From Taxawa tesnikishii (nom. ined.) (Eukaryota > Ascomycota > Dothideomycetes > Dothideales), in assembly GCA_030247885.1 (NCBI GenBank), contig JAPDRO010000024.1:62001-126000 (forward strand): a stretch of 64,000 nucleotides of DNA, given 5' to 3'. This document shows positions 1 through 64,000 of the stretch, piece by piece. The position numbers and the translations under genes are program-made. The first letter of the stretch is position 1; every line of letters starts with the position of its first letter. Below the pieces are notes generated by a model. The model saw only the letters and a list, made by a program, of their open reading frames with translations. It searched no databases and was not told the origin of the DNA.

Positions 1-440
1 GCCATCACCACACGCGTCGAGAACTTGAGTCTCTATGGCGTGCTGATCGTGTTTGCGGGCCTGATTGGCGTTGTTGCGACCTTCATCAGTCATACGGTCG
101 CTGCGCTCATCGTGCTCCCACTGGTGCAGCAGGTCGGTGTCGGAATGAGTGAGCCGCATCCCAATCTCCTGGTCATGGGCAGCGTGCTCATGGCTTCCGC
201 TGCCATGGGTCTACCCACTAGCGGCTTCCCTAATATGAGTAAGTTCCACCGTACTACTGTAGTCCTTTGAAAACAAATGCTGATCGGGTTGCAGCTGCCA
301 TCATGATGGAGGATAGCCAGACCGGTCAACGGTACCTCCAAGTCCGCCATTTCCTCACGAGGGGCGTTCCGGCTTCGATTATTGCCTTTGTTGTCATTGT
401 TACCGTTGGCTATGGTCTGATGCTTGCGGCTGGGTTCTAA
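1..440 (+). CDS. Low-affinity phosphate transporter, C-terminal end (PHO87/PHO90/PHO91-like), partial at left edge
   Basis: Only the last ~127 residues are in the window. The first exon is open from base 1 and ends at 238; an intron 239-294 (GTAAGT..GCAG, 56 nt) joins to an exon ending in TAA at 438-440. The protein has the DASS/SLC13-type motif FISHTVAALIVLPL, then LMASAAMGLPTSGFPN, which forms part of the substrate-binding re-entrant region in this family, and closes with YLQVRHFLTRGVP followed by one hydrophobic segment. The family imports or moves phosphate across plasma or vacuolar membrane in fungi and normally has an N-terminal SPX domain, which would lie left of the window. Which paralogue (plasma membrane or vacuolar) it is cannot be told from this end. 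No frame break is seen in this part. Confidence 0.85.
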
Positions 441-923
441 GTTACAGAACTAGGAGGACGTTGCTGCTGCTGAAATACAGAACTATGTGCGTGTTTTTTG
501 CCATGTCCTATTTACTGTCTTTGTAGATCTCTTCGAAGGGTTTAACGGCAGACGAGCGGCCTTTGCGTTCGTTTTTCCCTACTGTGGACCAATCGGAGAG
601 TTTGACTCCACCCAACGTTCCAAACCGAAAGACTTGCCAAACAAGTCGAGGAACCTGCTCGGGGAACTCCGTGCTGGGCTGCACGCGTACGGGCGGATTC
701 ACCAATGTGGTGATAGGATGTTCGACAGTGCACAGACGGCTCGTACACATAACGGAAAGGCTCCTCTCGCCTTCATGCCTCATCTTTTTACTAATTGTTG
801 GCTTGATAACTCAAACATCTGTTGTTCTGCGATGTCTTGGTGTGTGATCATAGCAGCTTCTCCGACCCGAACAAAACTTAGTAATCCAATGCTCGTCGGA
901 TACACTCTTGTTCATCAAGGACA
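441..923. other. Intergenic, convergent 3' ends
   Basis: This lies between the phosphate transporter stop (440) and the stop of the minus-strand gene at 924. Both flanking genes end here. I see no gene, RNA or repeat; the open frames crossing it are antisense to the 3' part of the neighbouring gene and match no family. Confidence 0.5.
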
Positions 924-3440
924 TCAGATAGCCGATAGAGAAGCCTGGAGGGTACCAACCCCAAAAGCCCAGAACATACCGATTGTAGACGCCACGCCAA
1001 ACCCGCCTTGGATATCGCGCTTGCACACCGACCAAAAGATACCGAACACTATGCTCAACAGAAAGCCTACGAAACCTGTGACAAAGAACCTGGGCCAACT
1101 GATCTCTTCCACCAAGTGGATGCCCCAGCCTACAGTCAATGGGCTGACGCCCTGGTTCTGGGTCGCATGACGCTGAGGCCGTTGAAGGACGATTTTACGT
1201 TTGGGAAAGTGGTCGATACAGAATGTGGCTTCCTTACAGTGACCTGGATTGCGATACAGGTGGACCGGATAACGGGGTCCGATGGGTGGAAGCTCTTTGC
1301 TCCTGCAAAACTGGTACTCTCGCTCCGTTTTGGGTGGTACAGCGTGGCAGCGGTGTACGTCAGCGTTGTCACTGCCGAAAAACCCAAACTAGAAGGGCAA
1401 GATCAGTTAAAACAGCGTGGAAGTTGTGCGAGTGCGAGCGGGCATGAATAGTGGCCTACCTTCACAAAATGGATCTTTGATACCCTTTTCAGGCAGAAAA
1501 GTCTTCGCATAACCGACATGCTCGAGGCGTATTGATCATGCAGCAATCTGAAGAGGCACTCGTCAGATGCGATTGAACACACCGATGGCTGGGTCAGTTT
1601 GGTCGTTGTCTTGCTGTTGTCAATGCAGGTCAAAAGGAAAAGGGGGTCTGTGTTTTGCAGCGGTGTTGGGGGCTGTGGAGTGTCTGTCCGCACGTTGGGC
1701 GTTTTTGGTTCGGCGGTTCCCTCGCCCTGAACCGAAGGCACTTGATACAGAGGCAGGCCAGGCCCCCCATGGGTACGCCCAGCGACGTTTGGTGCGACCG
1801 TGATGCACTTTGTATATTTCCGTGCTGGCGTTGTCCTTGAGTGGAAAATTTTCTTCGGTCCAGAAGCCTGGTAAGATTTCTCTCGTCAATGGCGGTCATG
1901 GTTGGGAAGTAGTCGTAGGAAACATAGCCACAGGCCTGTACTCTCCGTCAGGGAATCACACACTCTAGCCGGTCCAAGCAACCGATTCTACTTACGCAGA
2001 TCTAGGGCACTCGTATCATACCGCGCGGAGGCTTGTCGAGATTGAGAGCAAACAACAGTTCTGAGACAAGGTAAGGCGCGTCCCCGCTCTCAAGGTAATC
2101 GTTGAGCCAGTTCCAGAACGCGAGTAAGAAACGAACACACACCAGCCGTCCAAGACGCAGCGTTCGGCTAACTGTATCGCTCCACAACTGTACGGTATCC
2201 TTGATCGCTACACGGAATGTTTTCAAAAGGTCAAGCCATGCTTCTTTCACGCTGGGGTCTGGGAGACTCTCTGACGGCGGCGGAGAAGACAATCTCCGCT
2301 TTGCCTGCAGGAGCTGTTCTGCGGTAGGTCGACGGAGCACACAGTCTACAAGCATGGCAGGGCCTGCCCCGCTAGCTAGTAGCATTCGCAAGAGCCTTGG
2401 GATGAGTCGATTCCTCTCCAAACCCATCATCGAGGCAAGAGCTTCCGGTTTCGCAGAACAGAGCGTCATTGAAAACGGGTATTCTCCTGCAAACATCCGC
2501 AAGGAGAATATGTCCTGATAGAGAGGCAAGAACGAAAGGCTGAAGACGCAATCCTGAACCATGTTGTAACCATAGAGACGCATAGACTGAGCGTACATAG
2601 CGGCAGTTGAAAGGTACCCTTCCGAAGGGACGAACGTCGGAGATAGGGCACCCGCTGCAAGGAGCCCTGTCCTAGGAACAGGGTATCCGAGCACAGAGTT
2701 TTGTTTGTGGGTCCCAAAGATACCTCGTAGAGTGAGAATTGCCCCGACATTTTCCACTTTGGCTATGTGGACATGGCTGCTCAGTATGCGCGCGTAATCC
2801 GTGAGGGCTCTATGCATTCTAGTTTTGAATCTGAGCATCGCGGTGCCTCGGCGAAGCAATGTTCTCATATGATATGTGCCATTTGGGACAATCGCGGCGA
2901 GAGCGTTCATGGCCTCATTCGGGTCGTCGCTAGCAATGATGGTAAGCTTAGGCAGCAATTCGATTGTTGTTTCCGAAGAAGAGGCGCTCCCTTGACTGGT
3001 TGACCAAAGTTGCAATAGAAGCTTTTCTGCCTTCTGAGAGTCCAAACGAGTTGGATCAAGCCTGTCGGAGCTACTTGGACCCTGCAACGGACTCCGGCGG
3101 ATGAGGGAAGCCGCCTCTTTAGCGATACGTGTTAGATTGTGGCCTTTGGACATAGCACTGGCGACCTTGTTCTCAAATTCCGTGACGGCCTCATCTAACA
3201 AATCCTTGGAATATTGCCAAAGGTTGAGGATCAACAAACACTCAAAAGTTCTTGGCCTAAGCATTTCATTCAACAACCGATATGTGAACCATATCCCCTC
3301 GCAATCTGCTATGTCTCTAGAAAGAATTCTTGATGCTTGACTGGATTCTCTTTGCCGAATGCTCGGGATTGCTGGGGAGGGCCAGTAGGTTTTGCTGAGT
3401 GAGGTAACGCGGTTTTCTGGCAATTCTGGCGTCTTTCCAT
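924..3440 (-). CDS. Conserved fungal protein with two C-terminal membrane segments; internal TAG
   Basis: Exons 3440-1996, 1935-1460 and 1388-924, with introns 1936-1995 (60 nt) and 1389-1459 (71 nt), phase 0. I know the C-terminal half as a widespread uncharacterised Pezizomycotina family: a Cys-rich WICACGYVSYDYF-type segment, then LFRLLHDQY, FCLKRVSKIHFVKF, ELPPIGPRYPVHLY, and a tail VGWGIHLVEE with two hydrophobic helices (about the last 50 residues). The N-terminal ~480 residues are helical and match nothing I recognise. Oddities: TAG at 2002-2004 stands where the family has Trp (TGG); a C6 run at 1763-1768 (G6 on the coding strand) needs one more base to keep frame; the ATG at 3440 is one base out of frame with the main exon, probably at the short T run near 3321. 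With those two bases the length is 796 codons. The gene is either inactivated by the TAG or mis-sequenced there. Function unknown. Confidence 0.6.
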
Positions 3441-3498
3441 CACTATTCGACGGTTAGAGTTGCTAGTTTCTCGCACGCCGAGAAAGATCATATCAAGG

Positions 3499-5420
3499 TT
3501 ACAACAAGGGATTACCTGTACGGCTCACCGAACTGTCTGTTGTATACCTTGGAGTGGAATAAGGACCTGGCGACAGGCCCATCGAATGGTGATAGCCAGC
3601 ATTCCAGCTGGAAAAGTACTCCGATGGCCTCTCCCACGTGAGGGAGGGACTCTCCAACGCGAGAGAAATATCAGTTCCTAGCAATTCGCTTCTCCAATGC
3701 GAAAGCAAGTGGTTGAGAGAATCTCGATGCACCGTAGCAAAGCCCTTCACTTTTATGCTGTATTCGATCGTGTAAACCTTTGCGAAGTTGACTCGTGTGA
3801 ATTCAGCGAGCCTCTGGGTTTTTTTGTGCGATCGTGATTCGTATTGGAGGGTGTCGCATCGGCTGCTCGTTCCAGAAGGGCTTCTCTTTCAGTAATGGTC
3901 GAGGAGGGTATAATCCAGTATAAACAATTGTATGCGAACCCTTCTCAACCCCCTTGTGGCTGACGCCTCTTAGCCCATAAGATACTAGACGGCTTCACCG
4001 ATCAGCTTCGAGACCATTCGCAGGGCGATCAACCTACAGGCATAATGCACTGGAGGGGCCAGACTTTACCACCACAAAACGTCTTGTCTCTGAACACATC
4101 TTCAAACCGGATCTGATGTCAACAATGATATTCCTGGTATCAGAGATAGAGTCCCCTGCAGGCTCAAACCATGGAGCATCGAAGATCTGCTTTCGTCAAT
4201 AGATCGTTTGTGATGGGACAGCCTATTGCACATGCCATTCCGGGGACGAAAAATTGCGATGGATTGTCCTGCATCTCAAAAGCTGTAAAGTGTTAGTGGC
4301 GAAGACTAAATATATCAGGCGGCCCTTACTTGAATCGAGCAACCCCATCGACCGGGACTCTTTCACATTACCGTACGGAACTCCATGTATAGTAGTGTCT
4401 TTCACAACGCGAAGAGATGACAGAGCTCTTCCTCTGCCAATGACCGGGTTTTGCGCAGAAACCTCATGGGTGCGACTTTGTCTATTCGGTGATGGAGGTG
4501 GTGCTGACAGGTATGAAGAGTAGATACTAGATGCTGGAGCAATCTCAGCCGATTGTACGCATAACAGTCCGAAACTGTTTACCTGATGGAGGCTGCCACA
4601 CGTTGTCAGTAGTCTCCATCACCACTTTGTATGGGGCTTTTGGCGCGGCATCGCGGTTGGGGACAGCTCTTGACGTTCGAGCCCTATCATCCTTATGGCC
4701 AGCACTGTATTTGCCGTCTGGAAGTTCTTGGTCACGGTCCGCAGTGTAATCTGTCTGAGCCGACATTTTTGACTTGGAACAACTTACGTGTGCGACAGCA
4801 GTCACTTTGGATGGTATAAATGCGAGAGCGGTCAGGACGCTGTTGGAGTACAGGGGCTGTGCAGCGGGACTCAGCCTCGAGGCTTGGAGCGGGGAAAAGG
4901 CATCATTGGTGCAACCAACTGTCGGTCTGAGATACCTACCCCATCGCTCGCAACGAATTGCATCAAGCGTCGAGTCCAAGCCCTGCCTGAACAACTGCGC
5001 TTGTGGCCTGAACGTAGGCTACAACCTCTAGACAGCTCAAGGGTAGGGCGCAGCTCCTCAGACCGTATCAACTCCACGTCAACGCACAGAACAGCGGAGC
5101 GGAGAAAGATGTAGAACGAAGATTGCTGTATGAGGCGGCCATTATGTACCATGCGAGGTGCGCATCGCCATATTGGACATCCCGAGGACATCATGACCAT
5201 CATCGTCGAGACTGGAGACTGAATCGGAGACACAGTCATCATTTGAGCATCGCCAAGCGACATCGACATGCAATACATACTTGTTCCGTTACCGGCAGTC
5301 GTTGGGATAATGCTTGGCTGTCCTGTTCCATTGTTGGCTTGTCCCCGTTCTTTCACCTCAAACCACTCCTTACGAAGGCGATCGTACCATTTGGGTATAT
5401 TCGGCGCTCCTCAACAGCTG
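3499..5420 (-). CDS. DUF6590-domain fungal protein, multi-exon, approximate model
   Basis: The 3' half carries the DUF6590 signature: a segment with RRFVVVKSG at ~4040-4130, then YGLRGVSHKGVEKGSHTIVY at ~3910-3980, then RVNFAKVYTIEYSIKVKGF ending in a C-terminal region with TAA at 3499-3501. Upstream exons, read as open frames with GTAAAC or GTAAGG donors, lie at ~4330-4510 (GNVKESRSMGLL) and ~4580-5400 (low-complexity Met/Ser-rich, starting near PKWYDRLRKEW). Exact 5' end and splice sites are not resolved; the start lies somewhere in 5380-5470. In the last exon the frame changes at an A7 run on the coding strand (T7, 3829-3835), where the reading needs one base fewer or two more. DUF6590 proteins are fungal, often expanded, and of unknown function. 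Confidence 0.55.
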
Positions 5421-5480
5421 AGGAGATCGGTGTAGTGTTGCGAAAAGCTCAACTCGTTTCATTAAGTGCGTAATCATGAC

Positions 5481-7556
5481 TTACTCCTCCTTCTTTTCAC
5501 TCCCACTACTTCCATTACTCTCCACCCTAGTCCTTCCCTCCTCCTCGTCCCTCTGCCGCTTCCGGTCCTGCTCAATATCCGGCGCCGGCGCGAACTTGCT
5601 CTTCGCCCTGATCTTCTTTCCATAAAAGTAGAAGATGAATGGCATGGGCACCAGCAGCGCGCTCAAACAACCCAAGAACGTCATACCCCAGTTGATCCCG
5701 ATCCCGTCGTACATGTAGGTCGCGAAGAGTGGGAACACGGCGCCGAAGATGGAGCGGAGGAAGGTGTTGGCGGCAATGGCGGAGGCGGCGAACATGAGGT
5801 AAGAGTCGATGATGTAATTGAGAAGTTGCAGGAAGACGGTGTAGATGCCAAAGCCGAGGGCGAGGCCGGCGAGAGTGGGGACGATCCATGGGATTGAGGG
5901 CGTGAAGCCGGTCCAGCCAAACCAGAAGAGGCCTGTGATAGAGAAGCCGTGTCAGTGCCTTAACATGAGCCAGTGTGAGTGGGAGAGATGCCTACCAATC
6001 GTGAAGAAAACTCCGCCGAACATGGGCAGGATGAGACGCCATTCTGGGACTGGGATGTTGTTGTTGGCATCCAACTTCCTGGCGTAGTCACGATTGAGCA
6101 GGACCGTCAACGCCAATCCGGTCGTCACGCCGATTACCATCCCGATGTAAGGCAGGCCGGATACTCCAAGACTGAAGCCGTAGATCTGGCCAAACACGAT
6201 AGCGTACGCGGTAAGCGAGAGATACAGAATTCCGTACAGGAAACTCATATAAAAGGTAACGAGCAGGACGATCGGCTCCGTAAACAGGATTCTCAAAGGT
6301 CTACTGACGTTTTTCGATACAAGTTGTTTGAAGTCGACTTCGACCTCTTCCTGCTTAGCGTGAATGCCCCAGTTGTGCGTTAGACGGCGCAGCTCCGCGG
6401 CTTTGTCAACGAGGATTATGGGACCGTAGGACTCTTTTTGGTATAAGAGGGCTAGTGCTGCTGCGGCAAAGCCCATGAAGGCGGGGATATACTGGGTCCA
6501 GCGCCAGCCCAGATAGGATTTGGTGATGAAGCCACCCACCATAGGGGCCAAGAGAGGGCCGTTGAAGATGGTACCGGAGAACACTGCGACTGCTAAACCA
6601 CGGACCTGTACAGCTGTGTTAATCTTTGGTATGATCTTAGAGGCATGATCAGCATACCTTGTTGCTGTACATGTCAGCAAACACAGCCGGACAGACTGTA
6701 AGCGCACAAGCTCCAAAAATCCTGCGAAGAAGCGACAGATCATGACAGTTTGCAAGTCTTTGGCAACCGCGACAGCGATCTCAAAGATAGCGAAACCGAA
6801 AGCTGCAGAGATGATGGGTAACCTCCTTCCATAAAGCTCTGACATCGGTGCCCAAACGATAGGTCCAAAAGCATAACCCAAGACGAACAAAGATGTTCCG
6901 AGTGTAGTAACCTCCTGCCCAACATGGAAATGCCTTCCCACTGCAGAGGCAGCTGGTGAAAAAACCGAAGAAGCAAAGGTTGCGGCAAGTGAGTCGAAGA
7001 TAAGGATAGCAGTAATACCCAGCTTTGTTTTCAGACTCCAGTTCTGTGCGTGACATGGATCGTCGGGGCCGCTGAACTCCACAACGTACTCTTCCCTTTC
7101 GGGCAGCATCGGTGGATACCCTTTTCCACCACCGAAATCCGGAAGAGTCTTGGTGGCTTGCTTCTCTGCTGGGGTGCGCATGGAGCCTACAGTTTGCATG
7201 TGCTGCAGTCGGTGTGCTTCGAATCGCTCTACAGACGTGGGATGCCGGTCCAGGTACTCGAACACGGCTCGTTCCCGCATTGTGGATGTGGCGCGCAGCA
7301 TTCCCAAGTCCGCTCGCGCTCGGGCGGTCTGAGTGATTGAAGATCTGGAGGAGCATGAGGAACTTGAACTTGATGCAGTATTCTGGCGATTGAGTTCCAC
7401 TTCTTCGCGGCGTTCTTCCTGCTCTGTGGGTATCTGTAACGGTTGTGTCGTCCCATATCTACCTGGAATTGGGTCCTGAGGGTTGTTTGTGTGGTAACGA
7501 TCGGCATCGCGCTCCGCGCCGACGACTTCAGTGTCTTTGTTGTCCATGCGTGCCAT
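5481..7556 (-). CDS. MFS transporter, DHA1 / polyamine-drug type
   Basis: Exons 7556-6658, 6605-5996 and 5932-5481; introns 6606-6657 (52 nt) and 5933-5995 (63 nt). After a ~170-residue cytoplasmic N-terminus with a Ser run come 12 predicted membrane segments. Family motifs are NWSLKTKLGITAILIFDS (TM1), the A-loop SELYGRRLPI, FGACALTVCPAVFADMYSNK and PLLAPMVGGFI (TM5 motif C). These fit the fungal Tpo1/Flu1-like proton antiporters that export polyamines, antifungals or other small cations; the true substrate is unknown. Frame is lost at an A5 run (6715-6719, T5 in coding sense), where one extra base restores the conserved FFAGFFGACAL block; total is then 654 codons. By chance the 52 nt intron read through together with that missing base leaves a long open frame, so an automatic model could wrongly call this region intronless. 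The charged tail ends ...EKKEE. Confidence 0.82.
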
Positions 7557-8322
7557 GTCTGCGATTCAATCTAGATCAGTGGGCTGCCACAGTGCTGTTG
7601 ACCTGCGACGAGAACGCGGTTCAGACGACTGAAGACGAGAACATCCAAGGTTAGTCAGGAAGATATCTGTTGAACCGCTCTCGATACAAATTCTTATGTG
7701 GCTTAGTCAAAGCTCACAATGATGATGGCAATATGCAGGTCCACAGCGGCTCGGAACCAGATACGGAAGTACGTCACGCAAGGACGGCAGCACCTCTGCT
7801 TTTCTGGGGTTTGTTGGGGTTGGGATTCGAGATTTCGCCTGTTGTCCACATCTTTCCTATACCCTTCGCTTCGTTCTAAGCAATTATAGTATAGAGGTGG
7901 CGAAGATTTCGTGCCGTGCTCGTTCTTACAGAAAGACTGCGGTTTCCGCGAGTGCTAACGCTACCTCCGCTTTCGTCATCAGATTGCCGGTCTTAGCGCC
8001 GATCCTGCATCTCCCTCGGTCCTGACTCCAGGCTTCGGGGTCGAGCTTGGCAGGGTCCGGTATAACTATGAAATCTGGTTGCGAATGCTTCTGAATCGGA
8101 AGGCGCACTGTCCATAAAGCCAAGACGAAGCAATAGTGAGGCTCAAGTAAGGTTCAAGTGGAACACTTGAGTGCTTGTTCGCTCTCAGTTGTTGATGGAG
8201 GAGGTAGGATACATGCAGTCTCTCCGAGTTTGGAGGATTTTATGCTTGATCACTAATGACAATAGCAAACCCATGGTGGCTACACCACGTTGCGTGGATA
8301 CAGGATGCCATACTTCGTCGGT
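7557..8322. other. Intergenic: upstream of MFS gene, downstream of phosphoesterase gene
   Basis: No convincing gene. It holds the 5' flank of the MFS gene (start 7556, minus) and the 3' flank of the metallophosphoesterase (stop at 8323). A minus-strand open frame at 7926-8123 (65 codons) has no recognisable sequence. No repeat seen. Confidence 0.5.
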
Positions 8323-9484
8323 TTACGACGCCTTTGGCAATTGCAGATCCACTAGCCAAGGCGCGTTGCGTGGGGTGTATTCTACGTCCATGATGGCAGC
8401 ATTAATGAGCAACGATTCTCTGCCCTTCTGGAGGGGGATTCCACTGTTAGACGCATCGTAGTAGACGTGGTGTTTGTGTTCCGCGTCCTGATCGCTAACA
8501 ACGATCTCCTTCACACCGTTTATCGCTTTGACAAACCCATCGCTTCCGTGGACAAACTTATCAGAAGACACCGAAGATCTGGCGCATTCTTGCACAGGAT
8601 CCGACCACTTTACACGTTCGGCACCCCATCCTTCATGGATGTGACCAAAACAGTGCACAAGCGGACGTGCCCGGGTTAGTGCCTTCAGGAGGTGTTTGCA
8701 ACCGACGTTGCCATGTGCTGTTGGGTCGAGACGGAGATATGGTGGGCCGTGGGTAATCATGATATCGATTCGGTCCTCATCCTCGAACGAAGGAATTGGT
8801 TTCTCGGCGATGTTCTTAGCATCGGCAAAGCTGAACTGTCTCGTGTTGAAGCGATCCTCATCATGGGCATAGGCGAAACCCCAGTCGTAGGATTCGGGGG
8901 TATAAGGTGATGTGTAGACCTTCCGAGAATCAGTGGCATAGAAAGCGAAGGAGGCCAATTGACAATACCCGTAGACGAGCTCCGTTCTGGAGAACGAACG
9001 AATGGACACCTTCATCCAAGAACGTCACACCTTCCTTCACAGCTCGACCATCCGGATCTTTCCAGAGTTTCGTAGATTTCTCATAATCCGGCTTTGCCTC
9101 TTCCCATGATCGGTAACTCCTCTGCTCATGGTTCGGCGTTCTCATCCATTCCTTATCGAGGGTGAGGTCGTGGTTCCCGGCAATGACCAGCTTGAGCTGC
9201 GCGTCAATTTTGCTGAGAGCATCCAGAGCTTTGTGGTACTCGGGCATGCTTCCTACCATGGTGAGATCGCCACAGTGAATGAGTACATCCGCAGCCGGCA
9301 ATGGCTCTCTGAAAGGTCTGTCCGGCGTCTCATCTTCTTTCGGGAGAAGCGGCGCACTGTGGGTATCTGAGATGACGAGGATACGCGTCTTTACCGACTC
9401 GCTAGTACGCGTGTGCGACCCGTCTTCTCCCAGTGGAGATGGAGAGGTTGAAGAGAGCATCTTGTATGGTGTCTTCGGCGACAT
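8323..9484 (-). CDS. Calcineurin-like metallophosphoesterase
   Basis: ATG at 9484; exons 9484-8969 and 8919-8323 joined across a 49 nt intron (8920-8968, GTATTG..AAG with a CTGAT branch site), 370 residues and no frame break. Metal-site motifs come in family order: VISDTHS (block I, D-x-H), HCGDLTMVG (GD), IAGNHDLTLD (GNHD), MITHGPP and CFGHIHEGWG (GH-x-H). Another conserved string is YASPYTPE-like YTSPYTPESYDWGFAY just after the intron. This is the fungal branch related to MPPED1/MPPED2 (UPF0046-like) metallophosphoesterases, which hydrolyse phosphodiesters or phosphomonoesters in a di-metal centre. No signal peptide; likely cytosolic. Natural substrate unknown. Confidence 0.85.
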
Positions 9485-10345
9485 CGAAGTTCAAGGCTCA
9501 GCTTGTATGAGGCGCGCTTTCGATGCCCTGTCAAGGCAGCAGCAACAACGTCCAGCTTCGGGACAAAGGCTTTTCCATCACCGAACACGATTATCCATGA
9601 TATTACTACACATCACCAAATCACCGTGCATCTTCTCCAACACTTCAACATGTCGCTATGCGTTTCTTCGAGCCACCAATCATGGAAGACTCGTCTTTGT
9701 TTGCAGTGCCGTGCCCGCATCGAGATACGCTTATATTGAGCAGGGGTCTTCTGAAGGCTCTTGCGTTGCTGACGGCCGGCACCGATGGCCTTGCCGTGGG
9801 CGGTGAAGCCTCCACTGTGGAAGAACCGCGGAACAGTTTGTGGTATTCTATGTTTCTTCCGTCCTGACGTACTGTGGTTTCTGAGGCGTACGAAGAGTTT
9901 TGTAGACGGCACGAGCCAGTACCAGCATATCAGCAGAAGGAATTTGTTTCGCCTCTGGCAATTGCCAATTAATCCAGACGCCGTACGTAGCGGCCAATCA
10001 ACACGAACGTAAAACAGCCTGCAGGGTGCACGACGTTTCTCGCCCCGCGAACTAAAGTTAGCTGCCCCTCCAGCAGAGCCCAGCTCAGGCAATCGGCGAC
10101 CTCCTACTCGCTGCCGGCCTACTACTGATAAGAAAGGCGTTGTCAGGCGTTGTATATGTAATTCGTTACATATTCGTTGTTTGAGACCTCCTTCTGTTTC
10201 CGCTACTCGTTTCCCTCCAGTTTAGATACCCCTTTGCCATTCATCGCCAGTCTTTCCTTTATTGCCACTCCCTTACCGTACGCACAATTCGCCCGAGCGG
10301 CCTTCATCTCCTAGAACATCTACTGTCTGCTGTGCCAGGAGCAAC
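9485..10345. other. Divergent promoter region, phosphoesterase (-) / xanthine dehydrogenase (+)
   Basis: 861 bp between two divergent starts. A pyrimidine-rich tract just upstream of 10346 (TTTCCTTTATTGCCACTCCC region, 10250-10272) resembles a fungal promoter or 5' leader. A minus-strand open frame of 159 codons at 9613-10092 has no family resemblance and is not called. No GATA cluster was noticed. Confidence 0.4.
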
Positions 10346-13300
10346 ATGGCACCTGGCCTTGTCGAGCCGCATCCCGCGGTTTCGAACGAAGCTACACGTT
10401 CCCTTGCCTCGGTCACAGAGGACTACGATGATACCATAAGATTTTACCTGAACGGCACAAAAGTGGTTCTGGACACGGCAGATCCAGAAGTTACCGTGCT
10501 CGAATATTTGCGTGGTATCGGTTTGACTGGTACGAAGCTCGGTTGTGCAGAGGGAGGATGTGGAGCGTGTACGGTCGTCGTTTCTCAACTGAATCCGACC
10601 ACCAAGAAGATATATCATGCCTCTGTAAATGCTTGTCTGGCGCCTCTGGTCAGCGTGGATGGGAAGCATGTGATTACAGTGGAAGGCATTGGAAACACGA
10701 AGCGACCGCATCCTGCGCAGGAGCGCATAGCTAAAAGCAATGGCAGTCAGTGCGGATTCTGCACGCCCGGCATTGTCATGGTGAGGAGGCCTGAAGGGGA
10801 AACGTCCAGTGCTTGCTAACGAGACACAGAGCCTATACGCCCTCCTTCGTAACGACCCCGATCCGTCAGAGCTGCATGTAGAAGAGGCCTTCGATGGCAA
10901 CCTCTGCCGATGTACCGGATACAGGCCAATCCTCGACGCTGCTCAGTCTTTTAGCGCTGAGAGAGCCTGCGGCAAGTCCAGTGCCAATGGTGGAAGTGGT
11001 TGCTGTATGGAGAATGGCAACGCGAATGGTGGTGGATGCTGCAAGAACGGCGCAAATGGTGTGGATGGCGATTCGCAACCGATCAAGCGGTTTACTCCCC
11101 AGGCTTTATCGAGTACAACCCAGACACTCAGCTCATCTTCCCTCCTGCCCTAAAGAACCACCAGCTGAAGCCATTAGCTTTTGGAAACAAGCGCAAGAGA
11201 TGGTTTAGGCCGGTCACACTCCAGCAGCTCCTTGAGATCAAGAGCGCATACCCTTCTGCCAAGATCATTGGTGGAAGCACAGAAACACAAATCGAAGTCA
11301 AGTTCAAGGCCATGCAATACACAGCATCAGTCTACGTGGGAGACATCGCGGAATTACGGCAGTACAAGTTCCACGACGATTATCTCGAGATTGGCGGTAA
11401 CGTGGTTCTGACCGATCTGGAGAACATTGCACAGGAGGCTGTCAAGCACTACGGCGAAGCTAGAGGCCAGCCATTCAAGGCTATCTACAAGCAAATCCGG
11501 TATTTTGCAGGAAGGCAAATCAGGAATGTTGGCACGCCTGCCGGAAATCTTGCCACAGCATCTCCAATTTCTGATCTCAACCCGGTCTTCATGGCGACCA
11601 ACGCCGTACTGGTTGCGAAATCTCTCGACAAGATCACGGAGATCAAAATGTCGGAGTTCTTCAAGGCTTACAGGGTTACTGCGCTGGAGCCAGACCAGAT
11701 CATCGCAAGCATCCGGATACCAGTCTTCCGCGAGGAAGGGAGCACATGCGCGCATACAAGATGGCTAAGAGAAAAGATGATGATATCGCCATCGTCAACG
11801 CCGCTCTTCGCGTAGCACTTGACGATGGCAACAATGTCGAAAACTGCAGTCTTGTGTACGGTGGTATGGCACCCATCACGATCTCTGCAAAGAACGCTGT
11901 GGAATTCCTGCAAGGCAAGAAATTCACAGACCCCAAGACGCTCGAGGGTGTCATGAACGCTCTTGAGCAGGACTTTGATCTCCGATTTGGTGTTCCTGGT
12001 GGCATGGCTACCTACCGTAAAACATTGGCCCTCGGCTTCTTCTACCGGTATTACTACGAGATTCTTTCGGAACTGCCTTCGGTCAAATCTGCTGAGATTG
12101 ACCAGGATGCGCTGGGTGAGATTGAGCGGATGATCTCGTACGGAAAGAAAGACCATGAAGCTGGCGCAAGGTACGAAAAGAAGATCATAGGAAAGGAAGC
12201 TCCACACGTTGCGGCCATGAAACAGTCCACCGGTGAGGCACAGTACACCGACGACATTCCAGTGCAGAAGAACGAACTGTATGGATGCCTCGTTCTCTCC
12301 ACCAAGGCACATGCTAAACTCCTCAACGTCGACCCCTCCCCTGCTCTAGACCTTCCAGGCGTTGTAGACTACGTTAACCACAAAGACCTGCCCAGTCCCG
12401 AGGTCAACTGGTGGGGTGCTCCAGCCTGTGATGAGACCTTCTTCGCCGTCGACGAAGTTTTCACCGCAGGACAACCGATCGGTATGATCCTTGCCAACAC
12501 CGCGAAGCAAGCTGAAGCTGGTGCTCGAGCGGTGTTGATTGAGTACGAGGAACTCCCCGCCATCTTTACTATTGAAGAAGCCATCCTGGCGGAGAGTTAC
12601 TTCCAGCATTACAGGTACATCAAGAACGGCGATGTCGAGAAGGCGTTTGAAGAGGCCGACCATGTCTTCACTGGCGTTGCGCGTATGGGCGGACAAGAGC
12701 ACTTCTACCTCGAGACTAACGCGTGCGTGGTCGTACCTAAGCCAGAGGATGGAGAGATAGAGGTGTTCAGCAGTACTCAGAACCCAGCCGAGACGTACGT
12801 TTGGAAGCATATCCGTGAGCAAAATCCGAGCTAACAGCAATGCAGGCAGGCATACGTCGCCCGAGTCACTGGTGTTGCGGCCAACAAGGTGGTCACTCGC
12901 GTCAAGCGGATGGGTGGAGGCTTCGGTGGCAAGGAAACCCGTTCGATTCAGCTTGCTGGTATCTGCGCGACCGCCGCTCGCAAGGTCAACCGACCTGTTC
13001 GCTGCATGCTGAACCGTGACGAGGATATCTTGACATCCGGACAAAGACATCCTTTCCTCGCTCGTTGGAAGGTCGCAGTCAACAAGGATGGCAAGCTTCA
13101 AGCGCTCGATGCGGATGTCTTTAACAACGGCGGCTGGAGCCAAGATCTGAGTGGCGCGGTCGTGGAGCGCGCACTGTCGCACATTGACAACGTATACAAG
13201 ATCCCCAATGTCTACGTCCGAGGCCGCATCGCTAAAACCAACACCGTATCGAACACGGCTTTCCGTGGTTTCGGCGGTCCCCAGGGAATGTTCATTGCGG

Positions 13301-14528
13301 AAACGTACATGACGGAGGTTGCGGATCACCTCAACATTCCCGTCGAGCGTCTCCGCGAGATCAACATGTACAAAGCCCACGAAACGACGCACTACCACCA
13401 AGAACTGAAGGATTGGTACGTGCCACTAATGTTCAAGCAAGTGTTGGAGGAATCCGACTACGCACGGCGGCAGCAAGAAGTGGCAGCCTTCAACTCCAAG
13501 AGCAAGTGGAAGAAGCGCGGCATGGCGATCGTACCGACCAAGTTCGGCATCTCCTTCACCGCGCTCTTCCTCAACCAAGCGGGCGCGCTCGTGCACATCT
13601 ACCACGACGGCTCCGTGCTCGTCGCGCATGGCGGCACGGAGATGGGCCAAGGCCTGCACACCAAAATGTGCATGATCGCGGCCGAAGCGCTGCAGGTGCC
13701 GCAGGACAACGTCTTCATCTCCGAAACGGCGACCAATACCGTCGCCAACGCGTCCTCGACCGCCGCATCCGCCTCGTCGGACCTTAACGGCTACGCCATC
13801 TTCAACGCATGCGAACAGTTGAACGAGCGCCTGCGTCCGTACCGTGAGAAGATGCCCGGGGCCAGCATGAAGGAGCTCGCCCATGCAGCCTACTTCGATC
13901 GGGTTAACCTCTCCGCTCAAGGCTTCTACCGTACCCCTGATATTGGGTACGTCTGGGGGGAGAACAAGGGTCAAATGTTCTTCTACTTCACGCAGGGCGT
14001 GGCAGCTGCAGAGGTAGAGATTGACACACTAACCGGTGACTGGACGCCTCTGCGTGCCGACATCAAGATGGACGTCGGACGCACCATCAATCCATCTATC
14101 GATTACGGGCAGATCGAGGGTGCGTTCGTGCAGGGCATGGGCCTCTTCACCATGGAGGAATCGCTGTGGCACCGCGGCTCCGGCACCATCTTCACGCGCG
14201 GGCCCGGCGCGTATAAGATCCCCGGCTTCCGCGACATTCCGCAAGAGTTCAACGTCGGCTTGCTGAAGGATGTCGAGTGGGAGAACCTGAGGACGATTCA
14301 GCGGTCCAGAGGCGTGGGCGAGCCGCCGTTGTTCATGGGCAGTGCGGTTTTCTTCGCCATCAGGGATGCGTTGAAGGCGGCGAGGAAGCAATGGGGTGAG
14401 GAGGCAGTATTGAGTCTCAGGAGCCCGGCTACGGTGGAGAGGATTAGGGTCAGTTGTGCGGATCCGATCCTCAAGAGGGCGCATGTGGAGCCTAAGGAGG
14501 GGAGAAGAGCTTTTTCGTTGCTATCTAG
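10346..14528 (+). CDS. hxA: Xanthine dehydrogenase (purine hydroxylase I)
   Basis: Oxidises hypoxanthine and xanthine to uric acid with NAD+, letting the fungus use purines as nitrogen source. ATG 10346; introns 10781-10829 (49 nt) and 12795-12845 (51 nt). Domain order: N-terminal 2Fe-2S ([13 protein letters not shown]), helical 2Fe-2S ([18 protein letters not shown]), a Cys/Asn/Gly-rich linker often seen in fungal enzymes, FAD domain ([14 protein letters not shown]), then molybdenum-cofactor domain ([41 protein letters not shown]) with the catalytic Glu in GVGEPP. Three sites each lack one base: the GG at 11102-11103 (linker to FAD domain), GGG at 11738-11740, and GGGG at 14499-14502. With these the length is 1361 residues, normal for the family, and the protein ends [10 protein letters not shown] at TAG 14526-14528. 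All catalytic motifs are present, so the breaks look like sequence errors. Confidence 0.93.
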
Positions 14529-15631
14529 AGGGGGAAGAGTATGTGGTGGGGAAGAAGAGGATCGTGCGGGTCAGCGGGGTGTTTGAGTGTGATCGAGGTT
14601 GTGGCTATGAGTAACTTGAACGAAGCGACCTTTTGCCTCACACGTTCCTCATGCTGTGGCAGGCCACGATCCATCTCAAACCTTCCCCTTTGATGACCAG
14701 CAGAGAGCTGATACTCCCAATGGGGCAACGTGCCGGCGAGAAAAGTCCATTCCTATCGCCTCGAAGCATGGAACATGACTGAGGCGGGCTCCGTGCTTGC
14801 AAGAATCTTTGCGTATGGAGGAAAGAGGGTGAACGCACGATGTTTCGAGTGAATCACGCCAACGGAGGCGGCAAGGGCTCTGCATGCCGAGGAGATTTCT
14901 GCCGTGACAGAAGTCAAACGCGCACGTGCTGGGCGCTTGATGTTCTGTGTGTGGCAGACAGTCAAGCATTCACATGCTCTCCGACTGCACGAGGGCATCG
15001 CATGCGATAAAGGCTAGCACTGCCGCTGCCGTACAACAGCACATGATCCGTCTATCATAATCCTCACCGCTTTGGCTAGGGTTAGGTCTGGAGCCCGTAT
15101 TATCAGGGCCCTCCTTCAACCTAAACTTCTCTTCGTCTTGCACCCCACCCAATCGGTCTCGCGGTCTTTCAGCACGGTATTCAACTGCTTTGTTAGGGAG
15201 CCGAACCCTGACTGGCCTTCAAGCATCGAGGGATTCCAGATACTTAGGCGACAAATGCATGTTGGTTGGAGTCCTCAACCCCGATTGTATCCCCTGCGCC
15301 GGAGTATTTGATTGTGGAAAGATCGAGCATCGATTGTGAATTCGGGTATCCTCTACTAAAAGTCATCCAGTCTCATGTTCAGGCTCAGGCACGCCCGGTT
15401 TGATCTGCACATCAGAGCAACACCCCGTTCCAGTTCCCAATCCCTTGTTCCACACAAACTCTGAAGTGTGTCCCCCTTCCCACCCCCGACTGATATCGCC
15501 ATAGCCGTTTTGTGGAACTTGTCCCAGTCAAGGGAATACTGTCGATGCCGTCCCTTCTGAGCGCCCTCTGTCATTGCCGACCGTCCAACTCCACGTTCTG
15601 CCATTATCGCCGTCTGCGTCCGTCACGTCCC
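14529..15631. other. Convergent intergenic region
   Basis: 1.1 kb between the 3' ends of xanthine dehydrogenase (+) and the RBR gene (-). Short open frames on both strands have no family features. No tRNA, repeat or mobile element seen. Confidence 0.5.
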
Positions 15632-16680
15632 CTAAACGCTCTTCGCATCCGTCCAGATAAACTCCTTTCCACAGGCACCACAATACATGTGATCACATCC
15701 CTCGGAGCGTTCAATGGCCGCCTGGCAGTGCGGACAGCGCTTCGTGACATTCTTCCTCATCGTCTTGAAGGTATCCGCATCGGCGCCCCTGGCCATGCCC
15801 TTCTTCTTTCTGACCGCCTTCTTAGGGTCCTGGAACTCCTCGCATGTCAAGTCCTCGTGCCATTCGACACGGCAGTTGAAGCAGTTGTTCGAGCCGCAGT
15901 GTCCGCAACACGTCTTGGGGTTCTCTACAGCCGTAGCGTCGTAGAATTCGCCGGAGATGCAGTTGTCCTTTGCGCACCAGCGGAAGTGCGGGTTCGCTTC
16001 GAGGGAGCGGTGTGTGAGGCGGTCTTCGTAGCTGGTAGAGGCGTCAGTATACGGTCGATGTTCCTATCCCAACTCACAGGATCAGGATGTGCACGGTGTT
16101 CGACGGGCCATCCAGCGAAAGAGTGGCCCTTCAGAGACGATCCGTAAGAGTGACGTCTGCTCGACTCCGTAAACGGTTCCCATAGAAGGCATTCAGGCAG
16201 GCAGTCACAGGCTTGCAGACGGCCTGTCGAGGACACTGTGTTGGATATCACTTACTTGCGGAGCTCAGCGGCGGAGAGGTAGTAGGAAAGGTACTCAGGA
16301 CCCCAGGCGTGGCCGCAGAAGGCGCAGTTGACTTCGATGGTCGTGGAATATTGCATCGAGCGATGCAGTGCGCGGATGATGCAATCGCGGCATACCTTGT
16401 AGTTGTCCGGATAACAGCCATGACAGTGTGGATGGATGTGCTCGAGTGGAGGAAAGGCAGATATAAGCTTCTCGTTGTAGCAGTACTGACAGAGCGCACG
16501 CGTCGGAGGTGGTTTGGGTGTCGGAGCAGCTTTCTTTTGGCGCTTGCGTGGTGGGGAAGGTGGGGTGTCGTCTTCTGAATCGAAGGGTGAATCCTGGTTG
16601 TGGTTGCCATCGCCCTTCGCCTTGCGTGGCAAGTATGGTCGCGTAGGAGCCGCTTCAGTTTGGTGCGCTTGTCTGGCCAT
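15632..16680 (-). CDS. RBR-type (RING-IBR-RING) E3 ubiquitin ligase-like protein
   Basis: ATG 16680; exons 16680-16256, 16128-16078 and 16031-15632 with introns 16129-16255 (127 nt) and 16032-16077 (46 nt); 291 residues and no frame break. The basic, Pro-rich N-terminus is followed by a Cys/His cluster (CQYCYNEK, HCHGCYP, CRDCI, CAFCGHAWG; ~65-130) like a divergent RING1, then an IBR-like block (WCAKDNCISGEF, CCGHCGSNNCFNC, EWHEDLTC; ~185-235) and RING2 (RCPHCQAAIERSEGCDHMYC, GKEFIW; ~260-288). The Cys in EGCDHM aligns with the catalytic Cys that carries ubiquitin in RBR ligases. The chain stops soon after RING2 and lacks the final CxxC pair, which is usual in the short fungal RBR group. Substrate unknown; predicted soluble and possibly nuclear, given the KRQKK stretch. 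Confidence 0.8.
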
Positions 16681-17130
16681 ATCGTGCTGGTGTAGTTGGT
16701 TATCGAACGAGGGCAGACGCTGATGTAAAGGGCTTCCGCGATCGAGTGGTAGTGATGTGTTAGTGGAAAGGATGTATCAGACTCCTTCCATGCCTTTTAG
16801 ATGATCAGTGGTGGCTATCGACGGGCTAAGAACTGAGAGGCCGCCTACCTGAGTGATCTCAGCGCTCCGGCACGTGCAAACTACGCGAGCCTCATGTGAA
16901 AGAAATGCGGCGTTGTTGTTGTTGCTGGTGTTGTTGTTGTCAAAGAGAACGACGTAGGGAGGAAGACGCGAAGCTGAGTCGATCAATGGAAGGTGCGACA
17001 TGATGCGGCTCACGATTGTACCGCGCTGACATGTGACAAGTGAAAGGAAACGAGAGGAGGGAGGAAACCATGACGGTTCAATAGTACTTCCGTCTCTCAC
17101 CGGTTCCTGCTGCCTGACGCCCAGTCATAG

Positions 17131-17193
17131 CCTGCCTACCTACCTGCCTACCTACCTGTCTACCTACCTGTCTACCTACCTGTCTACCTACCT
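17131..17193. repeat. Tetranucleotide/dodecamer microsatellite (CCTA-type)
   Basis: About 63 bp of tandem CTAC/CTGT units, with a 12 bp higher-order period (tacctacctgtc) in the second half. Likely polymorphic between strains. Confidence 0.9.
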
Positions 17194-17333
17194 CGCTCCC
17201 TTGGAGCAATCAGCTTCACCCGGTTCAGCCTCACGGCGGATTTCAGCAGATGGATCGATCAGTCGAAAGGCATCCGTCCACGTCCTACACACTTGGCCAT
17301 TACCAAACGCCAGGTGGAAGAAGGCTCGTGCAT

Positions 17334-17358
17334 CCATATCCATATCCATATCCATATC
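17334..17358. repeat. Hexanucleotide (CCATAT)4 microsatellite
   Basis: Four consecutive CCATAT units. On the minus strand it reads as an alternating Asp-Met or Ile-Trp repeat inside a doubtful open frame. Confidence 0.9.
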
Positions 17359-17552
17359 AATGCGACAATGCTGTAGATCTTCGAAGAAGATACAAGACGC
17401 AATCGCTGCCGACCAGAGTGACACACTTTTGACGGCGTCCAACTCACGCCAGGGTTCGAACACGGCAGCACACGCATAGGTAGCCATGGTACGGTTGGTA
17501 GGAGCTTGAAACAAGGAGCAGAAGGGCAGCAAACGGTGGAACTCATTCCATT

Positions 17553-17628
17553 CGATCTAATCCAATCTAATCTGATACAACATGATCTGATCTAATCCAA
17601 CATAATCCAATTTAATCCAATCCAACCC
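17553..17628. repeat. Degenerate AATCC/AATCT-rich tract
   Basis: About 75 bp made of imperfect 5-10 bp units such as ctaatccaat, gatctgatct and ataatccaat, just upstream of the SDH assembly factor gene. No perfect period; looks like a decayed satellite. Confidence 0.7.
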
Positions 17629-17789
17629 ATCTGAAGCGACCGCCACAGCCGAGGCCGCAGGACACCGCCGCCTTCGCCGCGTTTCTGCGCCTCATCTCTA
17701 CAACGCATAAAACATCCAGGCAGTCGCGATACGCCGATCCATCGTACCACTTCCTCCACAGCACTCGCACCTCATTCAGCCCAAACAAC

Positions 17790-18285
17790 ATGTCCGCCAT
17801 CCGTGTCCCTCGCATACTCAGCCTGCGCCCCTCCCAACTCCACCTCTCCCGCCGCACCTTCAGCACCACCCTCACCTCACGCTCCGCCTGGTCTCCCGGT
17901 CCCTCGCCTCCCCGCCTTCCAAAGAGGAGCAAGAGCTCTTCGAAAAGCTCCAACGCCAGTCCACCGGCGCATTCAGCACGCCGCGCACCGACACTTCCGC
18001 GACCGATCTCGCGCCGCCCACGTCCACACCTACCTCCCGGCCTCAGATCAATCAGAGCCCAGCCAGCGCATCACGGCAGGAGGAGACGGGGCAGTTCAGC
18101 AGTGTGAAAGTGGACGCAAGGGGGAGGGCGACGAGCTGCACCCGAACGCGCGACGGGGCGCGCCGCCGGAGTTCGAGGGCGACGTCAATCCCAAGACGGG
18201 CGAAGTGGGTGGGCCGAAGAACGAGCCGCTCAGATGGGGGCATGCGGGCGATTGGAGTTACAACGGACGCGTGACGGATTTTTAA
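17790..18285 (+). CDS. SDH8: Succinate dehydrogenase assembly factor 4 (SDHAF4/Sdh8), mitochondrial
   Basis: Small mitochondrial matrix chaperone that binds flavinylated Sdh1 and helps join it to Sdh2. The C-terminal ~50 residues are diagnostic (DUF1674): HPNARRGAPPEFEGD, NPKTGEVGGPKNEPLRWG and the terminal GDWSYNGRVTDF, ending at TAA 18283-18285. The N-terminus from ATG 17790 is rich in Arg and Ser (RRTFSTTLTSRS), as expected of a mitochondrial presequence. Two one-base breaks lie between: at the AAA run 17921-17923 (restored reading gives PRLPKEEQELFEKLQ) and the G5 run 18120-18124 (gives VDARGEGDELHPN). With them the gene is 166 codons, a normal size. No intron. Confidence 0.88.
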
Positions 18286-18446
18286 AAGAGTAGAAGCAGA
18301 AAGGGCGCTCGCGTGCGGGCAGGGATACATACCCTCAGGAAAACGTCTTTATCTGGGCACACTCTCGTGCACGTTGTGTAAAAGTACTATTGAAAAAACA
18401 ATGCAGATGGAGGGAGCGGGAGATTCAAAAGAATCGCCCCGATCAA

Positions 18447-19669
18447 TCACCTTGCTTCCAGCCTTTCCACGTCACCCCTCACCTTTTCGCGCTCCCGTAA
18501 AATCTCAGCATACGCATCAGCGATCTGCCGCATCCCCCTCACCGCCTCATACCCGTCGACTTCCTCCCGCGCTTGCCTGACCTTCCTCCTCACCGCTCCA
18601 GCCTCCCTCCTCAACTCCTCCTCTCTCGCCCCCAACGCCTCCCTCACTTCCGGCGAATACGTCTGCTGCAAAACCTGCGCTTCAGTCAGGCGGATCTTCT
18701 TCTCCATCGCCTCCGCCACCCTGGCGAGATGGTCCGCCCGTGCCCGGGAACCGCGGGCCACGCTGCCGTGCAGCGTCTGTTCCAAGCGGCGGATGATGGT
18801 CTGGAGGAGCGTGCGGTTCGTCTCCAACAGGGCGGTGCTCTGATCAGCCAACGCGATCCTGGCGGCGTCCAGCTGCGTTCGAGCCTGCGCGATGCTGGAT
18901 TTGAGCTCCGAGAGACCGGGCGCCAGATCCCTCGTCCGGCCGTTGTTGGACGCGGAAGAAGGATCGGCTATTATCCGAGACAGTAAGAGGGCGTTTTGGT
19001 GGATGTGGGTCGATAGATCGGAGGCCATTGTGTCCATGTTTTCCTGTTTCGAAAGTAGGTAGTTGTTAGGCTTTTTCGGAAAACCAACCAACAAAAAAAT
19101 AGGTGTCGATAAATGGAACGTACGAGGAAGTTGTCCGTTTCTGCAATCGCTATGTCGTGATCCTCCGGCGCTAGTTTGCCTTCGAGTCGCGCGAGGACTA
19201 CATGAATCATATCCTGCAGCTGTGATGGGGGGGATCAGCGATATACTAAAGTATTTCAAAGTGGTTGGACTGCTCTCTCTCTCACCTCGTCCGGCAGTCC
19301 TCCTTTTCTCTGGGCGATTTGACGAAGTGCATCTTTGAGAATCTGCTTCCTTGCTAAGGCTACTCGTGCTTTTCGGAGCTCCTGTCGGTCTGTCGGTTGT
19401 CGTGGTCACGAACACATGCAAAGCGTCTCCCGTCCCTCACGCCTCCCATACTGTGCCCTCTTCTCTCCACGCTACCGGTATCTCCTATCGTCGAGACTGG
19501 CATGTTGGAATACACGTACCTCTTGAGATGCTTGCCTTTCTTTCAATCCCGTCTTGTCTACAATCTTCGACGTTCCGTCCTGGTTCAGTTTGGCAGAGTG
19601 TAGGTCCTTCACAAGCAGCGCAAACTGCGCGTTGCTGGAGAGCACTTGTGAATCCACTTGAGGCAACAT
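18447..19669 (-). CDS. Coiled-coil protein, unrecognised
   Basis: Four exons from ATG 19669: 19669-19520, 19381-19286, 19219-19124 and 19043-18447, joined in phase 0 at clean GT..AG sites; 312 residues with no frame break. The first ~110 residues include QEELRKARVALARKQILKDA and LQDMIHVVLARLEGKL; from ~150 on the chain is almost wholly heptad-like coiled coil (LLETNRTLLQTIIRRLEQ, RVAEAMEKKIRLTEAQVL, then Arg/Glu-rich to the end). No catalytic or membrane motif. The pattern resembles structural proteins of kinetochore, spindle pole or augmin-like complexes, but no named family is clear, so none is assigned. Exons 2 and 3 are both exactly 96 nt. Confidence 0.75.
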
Positions 19670-20701
19670 TGCAAGAGCGCCGCAGTCGAAAAGTGTGGCT
19701 TGACAAGTGAGTGCAGTGATCTGGCAAGACTTCCTCAGTGCAAGGGGTTTTGTGGTTTGTGGTGCTTGTCAGGTTCATGATGTGATTCGAGTTGCGGTGT
19801 AAACAAACGGCTTGGCAGCATATACACAAAGGTCATGATAGTGTTGCCAACATGCGAGTTATCCAACTGACCGCTGCTACTGCAAGACGGCAATGTCCGA
19901 CACAGACACGTGGACATCGTAGAGACGTACGTGACAGGCAAGCATAGTAAGGGCTGTATGCGCGTACGCTGGTTACAAGCGGACATAGCAACAACACCGC
20001 CGCCTCGAGATGGTAGTCGATCAGGCAATGAGAGCACGGGATCACCAACGTCAAAGAGTTTTGATAAAGGTTTGTTTGGTACGGCGCACTGCGCTTTGGG
20101 CTAAGAGTAAGGCTACTTTTCACCGCAATGTACAACTTCAACTTCTACTTTCTCTTCTCCCAAGCCTGCCATGATCAATCCGATAAGAGCAAGTCCAGCA
20201 TTTCAAGCGCTCGCCATCCTTGATGGATCCTCTCTCTTGGGGATGGAAGGCGCAGGTCGGTTTCCAAAAGTCGTCATTCTTCATCGTCAACGTAAGGGTG
20301 GTAGAGGGGAATATGAATTCAGCTCAGAAATCACTGAGCATTTTCCCATTGCACGAACGTGCGGAGTGATGTGGTGAAAGGGTATAATGAGGTGCAGGAG
20401 GTGATTGGGGTCGAATGGTGCAAGAGGGTTGTAAAAAGATGATACTGTACATGGAGTCAAATGTGCGCTGCCGGTCATGGAAAGAGTGCCCGAGACCTGC
20501 GATGCGCCTGTCGTATTTTGAGGCCAACAAAGAGTGAGACCATCGTACAACCAGCTGCATGTCGGTTCAAGCAAAGCCAGCACACCGTTTTCTGGTTCAT
20601 GCCATGTTTTCCCTTGCGCATGAGAAGCAGTCTTCCGGGAACAGGGTGTGTTCCGGACAAGGCGGAGGCGGAAGGCTAGCTGGAGGCGTAAGAGACGATC
20701 T
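19670..20701. other. Intergenic region, no gene seen
   Basis: 1 kb between the start of the coiled-coil gene (19669, minus) and the 3' end of the bromodomain gene (20702, minus). It should hold the coiled-coil gene's promoter and the bromodomain gene's terminator. Open frames here are short and lack family features. Confidence 0.5.
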
Positions 20702-23356
20702 CTACTCCTCTTCACTGCTCTCGCTGTCATCATCGTCGCTGCTTTCCGCAGCTGCAGCAGGTGCAGCAGTAGCGGTGGCCTGGGCAGCGGCTGGGCCTCC
20801 TGACATCTGTGCGAGTTGCTCCCTGAGCGCCTTGATGCTTGCTTCCTGCTCGTGCTTCTTCATCGGCTTGTGCTTCTTGCGGACGTTGCCGGTGGCGCGG
20901 GCGTTGCGCTCGGGCTCATAGTCATCATCGACGTTCATCTCCTCCTCGTCAGGAGTCGCGCGCTCCTTTGGGAAGATCTTGCGAACGTATTGGAGCAGCT
21001 TGTGCTGGACGTCGTTGGGAAGTTCATCAATCTCGAGCTCCATGTCTTCGCCCATATCCTGCATCTGCGTTAGTTTGGCAACACAATGTCAACGGAAAGC
21101 AGTCGACTCACATTATACTTAGGCACGTTCTCAGCGATGATCTGAGTGAGCTTCTGAACTTGCGACTCGGACATTTTCTCCGTCGCGCTAGAGATTTCTT
21201 GCTTCTCCTCATAAGTGACCTGACGCTGCTTCTTTGCCTTTGGTTTAGGAGCGGCACGAGGTGCTGGAGTGGGCAATGTACTGGCCTTCTTGGTCTTTCC
21301 ATTGCCCTTGCTCTTCTTCTTACCACCAGCTTTGGGCGAAGAGCGCTTGGATTGACTCATGGTCTGGAGAGTGTTTTGTAGAGCCGAGATCTGTTGCTGT
21401 AGCATCTGGATCTGTGCGTCGTTTGCGTCGTGCTCCTCTTCATCTTCCTCTGCGTCAGATTCGTCGCTGGAGGCCTCTGATATTGGTCTTGAAACCGGGG
21501 GCCGCTCAAACTTCTTGACCCAGGCGTCCTTCTTCACCCAATCCTTATCGAACTCACTCTGCAGGTCCACAGCAAACGCATAAATAGGGTTTTGTGGCCC
21601 ATTGAACTTCTTGCAGTTCTCGATCATGAGGTCAAAATCCGCCTTAAACTCGCGATCACTGGCGTACTGGCCGCCCTTCAGCTTCTGGCCCATCGTTTGG
21701 AGATCCATGGGATGCTTTATTATGCTGAAGTAATGAGGGATCTGAAGCGCCACGGGATCGACAGGTACCAGGAAAGGTTCAGTGAGCTTTTTGTATTTCG
21801 GCTTCTTCTTGAGCTCCTCCATCATGTGCTCACAGAACTTCAGACCAGCGGCAGCGTCCTTTCTCTTTGGCTTTGCCGCAGCGTAAGGCAAATCGCGCGA
21901 GGCTGGTGGCACGACGGCACGCTTGGGCCGGTCAGCCGTAGAATCGCGCCTGATGAGGGGTGTGCCATTTGGCTGAAGTGCATAAGTGTCTCCCGTCGCG
22001 GCTGAGTGGGTGACACCTGCACCAGGCTTCGACTGCCTACGCGCGGCAGACTGCTTCGGAGCGGGTGGTGGTTGCTTCTTCGTGGCGACACCTTTTGGAG
22101 GATGTGCAGCGGCATTTCCCGTAGGAATGCTCTCCATTTGCTTCATGAAATAAGCTCTCATGCTCAGAGCAGAAGCGGTGACGTTGTGCGCCGGTCCATT
22201 GAACTTCTGGCAGTTCTCAACCATCAACTCGAAATCTGCAACCAGGTCATCCATGCATGTGTAATCGTCGTTCTTGAGCTTCTTCTCTATCGTACTGAGG
22301 TCCATTGGATGCTTGATTATATCCGGGTAATGAGGAATGTTGAGAGCAACGTAGTCAACAGGTCTCAGGAACCAGAACGCAGATTTCACCTTCTTGGTGT
22401 TTTTCAATTTTTCCATAAGAGCGTTCTTCTGTGTGGTGGTGATTGGGGACTTGCTGAAAGAACGCGACGGCCGATTGGCGGTACTATCGCCGTTCGTAGC
22501 CGGTGAGGCGACTGGTGCGGTGGTTGGCGCATCCGGCTGTTTGAACTCGAGCACCTGGTCGTTAGTCGCCTCTCCTGTCTTTGCGCGCTTCGCGGCTGGT
22601 TCCCCGTTGTTTCGTCGTCTTCTCGCTGCCGAACGGTGCCAGATGCGAGGGCGTCTTGCATCGTCTGATCTGCGTCCGGGACAGGCGCGGAGGCAGCCGT
22701 CGCCTCAGCATCTGGTGCAGAAGTTACAGAAGTAGGTTGTGCGGTCTGATCTGGCAAGTCCTTGACATCCTCACCAGGTGGCGGCGCAAGAGTGTCCGTT
22801 GCGGCAGCTTTATCTGATGCAGTCGCGTTTGCGACAGACACTGAGCTCGACGAGTCCGCCGGTACAGGGATATCATTCGGCGCCGAAGCGGGCGCATCTG
22901 TCATGGCGGCATCTGGGTTGATATCGGCAGCGTCAGTTGCCAGTGGCTGGGACGGTGGCGGCGTGGAGTGATTCAGCTTGGCGTCGGACGGTATGAATTG
23001 CGCGACTCCGTCGATGCCACTTGAAGTACCTGCGATAGGCTCTGTTGATGCAGGTTGTTGATCTAAAGGCTCATTCATGGTAGCGGGTGGAGTAGGTTCC
23101 TGCGTGTCCCGCTTGGCGGAGTCCGCCTGCGGCTGGTCCTCGCCAAAGAGTTCATCACTGTTTTCATTTGCTGTGGGAGGTACTGTCTGATCGGCGACAC
23201 TGTAAATTTATTCGATAAGTACATTTCATGGAGTGAATGAGCAGTGAGCGACAGAATGAGAAACAGGGAAGCAAAGGCAACAGAAGGGAACAAGGACCGG
23301 CGCACTCACCTGTTGATGCTTTCCATCTCAGGTGGTGGCGCTGCATCCAACGACAT
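20702..23356 (-). CDS. BDF1: Double-bromodomain BET family protein (Bdf1-like)
   Basis: Reads acetylated histone H4 and helps recruit TFIID in the nucleus. Exons 23356-23310, 23199-21112 and 21064-20702; introns 23200-23309 and 21065-21111. After a ~190-residue disordered Ala/Pro/Asp-rich N-terminus come bromodomain 1 (FLRPVDYVALNIPHYPDIIK, HPMDLSTIEKKL, ENCQKFNGP), bromodomain 2 (FLVPVDPVALQIPHYFSIIK, HPMDLQTMGQKL, ENCKKFNGP), an acidic Ser patch (SSDESDAEEDEEE), a Lys-rich stretch, and the NET domain split by the last intron (VTYEEKQEIS, LPNDVQHKLLQYVRKIFP). The two acetyl-lysine Asn residues are in the FNGP motifs. The tail ends in SSDDDDSESSEEE. One break at the CCCC run 22602-22605 (one more C restores ETTGEPAAKRAKTGE) gives 833 codons. 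Confidence 0.92.
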
Positions 23357-24431
23357 GATGGAGTGATGAAGAGGGACACGTGACCGTGATTGGTAGTGAA
23401 AGCGCGACGGGATTTTATGGAAACGCGAGGGCGTGACGCGCCGGGGGAGAAGGGTATTTATTGAAGGGCAGAGCGATTATTAGAGGTGTGAAGGCGCGCT
23501 TGTGAAAATTATGAACGGAAGTGACTAATGTTTCTGCCGATGGAATCGACTGGCAACAACGATGGACGAGAAAAGCGTGCGTACAGCCGGGGCGCAGTTT
23601 GACGTGTTGCGACGCGGACGAAGTACGGCTTAAATTTCGAAGGTCCGAGGGAGAGATGCAGAAGTTGTTTCGCGCGCCAGGAAGAAATATAGCCTGGCCG
23701 ATAGTGCCACTAAAAACGGATCACGTGAAGGTTTGCGAGTTGGTACGTGTCCCGAACTCCCGCCCAGCCGCAACTCTGCGAACGCTGTGCTCAAAGTGAT
23801 TGCAGTTTGCCCGCCGGAGCTCCGAGACGCGCGTTTGTCCTGCCTTCACTCGACTGCGTGAGAGTGATGCCTGCAGTTCCGCAGTTGGTGCAGAAGATGG
23901 CTGTGGTTGTGGGATACTTTGTAGTGATGACCTGATCAAGCTAGCCACCGCCGCAAGCCCCGAAAACAAAACTTGACATATGACCGGCGTGCCGTATGTC
24001 TTGACCAGAAAAGTTTTCTGGGGACCGGATCACCCACAAAGCCGGCGAGTTGATGTGTCTGTTGAAGGCAAGAATGATTTGGACTCGAGCACACAACTCG
24101 TTCTGGTCTTGAAAGTGTTGAGTGAGTGAGTGCTGTTTATGGGTGTGATGATTACCTGCCGGGAGCAGCGAAACTTGCCGGCTGCCAGTCGTTCGTGACG
24201 GGAGGCGCAGGGGTTGGCCGTTGACCGAATATTGATCGCATTTCTTGGCAAGGAAAAAGCTCGGACGTCCCGCTAGTCTCACTTCGCTCTCTGAAAGTTT
24301 TCCGCGCGCCCTGTGAGCGCAAGAGAGAGCTTTCTGTGCAGGAGACCGCGAACACACCACACCGTCGCGGGCAGAACACCCACGCTATATTACCCTACCA
24401 CTGTACACCTTAGGACGTTCATGCTGTCGCG
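23357..24431. other. Divergent intergenic region, BDF1 (-) / Utp12-domain gene (+)
   Basis: 1.07 kb between two divergent genes of chromatin and ribosome biogenesis. No gene recognised; minus-strand frames at 23941-24360 look non-coding. No obvious tandem repeats. Confidence 0.5.
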
Positions 24432-25899
24432 ATGAGTGCCGCAAAGCGGTCACGTCAGCGGCTCTCCGAGGCCAACGCTGCGCCTTCGCTCCCCCATCTA
24501 AGAAACCCAGGACCGCCAAAGATTCTCACGTGCCTACATCGGGACTCAGCTTCTTGACCGACGAAAACAGAAGAGCAGGAAGGAAGTTGCAAGCTAATGC
24601 TACAAATGGAGTAAGGGGTTCGAGGGCAAACCGTGTGGATGAGTCCCAAACCGTCGTTGCCGGCCATGACGTCGACATGAACGACCATAAACCCGAGGCC
24701 AAGCCCATCGAGATATCAAGCGACGAATCGAGCGAGTACGAGGAATCGGATGATGAGGATGCACCCAACGGTGAGAACTCTGCGCTGGCGAACGGCACCG
24801 ACCACGATGAAGCATCGGACGAGAACGAGATGGACGCTGAGGCGGGTGCAGAGGATGTTGCTATGGTGGACGGTGACGAGCAAGCCCTTGTAAAAAGGAC
24901 CTCGAGGAGGAAGGCGACGGAACTGGACCATCTTTTGGTGATTTGCTGCAGGCATCGCATCCGGACGCCATTGACGTTCAAGCCGCCTTTACTGATCGCT
25001 CGGCCGACGCACAAGCTCTCGTACCAATTTCTGGTGACAAGGTTCTTGCTGCGCCTTCCGCAACTTCATTGGGTACTGTCCTGACACAGGCATTGCGCAC
25101 CAACGACAAGGAACTACTCGAGTCTTGCTTCCAGATGACGGATGTCGCCAGCATACGGTCTACTATCCAGCGGTTGCAGTCACCCCTTGTGGAAGCCCTC
25201 CTGAAAAGATTGACAGAACGCCTGCACAAGCGACCTGGACGTGCCGGCAATCTGATGGTATGGGTACAGTGGTCGCTTGTTGCTCACGGTGGCTACCTCG
25301 CGACCCGGCCGGACGTTATGAAGAAGCTCAAGTCGTTATCTCAAGTCATCAGAGAACGCGCCAACGGTCTGCAGCCCCTCATGGCGCTCAAAGGCAAGCT
25401 GGACATGCTCAGCGCACAGATTGAGCTTCGCAAGAGCATACAAGAGTCTCGCGCAGGACCGTATGATACAGATGAAGACGAACCTGGAGTTATCTACGTT
25501 GAAGGACAAAATTACGAATCTACCGATGAAGAAGCCGATGAGGACATTGTTGCAGCGCCTTCCAAGCACAAGTCGGGGAAGCGCGGCACAAAGGATCTTG
25601 TTCCGGAGGTTGAGGAAAGCAGCGACGATGAAGATGACGACATTCCCATGGCGAATGGTGTCTCGGCACATACGAATGACGACACGTCTGAAGGCGAGGA
25701 AGAGGAAGCAGAAGAGGGCATGTTTGACGATGAGGCAGAGGAGACATCAGATGATGAGGGAGAGGATACATCGGAAGCAGATGATACTGACGAGGATGAG
25801 GAGGCAGAAGAAGAGACGTCTGCTAGCGAGGACGACGAGGGGCCTTGTGCGAAGCAAAGCAAACCGGTCTCACGGTCTTCCCTCGGTCGGCGGCGCTAG
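24432..25899 (+). CDS. Small-subunit processome protein with Utp12 domain (Utp5/WDR43-like)
   Basis: Nucleolar protein of pre-18S rRNA processing (t-UTP/U3 snoRNP group). ATG 24432, no intron. After a basic and then acidic N-terminus (ISSDESSEYEESDDEDAP), the Utp12 domain runs ~170-320: LGTVLTQALRTNDKELLESC, LVEALLKRLTERLHKRPGRA, LMVWVQWSLVAHGGYL, LKGKLDMLSAQIELRKS. The C-terminal ~150 residues are Asp/Glu/Ser-rich. Two one-base breaks: C5 at 24491-24495 (restored: LPPSKKPRTAKDS) and A5 at 24892-24896 (restored: VKKDLEEEGDGTG), giving 490 codons. Yeast Utp5 has a WD40 propeller before this domain; none is encoded here or upstream, so this is a short, propeller-less form, which I believe is common in Pezizomycotina. 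Confidence 0.82.
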
Positions 25900-26609
25900 G
25901 AGCACAGTCAACTGCATTCGAAAACACCTTTCTTTGTTCAACTGTACAACTTACGGCCACTGTCCATCTGTTCGCTCCGGAAAAACCTGCGAAATCTTGC
26001 ACGGGCAAAGCACCTCTTTCTATCATGGCGGTAAATAGCACGTACACGATGATATGAGTGTACTTGTGATCCCCTGGAGTTTGAAGTGAGTGGTGTTCTC
26101 TGTGTACTAAACTTGAGGATCATGCATAGCGTTGGTTTAGACAGCGGCGTCAATGAACACGGCTTTCACACAGACCTAACAAACACCGTACGAAGGCCTC
26201 AGCTTGTACGATCCTTGATCTTCCAGCCTGCCAGCTAAGCCGGTTACTGCCTGCTTATTCGTCGGTCCTACACTGTAAGATTGTCGACGTTTAGTCAACA
26301 TTGTCATTGCATGTTTGCCATTTTCTACTGTCGGCTTTGTCTGCCTTCTCGTCTCTCACGTCTCCTACAATTGTGCACGGCTTTTATGAACAACGGCATA
26401 CAACTTCTTTGCAACAGAACACAATGGCATGGTGTTACGCTGTTCGCTTTGTCCTTTGCATGCATGTGCTCCGGAAAGTTTCTCGTTCTCTTGCAAGTTG
26501 TTCGCTTACTCTTTTCCCTTCTTTGCGATCCACTCACCCCTTCCAAAACAGCTTGGCTATGGTCTATTTAGTGGGAACCTCGAGCAACACATCCCAACCC
26601 CACGTTAAC
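25900..26609. other. Intergenic, 5' flank of the following gene
   Basis: About 0.7 kb with a pyrimidine-rich stretch from ~26270 to 26560 that fits a promoter or 5' leader of the gene starting at 26610. No other gene supported. Confidence 0.4.
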
Positions 26610-28312
26610 ATGAGCGAAGACGACTTCTTAGACAGAAGTTCCATGTTAGCTTGGGATGACCGGAGAACGTTGCTGCGCGGCCAGTCAAATGCTGCTACGG
26701 ACAGTCTCTGGGATGATTTTGGTGGGGTCATGCGCGAGCGTGAGAAGGTGCCGGGCTGGCTTCAGCAGTATGAGCTCATTGTCCCATCCGTTGACGTCTC
26801 TGAGCAAGCCGGTACCGTGTCGGTTCCGGCGGTTGACAGCAATGAGTCTCCTTTTGCCGAAGCCGGTGCTCCGGAGGCTGGAATCGCAGATGAGCAAGCC
26901 GAAGCCTGGCTTGAACACGTGAAGGCTGCTGATGAGGCGGCTGAACTTGAGCTGAAGAGGCCCACCTTCTACGAGGCTTTTGGCTCTCCTCCAAGGCCAA
27001 CTTCCGTTGCAGAGCATGTCGCAGACAGAAAGTTGACTTCAGGGCCGTCCCGCAGACCACTTCCTACACCCGCTGCGTCCTATCGATCACAACGCAGCCG
27101 CAGTCCCATTCGGAGCGCGGTCACTGTTGCCAAGCGTCCGCTCAGGCCAGCACCTGTTGTGAGCAGCGCGAGGCAGCACGTCCGCAGTGCTCTTTTTCGC
27201 ATCGACGTGCGTGAACAGACCGCGAAGCTCGTACGGGGTATAGGCGAGCATGTCAAGCAGTTGAGGAAGCCCAAGAAGCCCGAGCGCAGGGTTAACCGGA
27301 TCAGGCACGATGCTTACAACAGATACTCTTCTTCACAGCCGCCCAGGAAGAGGGATTCAATTCTCTTCGCTCAGCAATTGAGACCTCCTGTCAAGATGTC
27401 TCAAGACCTGAGGTCCTTCTACAGAAAGAACGGTGTTTGGGTACAGGATCCACCCCTATCCTACCAACCCCTCGCATCGCAAGCAATCATAAGTACGCCA
27501 AATGGGATGATCCTTGGATCAAGCAGTCCCAGAAAGCCAGGCTTGGCGAGGTAAAGGAGCAAGCGCAGCCGAAGGGCAAAGAGGAGGCAGAACAGGCTTT
27601 CTATCTTAACCCTATCCCGAGCACGTCTTCATTCCACAGCCTCTCACCTTTAGAAGGCAAGTCAGGAGTTTCACTTCCATTGGGTCTTGGGGGACCGCTT
27701 CTGGCAGAGCGTCGAAAGCAGTACGGACCACCGCGCTTGTCCAGAGTACCTTCTTTCAACTATTCTTTCGCGAACTCGTCTGCAAATTCCCTTGAGACAA
27801 CGGATAGCGCGGCGGACATGAGAGGTCCATCGGTGGTGCTGAGTCGGGTCCCTGGTGCAGAACATCTCGACGAGGTCCTCGGCTTCTCTGAGATGAAATC
27901 GCGGAAACCGGTCGAAAAGAGGATTGTTCCAGAGAAGGCCGATATCTACGATGCAAGACTTGACAGGCTCGATCCGCTGCCGAACAGCGACACGCAAGCC
28001 CTGATTGGAGCGTCAATCTCAACCCCTCAACCTCCCGCGATTGTTCGACAAAACCCTTCGACGGTCAAGCTGGAGATAGGCAGGCCTATCGAGCCTGCTT
28101 CAGTCACGGCCAACCCAATGAAGCGCGAGCCTGTCCCCTCCCCAGTGGTTCACATGGATGCCGAAGCCCGACCTCATCTTCGTCGCTACAAAACGGATAG
28201 CAAGTTCGTCAAGCCGCCCCGTCCTGGTATGGTGAGAGGAAAGACAGACGTTATGACCTCCACCGCCGCAAGAGCATCAGGGGTGAAGATGTCCATCGTG
28301 TATCCACTTTAA
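26610..28312 (+). CDS. Unrecognised, largely disordered fungal protein
   Basis: Begins MSEDDFLDRSSML at ATG 26610 and ends KMSIVYPL at TAA 28310-28312; no intron. I do not recognise the family. Visible features: acidic N-terminal ~130 residues; a basic middle part (PKKPERRVNRIRHDAYNRY, ~235-260; also RSPIRSAVTVAKRPLR); a short motif WDDPWIKQSQKARLGEVKEQ (~295-315); and a Pro/Ser-rich C-terminal half with many Arg. One base is missing at the CCCC run 27453-27456 (restored reading PPPPILPTPRIASNHKYAKW), giving 568 codons. Another possible ATG lies in the same frame at 26560. The basic blocks would suit a nuclear or nucleic-acid-associated protein, but that is inference. Confidence 0.65.
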
Positions 28313-29271
28313 GTGGTCTGCAGCGGAGAGATATGAGAAACGCTAGAACCAAGGAGCAGCACGGGGATGCGAAGCTGCTCACTGACCGCACAGACTTGAG
28401 GCCGAGGCCAAGCCGAAGGGAAAGAGACAAATCCCCCTAGAGGACCTGTGCACAAATATTCGGCTGCGGAGCAGGAGATCTGGCGTAGCAAGGGCTGGTT
28501 GTAGGTAGGTCGACTAACACACGGCGAAGACGGCGGTACCGTTTATCGGCAGAGGCTGGTTTCCTTTTGCCATATGGGGTTCGGAGTTCGGGTGTCGCAT
28601 TTCCAATAGGTGAAAGACTTGAGGTAGGGCAATTGATCAAGTGAGTAACAACATTCTTGTACGACTAGCACGATAACCGAGCAAAGTCTACGAAGCGCAG
28701 CTGGCAGTCTCTTGATCGCTTGTTGTAATTTCGATTACGGGAACGGCGACTACATTCTCCAAATACAACCAGATAGATTGTATCTTCCCATCTTCCGTCT
28801 TTGATCCACAACGCCTACTGGCTAACAAGTGACCAAGGCACTGTCGCACCGGCGAAGCGAAACATACAATACCTTTGTCAAATCTCTCTTGGACATTCTT
28901 TGTTGACAAACCCCAAAACATTGTACTGACAGAAAATCGCGCGACGGCATCATGGCTTTGTCAACTGGTCTTTCAGGATCTGAGACATTGTCGGCCGTCC
29001 TCTTCAGCTTTGACAGAAGTAAGAATACAATTTAGCTTTCGTCTTTGTCTACTGCATTGACAACGACAATGCAGCCTTTGCCTCCCGTACTGCATCCAAC
29101 GAGAATAAATGCCCTGCAACACATGCAGACGTATTCGTTTTCTCTCCAGATACCCTCTGAGTCAGCAGGCTGAGCGCATCAAACATTCATCTCCTTCTAC
29201 TTTCGTTTGAATCTCCTGTGTTCGGTCTGCTTATTCAACCTTCCATATCTCTCCCCTCAACAACACCAAAG
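28313..29271. other. Intergenic, tandem + strand genes
   Basis: 0.96 kb between two unrecognised plus-strand genes. Pyrimidine-rich CT tracts from ~29180 to 29260 look like the leader of the next gene. No RNA gene, repeat or further coding region supported. Confidence 0.45.
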
Positions 29272-31335
29272 ATGTCCAATTACGCGTCTTCAGACAATTC
29301 CCAGCACTCTCTGGAGAGCAGGCCCAAGAGAGCCGGCCTGGGCAAGAAACTCAAGCTGCAATCTCTTGGTCGAAAGATTAAGATGTTCAAGCGGACCAAC
29401 CACCCGTACCGCTACTCGCAACACCTGTCTGTCCTAGAAGCAGAGCCTGGCGCTTCGGACCGGCACAGCGCGACGAGTATCGAGAGCTTCATCGCTGGCG
29501 GGAAGTTCTACCGTGCGCCATCGCGCAACAGCGGTCCGTCTGTCCAGTCATCTTGGAATCTCCAGGCCTGGCAGCGGAGGTCGACTTTTGACGACAACGA
29601 TACTGAGCTTGCTCCACCGCCAAAGATCAGATACTCTGTGCATCAGTGTGTTCCGTCCAATGCCTCCAGTACCAATTTGAATTCGTCAATCCAGCAAACC
29701 CCGACATCGTACTACGGCTCGAATTACAACAAAACCGATGCAGCTGTAGCGGGTGCTGCTGAAGAAGGTACATCTTGGCTGGCTACGCCTACAACCACGA
29801 AGTCACCAGAGTCGATGTCACCAAAGCCTCTGGAGACTCTGATCGCCAAGACCTATATACCGCCGACGAAGGAGTCTGCCAAACCGGTGTCTCCAGACTC
29901 CTCCGAGATCCTACTCCCCAAGATCTACGTGCCGCCTACGAAGAAGAGCTCCTTCGAGTCACTCCTCAACAAGACTTTTGAACCCATCGCCGAAGAGTGT
30001 CTCCTTGAGAAGGTCATCGGCCCGTTCGAAAGGCCAGCAGCATATGCCAGCCTGGGCGCTTCGGACTCTGCTCGGAACTCCGTCGAATCATTTGCGAGTT
30101 TCGAGTCTTTCGGTTCTGCTGAAACCATCAACGTGCAGTACGCCCGGTCGTACAACGGCGGCGTCAGAGAGGTTACCATCGGTGCTTCCAAGAGCAATGG
30201 GTCACACGAGTTGCCTTATCTCGCAGTTCAAGCACCGTTGATCTCTTCTCCGTCTCCAGCGATGGAGGGCGCCACGAGCAACGTGTCTTTCCCCAAGCCG
30301 GTAAGTGTACCCACTCAAAGACAGACTGCTAACTTTCTCGTGCCTTCACAGCTACGAGCTGGACCGTATGTCGAGCCGGCAAGGCAAAAGCTGACCCACA
30401 ACACTCTGCCTTACCAGCCCTACAGCCCACCTTTCGACCCTTACCGTCAGCAGTTAGCCAGTGTCCGGCCTGAGTTGACTCGTCCATTCACATGGACTGG
30501 CGCGTTTAAGCCACTCAGCGAGCAGGAATTGCATGCGAGCGGCCTCGAATCTCAGATCGGTGACTGGGACCGTTACGGTGACATCCCAATCATGCTGGAC
30601 CTGGAGCCGCAGTACGGTGACATCCCGATCGCTCTGGATCCTCGTTCACCCACTGTACCACCACGGGTTCCTTCGCCGGTTCCCACGCTGCTGCAAGCCG
30701 GTCGCCGCAAAGGCAAGCGTGCGCAAACATCCCGCTGCGCGAAGCATCCGTACTAACCATCCGTAAGGCCCCTTCACCCATATCCTACGACGTCAGCACC
30801 CTCGAGGCTCTAGAAGGGAGACCAGAAGTCATCCCAACAGGGCGCATCGCACGCAAGCCCGTGCATGGAGCCCGTCTTCACTCCGCGCTCAGGTCCGCTC
30901 TGAAGCGCAAGGCCGCTGCCGCCAGAGCTGCCGAAGCCGCAGCTGAGGTGAGTAATCTTCCCCAAATTCCAGGACCCCGTCCCATCGGTCCTCTTCCCCT
31001 CCCCCATCCCGTCCGACCCGCCCGCGCTCGCGCTCCACCGGCCTCTCCACCCGTCCGTTCGAGGGACGCAACGTTCCCGAGCAGGTCATCATGGTGGACG
31101 CTTACCCTGCTTTCCTCCCGAGAACGCCTTCGGGCGTGCATCTGGTGAACGAGAAGAGGCCGCGCCGGGAGCGGCTGAGCGGCGTCATGTCTGATCTCTT
31201 CATCGATACGGAGCGCCTGCCGGGCGAGCGGGAGAGGTCGCGAGGCGGGTATCAGCGGAGAGGAAGGAAAAGGCTAGGAGGAGGGCAACTTCTGTCACAG
31301 AGGCTGTTAAGGAGTTCTTTGTACCGCCGGTTTGA
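29272..31335 (+). CDS. Unrecognised disordered fungal protein with repeated 'PPTK' motif
   Basis: ATG 29272; one intron 30301-30351 (51 nt, GTAAGT, GCTAAC branch, CACAG) that is in frame and stop-free, so a read-through model would also look open. The N-terminal ~45 residues are basic (RAGLGKKLKLQSLGRKIKMF). Residues ~175-245 hold three related units: PKPLETLIAKTYIPPTKES, SSEILLPKIYVPPTKKS, and FESLLNKTFEPIAEE. Residues ~440-460 repeat YGDIPIMLDLEPQYGDIPIALD. Frame breaks, each one missing base: AAA run 30725-30727, one unresolved between ~30950 and 31035, and GGG at 31230-31232; with them the end reads AVKEFFVPPV at TGA 31333-31335 and the total is 672 codons. No known domain; function unknown. 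Confidence 0.6.
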
Positions 31336-31981
31336 AGGTAAGGCGAACAAAGCATTAAAACGGGTGACTGTTTCAGTGTCTCTCAGGATCGTAGAGACAA
31401 CGTTGGTGTTTAGTAGATCGTTGGAATGTATTTTCTTTCGTGGAAGGTGTTGATGGCTTGTGTCGGTCTTGAGAGTTCACAAAATCGAAGCCTCGCAGGT
31501 AATCGTCCGGTCAGTTGTCTACATCAAATTGTGCAGTTTCTCTCGGTGTAGTGAGTATCTTGCTTGTGGACTTGTTTGATACGACCCTGCCTCTATGTCC
31601 CCGTTCTACCCCGGTAATCGGCTACGACTCTATCAGCTTTCGCCACCCACACTGGAGGTAGAACTTCAGCGAAGCAGCTCCGTCCTTCGTCTGCGATTCT
31701 GAGCAACTCGAGCCGCATTGGCATCATGTGCCCTCCAAGTTTCACTGCCGCCATCCTGTCCCCGTACTCCTTGTCGTTTACTGGATGGGGGATGCCTCTA
31801 TTCGTCGATACAAGGAAGGGCTCGTTGTCATCAACATCCTTACTGGAGCGGCCGGAAGTGAAATCAGCAAGGAGGACACTCGTATAATTTTGGCACGTTA
31901 ACCGGCTTCTTCTGCACTCGGTCCATTCGAGGAGGGCTCGATGATGTTTTCCTTCAGCTGACAGTCCTTGTTTTGACTTAA
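31336..31981 (-). other. Uncertain region with a ~120-codon minus-strand open frame
   Basis: On the minus strand a stop-free frame of about 120 codons ends at TAG 31593-31595 and contains KEYGDRMAAVKLGGHMMPM and RIADEGRSCFAEVLPPVW. It has no good start and no recognised family. It lies just downstream of the SMP-30-like pseudogene and does not resemble the missing C-terminal part of that family. It may be chance or a remnant. Confidence 0.3.
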
Positions 31982-32405
31982 CTCACCCGCCTGTCATCGC
32001 GTCAAACTCAGTCATTCCTGTCTTCCATACCATAAAAGAACCGGGCATGACATCCATCTTAATCATGGAGAAATCACCAGTAATGACGACGAACAATGAG
32101 GTGTCCCCGTCACTGACCTCCGTAACACCGATCACGCCATTGATGCCCTCGAATTGGCGAAGAATTGCCAATCAAGTGTTTTTGTTAGGATCGGCCTGGT
32201 AGATGCACTGACGATCGGGGGCGGTAGCGAGAATCCGACCGTAGGAGCGAACAGCAAGGTTCCCGACTCAGGTGAGATTCGAGACTCGCCAAACGACGGA
32301 GATGTTGGAATTGGCTGACTAAGAGGTGAGGGACGGGGTGGAAATGGCGATGCCGTAGAGAAGGACATGGAGGATGGGTAGGATGGGAATCTTGAAGGCA
32401 GGCAT
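31982..32405 (-). pseudogene. SMP-30/gluconolactonase-like gene remnant with a signal peptide
   Basis: From ATG 32405 one frame reads a hydrophobic signal-peptide-like start (MPAFKIPILPILHVLLYGIA), then VGNLAVRSYGRILAT, ADPNKNT, LRQFEGINGVIGVTEV, LFVVITGDFS and PGSFMVWKTGM, ending near a GTGAGT donor at ~31986. This is the N-terminal ~40% of the secreted fungal SMP-30/gluconolactonase-like beta-propeller family (compare WxENLAVRxxG and VTGIxEVxxDxF). Three in-frame stops interrupt it: TAG after PSLTS (expected Gln or similar), TGA after SNLT (family Trp), and TGA after PNKNT. The frame itself is kept throughout, so the damage is by substitution and not by indels. The C-terminal propeller blades are not found. 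A dead or dying gene. Confidence 0.65.
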
Positions 32406-32710
32406 GTTAGGGACGAATAGCACGGCTGCTTGGAAACCGTAGGCTGTTTCTAACGAGTGGGTGTTGCTTGAGGGGCTCGAGTTGTGTGTGTGTGACAAGC
32501 GAGTGTGATAGTGGGGAAAGACGCGGTCGAGAAGGTCGATAGGAAAAGGATTGGTCAGAGCGCTGCATTGCCTCGACAAGGGGGTTTCAATTGGACAAAC
32601 GGGTGGCTTGCAACATGCGAGAGGGAGATGAATTGACATACGGACCAACGCTGAGTTCACTCTGTGTTTGTTGACAGACTTCACTGAGGTGTCCGTACGC
32701 AGCGTGCTGA
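32406..32710. other. Short intergenic region
   Basis: 305 bp between the SMP-30-like remnant start and the NRK stop, all on the minus strand. It carries a short GTGTGTGTG run at 32485-32493. No gene. Confidence 0.45.
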
Positions 32711-33450
32711 TCACGCCGCGACCTTGCTCATGCGGCTGCTCAGAATTTCGTACGCCCAATGCAGGCAGGCCGTCATGTTTCCCTGCCCCTCCTTCGGCAT
32801 GGCATGGATGCCCAGCTTCTCACACAACTCTCCATTAAGTGGCCCTTCAACGTCTCCGTTTCGGAATAAAAGGCATGGTCATTGACGTAGTTGGGCCAGA
32901 CCACCTTATCGACGTAACCCGGTGGATCTTCCCAGAAGCCTTCTAGAGTCACGTAGCCAGATCTCGCCTCCCTCCGCGCTTTCGCAGTCTTGTAATCGGT
33001 GCGAAGAAACAATTTGATGTCAAAGAGATCGCGGACGGCCTTCATCTCTTCCGAGAACAACAGGAAGCCATCGATGATGGCAACAGATGGACCAGGCCTG
33101 CCATGCAAGGATACATGGGTTCGTTTCTTCAATTGTTCGACCACATCTTTGTTGACACCGGCTTCGCCAACGGAGTTCTGGTCTTCCTTTGACTGGAAAT
33201 CCGGTGGCAGCGCCCCTTTATCCTTGATGAACTTGAGCGTCTGTTCGAACTCCGGCAGGTTGATTGATTCGAGACAGTCCCAGTCTGCAACTCCGTTCTT
33301 GATTGGAATCTCCTTGTCCGTCTTGTAAAAGTCGTCTTCGTGCAGAATGAACGTATTTGGGATGATGTCTCGGAGAAGCCGGGCTAACGTCGTCTTGCCG
33401 GAAGATGACACACCGCTGATTCCAACGAGCAGACACCTTCTCGTGCTCAT
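32711..33450 (-). CDS. NRK1: Nicotinamide riboside kinase (NRK)
   Basis: Phosphorylates nicotinamide riboside to NMN for NAD+ salvage. ATG 33450; P-loop GISGVSSSGKTTLARLL at residues ~10-26, ILHEDDFYKTD with the substrate-binding Asp, DWDCLESIN, VAIIDGFLLF, FLRTDYKTAKARREAR (lid region) and GYVDKVVWPNYVNDH. One base is missing at the AAAA run 32868-32871 (T4 in coding sense): restored, the end reads FLFRNGDVEGPLNGELCEK, then LGIHAMPKEG and TACLHWAYEILSSRMSKV, and stops at TGA 32713-32711. Length is then 246 residues, normal. No intron. Soluble cytosolic enzyme. Confidence 0.9.
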
Positions 33451-33769
33451 AGTTGGACACCTCGAAGAGATGGATTGTGTTTCTATGGGCCGGACAGTAC
33501 AAGATACGTGTCGGAAAGCGCGAGCAATTTCACCGGCTGACGTGGTTTGCTTGCGCATTCTTGGCAGAACCTTGCACTTGTGCATCTATTGTCGGTAGCC
33601 TTATACAACTTCATTCCCTACCACGTCCACTCTTGAAGCGCGACGTTCTAGCGTTTCTTCGTGTCGTTTCTTGGGCTCTCTCTTGAACTTGGCGTAAGGC
33701 GTTTATGTACTGAGCGGCGCGATTCGGACTCGACAGCAACAACAACAAACACATCACTAGCGGCAGCAG
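33451..33769. promoter_or_regulatory. Divergent promoter, NRK (-) / ARMH3-like (+)
   Basis: 319 bp separate the two start codons, so both promoters must lie here. Just before ATG 33770 is a short AACAACAACAA tract, typical of fungal leaders. No specific factor site is evident. Confidence 0.55.
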
Positions 33770-35643
33770 ATGGAGCAATCTCCCTTAACCCAGCAGGCAC
33801 GTCCAGATGTCTTCGAGCCAAAGGTCGCCAAGTCATATCGCGAGCTCTTTCGCAACCCGGAAGACGATGAGAAGCCGGAAGGTTTTTGGAAAGAATTCTT
33901 CTTACTCCGACCGGATCTTCGTCGCCTCGGGCAGATTCTGGACGATACCGATGCTGACTACTTACTGCAAACACAACATCATTCACAGCAGCTCCTTGTC
34001 TATGCCATATCGACGCTCAAGTCCGGCGCAGGTCCTGCGGATGAGCACGCACTGGATACGCTGACGGTGTTCTTCGCCAAGGTGCTCTCCAAACGATATA
34101 CCAATCCTAGTTCAGACATCATTGGAGTTCTGGCCGGCCTGGACAATGTGGATACGGTTTTCACTGACCTTGTCGCGACGTTGGATGGAGCGATCAAAGC
34201 CGGTAGGACGATCAACGTCCGTACCAAGGCCGTCAAAGTAGCCCTTTGTGTCACATCGGGCGCATTCCAAACCGGACTTCTCACCTACTTCGTGCACCGA
34301 GATCTCTTCCCATCTCTGATGAAGCTCATTCATGACACTGGCCTGATGGTAGATGCTATCCAACCTTTTCTGCTAGCTGGCCTCCTGGCCAACCACAACA
34401 AATTCGAAGCCCGCAATCCCTACCATGTACGATTCGCGGACTTTGTGAATGAAGATATCATAAGGAAAACGATCAGTTGTATTGGTGACGTCTCTCTTTC
34501 ATTGCGGGATAACTATGTTGCCATTTTGGATGACACCCCTCAGGCTTGGAGTGTTGGTAACACACTCAGCTACATTGGCCTCGGGGCATTAACAGGCGCC
34601 AAACCAGCTGCTCCCGTTTTGACCGAAGAAGAACAGAAAGTTCGGTTTTCTGAACAACCAAAACCGGAAGCCGCTATGTTACTCGCAGTGTACGATTTCG
34701 TTCTTGCGAACAAGATATTCTGCTTGGAGTTCGTTACCTCCCAACCGAGCACCAAGCAAGAGCAGTCAAGCTTCGCCAGCTTCCTTTCTTTCGCATCGTA
34801 CCTCTATCAGCATGCACATCGATCAGTGCGAGCGACTCACTACGCGCATACAACACTGTTTATCCTGCAGATGTTGGTCGAGGATCCGGCAATAGCCAAG
34901 CGCCTCTGCGAGATCAACGCTTCTGTCCGGCTGAGTCGTCAGAGAGCGCCTTACCTGCCTCTTGCCAAGGGAGACCGTACGCTCTCTGCGGCCATACTGG
35001 ACATGATGATTGATAGCATAAACCATAACCTCCGGAAGAAGCTCGACGTGGACCTATATCTCCTCAACCTTGGGATCATTCACCGATTGTTAACGTTTCT
35101 CAGTAGGAGCCGTGCCTCCTTACCTTATCATTGGCCGGAGCTCTGGCGTTCTTTATTGTCTTTTGTACGCTTCTTGACAACATATGCCGAAGATCTCAAG
35201 CAAAACTACGGTACAGACAAGCTTGTCCATGATGTGGTCAACCTGATTACCCTTTCGCTCACCGAAGGTGAGGATTTCTTCCGGAATCCAACGCTTACGA
35301 CGACCTTTTCTACAAACTAGTCGAAACCGGCGATTCGCTCGCAAAGTTCCGCGATGCTTATAATCTGGACAAAACTGAGAGCGCAGCTTCAATCGCAGTG
35401 CTCGTCGGAGTTTCCAGGCACTATACCGATCTCATCCAGCAGGCCAAAGGCAAAACCAAAAACCTTAGTCCAAGAGAAGTCAACCAGATTATCAAGCAAG
35501 GCTACGAAACTCTCTCTATCGAAGCGAAAGAAGGGCTCGATCACTGGGACAAATACCGTGAAGCTGACCACAAAGTCGAGTTAAAAAAGATTGCGAGAAC
35601 CGTGGTCGCTGATGCCGCGGTACTTAGTACGAGCTCGACATGA
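33770..35643 (+). CDS. ARMH3-like armadillo-helical protein (DUF1741, UPF0588)
   Basis: ATG 33770, no intron. The protein is all-helical: N-terminal QARPDVFEPKVAKSYRELF, KPEGFWKEFFLLRPD, then YVHRD-type and LLAGLLANHNKFEARNPY, DNYVAILDD, and the C-terminal DUF1741 part (HRSVRATHYAHTTLFILQML, RAPYLPLAKGDR, YHWPELWRSLLSFVRFL). This matches the family of S. pombe SPAC20F10.02c and human ARMH3 (C10orf76); in animals ARMH3 acts at the Golgi with GBF1 and PI4KB, so a Golgi role is possible but only inferred here. One base is missing at CC 35281-35282: restored reading PESNAYDDLFYKLVETGD joins the last ~110 residues and gives 625 codons, ending at TGA 35641-35643. Confidence 0.8.
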
Positions 35644-35863
35644 GGACGTGGTGAAAGGAGATCACATAAGGACCTTCGCTCTGTCCTTTTCTGTGCAGGC
35701 ATATCACATGCAAGCAAGGGATTCAGTCCGAGCCGCGTCTTGGCATGCATGACGTAGCCAGTTTGCGTACGCTCCAACGCTCTCCGTTACCTTCAGCATT
35801 CCACGACCTGCACGATATTTCCCTTTCTACACTCTACTCAATCGCATCACATCTTGCTCCAAC

Positions 35864-38187
35864 ATGTTCTCCGCATTCAAAAATCCTCTGGCGTCTCACG
35901 GCGAGGAGAAGAAAGATGACGAACAAGAGCAATCTCTCACCTCTGTCCTCGCGACGGCAGAAGATCGCAGTGAATTAACCCTCCTTATCGCCAACTGTAC
36001 AGAGACGATGCGAAAAGTCATCGATGATACCTTCGAAGCCAGCCAGACTGGGCAACCTGAAGATACCGTGACGGATTTACTCGGCGGTGACGCTTCGGAC
36101 AACCCAAATGTCGACGCAGCCAACGAAGTAAAGGAGAGGGCACGGAAAGAGCAAGAACAACGGGAAAAGGAACTCAGTGCGCCTAAGATGAAAGAATTGA
36201 GGAAAGCTGCCCTTCAGCACTTTGATGACTGGAGAGACTCTGTCCTGCAACGTGTAGGCGAAGTGGTCAACTCCAGAGAGGCTGCATCAGCACAGAAGAA
36301 GGAGGCCCGTCCTCAGTCGCCGAAGGTACCTTCAAGGAAGCCCATGGAACCGTCTCAATACGATGAAGGGGTTGAGAAGACCCTGAGGGAGCTCTACCCT
36401 CCTGTACCAACTCCGCTCACGAAGTTAGAGCAAGAGCATAGAGCACTGATATTACACTCCATGTTGCTGTTGTTGTTGAGCTTGGAGCATTACTCTGCAT
36501 ATTCCAGGGTGCTTCTGTTGCATATGACGAGCAGCCTCAACCTCGGGATAGATTTCCTGGCAGGCGATGAAAGCAAGATAGCCAGGGGTCTGCTGAACGC
36601 CGTGGATATGAACGCGGACGAAGAAACCAAGAAGAAGGCCGAGGAGAACTCTGAGTCCAGGAAGTGGAAGGTCGGTCTGGCATCCCTTGCCGGAGCCGCA
36701 GTGATCGGTGTTACTGGAGGCCTTGCAGCTCCGCTCGTCGCCGCAGGCGTTGGTTCGGTCATGGGGGTCTAGGTCTTGGGGCTACTGCCGCGGCAGGTTA
36801 CCTGGGTTCATTGGCAGGAAGCACGGTGCTTGTCGGTGGGCTGTTCGGCGCTTACGGAGGCAAGATGACTGGCAAGATGATGGATCAGTATGCGAAAGAG
36901 GTCGAAGATTTCGCGTTCATTCCGGTCAGGACGTATCACAAGCCGCGCAAAATCGAGAAAGAATACCGGCGACTCCGAGTCGCTGTCGGCATCAGCGGTT
37001 GGCTAACGGACAAAGATGAGGTTGTCGAACCTTGGAGAGTCATCGGCATTGCTATGGAATCCTTTGCTCTCAGATACGAACTCGAGGCGTTGCTCAACCT
37101 TGGTAACTCGCTGACAATCATGATCAAGAGTGCCGCTTGGGGATATGCCAAGAAGGAGATCATCAAAAGGACAGTCTTTGCAAGCTTGACAGCTGCGTTG
37201 TGGCCGCTGGGGCTGCTGAAAGTCTCGCGAATCATCGATAACCCATTCAGTGTTGCGAAAGCCCGAGCGGAGAAGGCTGGAGTTGTACTGGCAGACGCCA
37301 TCATCAACAAAGCCCAAGGCGAGAGACCTGTAACCCTGATCGGATATTCTCTCGGTGCCAGGGTCATCTACATCTGCCTGAAGGAACTGGCGGAGAGAAA
37401 AGCGTTCGGCCTTGTGGAATCAGTCGTCCTCCTAGGCGCCCCAACCCCATCAACGCCCGCAGACTGGCGCATGATCCGGAGCGTCGTCACTGGCCGCGTT
37501 GTCAACGTCTACTCGACATCGGATTACATCTTGGGCTTCATGTACCGCACCAGCAGTATTCAGTACGGCGTTGCCGGTCTGCAAGCCATCGAAGGAGTCA
37601 AAGGCGTCCAGAACGTGGACGTCAGCGACCTAGTAACCGGCCACACCAGCTACCGTTACCTCACTGGAACAATCCTGAAGAAGATCGGCTTCGAAGACGT
37701 CGACACCGAAGCACTCGCAAAGGAAGAGGCCGCCTTCCGCGAAGCGAACAAACAGGAAGAGGAAGAACGTAAGCAATCAGAGCAGAAAGACCAGCAACTC
37801 GACCTCAGCGCAGATGACCAGGTCAAAGACATGGAGAAGCAAGTGGAACTGAAGAATCAAGAGACAATGATTGGTTGGGCTACTGAGAAGCTTCGTCTTG
37901 GAGGCGCCAGCGCGGCCACTGCTGCCGCCCAGGCAAAAACGTGGTACATGACGAGGGGAACACCGGTGGGGTCCGCTACGAAGGCTGCCGGCGACACACC
38001 CAACGTCGACGTTCCTGATGTCAAGCGCGCGGACCTTGACGCGGGGAAGGAGGATGTCACGGCTGCGGATGTGGCGAAAGACGACTTGTCTGCTGTCGAT
38101 GCCTTCGCGGCAGGAGAGTCCTCGGCGAGGGTTCAGAAGCTCGCCGAATCTGCTGACCAGCAGAAGCCTGAGGAAAGCTTGATATGA
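35864..38187 (+). CDS. DUF726 alpha/beta-hydrolase membrane protein (TMCO4/Mil1-like)
   Basis: ATG 35864, no intron. N-terminal ~270 residues are charged and helical; a hydrophobic Gly/Ala hairpin follows (LASLAGAAVIGVTGGLAAPL, GATAAAGYLGSLAGSTVLVG; ~270-330), typical of DUF726. The catalytic domain has VAVGISGWL, then VTLIGYSLGARVIYICLKEL with the nucleophile Ser in G-Y-S-L-G, VVLLGAPTPS and a late GHTSYRYLTG with a candidate His. The C-terminal ~150 residues are Lys/Glu/Gln-rich and disordered. Yeast Mil1 of this family binds the AP-1 mu subunit at the trans-Golgi. One base is missing in G5 36763-36767: restored MGGLGLGATAAAG joins the halves, total 775 codons. Its neighbour upstream, 220 bp away on the same strand, is the ARMH3-like gene. 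Confidence 0.85.
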
Positions 38188-38691
38188 AGTCCCTCCGGCT
38201 TCGTCTGGGGTTCATCGAAACGAAATAGGCAGATCTTATGACGTTGTGCGATTAATGATTTGCAATGCAAGCTACGATGTGTACTTGGCTGTACTTGACT
38301 GTACTTGGCTAAACATCTCTGCGGTCACCGAGTTTGGTCAGCCCTGCCTGACCGTTCAATCCCGAACCACCGCTGCAAAGTGATCAGGTTATCGTTTGTC
38401 AGGCACAGGAGCAGAATACGGAGATGGGGGACAGAATGTATCTATCCAGTAACTGATATAGATCTTACGTAAGAGTACTCTCGGTCTCATCGTTAGAACT
38501 TAGTCAAAACTTAAATCACCCTACGTTTGTAGCTCCTCTGCTTCGATTGTGCGTTTGTACGCGAGTTTCTGTAATTGTTTCGTTAAGTATTCATGCAACG
38601 CACCGTGGTGAGCAAACCGCTGCAGGTACTCTTCTCGATCCCTGTGTCAATGAGACCCAAGTTCGCGGTCTCGTAATCGGACTTTCACGCA
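38188..38691. other. Convergent intergenic region
   Basis: About 0.5 kb between the 3' ends of the DUF726 and Ldh2-family genes. It carries a 10 bp tandem repeat (38281-38310). No gene. Confidence 0.5.
38281..38310. repeat. Three tandem 10 bp units (gtacttggct)
   Basis: Units 1 and 3 are identical and unit 2 has one change (gtacttgact). A partial fourth copy precedes it. Lies ~95 bp after the DUF726 stop codon, so probably in its 3' UTR. Confidence 0.85.
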
Positions 38692-39851
38692 TCACGCCTG
38701 CGTAATCTTGATGCTTTCCGCTCCCACTGCAGCAGCTTCGTTGTTGAGTGCGTCAACCTCCGCCTGCACATATGGAATCCCGTCTCGCAGTCTGGTCTCT
38801 TGCGTCAGTTGCTCTATCTCGCCCGGAAAGTAAACTCTGTCGATGCCTGCCATCCTGTCGGACTCGACCACACGCTTGTAAAGGTAGTCCATGCGCTCTT
38901 TGAAGTCTTCTAGACTCATGAACAAATCCGGCTTAATGGCAACAAAGAAGTGTCCCACGTCTGCCGGCTTCGATGGATCGTATGGATTCGTAACGTGTCC
39001 GGCGAATGCTGAACCGGATAGCACACCGGAAAACACGTCCATCATTATCGACAGTGCGGAGCCCTTGGGCCCTCCCATGGGCAACATCACGCCTTCCAGA
39101 GCCGCAGAAGGATCATCAGTGGGTCTAGACTGTGTCAGTTCACTTGAAGCTGACGAGTCAATGGAAAAGTGCTGGAACGTCAAGGAAGCCGAACTCACCG
39201 GCCATCCGCGTCCAAAGCCCAGGACAGAGGAATCTTCTCGCCTCTCCTTTTCGCCTTGTATATCTTCCCGCGCGCAGCAACGCTCGGGGCCATATCTAGG
39301 ATGAAGGGTTTGGCCTTGCCAGCCGGGGCTCCGCACGCGATGGGCGACACTCCCATAAGCTTTGACCTGCCGCCCCAGACAGGCAGTGCCGGGCTCGAGT
39401 TTGTGAACACGAGACTCATCATCCCGGCGTCTATGGCTTGCTGCACGATCCACGCCGCCATGCCGTAATGGTTCGAGTGCTTGACGGATACCATGCCAAT
39501 GCCGAACTCGCGCGCCATCTCAATCGCCCGGGCCATGCCCATGTGAGCCCCGAGGAATCCAAACGCGTTCTTGCCGTCCACCTGGGCTACTACGGGCGTC
39601 ATCTGTTGTATGGATGGCGAGGCCTTTGGGTCGAGGACTCCTTGTCTGATCCGTGCCATGTAGGATGGGATGCGATTGATGCCGTGGGTGTCCACTCCGC
39701 GTAGGTCCGCTTGAACGAGGCATCTTGCAACAATTGCTGCGTTTTCCGGCGGCACGCCGTTGCCTCTGAGCACGCCTTCGACGAACGACTGGGCATCCTC
39801 CCGGCGGACGTGGAGCTTGGGCGCCGCTGCTTCGCTATTGGAGCTTTCCAT
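38692..39851 (-). CDS. Malate/L-lactate dehydrogenase-family (Ldh2) NAD(P)-dependent oxidoreductase
   Basis: ATG 39851; exons 39851-39199 and 39124-38692, intron 39125-39198 (74 nt); 361 residues and no frame break. Family marks in order: LRGVDTHGINRIPSYMARI, a GxxG-like AFGFLGAHMGM, VSVKHSNHYGMAA (conserved SxHxG block), FTNSSPALPVWGG, GVSPIACGAP, LDMAPSVAARGKI, and LPMGGPKGSALSIMMDVFSG. Members reduce 2-oxoacids or cyclic imines (malate, ureidoglycolate, 2,3-diketogulonate, delta1-piperideine-2-carboxylate) with NAD(P)H and do not have a Rossmann fold. The specific substrate cannot be chosen from sequence. Cytosolic; no targeting signal seen. Confidence 0.88.
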
Positions 39852-40261
39852 GGAGATATCACTAGTGTAGAGTATGGTATGGCGGGAAAGGGAAGTTCCA
39901 GAGTTGATTCAGCCAAATTCCATGAACTAGTGTTTTATATTCCTTCTACACGAGATGTCGCTGTGTTTGTAGCGGCATGAGTGAGTCAACGGCGAGAATG
40001 CCGCGTGATCTCGGTCAATATCCGGACTACGGCCCCAACTGCGTGGAGAGAACGCCGACGAGGAGTTATTTCTCCCGGCAGTCCTGCAAAGCAAGAGAAC
40101 GCGATGGCTTGAGACACAAGCGTAGTCTCGCATTTGCACAGATATAGCATTGTAGTGGTATGGACGGAGCGTCCCGTGGACGCTGTTTGGTGAGCCATTA
40201 CTACTGTTATACAACATTTCTGAAAGTATATTTATTGTTTTTTAAGGACATCATCAGATGA
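39852..40261. other. Intergenic: promoter of the Ldh2-family gene, upstream of tRNA
   Basis: 0.4 kb, AT-richer near 40200-40250 (TATTTATTGTTTTTT). No coding region supported. Confidence 0.45.
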
Positions 40262-40339
40262 GCACTAATAGTCCAATGGTTAGGATTCTTGCCTTCCATG
40301 AGATAGCAAGAGGTCGGCGTTCGATTCGCCGTTAGTGCA
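40262..40339 (+). tRNA. tRNA-Gly(UCC) with a 6-nt intron
   Basis: Folds as a full cloverleaf: acceptor GCACTAA/TTAGTGC with discriminator A; D arm GTCC/GGAT; anticodon stem CTTGC/GCAAG; T arm CGGCG/CGCCG around TTCGATT. The A box TAGTCCAATGG and B box GTTCGATTC match consensus. The anticodon loop is 13 nt (CTTCCATGAGATA); removing six bases after position 37 leaves the normal loop CTTCCAA, with anticodon TCC. A Pol III terminator follows (TTTT at 40356-40359, TTTTT at 40362-40366). The length without the insert is 72 nt. Confidence 0.9.
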
Positions 40340-40355
40340 GCTCACTCGCAAATGG

Positions 40356-40366
40356 TTTTCGTTTTT
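40356..40366 (+). terminator. Pol III T-run terminator of tRNA-Gly
   Basis: TTTT then CG then TTTTT begins 17 bp after the tRNA 3' end, with further T runs downstream. Confidence 0.75.
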
Positions 40367-40672
40367 ACTTTTTATTTTTTCTTGGGCTTTTTGCTGGCCT
40401 CCGGTCCAACAAGCAGGAGAGCGGAACGGCAAGAATGTCTGTTCGATGGGAGATACGGGTGGAACGAGCTTGGGGGAAGATTTCCGGAGGCGCAGGAGAT
40501 AGGACAGAACGTAGACATGCACCCAGCGTCGAGAACTGAGACGTTGACGAAGTCTAGAAAATGACATAACTGCATGGTATAACAACAGAAAGAACGGTGC
40601 CCACCGCCTGAACGCCTCGAGATGCAACAGGCTTACATCATAACATCATATCAAATCCTTGTCCCTCATGCA
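40367..40672. other. Intergenic between tRNA and nitrite reductase 3' end
   Basis: Starts with an AT-rich TTTTTATTTTTTCTTGGG tract. No gene supported. Confidence 0.45.
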
Positions 40673-43600
40673 TTACCAGTCCATACCACCATTCCTATCC
40701 CTCTCGCCGCCAGTCAAGATCTTCTTAGCCATTGCCTTCTCACCCAATCCATTCGGCAAATGGCTGCCCTCCCACGGCTTGCGACCCTTCATCTTCAGCT
40801 TCTTGTCTAATGTCTCGAAGGGATCATTCGTCTCTTCCTTCTTGACCTTCCACTTCTCGGTTCCTAACACGCCATCAAGCTCCTCCACGGGCGGCAACTT
40901 GACATACACGTTACCGTCCTCGCGAGCCTCGACGGGGAAGGTAGCAATGTTGACACTCTCGTCGTTGCCGCACTTACCCGCCTCCTGGCCATTGAGCTCG
41001 TAGTTGCGCTTGTGGTACGGGCAGCTGACCCAGAGCTTGTTGTTCTTCATGTCGTCACCGATCAAGCCGTCCGAGAGCACGAACGCGCGCTTGTGAGGGC
41101 ACATCTGCTGCGTGCAGTAGTATTGGCCCTTGACCTTGAAAATGGCGAGCTGGGTGTCGCCGCGCTTGACCGCCACGCTGCTGCCCGTCGCCGCATCGGA
41201 GAATTGCTCCGTCTTGGCCAGAGGCTGCCATGACAGGCTGGTCCATTTGTCTTTCATGCCCCGGAAGTCCTCAGTCACCGAGTCCTTGGCCCAGTATGCG
41301 GGCCGTGTTTGGCCACGCTCGACGATGGGCTCGACGCTCTCTGCGCCTTCGTCTGTGTTGGCGAACTGGCTAAATAGGGCCCGGCGTTCTGGTGACTTGA
41401 GCACTTCGGCCCATTCGTCAAAGTACGAGCCCACGAGGTCCTCCATCTGCTGCTCGAGATCGGCGCAGATGCCGAGCTTGTCCTCCAAGATGACTTCCTG
41501 CAAGTACTTGATGCCGCCAGGAGATTCTCGATCCACCTCGCCGTACGCTGAAGCTTGTCTGCAGTGCGGAGGTAGAAGGCCAGGTAGCGGTCGAGCATAG
41601 GGATGACATCGTCCGGTGGTACGTCCTTGGCGAGGAGCTCACTGTGTCTCGGCTTGGCACCACCGTTGCCTCCGACGAAGACGTTGAAGCCTTTCTCGGT
41701 AGCGATGAGGCCAAAGTCCTTGTTCTGAGCTTCGGCGCACTCACGGACGCAGCCACTGACACCGCCCTTGATCTTGTGCGGGGCACGGATACTCTTGTAG
41801 CGCTCCTCCAGTCGGATCGCCATTCCAACACTGTCGCCGATACCAAAGCGGCACCAAGTTGTGCCGACACATGATTTCACTGTACGCAGTGACTTGGCGT
41901 AAGCGTGTCCGGACTCCATACCTCCGTCGATGAGCTCTTGCCAGATAGCGAGGAGCTCCTGCTTGCGAGCACCGAACATGTCGATACGTTGACCACCGGT
42001 GATCTTGCAGTAGAGGTTATACTTCTTCGCGACGGTGCCGATAACAATGAGCTTGTCAGCAGTGATCTCGCCACCAGCGACACGTGGAATGACTGAGAAC
42101 GTGCCGTTGCGCTGGATGTTTGCCAGGAAGCGGTCGTTGGTCTCCTGCAGGCCATGGCGCTCCTTGTCCAGGATATGCTTGTTGAACAAACTGGCAATAA
42201 TGGAACCGATTGCCGGTTTGCAGACCTCGCAACCAACTGAATCGGGTTCCTTGCCACACTGCTTCATGACCTCGGTAAATTCCTGCATCTTCTTGACGTA
42301 GATGATGTTGAACAGATCGGCACGAGAGTACTCAAAGTGCGGGCAAAGGTGGTTCTTGACCTCCTGACCCATGGACGCCATCGTCTTGTTGAAGATGGTC
42401 TGCACCAAAGGCATACAGCCACCACATCCAGTACCGGCCTTTGTGCAGGACTTGACGTCGCCAATGGATTTGCATGTTCCGTCCTTGACTGCTCTCGTGA
42501 CATCGCCCTTCAAGACGTTGTGGCAAGAGCAGATCTGGGTGTCGTCGGCCAGGTCGTCGGCGTCATCATCACCCTTGCTTGCACCGACGATGAACTCACT
42601 TGGCGGGACTTCAAGGGGCTTCTGGTTCTTGACCATAGGGACGAGCTTGACGTAATCTTTGGTGTCACCGATCATCATGCCACCAAGCAGGTATTTGCCG
42701 TCCATAGTGAAGAGATATTTCTTGTACACCTGCTGAAACGGGTCCTTGTAAGTCAAAGCCTTCACAGGCGGCGGCGGTGGACCATCCGTGAGGTTCTTAA
42801 CTCTTTCCCTGGCGTCAACCGTGCCCTCCTTCTTGTTGCCATGCCTCTTGGCCGGCAGCTCCTTCGGACCGTCTCTGTCTGCGAAGAAGTCGCCAAAACT
42901 TGCAACTTCGACGCCCAGCAGCTTCAGTTTTGTGCTGAGGTCAGGTCGCTTGAACTTCCTCGGTGAGTGTGCCTTTGCTTGTGTGAGGTTGAAAGCCAGG
43001 ACATCCGCCATCTCGATACCAGGGGCAATGAGACCAAATGTTTGGCTTTCCCAGCTGGCGCACTCTCCGATGGCGTAGATGTCGGGTTCGGATGTCGAAA
43101 GGTCAGGGTTGATGACGATGCCGCCGCCTCTGTCGGCGCATTTGATGCCCGCTTTGCGCGCGAGCTCGTCGCGAGCCTTGATGCCGATCGCAAAGCATAT
43201 GCATGAGCAGTCCATGGACTCGCCATCTTCGAATGTCACACCCGTAACAAAGTTGTCTGCGTCAGTGTTGATCTTTCCGACTCTTTTACTGAGCAGAACA
43301 TCCAGCCCAAGTGCCCGGACTTGCTCAACGACCATGCCACCAGCGTCTCCATCAAGCTGCCTGCTCAGTACCCATCTGTTGCGCTCGATGAGCTTGACTT
43401 TGCTGAACTCCTCTAGGTCCATCATTGCCTTGGCCGCTTCGAGACCCAGCAGACCACCTCCTACCACTGCTCCCACTGTGCCTTTTCGCGTCGCGGAGAA
43501 GGAAATCAGTTTTTCTAGATCCTCGATCGTTCGATATACGAAAACACCCTTGGCATCGTGTCCAGGTGTGTGACGAGGAAGAACGGCGTCTGAGCCGGTT

Positions 43601-44140
43601 GCAAGAACGAGAATGTCGTACGGAACTGTGGTGCCTTGGGAAGTCTCCACAATCTTGTTCTTGGAATCGATAGATGTGACAAGGGTATTGAGGTGGTAGT
43701 TGAGAGAGCCTTCCGGCATCGACGAGTACTGCAGGCCCGCTGTCAGCATGCCAATCGCATCGCTCGCGCTTCCAACTCTCGACTTACCCATTCTTTGGGG
43801 TTTAGGTACAGGTTCTCAACTTGCCGGTGCTGGAAGAAGCTGGTCAAGCCGACTCTGTTGTAGGCCAAGTGCGCCTCTTCGCCAATGACTATGATGTCGT
43901 ACTCTCTCCGCTTGATATCCAGCTTCATGAGCTTCTCTCTGTTGTGCTGCGCTCAGTTTCCGTCACTGCGTGGTTCAGGTGCATTATGAGCTTACATGAA
44001 GGCAACGCCAACCATTCCCAGTCCAACGACTACTATGCGCTTTCTCTTGGTATCCTTGGGAAGCTCCCTGTCTTTTCCATCTCCTCGATCTTCTCAGGCA
44101 GCACGTTGGCCTCGGCATCGTTCCACTCGCTGTTACTCAT
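40673..44140 (-). CDS. niiA: Nitrite reductase [NAD(P)H], assimilatory
   Basis: Reduces nitrite to ammonium. ATG 44140; exons 44140-43996, 43938-43788 and 43728-40673; introns 43939-43995 (57 nt) and 43729-43787 (59 nt). Domains in order: FAD/NAD pyridine oxidoreductase ([11 protein letters not shown] near residue 40, [37 protein letters not shown]); BFD-like 2Fe-2S ([22 protein letters not shown]); ferredoxin half-domain and siroheme/4Fe-4S core ([33 protein letters not shown]); and a C-terminal Rieske-like domain ([25 protein letters not shown]). Two one-base breaks: near 44079-44085 (restored [18 protein letters not shown]) and GG 41520-41521 (restored [15 protein letters not shown]), giving 1117 residues. 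Divergently paired with niaD across 1289 bp, the usual fungal nitrate arrangement. Confidence 0.95.
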
Positions 44141-45429
44141 CGTGGCTGCTGCAATTAACCTAATGGATGTTCAAAGTAGGATATGGAGAGGGTATAAGCG
44201 CAGCTATGGCGCAGGAGGGGTATTGGCACAGCACAAGAAGAGAAGATGCAGAGGAATGAGAAGAAAAGAGAGAAGCACAGAGAAAGGTACAGGATTATCT
44301 TGCCATACAACAGCTATCATGCCAAGCCATCCCGTCAAGCAAAGGAATATGTAAAGCAGGCCGATGGCAACTCAGCAATGCCATAGAGCCAACTGCATAA
44401 ACCCGCGCCCGCTGCCTCGCTGCCGCGGGGCATCCGGAGAAGCAAATAGCTCTGGCGAGGCAATGAGCCTATAGCGGCGCGCCCAATGACCGGAGGGCGC
44501 AGGCGGTTTGCGCAATCAGAATAACGGCACGGCTCACGAGAAGAGGCTCATCTATCTCCTCGGCGTACGGCATCACGCAGGCGGTTGCACAGGGTGCGGT
44601 TGATCTGCCGTGTCACTGATAAGGCACGTTAAGGTGTTGTGCGGATTTGGTGTTTTGGGTCTCGATGTGTGGAGAATAATGTTCCTGGGCCGAGAGATAA
44701 GGCCAGTCCCTGGCGGGAAAGCATCGCCCAATCACGGCTTCCGGATTTGGGGTTGGCAGAACACCCGACGACGCTTCTCTCGACCTCAGGGCCCTCGTCT
44801 CCCAGATCCACCGCGTGTCAGTCCAGAACCAACGTCTCGCACCGCGCCACGGACGGGCTACGGGTCGTTTAGGAAGCTTTGACTGCAGAAGTACGACGGA
44901 TATGCGAGCCTCGAGTATTTCTTTTGTGTTTCTATCGTGTACAGGGATGCGCCAGATCCGTGGAGTTGCCCTATAATTACGAACCTATACCCTTTTCGTA
45001 TTTCCTTATCTCTGCGTCCAAGGATTCTACCTCGTGCTCCCTATCTCAGCCACCCGTTGCACCCCAGCGATCCTTCCAAGGTCTTGACTCCTCCTCGTGA
45101 TCCCCACAAGGGAGGTGTTCTTGCCAGAATGCACTTCCGCGGTCCTCCATGAGCTGACACTTTTCCGTGACGGAAGACTGCTTACTTTTGCAACCTCTGG
45201 CCCGCCGTTGGTTGGTGGGTGTGCTAGAGTATGACGACCAGGCACCGCCGCTCGTGCTTGGCCCGGAGAGCCCGCCTGTTCATTGATCTTTGTAGGCTTC
45301 CTTTGGTGGGCTGTTCCTTTGGTTCTTTCTTACCTATCATACACGAATGTGAATCCCATGACCGCCGTATTCCATTGATCTGTGCAACTGTTCCTCACAA
45401 CGACCCCCGACTTGATACCCGACGCTTCG
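44141..45429. promoter_or_regulatory. Bidirectional niiA-niaD promoter region with GATA-factor sites
   Basis: 1289 bp between the two start codons. It holds GATAAG at 44618-44623 and 44696-44701 and CTTATC (reverse) at 45005-45010, the core recognised by AreA/Nit2-type GATA activators. Two octamers differ by one base from the Aspergillus NirA site CTCCGHGG: ATCCGTGG at 44956-44963 and TTCCGCGG at 45135-45142. Known fungal niiA-niaD pairs are induced by nitrate through NirA and released from ammonium repression by AreA; that these sites work here is inference. Confidence 0.6.
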
Positions 45430-48208
45430 ATGTCTCACACCACTACCACAAGCACGACGACTACGGGAACCGAGGAGGATGTAAGGCATCTTCGAAGGGT
45501 GTCCGCCGACCTGCCGCCAACTCCGCCAGATTCAGATCACAGCGATGCCGAGAAACAAGACGCGAGTGACTATCCGCTACCACCGGACTCCAAAGCACCG
45601 ACCGACGTGCTCGACATCGACAAGAAGACACCGGACGGCTGGCTGCCCAGAGATCCCAGGTTAATCCGGCTAACAGGCGTGCATCCCTTCAACGTGGAGG
45701 CGCCGCTTACGGATCTGTTCAACGAAGGCTTTCTCACCAGCCCAGAACTGTTCTACGTTCGGAACCACGGTGCCGTCCCGCAGGTCAACGATGAGGATAT
45801 TCCGGACTGGGAGTTCACAGTTGAGGGGTGAGCACTCTCCTGCAAGGAAAGACGGCTGGAATATCGTTGCTGATTGTCGGATAGCTTGGTGGAGAACCCG
45901 CTCAAACTGACCTTGCGTGAGCTTATAGCCGATTACCAGCAACAAACGTACCCTATCACGCTCGTGTGCGCTGGTAACAGACGAAAAGAGCAAAACGTAG
46001 TCCGGAAAACCAAGGGCTTCTCATGGGGAGCGGCAGGTGTATCTACCGCCCTCTTCACGGGCGTGGCGCTCCGTGACGTCTTGAAGAAGGCAAAACCCAA
46101 GCGCGGGGCTCGCTACGTCTGCATGGAGGGCGCAGATAAGCTGCCCAACGGATACTACGGGACCTCGGTAAAGCTGAGCTGGGCGGTAGACCCGGAGAAG
46201 GGGATGATGCTGGCGCACCGTATGAACGGAGAGATGTTAAGGCCGGACCATGGCAAGCCGTTGCGGGTGGTGATCCCTGGACAGATTGGTGGACGCAGCG
46301 TCAAATGGCTGAAGAAGCTCATCATTACTGATGTGCCGAGCGACAACTGGTATCATATCTACGACAACAGGGTGCTGCCAACGATGGTCTCGCCCGAGGA
46401 GTCTGCAAACAACAAGGCTTGGTGGATGGATGAGAGATATGCCATCTACGATCTTTCGAATAACTCTGCCATCGCATATCCTGCGCACGAGGAGCAGCTT
46501 TGCCTGGTTGGCGCACCACGGTCTTACCGAGTCAAGGGTTACGCGTACGGTGGAGGCGGCCGTCGGATCACCCGTGTTGAGGTCACATTAGACAAGGGCA
46601 AGTCGTGGCGACTAGCCAGCATTGACTACGCTGAAGACCGCTACCGGGAAGCTGGTGTGCAGAACCTGTTTGGTGGACATTTAGATATGGTGTACCGCGA
46701 CGCGTCTTTCTGCTGGTGCTTCTGGAATATTGACGTTCAGGTCTCCGAGCTGGCGTCAGCAAAGGATATCATGGTCAGGACGATGGATGAGAGCATGAAC
46801 ATACAACCGAGAGACATGTACTGGAGCGTGCTCGGCATGATGAACAACCCGTGGTTCAGAGTTACGATCAGCCAAGAGAAGGACTACCTGCGCTTCGAGC
46901 ACCCTACGCAACCAGCGCTGATTCCAGGCGGATGGATGGAGAGGGTGAAGAAGGCAGGCGGAAACCTCAGTAACGGTTACTGGGGCGAGCAGATTGGTGG
47001 CGAGGAGGCACCGGAGCCGGTCACAGAGGCGGCAGGAGAAGTCAGGATGACGAAAAACGGTCTGGACAAGATCGTCACGATTGACGATCTGAGGAAGCAC
47101 GACACGGAGCAGGAGCCGTGGTTTGTGGTCAATGGCGAGGTTTACGACGGCACGGCTTTCTTGAAGGAGCATCCAGGCGGAGCGCAGAGTATCGTGTCCG
47201 CAGCAGGTCTCGACAGCACGGATGAGTTCATGGCGATCCGTAAGTTGCATGCCTTTCCAACCGGGAACACAGAGGGCAAGCTGACAACTTGACAGACAGC
47301 GAGACCGCCAAGGGAATGATGCCATCCTACCACATCGGCACACTGGATGAGGAAGGCAAGAAAGCGCTGGCAGGCGAAGACGTGCAGCCCGACCCGACAG
47401 CCCAGCCTACAGCCACCTTCCTCGACTCACGGAACTGGAAGAAGGCGATCCTGCACACCAAGCAAACAGTGTCGTGGGACACGCGCATCCTCTCCTTCCA
47501 GTTAGAGCACGGAGAGCAGACGCTCGGACTGCCGACTGGTCAGCACCTGATGATCCGGCTACGCGATCCAGTCACTCGAGAGGCTATCATCCGGTCGTAC
47601 ACTCCGATCTCTGAGACGTCGAAGAATGGATTCATGGACGTGCTCGTGAAGATCTACTTCGACACCAAAGAGCGTGCGGGTGGCAAGATGAGCCAAGCCA
47701 TGGACTCTCTTCCCATCGGACACTTTGTCGACTTCAAAGGCCCGATTGGAAAGTTCCAGTACTTGGGCAAAGGACGGTGTGCCGTCAATGGCGTCGAGCG
47801 TCACGTCAAGCAGTTCGTTATGATCAGTGGTGGCAGCGGCATCACGCCCATCTACCAGGTCTTCCGCGCCGTCATGCAGGACAAGGAAGACAAGACCAAG
47901 TGCACCGTACTCAACGGGAATAGACTGATTGAGGATATCCTCTGCAAGGAGGATCTCGATGCGTATGCCAAGGATAACGAGGAGAAGTGCAAGCTGCTGT
48001 ACACCCTCACCAAGGCCCCCGACGACTGGACTGGGCTCAGAGGACGTATTGCTGGCCCGTTGCTCGCTGAGCATGCGAGCAAGGAGGTGCTCAAGTGCGC
48101 CGAGGGGAGGTCATGGTGCTGATTTGCGGGCCTGAAGCGTTGGAAAAAGCGGTGCACAAGGCGCTGCTGGAGCAGGGATGGAAAGACGACGAGTTGTTGT
48201 TTTTCTAG
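45430..48208 (+). CDS. niaD: Nitrate reductase [NADPH], assimilatory
   Basis: Reduces nitrate to nitrite. ATG 45430; introns 45828-45884 (57 nt) and 47240-47295 (56 nt). Order: Ser/Thr/Asp-rich N-terminus; sulfite-oxidase-type Mo-pterin domain (FYVRNHGAVP; LVCAGNRRKEQN with the Mo-ligand Cys at ~161; GYYGTSVKLSW); dimerisation domain to ~520 (NIDVQVSELAS, MYWSVLGMMNNPWFRV); cytochrome b5 (EHPGGAQSI at ~560 with one heme His); FAD-binding (IIRSYTPISE); and NAD(P)H-binding (ISGGSGITPIYQV). One base is missing in GGGG 48105-48108; restored EGEVMVLICGPEALEKAV leads to the normal C-terminus DDELLFF at TAG 48206-48208 and 888 residues. As written it would stop ~30 residues early and lose the conserved C-terminal Phe. 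No crnA-type nitrate transporter lies in this window. Confidence 0.95.
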
Positions 48209-49303
48209 CCTGAACGTTTGAAACGGGGCAGTGGTGTTGTTTGCGTGATGTGACGGGATGGCCTGGTTTGTGACGCACCTCGTGCGGAGTTTCGGGTTCG
48301 GATGGCATGGATGGGGTAGCGTAGCGTACGGCGTTCGGAGTCGCAGCGGAATAGGCACGGGGTTGTGTCAGACTGCGTCGGATGGGTTGATGAAGATGCG
48401 AAAATGTGTTGAGTTGTTATTCCGATGTTCAACGATGAAGTGACCACTCCATAGCAGGCAGAATCTGGGGTTTCTTTCGCTTTGTCCGACGGTATTCCGT
48501 GTGGACAAGGATCAGCTCCGATGCTGTCCGACGCTGCTCATGAGTCGACATGCACAGCCGTGATCAGCGGTCTAAGATAGAGACAACACGTACTACGAGC
48601 AGAAAGTCCACGAGGAACAATGATAGGCTTTCCCGCTCGTCAAGGAAGCCGTTCAGACACGGTATCCAGCCATGGCCAAGCGCGAGGCCTCGCACGAGAC
48701 GTCTTGGCCGAGTGATGCAGCAGTTTGATCAGATTAGATGAATTCCGCTTTGAGTCACCGCCCCGCCGCGGTGCCGGCTCTCGCTTACCGCCAGCCACAC
48801 CCTCACTTCGCGCCCTTCTCTTGACATCGCTGCCTGCTTCAAGGAGCGGTCTTACTGTATGCGGAATACCAGGACCTTCTAGTGGCTCTGAATGGCTGGC
48901 TAGCAGAGCTCAGAAGTGGGCTGATGTAAAGAAGGATTCCACTTTCCCTACTTCATGCCGGGACCGGCATTGAACGGGTTCATGGCACCATTCGGTATAT
49001 GCAAGCCGCGTGGTCGGTTGAATTGCTCAGAAACTGAGTCGTCCAGGCAGCAAGTGAGTCGAACAGAGGTATAAAGCTCTGCTCCTTTTCCGTGTTTCCT
49101 ACTCCAGTCCTTCATCCACCAACAGCAAGCGTGTTAGAGCAACTGCTCCTTCATCGGTCACCAAGCTCCAACTCCACTATCCGGCAGACTTCAAGGAGCC
49201 TTCAATTGGAAGATATCACCACAACGTCCTCCACTCTCACGTATATCGGACCGTTTCCGAGAAGAATCACACCATCTTCGATATCAAACTACCATCGATC
49301 ACC
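48209..49303. other. Intergenic region
   Basis: 1.1 kb after niaD. Short frames only; nothing recognisable. The last ~200 bp before 49304 are rich in short CCA/TCC runs, resembling a leader for the small gene at 49304. Confidence 0.45.
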
Positions 49304-49525
49304 ATGCCTTCCAACATCTTCTCTTCCAAGAGCTCCACCAAATCCGCCGACTCCGCCTCCATACTCACCACTTCTTCAACATCATCCAGGACCGCACTGC
49401 TAAAGTCCAAGCTTTTCCCTTCGAAGACTGATAGAGAAGCCATGACACCTGCGCAGAAGCAGGCCGAACGCCGGGCAGCCAGGATCAATACGGAGATCCT
49501 TGCTACGCAGATGTCTCTTAGGTAG
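49304..49525 (+). CDS. Small Ser/Lys-rich protein, unrecognised
   Basis: ATG 49304 in good context (accATGcc) to a stop at 49523-49525; 73 residues. Ser/Thr-rich N-terminal half (SSKSSTKSADSAS), then a basic helix (MTPAQKQAERRAARINTEIL). No domain known. The sensible composition, clean ATG context and 5' pyrimidine-rich leader favour a real gene, but evidence is thin and an upstream exon is possible. Confidence 0.4.
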   Translation: MPSNIFSSKSSTKSADSASILTTSSTSSRTALLKSKLFPSKTDREAMTPAQKQAERRAARINTEILATQMSLR

Positions 49526-50404
49526 CTGTCACCCTGACCCGGCCGAGAAGCATCGACGCTGATAGACTGTTGACAGGTCCTGAAGCAAACTTAATTATTG
49601 TTGAGCATTTGAAGCGGGCGTTGGGCATGCCGCTGCGAGCTATACATCTTGGGTCGGCTGCGGCGTTGAGGAGTTCATGGATTCTCAGCCTTTACAGCAG
49701 CTCTACGACTGCTTTTGAACACTGTATATGATGAACGAGAAAGGAAACAATTGAGAATCAAGACGAGACAGCATGTGTTCCACCACAAGGCCGTAAGACC
49801 ATTCTCTTTTTCTGCGTGCATCACAATGTGAATCATTCCAGCATTGCTTCCTCTCGTATGCACCACTCGCTCACGAGTCTCCACTTTCACCCAGGTTCGT
49901 GTTCACATTCGTCATTTTGATGTTCTTCTACACAGAAACGGCATGTGGATTCACAAACTCTCTTTTCACGAAATCCCACTCTACACAGCACCAGCGCCAG
50001 CGCCACGATACACCTCTGACGCCACTCACCCAGGCGGAGACACATGACAATATGATCATTCACGTTCATGATACATTGAGAGTTCGATACAGCGCATCAA
50101 TAGCACGCGAATAGATTTCACGCGACACGATCACTTATTGTGCTGTCAAGATCAATAGCTGCACAATTCTCTTTTCCACATACATATACCTGCTCACCAC
50201 CATCACCACTATCACCACTATCACCACCTTCTTTGCCGCTTCGACAACGCGTATCTCACCAAAAATTCCTCGTAATCTAGCCTCCGCGACAACAAGTTTA
50301 ACACAGACCCTTCACCATTAACACTTCAATGCGCCTTTCCTGACGTGCCTAACCCTTCCACATCGTACCACAATCAACCAAGTACAACACCTCTTGCAAG
50401 AACC
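49526..50404. other. Intergenic, promoter of the following gene
   Basis: 0.88 kb. Contains an imperfect CACCACTAT-type repeat at about 50196-50231 and pyrimidine-rich sequence to 50400. No gene supported. Confidence 0.45.
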
Positions 50405-52195
50405 ATGTCTGCCACTCGTCATGCCCCCGAGGGTCAGTCTACCCCTTCTCCCGCATCTGTCGCAGGTGTTGTGCTGACGGACTGTATCGCAGGCCAAATC
50501 CCACACACCTCCACCACCCAGAACAACGCGGAAAGTGAGAGTATGCCACTGCCAGCTGCCGCTGCCGCATGCTCTCCGGACCCATCTTACCTCCCTGATG
50601 TAGATCTGGCTGACCAATGTTCTCTTACAGTGCCTTCTCAATATCCCGTCTCACCCCGCTCTCTAGAAGTAGCCGAAGGCGCGGCCGCGTTGGTGGAGTT
50701 GTCGGAGGCTCTTGTCGTCCATGACACGCCCTCTGCTGCGCACACCTCCACCTTCGCGGCCATCAACGTCCCCGACACTCGTGAAGAGGGAGTGGGCAAT
50801 GCTCCCGCCTGCGCCAGCGCTTTGCCTGGCAATGGCACTGCTACGGCCGCCGCTGACTCTATCGAAGGCGTCTTGCGGCAGGAGCTCTTGAAGGCCGGAT
50901 ACCCTGCTGGCCAGCAGATGGTGTCTCGTGAAGCCATCTCATCGGCTGCCGCCACCGCCGCCTCGAAGAACTATGACGAGACCAGCGACGTGGACGACAG
51001 CGGCTTCGTTGAGGGTGAGATGAGCTTCAAGGAGGATGTTGGCGAACCCTCTCCTGCCGCGAACCGCACATCCCGCCCTCACAGCACCTCCCTTGTCGGA
51101 TCTAATCTTCGACCCGCGCCCTCCGCTTTGGAACAGCACCTTGGGAAGCGCAAGCAGCAGTTCGGAGACACCGTCCATCCACCGGACTCTACTGACCAGG
51201 GAGATGACGATGACGATGAGATGGCCAGATATCGGTCTGGTCCAGACATCTTCTCGATGCCAGGCAACATGGGCACGCAGACCTTCCGCCATCCGCCCAG
51301 CACCGCCGGCCGCCCACCCTCGTTGCAGACATCGCAGTACAGCCTGCCGATCAAAGGTCAGCGTGGAGACAAGAACATCGATGCCCGTATTTCCGACATG
51401 ATGGCAAGTGGCATGTCATGCAAGCAGACCGCTGATCAATTCAACGCCGAGCTGCGCACACATGGTTTCGATGGTAATTGGACGCAAAACGGTATGTCTG
51501 ATATCCACAAGGCTGCGTGAGACGAGACTGACGCAAAAACGTAGCGATCTACAACCGATACGATCGCATGGGCGGCATGACCAAGGCGAAGATGCAGAAG
51601 CTGCAGAAGCAGCAGGCGGGCGGTGGAACGCAGCAGCAGAGCCGCAAGCCGGCCAAGCGTGTCAAGACGAACGTCAAGACTGCGGGAGTCAGTGTTATGC
51701 CTGCGACTGCTACCACAGGTGCGCCTGCTTTCGCTGGTGCCATGCCGGCGTACAACGCAACCGGCTTCGCCGCCCAGCCCACCGCCAGCATCGGTGCTCC
51801 CACCATGGGCTCCTTCCACGCCTATCCCCCGTCAACCCTCCGGCCACTGGCTATTCCAACACCGACCCACTCAACGTCTACGCCTCCTCTTACCCACTCA
51901 TCGCCCAACAGCCTGCGCCACAGCAGGTCCCATCAGTTCGTGGCAAGCAGGGCCACGCACGCAGGCCTTCGGCCGTTCCTTTCTCGGTTGCGGAGACCCA
52001 ATACCGCGCCTCAGTCACCCCTGCTAGCCACCCGGACCGCCTAATGTTTGACGCTCAGGAGGACAAGATCCTGCAAGACATCTTCGGCACAATGCAGATA
52101 AATTTTTCTACCAGGTGGCTGAGCTGTTCAACAAGTACACCGGCCGTGATGTCAGCGCAGAAGAGGTTGAGGCTAGGATCCGCCAGTTGGAGTAG
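50405..52195 (+). CDS. Unrecognised fungal protein with Asp-rich region and C-terminal helices
   Basis: ATG 50405; intron 51492-51544 (53 nt). The N-terminal ~300 residues are low-complexity Ala/Ser/Thr/Pro with an acidic run (DQGDDDDDEMARY, ~265). A conserved-looking block at ~325-375 reads DARISDMMASGMSCKQTADQ, FNAELRTHGFDGNWTQNAIY and NRYDRMGGM, like a small helical DNA-binding or SANT/HTH-type module. A Gln/Lys-rich stretch follows, and the C-terminus (YQVAELFNKYTGRDVSAEEV, EARIRQLE) looks like a second short helical module. Two one-base breaks: C5 51826-51830 (restored YPPVNPPATGYSNTD) and T5 52103-52107, giving 580 codons to TAG 52193-52195. A transcription-related role is possible but not shown. 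Confidence 0.6.
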
Positions 52196-52940
52196 AGACG
52201 TTGCGAGAGAGAGCAGACATGAACAAGGGAAGATGGAGGAAGGAGCGAATATCTGCGAATATCAATGCCTGGGAAGCGATGAAATGTTCCCAGTGATTTG
52301 ACGAAAGGAATGAATGAGCGGCTTGAGGAAATGGAGGAGCGAGTGAAGTGCTTTCTTTCTTTCCTTCTTTCTTTCTCGGATAACGATGCACGGAGTCTCG
52401 GAGAGGGAAATGCTCGGACGATAATACCCCTTTGTACATGGTCTGGTATATCCAGATCGACGTACTGGTTTTAGCATGGCGTTTTCTGCGATGGTCTTTG
52501 GCTTCTGTGGAAGAAGAGACTTGGTCTGCTGTTGGCAGAGTCGTCAACAAATACACGCTTCACCCTCGTCTTATGCATAAAACTTCTGTGACATTAACAC
52601 ACTGTGCGTGCGTGCCTTGCCTGTCGGTGGGTTGTGTATGGCGATTGTTACAGAGGACGGAGTAAACAAGCGACAGTAAGGCGGACTATCTTATAACTTA
52701 TGATAAGTTGCCTTGTGCCAAGCCACGGCAAACCTTCCGTTGCGGGCAGCGAGTTCCTTCCCTACCGGGGACGTCATGGTCCTTCCGTGGTCGCATCCGC
52801 ATTCCAAGTAGTAGCAAGTGTTAGTATACAAACAACAGACGCGTACTCGGCTATCAGACTGCAAGCTGCCTAGCCACGTTGTGCATGTTGCTGGTATGAT
52901 GGTGTCGCGGTAGCGTTCTTGTTCACAAGACGTTCGCACA
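52196..52940. other. Intergenic region
   Basis: 0.75 kb; includes a CTTT-rich tract (52350-52376, ctttctttctttccttctttctttc). No gene supported. Confidence 0.45.
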
Positions 52941-55900
52941 ATGCTGTCAGCCTTCAAGGCTCAGCCCATCGTCGAGCTCAAGCAGCGGGACAAGTCTAAG
53001 ATCGAATCCGTCCTTGCATATGGTTCGCATACAATGTATCATCCCCGCTACACTGCACTGTACTGATCTCTGCTATTAGGCGACCGGCTACTTGTAGGTC
53101 TCAATACCGGCAGCCTCCGCATATACCGCGTGAACGAGCCCAGTAACGAACCCCAAGACGATAATGGAGACGACGCGGCGCCGGCACCCACCAAGGCGCG
53201 CGCTGTCGACTTGCTGCGCGAGGAAGAGAAGTTCTCGCGTCGTCCAATTCAGCAGCTTGCCATAATCAAGGAAGCGAACATCCTGGTTTCCCTTACCGAC
53301 AACTACGTCTCCATTCACGATCTCCAAACACATGCGCTACAAGAGAAGCTCGAGAAGACCCGCGGCGCCAGCTCTTTCGCCGTGACATCTAATGTGGTCA
53401 AAGATCCGGAAAGTGGCATTCCGAGCCTGGTGTCGCGCCTGGCTGTTGCTGTGAAGCGGAAGATCATACTGTGGAATTGGCAGGACATGGAGCTGGCACC
53501 GAAAACACAGGAGATATCTCTGCCCGCGAGCGTCAAGAGCTTGACATGGGCGACCGGAACAAGAGTTGTCGCAGGCATGGATCCGGGCTTCTCGCTGGTG
53601 GACGTGGATAGCGGAGAAATCACGGACATCAACAAGCCAGGCGCAGCTGGGGAGGCAGCAGGACAAGCCGGTGTGCGCTTCGCAGCCGTCAACTCCTCTG
53701 GTATGGGATACATGGGCATGGGCAGCTGGGTCCCTAAGCCTATGGCTACGAAGCTTGCCGAAGGTCAGATGCTACTCGCGAAAGACGTCAATACACTCTT
53801 CATAGATACGGATGGCAAGGCGCTGGACAAGAGACAGATCCCATGGGCAGTGGCACCAGAGGCTATTGGGTACTCTTATCCGTACCTGCTGGCGCTGCAG
53901 CAGTCTAGCAGGGGCGCCTTGGACGTACGCAATCCCGACACGCTTTCTCTTCTGCAGACAATCGCTCTGCCAAATGCTTCTTCGCTACATGTCCCTCAGC
54001 CAAACATCAGCCTTGCGCATGCCGGAAAGGGCTTTTGGTCGCAAGCGACCGCTGTATATGGAGAATGGGTGCGTTAGGTTATGAAGCACAGATCGAAGAG
54101 CTCGTGCACAAGCAGAAGTACGATGAGGCTATCAGTCTGCTCAACATGCTAGAGGACACTTTGTTGAAGGATAAGGAGGGCCAGATCAGGGAGATCAGGA
54201 TTCATAAGGCTTCGGCTCTGTTTGCGCAGCAGAAGTACAGACCTGCTCTCGATCTGTTCACAGATGCCGCCGCGCCGCCGGAGAGGGTCATCTCACTATA
54301 TCCAAAGTCTATTGCTGGTGACCTTTCTTCCATCGAGACTGAAGAGACGAGCGAAGTCGAGGCCTCAACGGAAGAGGCAGAACCGAACGGAGATAGTCAA
54401 ACAAGACCCGACGATACGCCGAAAGAACAGCCGGCGACCCCTCAGAAGTCCATGATTGGAAAGCTCAAGGGTGGGAAGAAGGTTGATTCGGATGCTGCGT
54501 CTATTCGATCTGTCAGGATGGACAGTGACAACATGAGCATCCGTGGGAAACCGTCTAAGCCTGCCGACAAGCCTTTGGGTACGGTCTTCGCACTGTGTCA
54601 AATTTGGATTATACTGACTCGATTGCAGAAGGCAATGACTTGAAGGCTGCAGTACTCGCTCTGGTTTCCTTCCTTGCGCAGTCACGCGTGCAGATACAGC
54701 GATACATCAACACAGACGGAACGCTCAAAGATGCGGCTAGATCCGGTGAAGACTCTCCCACCGGCAAGCCGCCTTTCGCGAATCTCATCAAGCTCCCTGA
54801 TGATCTCGAGAACATCGACTGGCAAGCGGAGCTGCTCAAGGTCGCTCAACTAGTCGACACCACCCTTTTCCGGTCTTATATGTACGCCTTGCCTTCCCTT
54901 GCAGGCCCACTCTTCCGCCTTGACAATTTTTGCGACCCCGAAGTTGTCGAAGAGAAGCTGTACGAGAGCGGCAGATATACCGATCTCATCGACTTCCTGC
55001 ACGGCAAGAAGCTACATCGCGAAGCTCTGGAGCTACTTGAGAAATTCGGCCGCAACGAGGCTGCTGAAGAGGTTATGCCTGCACTGAGGGGACCCGGTCG
55101 CACCGTGGGTTACCTGCAACAGCTACCGCCGGAACTAATTGACATCATCCTTGAGTATGCAGAATGGCCAATTAGGACAAACCCGGACATGGGTATGGAG
55201 ATCTTCCTGGCGGACACTTACAATGCAGAGAACCTACCCAAGAACAAGGTTCTGGATTTCCTTATGCCATTGGATCGCGATCTGGCGATCAGGTATTTAG
55301 AGCATATCATCAATGAGCTCAACGATGCCACGCCAGATTTCCATCAGCGTCTGGTGGATCTTTACCTGGAAAAGACAAAAGCCCATGACTCTGTCGGCGC
55401 GGAAGAGAGGGGAAAGTTCGCAACAAACTCGAGGATTTCCTACGCAACAGCACTCAGTACAATAAGGTCAAGACGTTCAGACAACTCCCTACAGACGGTA
55501 AGTTTTCTCCCGCCAGGAAGGCAGAATTCAAAGCACAGCGCCTCACTAACCACAAAACTCCAGACCCAGACTTCTTCGAATCCCGCGCCGTCGTACTGTC
55601 CGCGATGGGCAATCACAAGCAAGCTCTCTCCATCTACGTCTTCCAAATCCGCGACTTCTCCAAAGCCGAAGACTACTGCAACCGCGTCTACCTCGCTTCC
55701 CAACAAGCCCATCCAACGCCCTCGCCAACCACGAACACCAACGAAAAACCCTTCGTACCCTTCGACCCGGAAGACTCCACCCCCAACATATACACCATTC
55801 TGCTCGGCCTATACCTGCGTCCCCCGCCCCGAACCAGGTCAACTGGCCGCCCGCACTGGACCTCTTGAGCAAGCACGGCGCGCGTCTCCCCGCCTCCAGC

Positions 55901-56287
55901 ACCCTCGAACTCATACCCGGGGACCTGCAGATCCGGGAACTGGAGCGCTATTTCCGGGGCCGGATGCGCAACGCCAACAGCGTGCTGAACGAGGAACGCA
56001 TCGTGCGCGGCCTCGAGGGCGTGCGCAAGGTCGACGTCGAGCGCGAGCTCCTGCTCGGCAAGGAGGCTGGTGCTCCAAAGGGCCCCTCGCGCGGCGCCGG
56101 CAGGAACAGGAGGGTCGTCATCAGGGACGACGATCATTGTAGGGTTTGCCATAAACGCTTCGGCGCCAGTGCCGTCAGGGTCTATCCGGATGGCGAGGTC
56201 GTGCACTACGGATGCGTGGGCAGGAGTGGGGTTAGGAGACAGGGCGCGAGTGATTTCGGCGGCATGAGGATCGCGAACTGGGCTTGA
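52941..56287 (+). CDS. VAM6: Vacuolar sorting protein Vps39/Vam6 (HOPS and vCLAMP subunit)
   Basis: HOPS subunit that binds Rab7/Ypt7 for vacuole fusion and also tethers vacuole to mitochondria. ATG 52941; introns 53023-53079, 54579-54628 and 55498-55563. N-terminal CNH/beta-propeller half (FKAQPIVELK, RLLVGLNTGSLRIYRV, QQLAIIKEANILVSLTDNYV), middle helical repeats (LVHKQKYDEAISLLNMLEDT, LYESGRYTDLIDFLHGKK) and the Vps39 C-terminal zinc-finger-like part (DDHCRVCHKRFGASAVRVYP, VVHYGC). Three one-base breaks: TTTT 54033-54036 (restored GKGFLVASDRCIWRMG), GGGG 55409-55412 (restored EERGKVRNKLEDFLRN) and CCCC 55827-55830 (restored PPPPNQVNWPPALDLL); 1058 residues in total. No missing domain once frames are read through. 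Confidence 0.92.
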
Positions 56288-56954
56288 CAAGATTAGCTTC
56301 TCGATTGAGAACGGTGTTGTTGGCTTGTTATTGTTGATATATAAGACCCTGGGGGGTTGTTTAAGTCCTTGGGTTGCCGGTTTTGCTCGTTGTTGCAATA
56401 ACCTCCCTCCTCCGTTGTGTACAGTCTGCACAAGTCCCGAGTGGCCGTACCTTCCTTGTCGTCTGCAGACGCTGGTGCTGGTATGTTACTTGTTATTCGC
56501 AGCCCTCCGGAGGCACACTTCGGGCCGAATATGCCTCTCCGCAAAGCTCGATACCTCACTTCTTCATCCACAGCAATTGCTTGTAGCAGATCATATGTCC
56601 AGATGCTCCGGTTTAGCTGCTTACTTCTCATCTTCACCGCCCTGATTGGCGCGCGCCTGACCCATCCGTGTGTACCGGTCCCGCTTCCCCTGCCACTCCT
56701 TCCTCATCCACATGTCTCCCGCCCTCACCGAGTTATTGCCCCTTTAGATTCTGGCACCAAGTCACCAGTACGGCATATACGGTTGGTTCCCGCTGGCATG
56801 ATCTGCAATTGACGATATTCAAAGGGGATCTTCACTAATCAACGTCAAGACTTCCTAGCTCGAGAGCTGAAGAGGAATGGACAAGGACAAGCAGGCGATC
56901 AAAAACCCCCCCTTTGATGTTGTACAAGGAGACTCCCCATGCCGGAAGTCCTCT
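56288..56954. other. Convergent intergenic region
   Basis: 0.67 kb between the 3' ends of VAM6 and UVDE. Short open frames only; nothing recognisable. Confidence 0.5.
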
Positions 56955-59475
56955 TCACGCGTCATCCATGCTCACGTCACCCTCGGTGTAGTTGACCTTT
57001 GCTTTGCTGGCCCTGTTGCTCTTCCTGCTGCCCGCAGCCCGCTTCTTCGGCAACGGCGTGTCAGGCTCCTCGGCATCCGACTCGAGCACAGGGTCATTAA
57101 GGTCCTCCTCGTCCTCCTCGGCATCGCTCGTCGACGGCGTCGGCACTTCCTTCGCCTCCTTCTTCGCCTTCTTCTTGTTATTGTTGTTCTTCTTCGGCTT
57201 GGCGGTTGCGGTTGCGGTTGCGGTTGCGGCTCCATCATCCGCCACGCCGTCCTCGAGTAGCGCGCTGGCTTTTGCCTTGGCAGCCGCTGCGCGGTTCTTG
57301 AGCGCCTGCTTCGCCTTCTTCGTCGCCGGCGTGGCGTCCTCGTCGCTCTCGGGCCCGTCCTCTTCCTTCACTACCGCCTCCAGACTGGCGGCCTGAGCTG
57401 CGGCTTCGGCCGCGGCGGCGGCCTTTTCTTCTGCGCGGGCGTGAGCTTCTTCTCCTCGCCGGGCTCTTTCTTTTGATCTCGCGCTTCTTCGGCCTCAGCC
57501 AATCTTCCATGCCGATCGGCCAATACACTCGGCCTTCGGGCCCACCCATCCCGACCTCTTCGTCCGGGATTGTTGTCGGTCCGGCCTCGACCGCGGCGGC
57601 TGCGGCGGACGCCACTTCGTCCTCGTCTTCCTCCTCCTGCTTGGCTTTCTTGCCTTTTTGGGCGTAGCTTTTTCTTCTTGCCTGCGGCTTGCATGGCGGC
57701 CTTGTTGTCATCATTGCGCACGTGTGGGATCACGTCGTTGAAAGTGTCGAATCCTGGCAGCTTAAACGTCTTCATCAGCTCGAAGACGGCTTGTTCTTTG
57801 TCCTTTGCCTCGATCATGAGGTCCATGTCGTTCGCACAGGGCGGCAACGACCACACGCGCGGGTTGTGTTTGCGTCGCTGTCGGCCTGTGATCGCGGCGG
57901 GCGTCGGCTCCGAGTAGTGCATCTTCTGTGTGATACCCTTGCGCGTCCAGGTCGCCTTGATGCGCGGGAACAGCTCCATGATGTCCTTGGTTCCTTCTCG
58001 GATCTGTGTCGAGTCAAAGACGATGTTATGGTGGTGGAAATCCAGCACGAGCGGAATATTGAGTTCCTCGCATATTGGGAGGAGATCGTGCACGCTGTAG
58101 CATACATCGTCGTTCTCGAGGACCAGACGGTTCTTGATGGATTGTGACAGTTTGGCGTAGTTTTCTCGGAAGCGATCGAGGGTCGCTGCTTTGTCGCCGA
58201 AAATGCCGCCCATATGCAAGATCATGACGGCGTCTTTGTCCTGTTGTTCGGGCAGTTTGAGAAGCGAGAGCAGCTCGTCATGGTATTCAAGATCTCGGAA
58301 GGCGTTGTCGATGACCTGTTTCCGTGGCGAGCCTAGCTGAGTGAACTGACCAGGATGCGTGGTCACACGGTGACCTAGTTCTGCAATGACCTTGCCTGCT
58401 TCTGCGAGCGCTTCGGCCGCGAAGGGAGCGAGCTTGTACCCGTACTCGGGGTGAGAGGCAAATGGGAACATCTCGCTCGAAAGACGGAAGAACATGATGT
58501 TGTACCTGTCGTTCCAGCGAATCATCTTGATAATGTCGCGTGCGTTCGCCAAACCAATCTCTTCAACATACTTCTGACCAAGCGTTACATCAGCGGGCTG
58601 TTCTCGATCTGGCCGATTCTTGGTCGGGTGCTCTGGTTGCGAAGGGTCCTTGAGTGGATGGCGGTGTTCAAGAATTGATGCGATGCGGCAGGTACGGGAA
58701 GAGAAAACCGGCGGAGTACTGTAACGCAGATATGTATTCAAGCACGCCTAATCCTGTTAGTAGCGGGGCCATAGTAGGTGCTGATTGTAGAGCTTACATA
58801 GCCTATGCGACCCTTCCATGGAAGAGGGAGATAATCACTGTTAACAGGAGGAGGGCGCGACAGGGCTTCCTGCAATTCTTCCTCATTGGCTTCTTCGTCG
58901 CCTTCTGCCTCTGGATCACCCATATCACCGTGTTCGCCCTTGGTCTGCGCTTTCGCGGCTGGCGGCGTCTTCGGTGTCGCCGCTGTTGCATCTCCATTCT
59001 CCTTCGCCGCCGTAGCACCCTTCTTCGCGGCAGCTTTTCCAGCCACCCTTTTCTTCTTGGGTGGTTCTACCTCGACCTCTGGTACGTCGGACAGCGGCGA
59101 CTCTGATCCATCATCACGCTTTACAGCACCCGGCGCAATGTCCTCGTTGACATCACTGTCAGGGGAAGCACGAAGGGCATCTGGAGCATCGATGATCTCG
59201 CCGTTCTCCTGAGGATTTGTCAAGACCTTCTCTGCGTTCCGTGCAGACGATCTTCGCTTGGGAGCCTTTGGACGTGGTGGTGGAGGCATAGAGCCGCCAT
59301 GCATTGGAGCACCAGACGCTGTATCGATGGCTGCTGCTGCCGCTGCAGCAATATCTCTCTTGCGCTTCGCTGCCATTGTTGCGGAAAGAGGGGAGTGAGC
59401 GCTGAACAGAAGGAATGCAGGGGCCTGTCTGATGGGTAGAGATCTCAGTCCACGAGATCGGAGAGCACCAAGCAT
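56955..59475 (-). CDS. uve1: UV damage endonuclease (UVDE/Uve1) with long basic-acidic tail
   Basis: Nicks DNA 5' of UV photoproducts, starting an excision pathway independent of NER. ATG 59475; exons 59475-58798 and 58747-56955, intron 58748-58797 (50 nt). After a ~210-residue disordered N-terminus the TIM-barrel starts at GRIGYACLNTYLRY; metal-site blocks include RLSSEMFPFASHPEYGY, RVTTHPGQFTQLGSP, ILHMGGIFGDKAATL, LVLENDDVCYSVHDL, LDFHHHNI and MHYSEPTP. The C-terminal ~230 residues after the barrel are a Lys/Ala/Glu-rich tail with EVGMGGPEGRVYWPIGMEDW and an (Ala-Thr)4 run encoded by a GCGGTT repeat at 57203-57229. Four one-base breaks lie in that tail (near 57669-57673, 57652, 57467-57469 and 57424-57427); with them 825 codons. 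The leader from ATG 59475 looks like a mitochondrial presequence; a second ATG at 59376 starts MAAKRKRD. Confidence 0.88.
57203..57229. repeat. Hexanucleotide (GCGGTT)n inside the UVDE tail
   Basis: Four GCGGTT units plus a partial one. Length is a multiple of three per unit pair of codons, so changes in copy number keep frame and alter an Ala-Thr run. Confidence 0.85.
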
Positions 59476-59962
59476 GAATCTTCAAGCAAGAGACTGTAGG
59501 AGCGGCCAAGCCAGAGAGAGAATACACAAGCGAACAGTCGAATAAGAGAAAAGCAATCGGGAGATGGATGTCAGAATGTCGCGCGACAGGGAAGACGCGA
59601 AAGCTGCATGCAACCGATTGTATGCCAGATCCACTTGCGTCATTGATGCAGCCAGATCTGATCTGGCAGAACCAAATCGAGTCTGGGGTAACCGCCCCGG
59701 CGTTTCTCCGAAGAGATCTATACCCAATTGGGGACGTATAGGTAATTGGGCTACGTACAGGTATATTCACTATGGGCGAGGCAATGGTTTGATGGGAGAA
59801 GAGTGACCGGCTTCTGGATTACGTAGCAACTGTCCTGTTGTGTAAAAACGCTGTACAGGCCATACTACAGTCCAAAGAGCGGTGCGCATCACCGACGCCC
59901 CCAACGCGATGCCAATGCTACTGTTACAGTATTTGTACATGAACACGAAGCTCGAGCGGAAA
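59476..59962. other. Intergenic: UVDE promoter and Mia40 3' flank
   Basis: 0.49 kb, both flanking genes on the minus strand. No gene supported. Confidence 0.5.
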
Positions 59963-61072
59963 TCACCATCCGCCCTTCTTATTCTGAGTGTTCTCGGGCG
60001 TCTTCTCGTCTTTCTCGGTCTTCGACACAACATGCGCACTCTCGCTCGTAGGATCGGGGTGATCGCTCTTGACTTGCTCGAGTGCGGCGCGTGCACGTTC
60101 TGTCCTGCCCTTGGCCTCTTCGCTGTTCACTTCGCTGACGCCTGGTTTGAAGTCGCCAACTTTCTCTGCTCTTGGGTTGGCGGCTGGCATAGATGGCATC
60201 CCGGACGTCTCAGGCTCGCTCGGCTCGGCACCGACCGGGCTGGCAGCGTCGCCTGGACGGTGTTCTCCCTCTGCAACTGGCTTGCCCTCTGAGGGTGGTT
60301 GTGGTTCACCCTCCAGCTGTCCGGCTGTCTCATCCTCATCCAGCTCCGAGCCGTAGATCTCAGGGTGTTCGCGGAAGCAGTTTTGCATGTTCCTGACCAA
60401 AACAGTTAGCCCTGGCTATATCTAGTAGCATAGAAATCGGGACGTACTTGAACTTGTCTATGCAGTCCACGCCCTTTGGTTCTTCCTTCGAGTAGATGAA
60501 ACAGCTGAACGCCTCTCTGAACTGTTCTCCGCAAGGCCCATGCGCCATACCACCCAGGCATGGACAGTCCCAGTTGATCTCCCCGGTCTCCTCGTTGAAA
60601 GCACCTTGTTGGCTTGCCTCCTCTTCCAACTCGTCAGGCGATCCTGGAGCTGCCGCATCCACAGCCGATACCTGAGTGTCTGTTGTAGTCGATGCTGCTA
60701 CCGGTGACGCGGATTGTCGTGCTGATTGGGCTTGAGAACGACGCTGCACTGTGACGGAATCTATCGTCGGGAGAGTCTCAGACTCGATCTGGGTTTCTGG
60801 CGGTGCGTGGACAGCATCTTTCTACGCATTAGCGTCTGCCAAGACGAAACCCATTACAATCGCATACATGCTGGCTCCTCCGCGAAGACTGGGCTCGTGT
60901 TGTAGTAGTAAACTAAAGCCCCTGCCAAACCCCATCGTAAAGCCGAGTTCTTCCAAGTCCGTGACTTTTCATGCGGCGGCGCTGTGCTTAGAAATCTCCG
61001 CGACGGAGCTGCTTTTATGAGGGTGCGTGGTGTGCTGCTCCGAAGAGCTTGTCGGAGGGCTGGACGGAACAT
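59963..61072 (-). CDS. MIA40: Mitochondrial intermembrane space import protein Mia40 (Tim40)
   Basis: Oxidoreductase that receives Cys-rich precursors in the intermembrane space and inserts disulfides with Erv1. ATG 61072; presequence ([20 protein letters not shown]), a membrane anchor ([16 protein letters not shown]), a disordered linker, and the catalytic core: [16 protein letters not shown] with the CPC pair, then twin CX9C motifs [13 protein letters not shown] and DCIDKFKNMQNC, and FREHPEIYG. The acidic C-terminal ~110 residues are disordered. The intron 60393-60447 (55 nt) splits the second CX9C. A 5' intron between 60867 and 60818 (GTATGC..AAAG) fits the frame best and gives 334 residues, but its acceptor is not certain. 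No frame break. Shares a 243 bp divergent promoter with the thiamine pyrophosphokinase gene. Confidence 0.88.
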
Positions 61073-61315
61073 CTTTGCGATAAGAGAAACGTATAAACAG
61101 AAAACGCTACGAAACACTGGAAGAACGACGCGAGGAACGGACGATGACCAAAGATGATGATTTCTAAGACGGCGGAAATTTCCGTATCCAGGAACCACGA
61201 ACGCCACGCTTGAGGCTGATGGATCTTCATACACACTGCAACGTCGATCACGTCTTCCCCCATCTTTTTGCATATCTCCTAATATTTCTACTGTCTTATT
61301 CTACTTAAATTTACC
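61073..61315. promoter_or_regulatory. Divergent promoter MIA40 (-) / THI80 (+)
   Basis: Only 243 bp separate the two ATGs, so both transcripts must start within it. An AT-rich stretch (CTAATATTTCTACTG) lies 30-45 bp before the plus-strand ATG. No thiamine (THI-box) riboswitch is seen upstream of 61316. Confidence 0.55.
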
Positions 61316-62150
61316 ATGTCAAAACAAGACTATGAGGTCCGGCTTACCGAGTTCCTCACGCGCGACGTATCACCGAGAGCGCAAAAGCCAGCCCTCATTA
61401 TTCTGAACCAACCCATCGCAGACGTCGAGATTCTGAGTCGGTTGTGGGACCATACTAGCTACCATCTGTGCGCCGATGGCGGCGCAAACCAACTATACGA
61501 TCTCTTGAAAGCAAAAGAAACCACTCCAGCGAGTCGATTTGTAAGGTTATGAACCAGACTTCGGCCACTAACATCTCACTTATTGCATTTTCATGTAGCT
61601 ACCCAGCATCATCCATGGTGATCTCGACTCGTTACGTGACGACGTGCGAGATTTTTATGACAAGCAAGGCGTGCTTATATCCCAGGACCCAGACCAGTAC
61701 AGCACGGATTTTGGCAAAGCCATAAGGCAGGTGTTCGAAGCGCAACCCTCGCTGAGTGATGTTCTGGTGCTGGGTACCATAGCTGGACGGGTCGACCAAG
61801 GCATTGGCCTTCTTGGGGAGATGCATCGAGAACAGCATTCGACGCGGCATCCGAGTCTTGTGCTGTGGCTGTTCTCCGAGTCGAGTATCTCGTTTATACT
61901 CAAGAAGGGCAAGACCAAGATCCATACGCCGCTCCAAGAAGGCGTAATTACTCGCAATGTGGGCATTCTCCCGGTATATGGCCCCGCTCATGTCACGACG
62001 CAAGGGCTTGAGTGGGATGTGGAAGACTGGTACACAAGCATGGGCGGGCAGATGAGCACTAGCAATCACATAGTGCGAGATGAGGTGTTCATTACCACCG
62101 ATGCCGAGGTGCTGTTCACGGTAGAACGCAATCATGAAGTCTCCGGTTAA
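61316..62150 (+). CDS. THI80: Thiamine pyrophosphokinase
   Basis: Makes thiamine diphosphate from thiamine and ATP. ATG 61316; intron 61541-61598 (58 nt, CTAAC branch); 258 residues and no frame break. Family motifs: LIILNQPIAD, HLCADGGANQLYDLL (substrate-site DGGAN), IIHGDLDSLRDDV (metal/ATP-binding GDLDS), QDPDQYSTDFGKAI (family D-x-x-x-TD-x-x-K), VLGTIAGRVDQGIGLL (GR-x-D), and the C-terminal thiamine-binding domain (HTPLQEGVITRNVGILPVYG, TTQGLEWDVEDW, TSNHIV). The GTIAGRVDQ block, F-type Ser/His pair and length all match eukaryotic TPK1/Thi80. Cytosolic. Confidence 0.92.
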
Positions 62151-64000
62151 GCAGCGCGCAACTCCATATGGAGAGTCACATCGTCATTGTCCTAGCAACG
62201 TAAGGCTGCCAGTGTTTGGAAAGCGTCGTGGAAATTCCCTTGCGATTGATGATGATGTTCGATGCATGACGCCGTCGTTCGTCACCTGTGTCGTATATTC
62301 ACTTCAACCCATTCGTCCTTAGTCAAGCATGCATCTCCGCGCTCGCTGAAGCCCAGGCGTTCCGTTGCCGAGGGGCGATTCGCTGGATGCGGCGCGCATA
62401 TGCTTTGATAACGTGACCTCGGGGCTGCAGGAGATGACATCCGAGAAAGGGATTCGACAACGAGCCCTACTGGCCATTCGTGTTCCCTCAGTGAGTAGAT
62501 GTGGTACCGGCGCACAAACACGGCGGGGAACAGCCGGAAGACGCTTCCAACGTGGTGTTTCGGCACCGAGCTGTCATCGAGCGCGATCCGTAGCCCTCAC
62601 TGCTCGGAATTTCGTCCGTGGCAGTGTAAGAATGTAGACACCCGCCGCGCATGTTGACAGATATCCTGAAAAAGTAGGGTGTTGTCAGATACACATCGAC
62701 GTGGGCTAGGGACCATACAGCAGTAGGCGGAAAACGTGCTTTTGCATATAGCATGTTAAGTGAAACGTCGGCGTTGATGGCTCGGAGCTTTGTCCGAAGT
62801 TGTGGTCCTGGATGGCTCGAGAATTGGACCGGCGGAGTCAACTTCTTAGTTCGCTGTAGATAACTGCGTACCAGCACTGCAGTACGGTGCTGTATCTGCT
62901 GGCAACACAGGTTAATTCTTTGCTACACCGTTTCAGCCGGATGAAACCCGTTCCCATCCGCCTGGCGTCTGCAACCTAAAACGTGATTATGTCCTATTGG
63001 TGTCGCGCCAGCTGTAAGGACTCGTGACTTCTGTGTTGTCACAAGAGTATTTTTGTGCTTGTGCCATCGCCTTGTTTGCCATGTCCAAGAGATAAACGCA
63101 CCTTACGAACCTTGCTCACTTACCTTCGCAATGGAAGCTCATACCCGGCCTGCAGCGCATGCTATGTCGATAGAAGTTCAAGTGCGATATTTGTCAGTTT
63201 GCGTAAAGATCCAGAAAGCAACAAACCGCATATCCTTGGTAAGATGCAGTGCCACCACGGTACTTTCACGGACCTGCATCGCTGCGACAAGACAGTGTGG
63301 CAGAGTCTGAGAGCATGGCATCGGGCCTTACAACCACTGCAGCTATCCGACATGCATGTCAAAACCAAAAAGAGCAATTGCAACATTGCATGAATGAACA
63401 TTTACATGCGGTGATTGCCAGAATATTAGCTGACCTATATCCGCCACTGGATTGGCGTACCTGACTTCGCTGCACTGATGCCTGGATTGTCTCTGTGAAA
63501 ACTTCTTGCTTTACGGACTGGTGCTGATCCTGTTCAACAGTCACACAGATGCACGACCGTATTAGGCCATGTCTGGTACGACAATATCATCGTGCGGCGT
63601 ACAACTTCCGGTCCACTTATCACGATTCGGCAATTCGAACATCTTCACTCTTCGCGATGCGCAAAACAAGCAGTCGCAAGAAGAACAGTCAGGTTGAGTC
63701 CTGGTTGATGGTCGAAACAAGAGTAAAGTTGCATTTGTTGTTGCCGTACAGAGAGCACCAACTGAAGTTGAATCAGGCTGCTGGGCTAGGCTCACATCAA
63801 AGCGCGCGCAGATCGCGCTTGCAAAAATGGCGGGCAGTTGAACCGCACTGCACTCTGCACTCTGCACTCTGCACCCTGTCCCACCACGCCTCTTTTCTAG
63901 CAAGGATCTTGAGCCACACCAACCTGCGCCCACGAGCAATACGCAGTTACACAACTGCTGTCCCAGATCCTGCAATCCGCGATTTGCCCAGCTAGTTGAC
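62151..64000. other. Region without a convincing gene
   Basis: 1.85 kb. Frames on both strands are short and lack family features. A plus-strand frame at the right edge (~63880-63995, RAIRSYTTAVPDPAIRDLP) has the look of a mitochondrial presequence and could belong to a gene that starts here and runs off the window, but no ATG is in frame and TAG follows at 63993-63995; it is not called. A 7 bp tandem repeat (63847-63878) is listed separately. Confidence 0.45.
63847..63878. repeat. Tandem heptamer (CACTCTG)n
   Basis: About four units of CACTCTG/CTGCACT phase, last one diverged (caccctg). Near the right edge, in apparently non-coding DNA. Confidence 0.8.

What the first reader, a model, noticed from the sequence alone, without database searches (positions are those of the whole stretch)
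6715..57673. One-base frame breaks, mostly at short homopolymers, in about two thirds of the genes
I find about 25 sites in 16 protein genes (e.g. 6715-6719, 11102, 11738, 14499, 18120, 22602, 24491, 24892, 32868, 36763, 48105, 51826, 54033, 55827). At nearly all of them one more copy of an existing base restores conserved family sequence and, summed per gene, a length divisible by three. Essential genes (Vps39, BET, Utp5-like) and non-essential ones are hit alike. Losses always one base in G, C, A or T runs of 2-6 argue for systematic under-calling of homopolymers in the assembly, not for mass gene death or programmed frameshifting. Any protein set from this assembly would be badly truncated.
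Basis: partly seen in the sequence, partly recalled or inferred. Interest (0 to 1): 0.72.

Follow-up and report, generated by a model that had tools for sequence, protein, structure and literature searches.

The report
Sequencing errors breaking fungal gene frames
Many genes in this stretch of a fungal genome look broken because the assembly has dropped single letters, often next to runs of the same letter, which is a known sequencing fault and most likely not a property of the organism.

Summary
The window lies in an unnamed 29.4-Mb assembly of 34 contigs, fungal by its genes. A frame-tracking model with introns and equal penalties for both directions frame switches in the window, 14 in the sense of one missing base. 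At five junctions one protein family or solved chain continues in the next frame with no room for an intron, always in the loss sense. In 24 other stretches (220 kb) the count is 34 losses to 5 gains. Runs of four or more lie in 26 of 48 loss intervals, 21% expected. G/C runs collapse at length six in coding and non-coding DNA alike. In-phase slippery heptamers are not enriched (1 of 48). Best reading: long-read consensus errors, probably nanopore-type and not adequately polished with short reads; platform unknown.

The parts
6642..6792 (-). frame change in an MFS transporter gene, loss sense
   Evidence: three-frame reading only; MFS_1 match; the model fitted introns here instead
11059..11104 (+). 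possible break, xanthine dehydrogenase gene; an intron is a live alternative
   Evidence: three-frame reading; model intron 11059-11102; chain matches on either side do not meet
11737..11740 (+). break in the xanthine dehydrogenase gene, loss sense
   Evidence: chain 6adj_A position 414 reached from both frames; model switch, 80% interval 11704-11739
14424..14574 (+). frame change near the 3' end of the xanthine dehydrogenase gene, loss sense
   Evidence: three-frame reading only, recalled family C-terminus
18108..18122 (+). break just upstream of a DUF1674 domain, loss sense
   Evidence: model switch; DUF1674 in the downstream frame
22593..22614 (-). break in the bromodomain/BET gene, loss sense
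   Evidence: model switch; domains all in the downstream frame
24416..24566 (+). frame change near the start of the Utp12-domain (Utp5-like) gene, loss sense
   Evidence: three-frame reading only
24891..24929 (+). break in the Utp12-domain gene, loss sense
   Evidence: model switch; Utp12 in the downstream frame
27437..27501 (+). break in an unnamed gene, loss sense
   Evidence: model switch; no family match on either piece
30715..30737 (+). break in an unnamed gene, loss sense
   Evidence: model switch; no family match on the pieces
32793..32943 (-). frame change in a P-loop kinase-like gene, loss sense
   Evidence: three-frame reading; weak AAA_18/PRK match
35275..35290 (+). break inside an ARMH3_C domain, loss sense
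   Evidence: profile 1-105 in one frame, 101-229 in the next, overlapping; model switch
36763..36772 (+). break inside a DUF726 domain, loss sense
   Evidence: profile 5-39 in one frame, 41-343 in the next; model switch
41520..41555 (-). break in the nitrite reductase gene, loss sense
   Evidence: model switch; NIR_SIR upstream, Rieske in the other frame downstream
44066..44080 (-). break near the 5' end of the nitrite reductase gene, loss sense
   Evidence: model switch at the most permissive setting only
48080..48098 (+). break in the NAD domain of the nitrate reductase gene, loss sense
   Evidence: profile to 87 in one frame, from 89 in the next (weak, E 0.06)
51817..51844 (+). break in an unnamed gene, loss sense
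   Evidence: model switch; no family match
54020..54041 (+). break in the Vps39-like gene, loss sense
   Evidence: chain 7zty_A reached to 376 in one frame and from 370 in the next
55407..55429 (+). second break in the Vps39-like gene, loss sense
   Evidence: model switch
55752..55902 (+). third frame change in the Vps39-like gene, loss sense
   Evidence: three-frame reading; zf-Vps39_C in the downstream frame
57414..57501 (-). two loss-sense switches downstream of the UvdE domain; weak
   Evidence: model, middle and permissive settings only
57658..57671 (-). the window's single gain-sense switch, downstream of the UvdE domain
   Evidence: model, all three settings

Best explanation
The breaks are consensus errors of a long-read assembly: runs of identical bases are called one base too short, and some single bases are dropped elsewhere, so coding frames jump about once per 2 kb of coding sequence (power-corrected inference). 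Shown: the direction bias, the enrichment near runs of four or more, the spread over contigs, and the truncated run lengths in coding and non-coding DNA. Inferred: a nanopore-type platform and a consensus without adequate short-read polishing.
For: 14:1 losses to gains in the window and 34:5 in 24 other stretches on 24 contigs, one of them the window's own, with a detector of nearly equal power for both. Runs of four or more in 26 of 48 loss intervals against 21% in random coding intervals, reached by none of 2000 simulations. Five two-sided homology junctions, all in the loss sense, without room for an intron, and a chaperonin gene on C1 that changes frame with a 4-bp overlap at the same profile position. 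Non-coding G/C runs fall from 62 of length five to 2 of length six (13 to 21 expected); A/T runs of six are 31 against 49 to 57 and of seven 6 against 14 to 18. Two copies of one mitochondrial-type segment differ at 5 indel places in 7998 columns, 4 at runs of five or more and one inside a tRNA-Met.
Against: 6 of 54 switches are gains and 22 of 48 loss intervals hold no run above three; three quarters of the location probability falls on positions in runs of one or two, so location is imprecise or a share of losses is not at runs. Long runs exist in places: 16 in L002 and L027, 10 in L028. The published nanopore-only fungal assembly erred more often by over-long runs after polishing. The copy comparison also shows clustered substitutions, so part of it is real variation, and ARAGORN still calls the tRNA in both copies. 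No fungal genome of known quality was at hand for comparison; no reads were available; 22 of the 24 stretches and the window also trained the model.
Confidence: 0.95

Rival explanations
1. Introns, not base losses: the frame changes are splice sites that the first reader took for breaks.
For: Short introns are common here; the model fits introns at some listed sites, such as 11059-11102 and 53925-54091. The in-frame stop at 12832-12834 is well explained by an intron.
Against: At five homology junctions the gap is 17 bp or less, or negative; at 54020-54041 homology runs through the model's intron. Introns should shift frames both ways, but 48 of 54 switches go one way.
Confidence: 0.03
2. Genome-wide -1 frameshifting or slippage at runs (ribosome or RNA polymerase) makes full proteins from truly broken frames.
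For: The loss sense is the sense that -1 frameshifting would serve, and runs favour slippage (established knowledge).
Against: In-phase slippery heptamers occur in 1 of 48 intervals, random mean 0.9. Non-coding runs are truncated as well. The Vps39-like gene would need two or three shifts.
Confidence: 0.01
3. Real mass decay: many genes of this strain are pseudogenes.
For: Frames are broken in about 13 to 15 of about 23 genes.
Against: Families match strongly on both sides of breaks, housekeeping genes are hit, and decay would bring gains and in-frame stops as well; here 48 of 54 switches are losses. Decay does not truncate non-coding runs.
Confidence: 0.01

Closest known systems
Nanopore-only fungal assemblies of Drechmeria coniospora (PMC7500977; passages seen)
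   Same: Frame breaks at runs; fewer than one sixth of 305 checked genes were full length in the new assemblies; short reads put the lengths right.
   Different: There, errors after polishing were more often over-long runs; here losses dominate. The platform of the present assembly is not known.
Gene-fragmenting errors in a MinION bacterial assembly (Kastor, PMC12007338; passages seen)
   Same: Most indels are false deletions, most often after runs of four to five.
   Different: Bacterial; there A/T runs dominated, whereas here the sharpest cliff is in G/C runs.
Frequent +1 frameshifting in Euplotes (PMC4759687, PMC10235951; search listing and start of abstract only)
   Same: Many genes need a frame change to be read in full.
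   Different: There +1, at stop codons according to the listing; here the -1 sense, near runs, with truncated runs in non-coding DNA.

Membership tests
Homopolymer-undercall assembly artefact | Losses outnumber gains | tested here: met
   14:1, 34:5
Homopolymer-undercall assembly artefact | Sites enriched at runs | tested here: met
   26 of 48 against 21%; partial, 22 of 48 have no run of four
Homopolymer-undercall assembly artefact | Assembly-wide, coding and non-coding alike | tested here: met
   samples only, 284 kb of 29.4 Mb
Homopolymer-undercall assembly artefact | Hits non-protein genes | tested here: inconclusive
   one tRNA-Met copy lacks a base that the other has; mitochondrial type, and ARAGORN calls both; rRNA searches failed
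Homopolymer-undercall assembly artefact | Accurate reads disagree with the consensus | not testable with these tools
   no reads available
Programmed -1 ribosomal frameshifting | In-phase X XXY YYZ heptamer at the site | tested here: not met
   1 of 48, random mean 0.9; any Y 1 of 48, random mean 1.8
Programmed -1 ribosomal frameshifting | Stimulatory RNA structure downstream | not tested
   not pursued after the heptamer test failed
Pseudogenes | Losses and gains alike, with in-frame stops and relaxed sequence | tested here: not met
   direction bias 48 of 54; strong family matches beside breaks; stops and selection not measured

The most novel reading that the evidence does not exclude
A fungus whose genome really carries run-shortened frames in most genes and makes full proteins by slippage at runs. 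Sequence alone cannot fully exclude it, but truncated runs in non-coding DNA make it very unlikely.
Probability: 0.01. Interest if true: 0.95.

Novelty: not a real feature. Interest (0 to 1): 0.08.

Why it matters
As a data-quality warning only: gene sets, gene-loss claims and similarity searches from this assembly would hold many false truncations and false short introns. The direction test used here needs no reference genome and could flag such assemblies.

Tried and rejected
Programmed frameshifting: not borne out by the heptamer test. Mass gene decay: rejected on the direction bias and on strong matches either side of breaks. Introns as sole cause: rejected by five junctions and the 48:6 bias; still possible at 11102. 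The in-frame stop at 12832-12834 looks like a 51-bp intron (12795-12845), not a break. The upstream Utp12-gene piece gave only a chance match to a designed protein. The nitrate reductase tail gave weak matches only (best E 0.36, E 0.06). The Rieske piece of nitrite reductase matched small-subunit proteins but did not reach the break. Genome scans with three families were a weak test: by my count of the table 1 of 14 chaperonin junctions lacks room for an intron; I only looked over. SRP RNA: no match. First training gave low coding contrast, so three penalty settings are reported. Paper searches. Not called at all: search_rna_families, structure prediction, fold search, the search for related loci, the DNA search, search_dna_similar, look_up_taxonomy.

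Full report
What was looked at. The window is C17:62001-126000 of an assembly of 29,367,862 bases in 34 contigs. Its family matches (nitrite and nitrate reductase side by side and divergent, xanthine dehydrogenase, bromodomain/BET, Utp12, Vps39, UvdE) and its short introns point to a fungus, probably a filamentous ascomycete (recalled arrangement); the species was not identified.

Noticed in passing
G000 contig C25 (80,121 bp), tRNA matches; sample L031: tRNA copies are mirrored about roughly 14106, 38495, 49574 and 60653 (my arithmetic), as if the contig were built of nested inverted copies; the readable arms of the 2.2-kb sample align without internal differences, part of it withheld. Assembly artefact or inverted organelle DNA.
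   Followed up: partly
G000 contigs C26 and C28 (L029/L030, L032/L033, L034/L035): Two copies of one mitochondrial-type segment, differing by run indels and, in one patch of about 650 bases (L032 3263-3901), by clustered substitutions.
   Followed up: partly
L007 (C3:50001-60000) and L024 (C20:50001-60000): AT-rich stretches (GC 0.32 and 0.28) with little coding signal in an otherwise 49 to 57% GC sample of 10-kb stretches.
   Followed up: no
L002 (168) and L027 (774): Isolated runs of 16 T and 16 G in an assembly that otherwise rarely exceeds runs of 7; PMC7500977 describes long runs introduced by polishing (passages).
   Followed up: no
L028 (C34:1-5000), about 1296-1400: T runs about every 24 to 25 bases near the start of the contig, as in a tandem repeat.
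   Followed up: no
window 40262-48208: Divergent nitrite and nitrate reductase genes with a tRNA-Gly at 40262-40339 beside them; both reductase genes are frame-broken in the assembly.
   Followed up: partly
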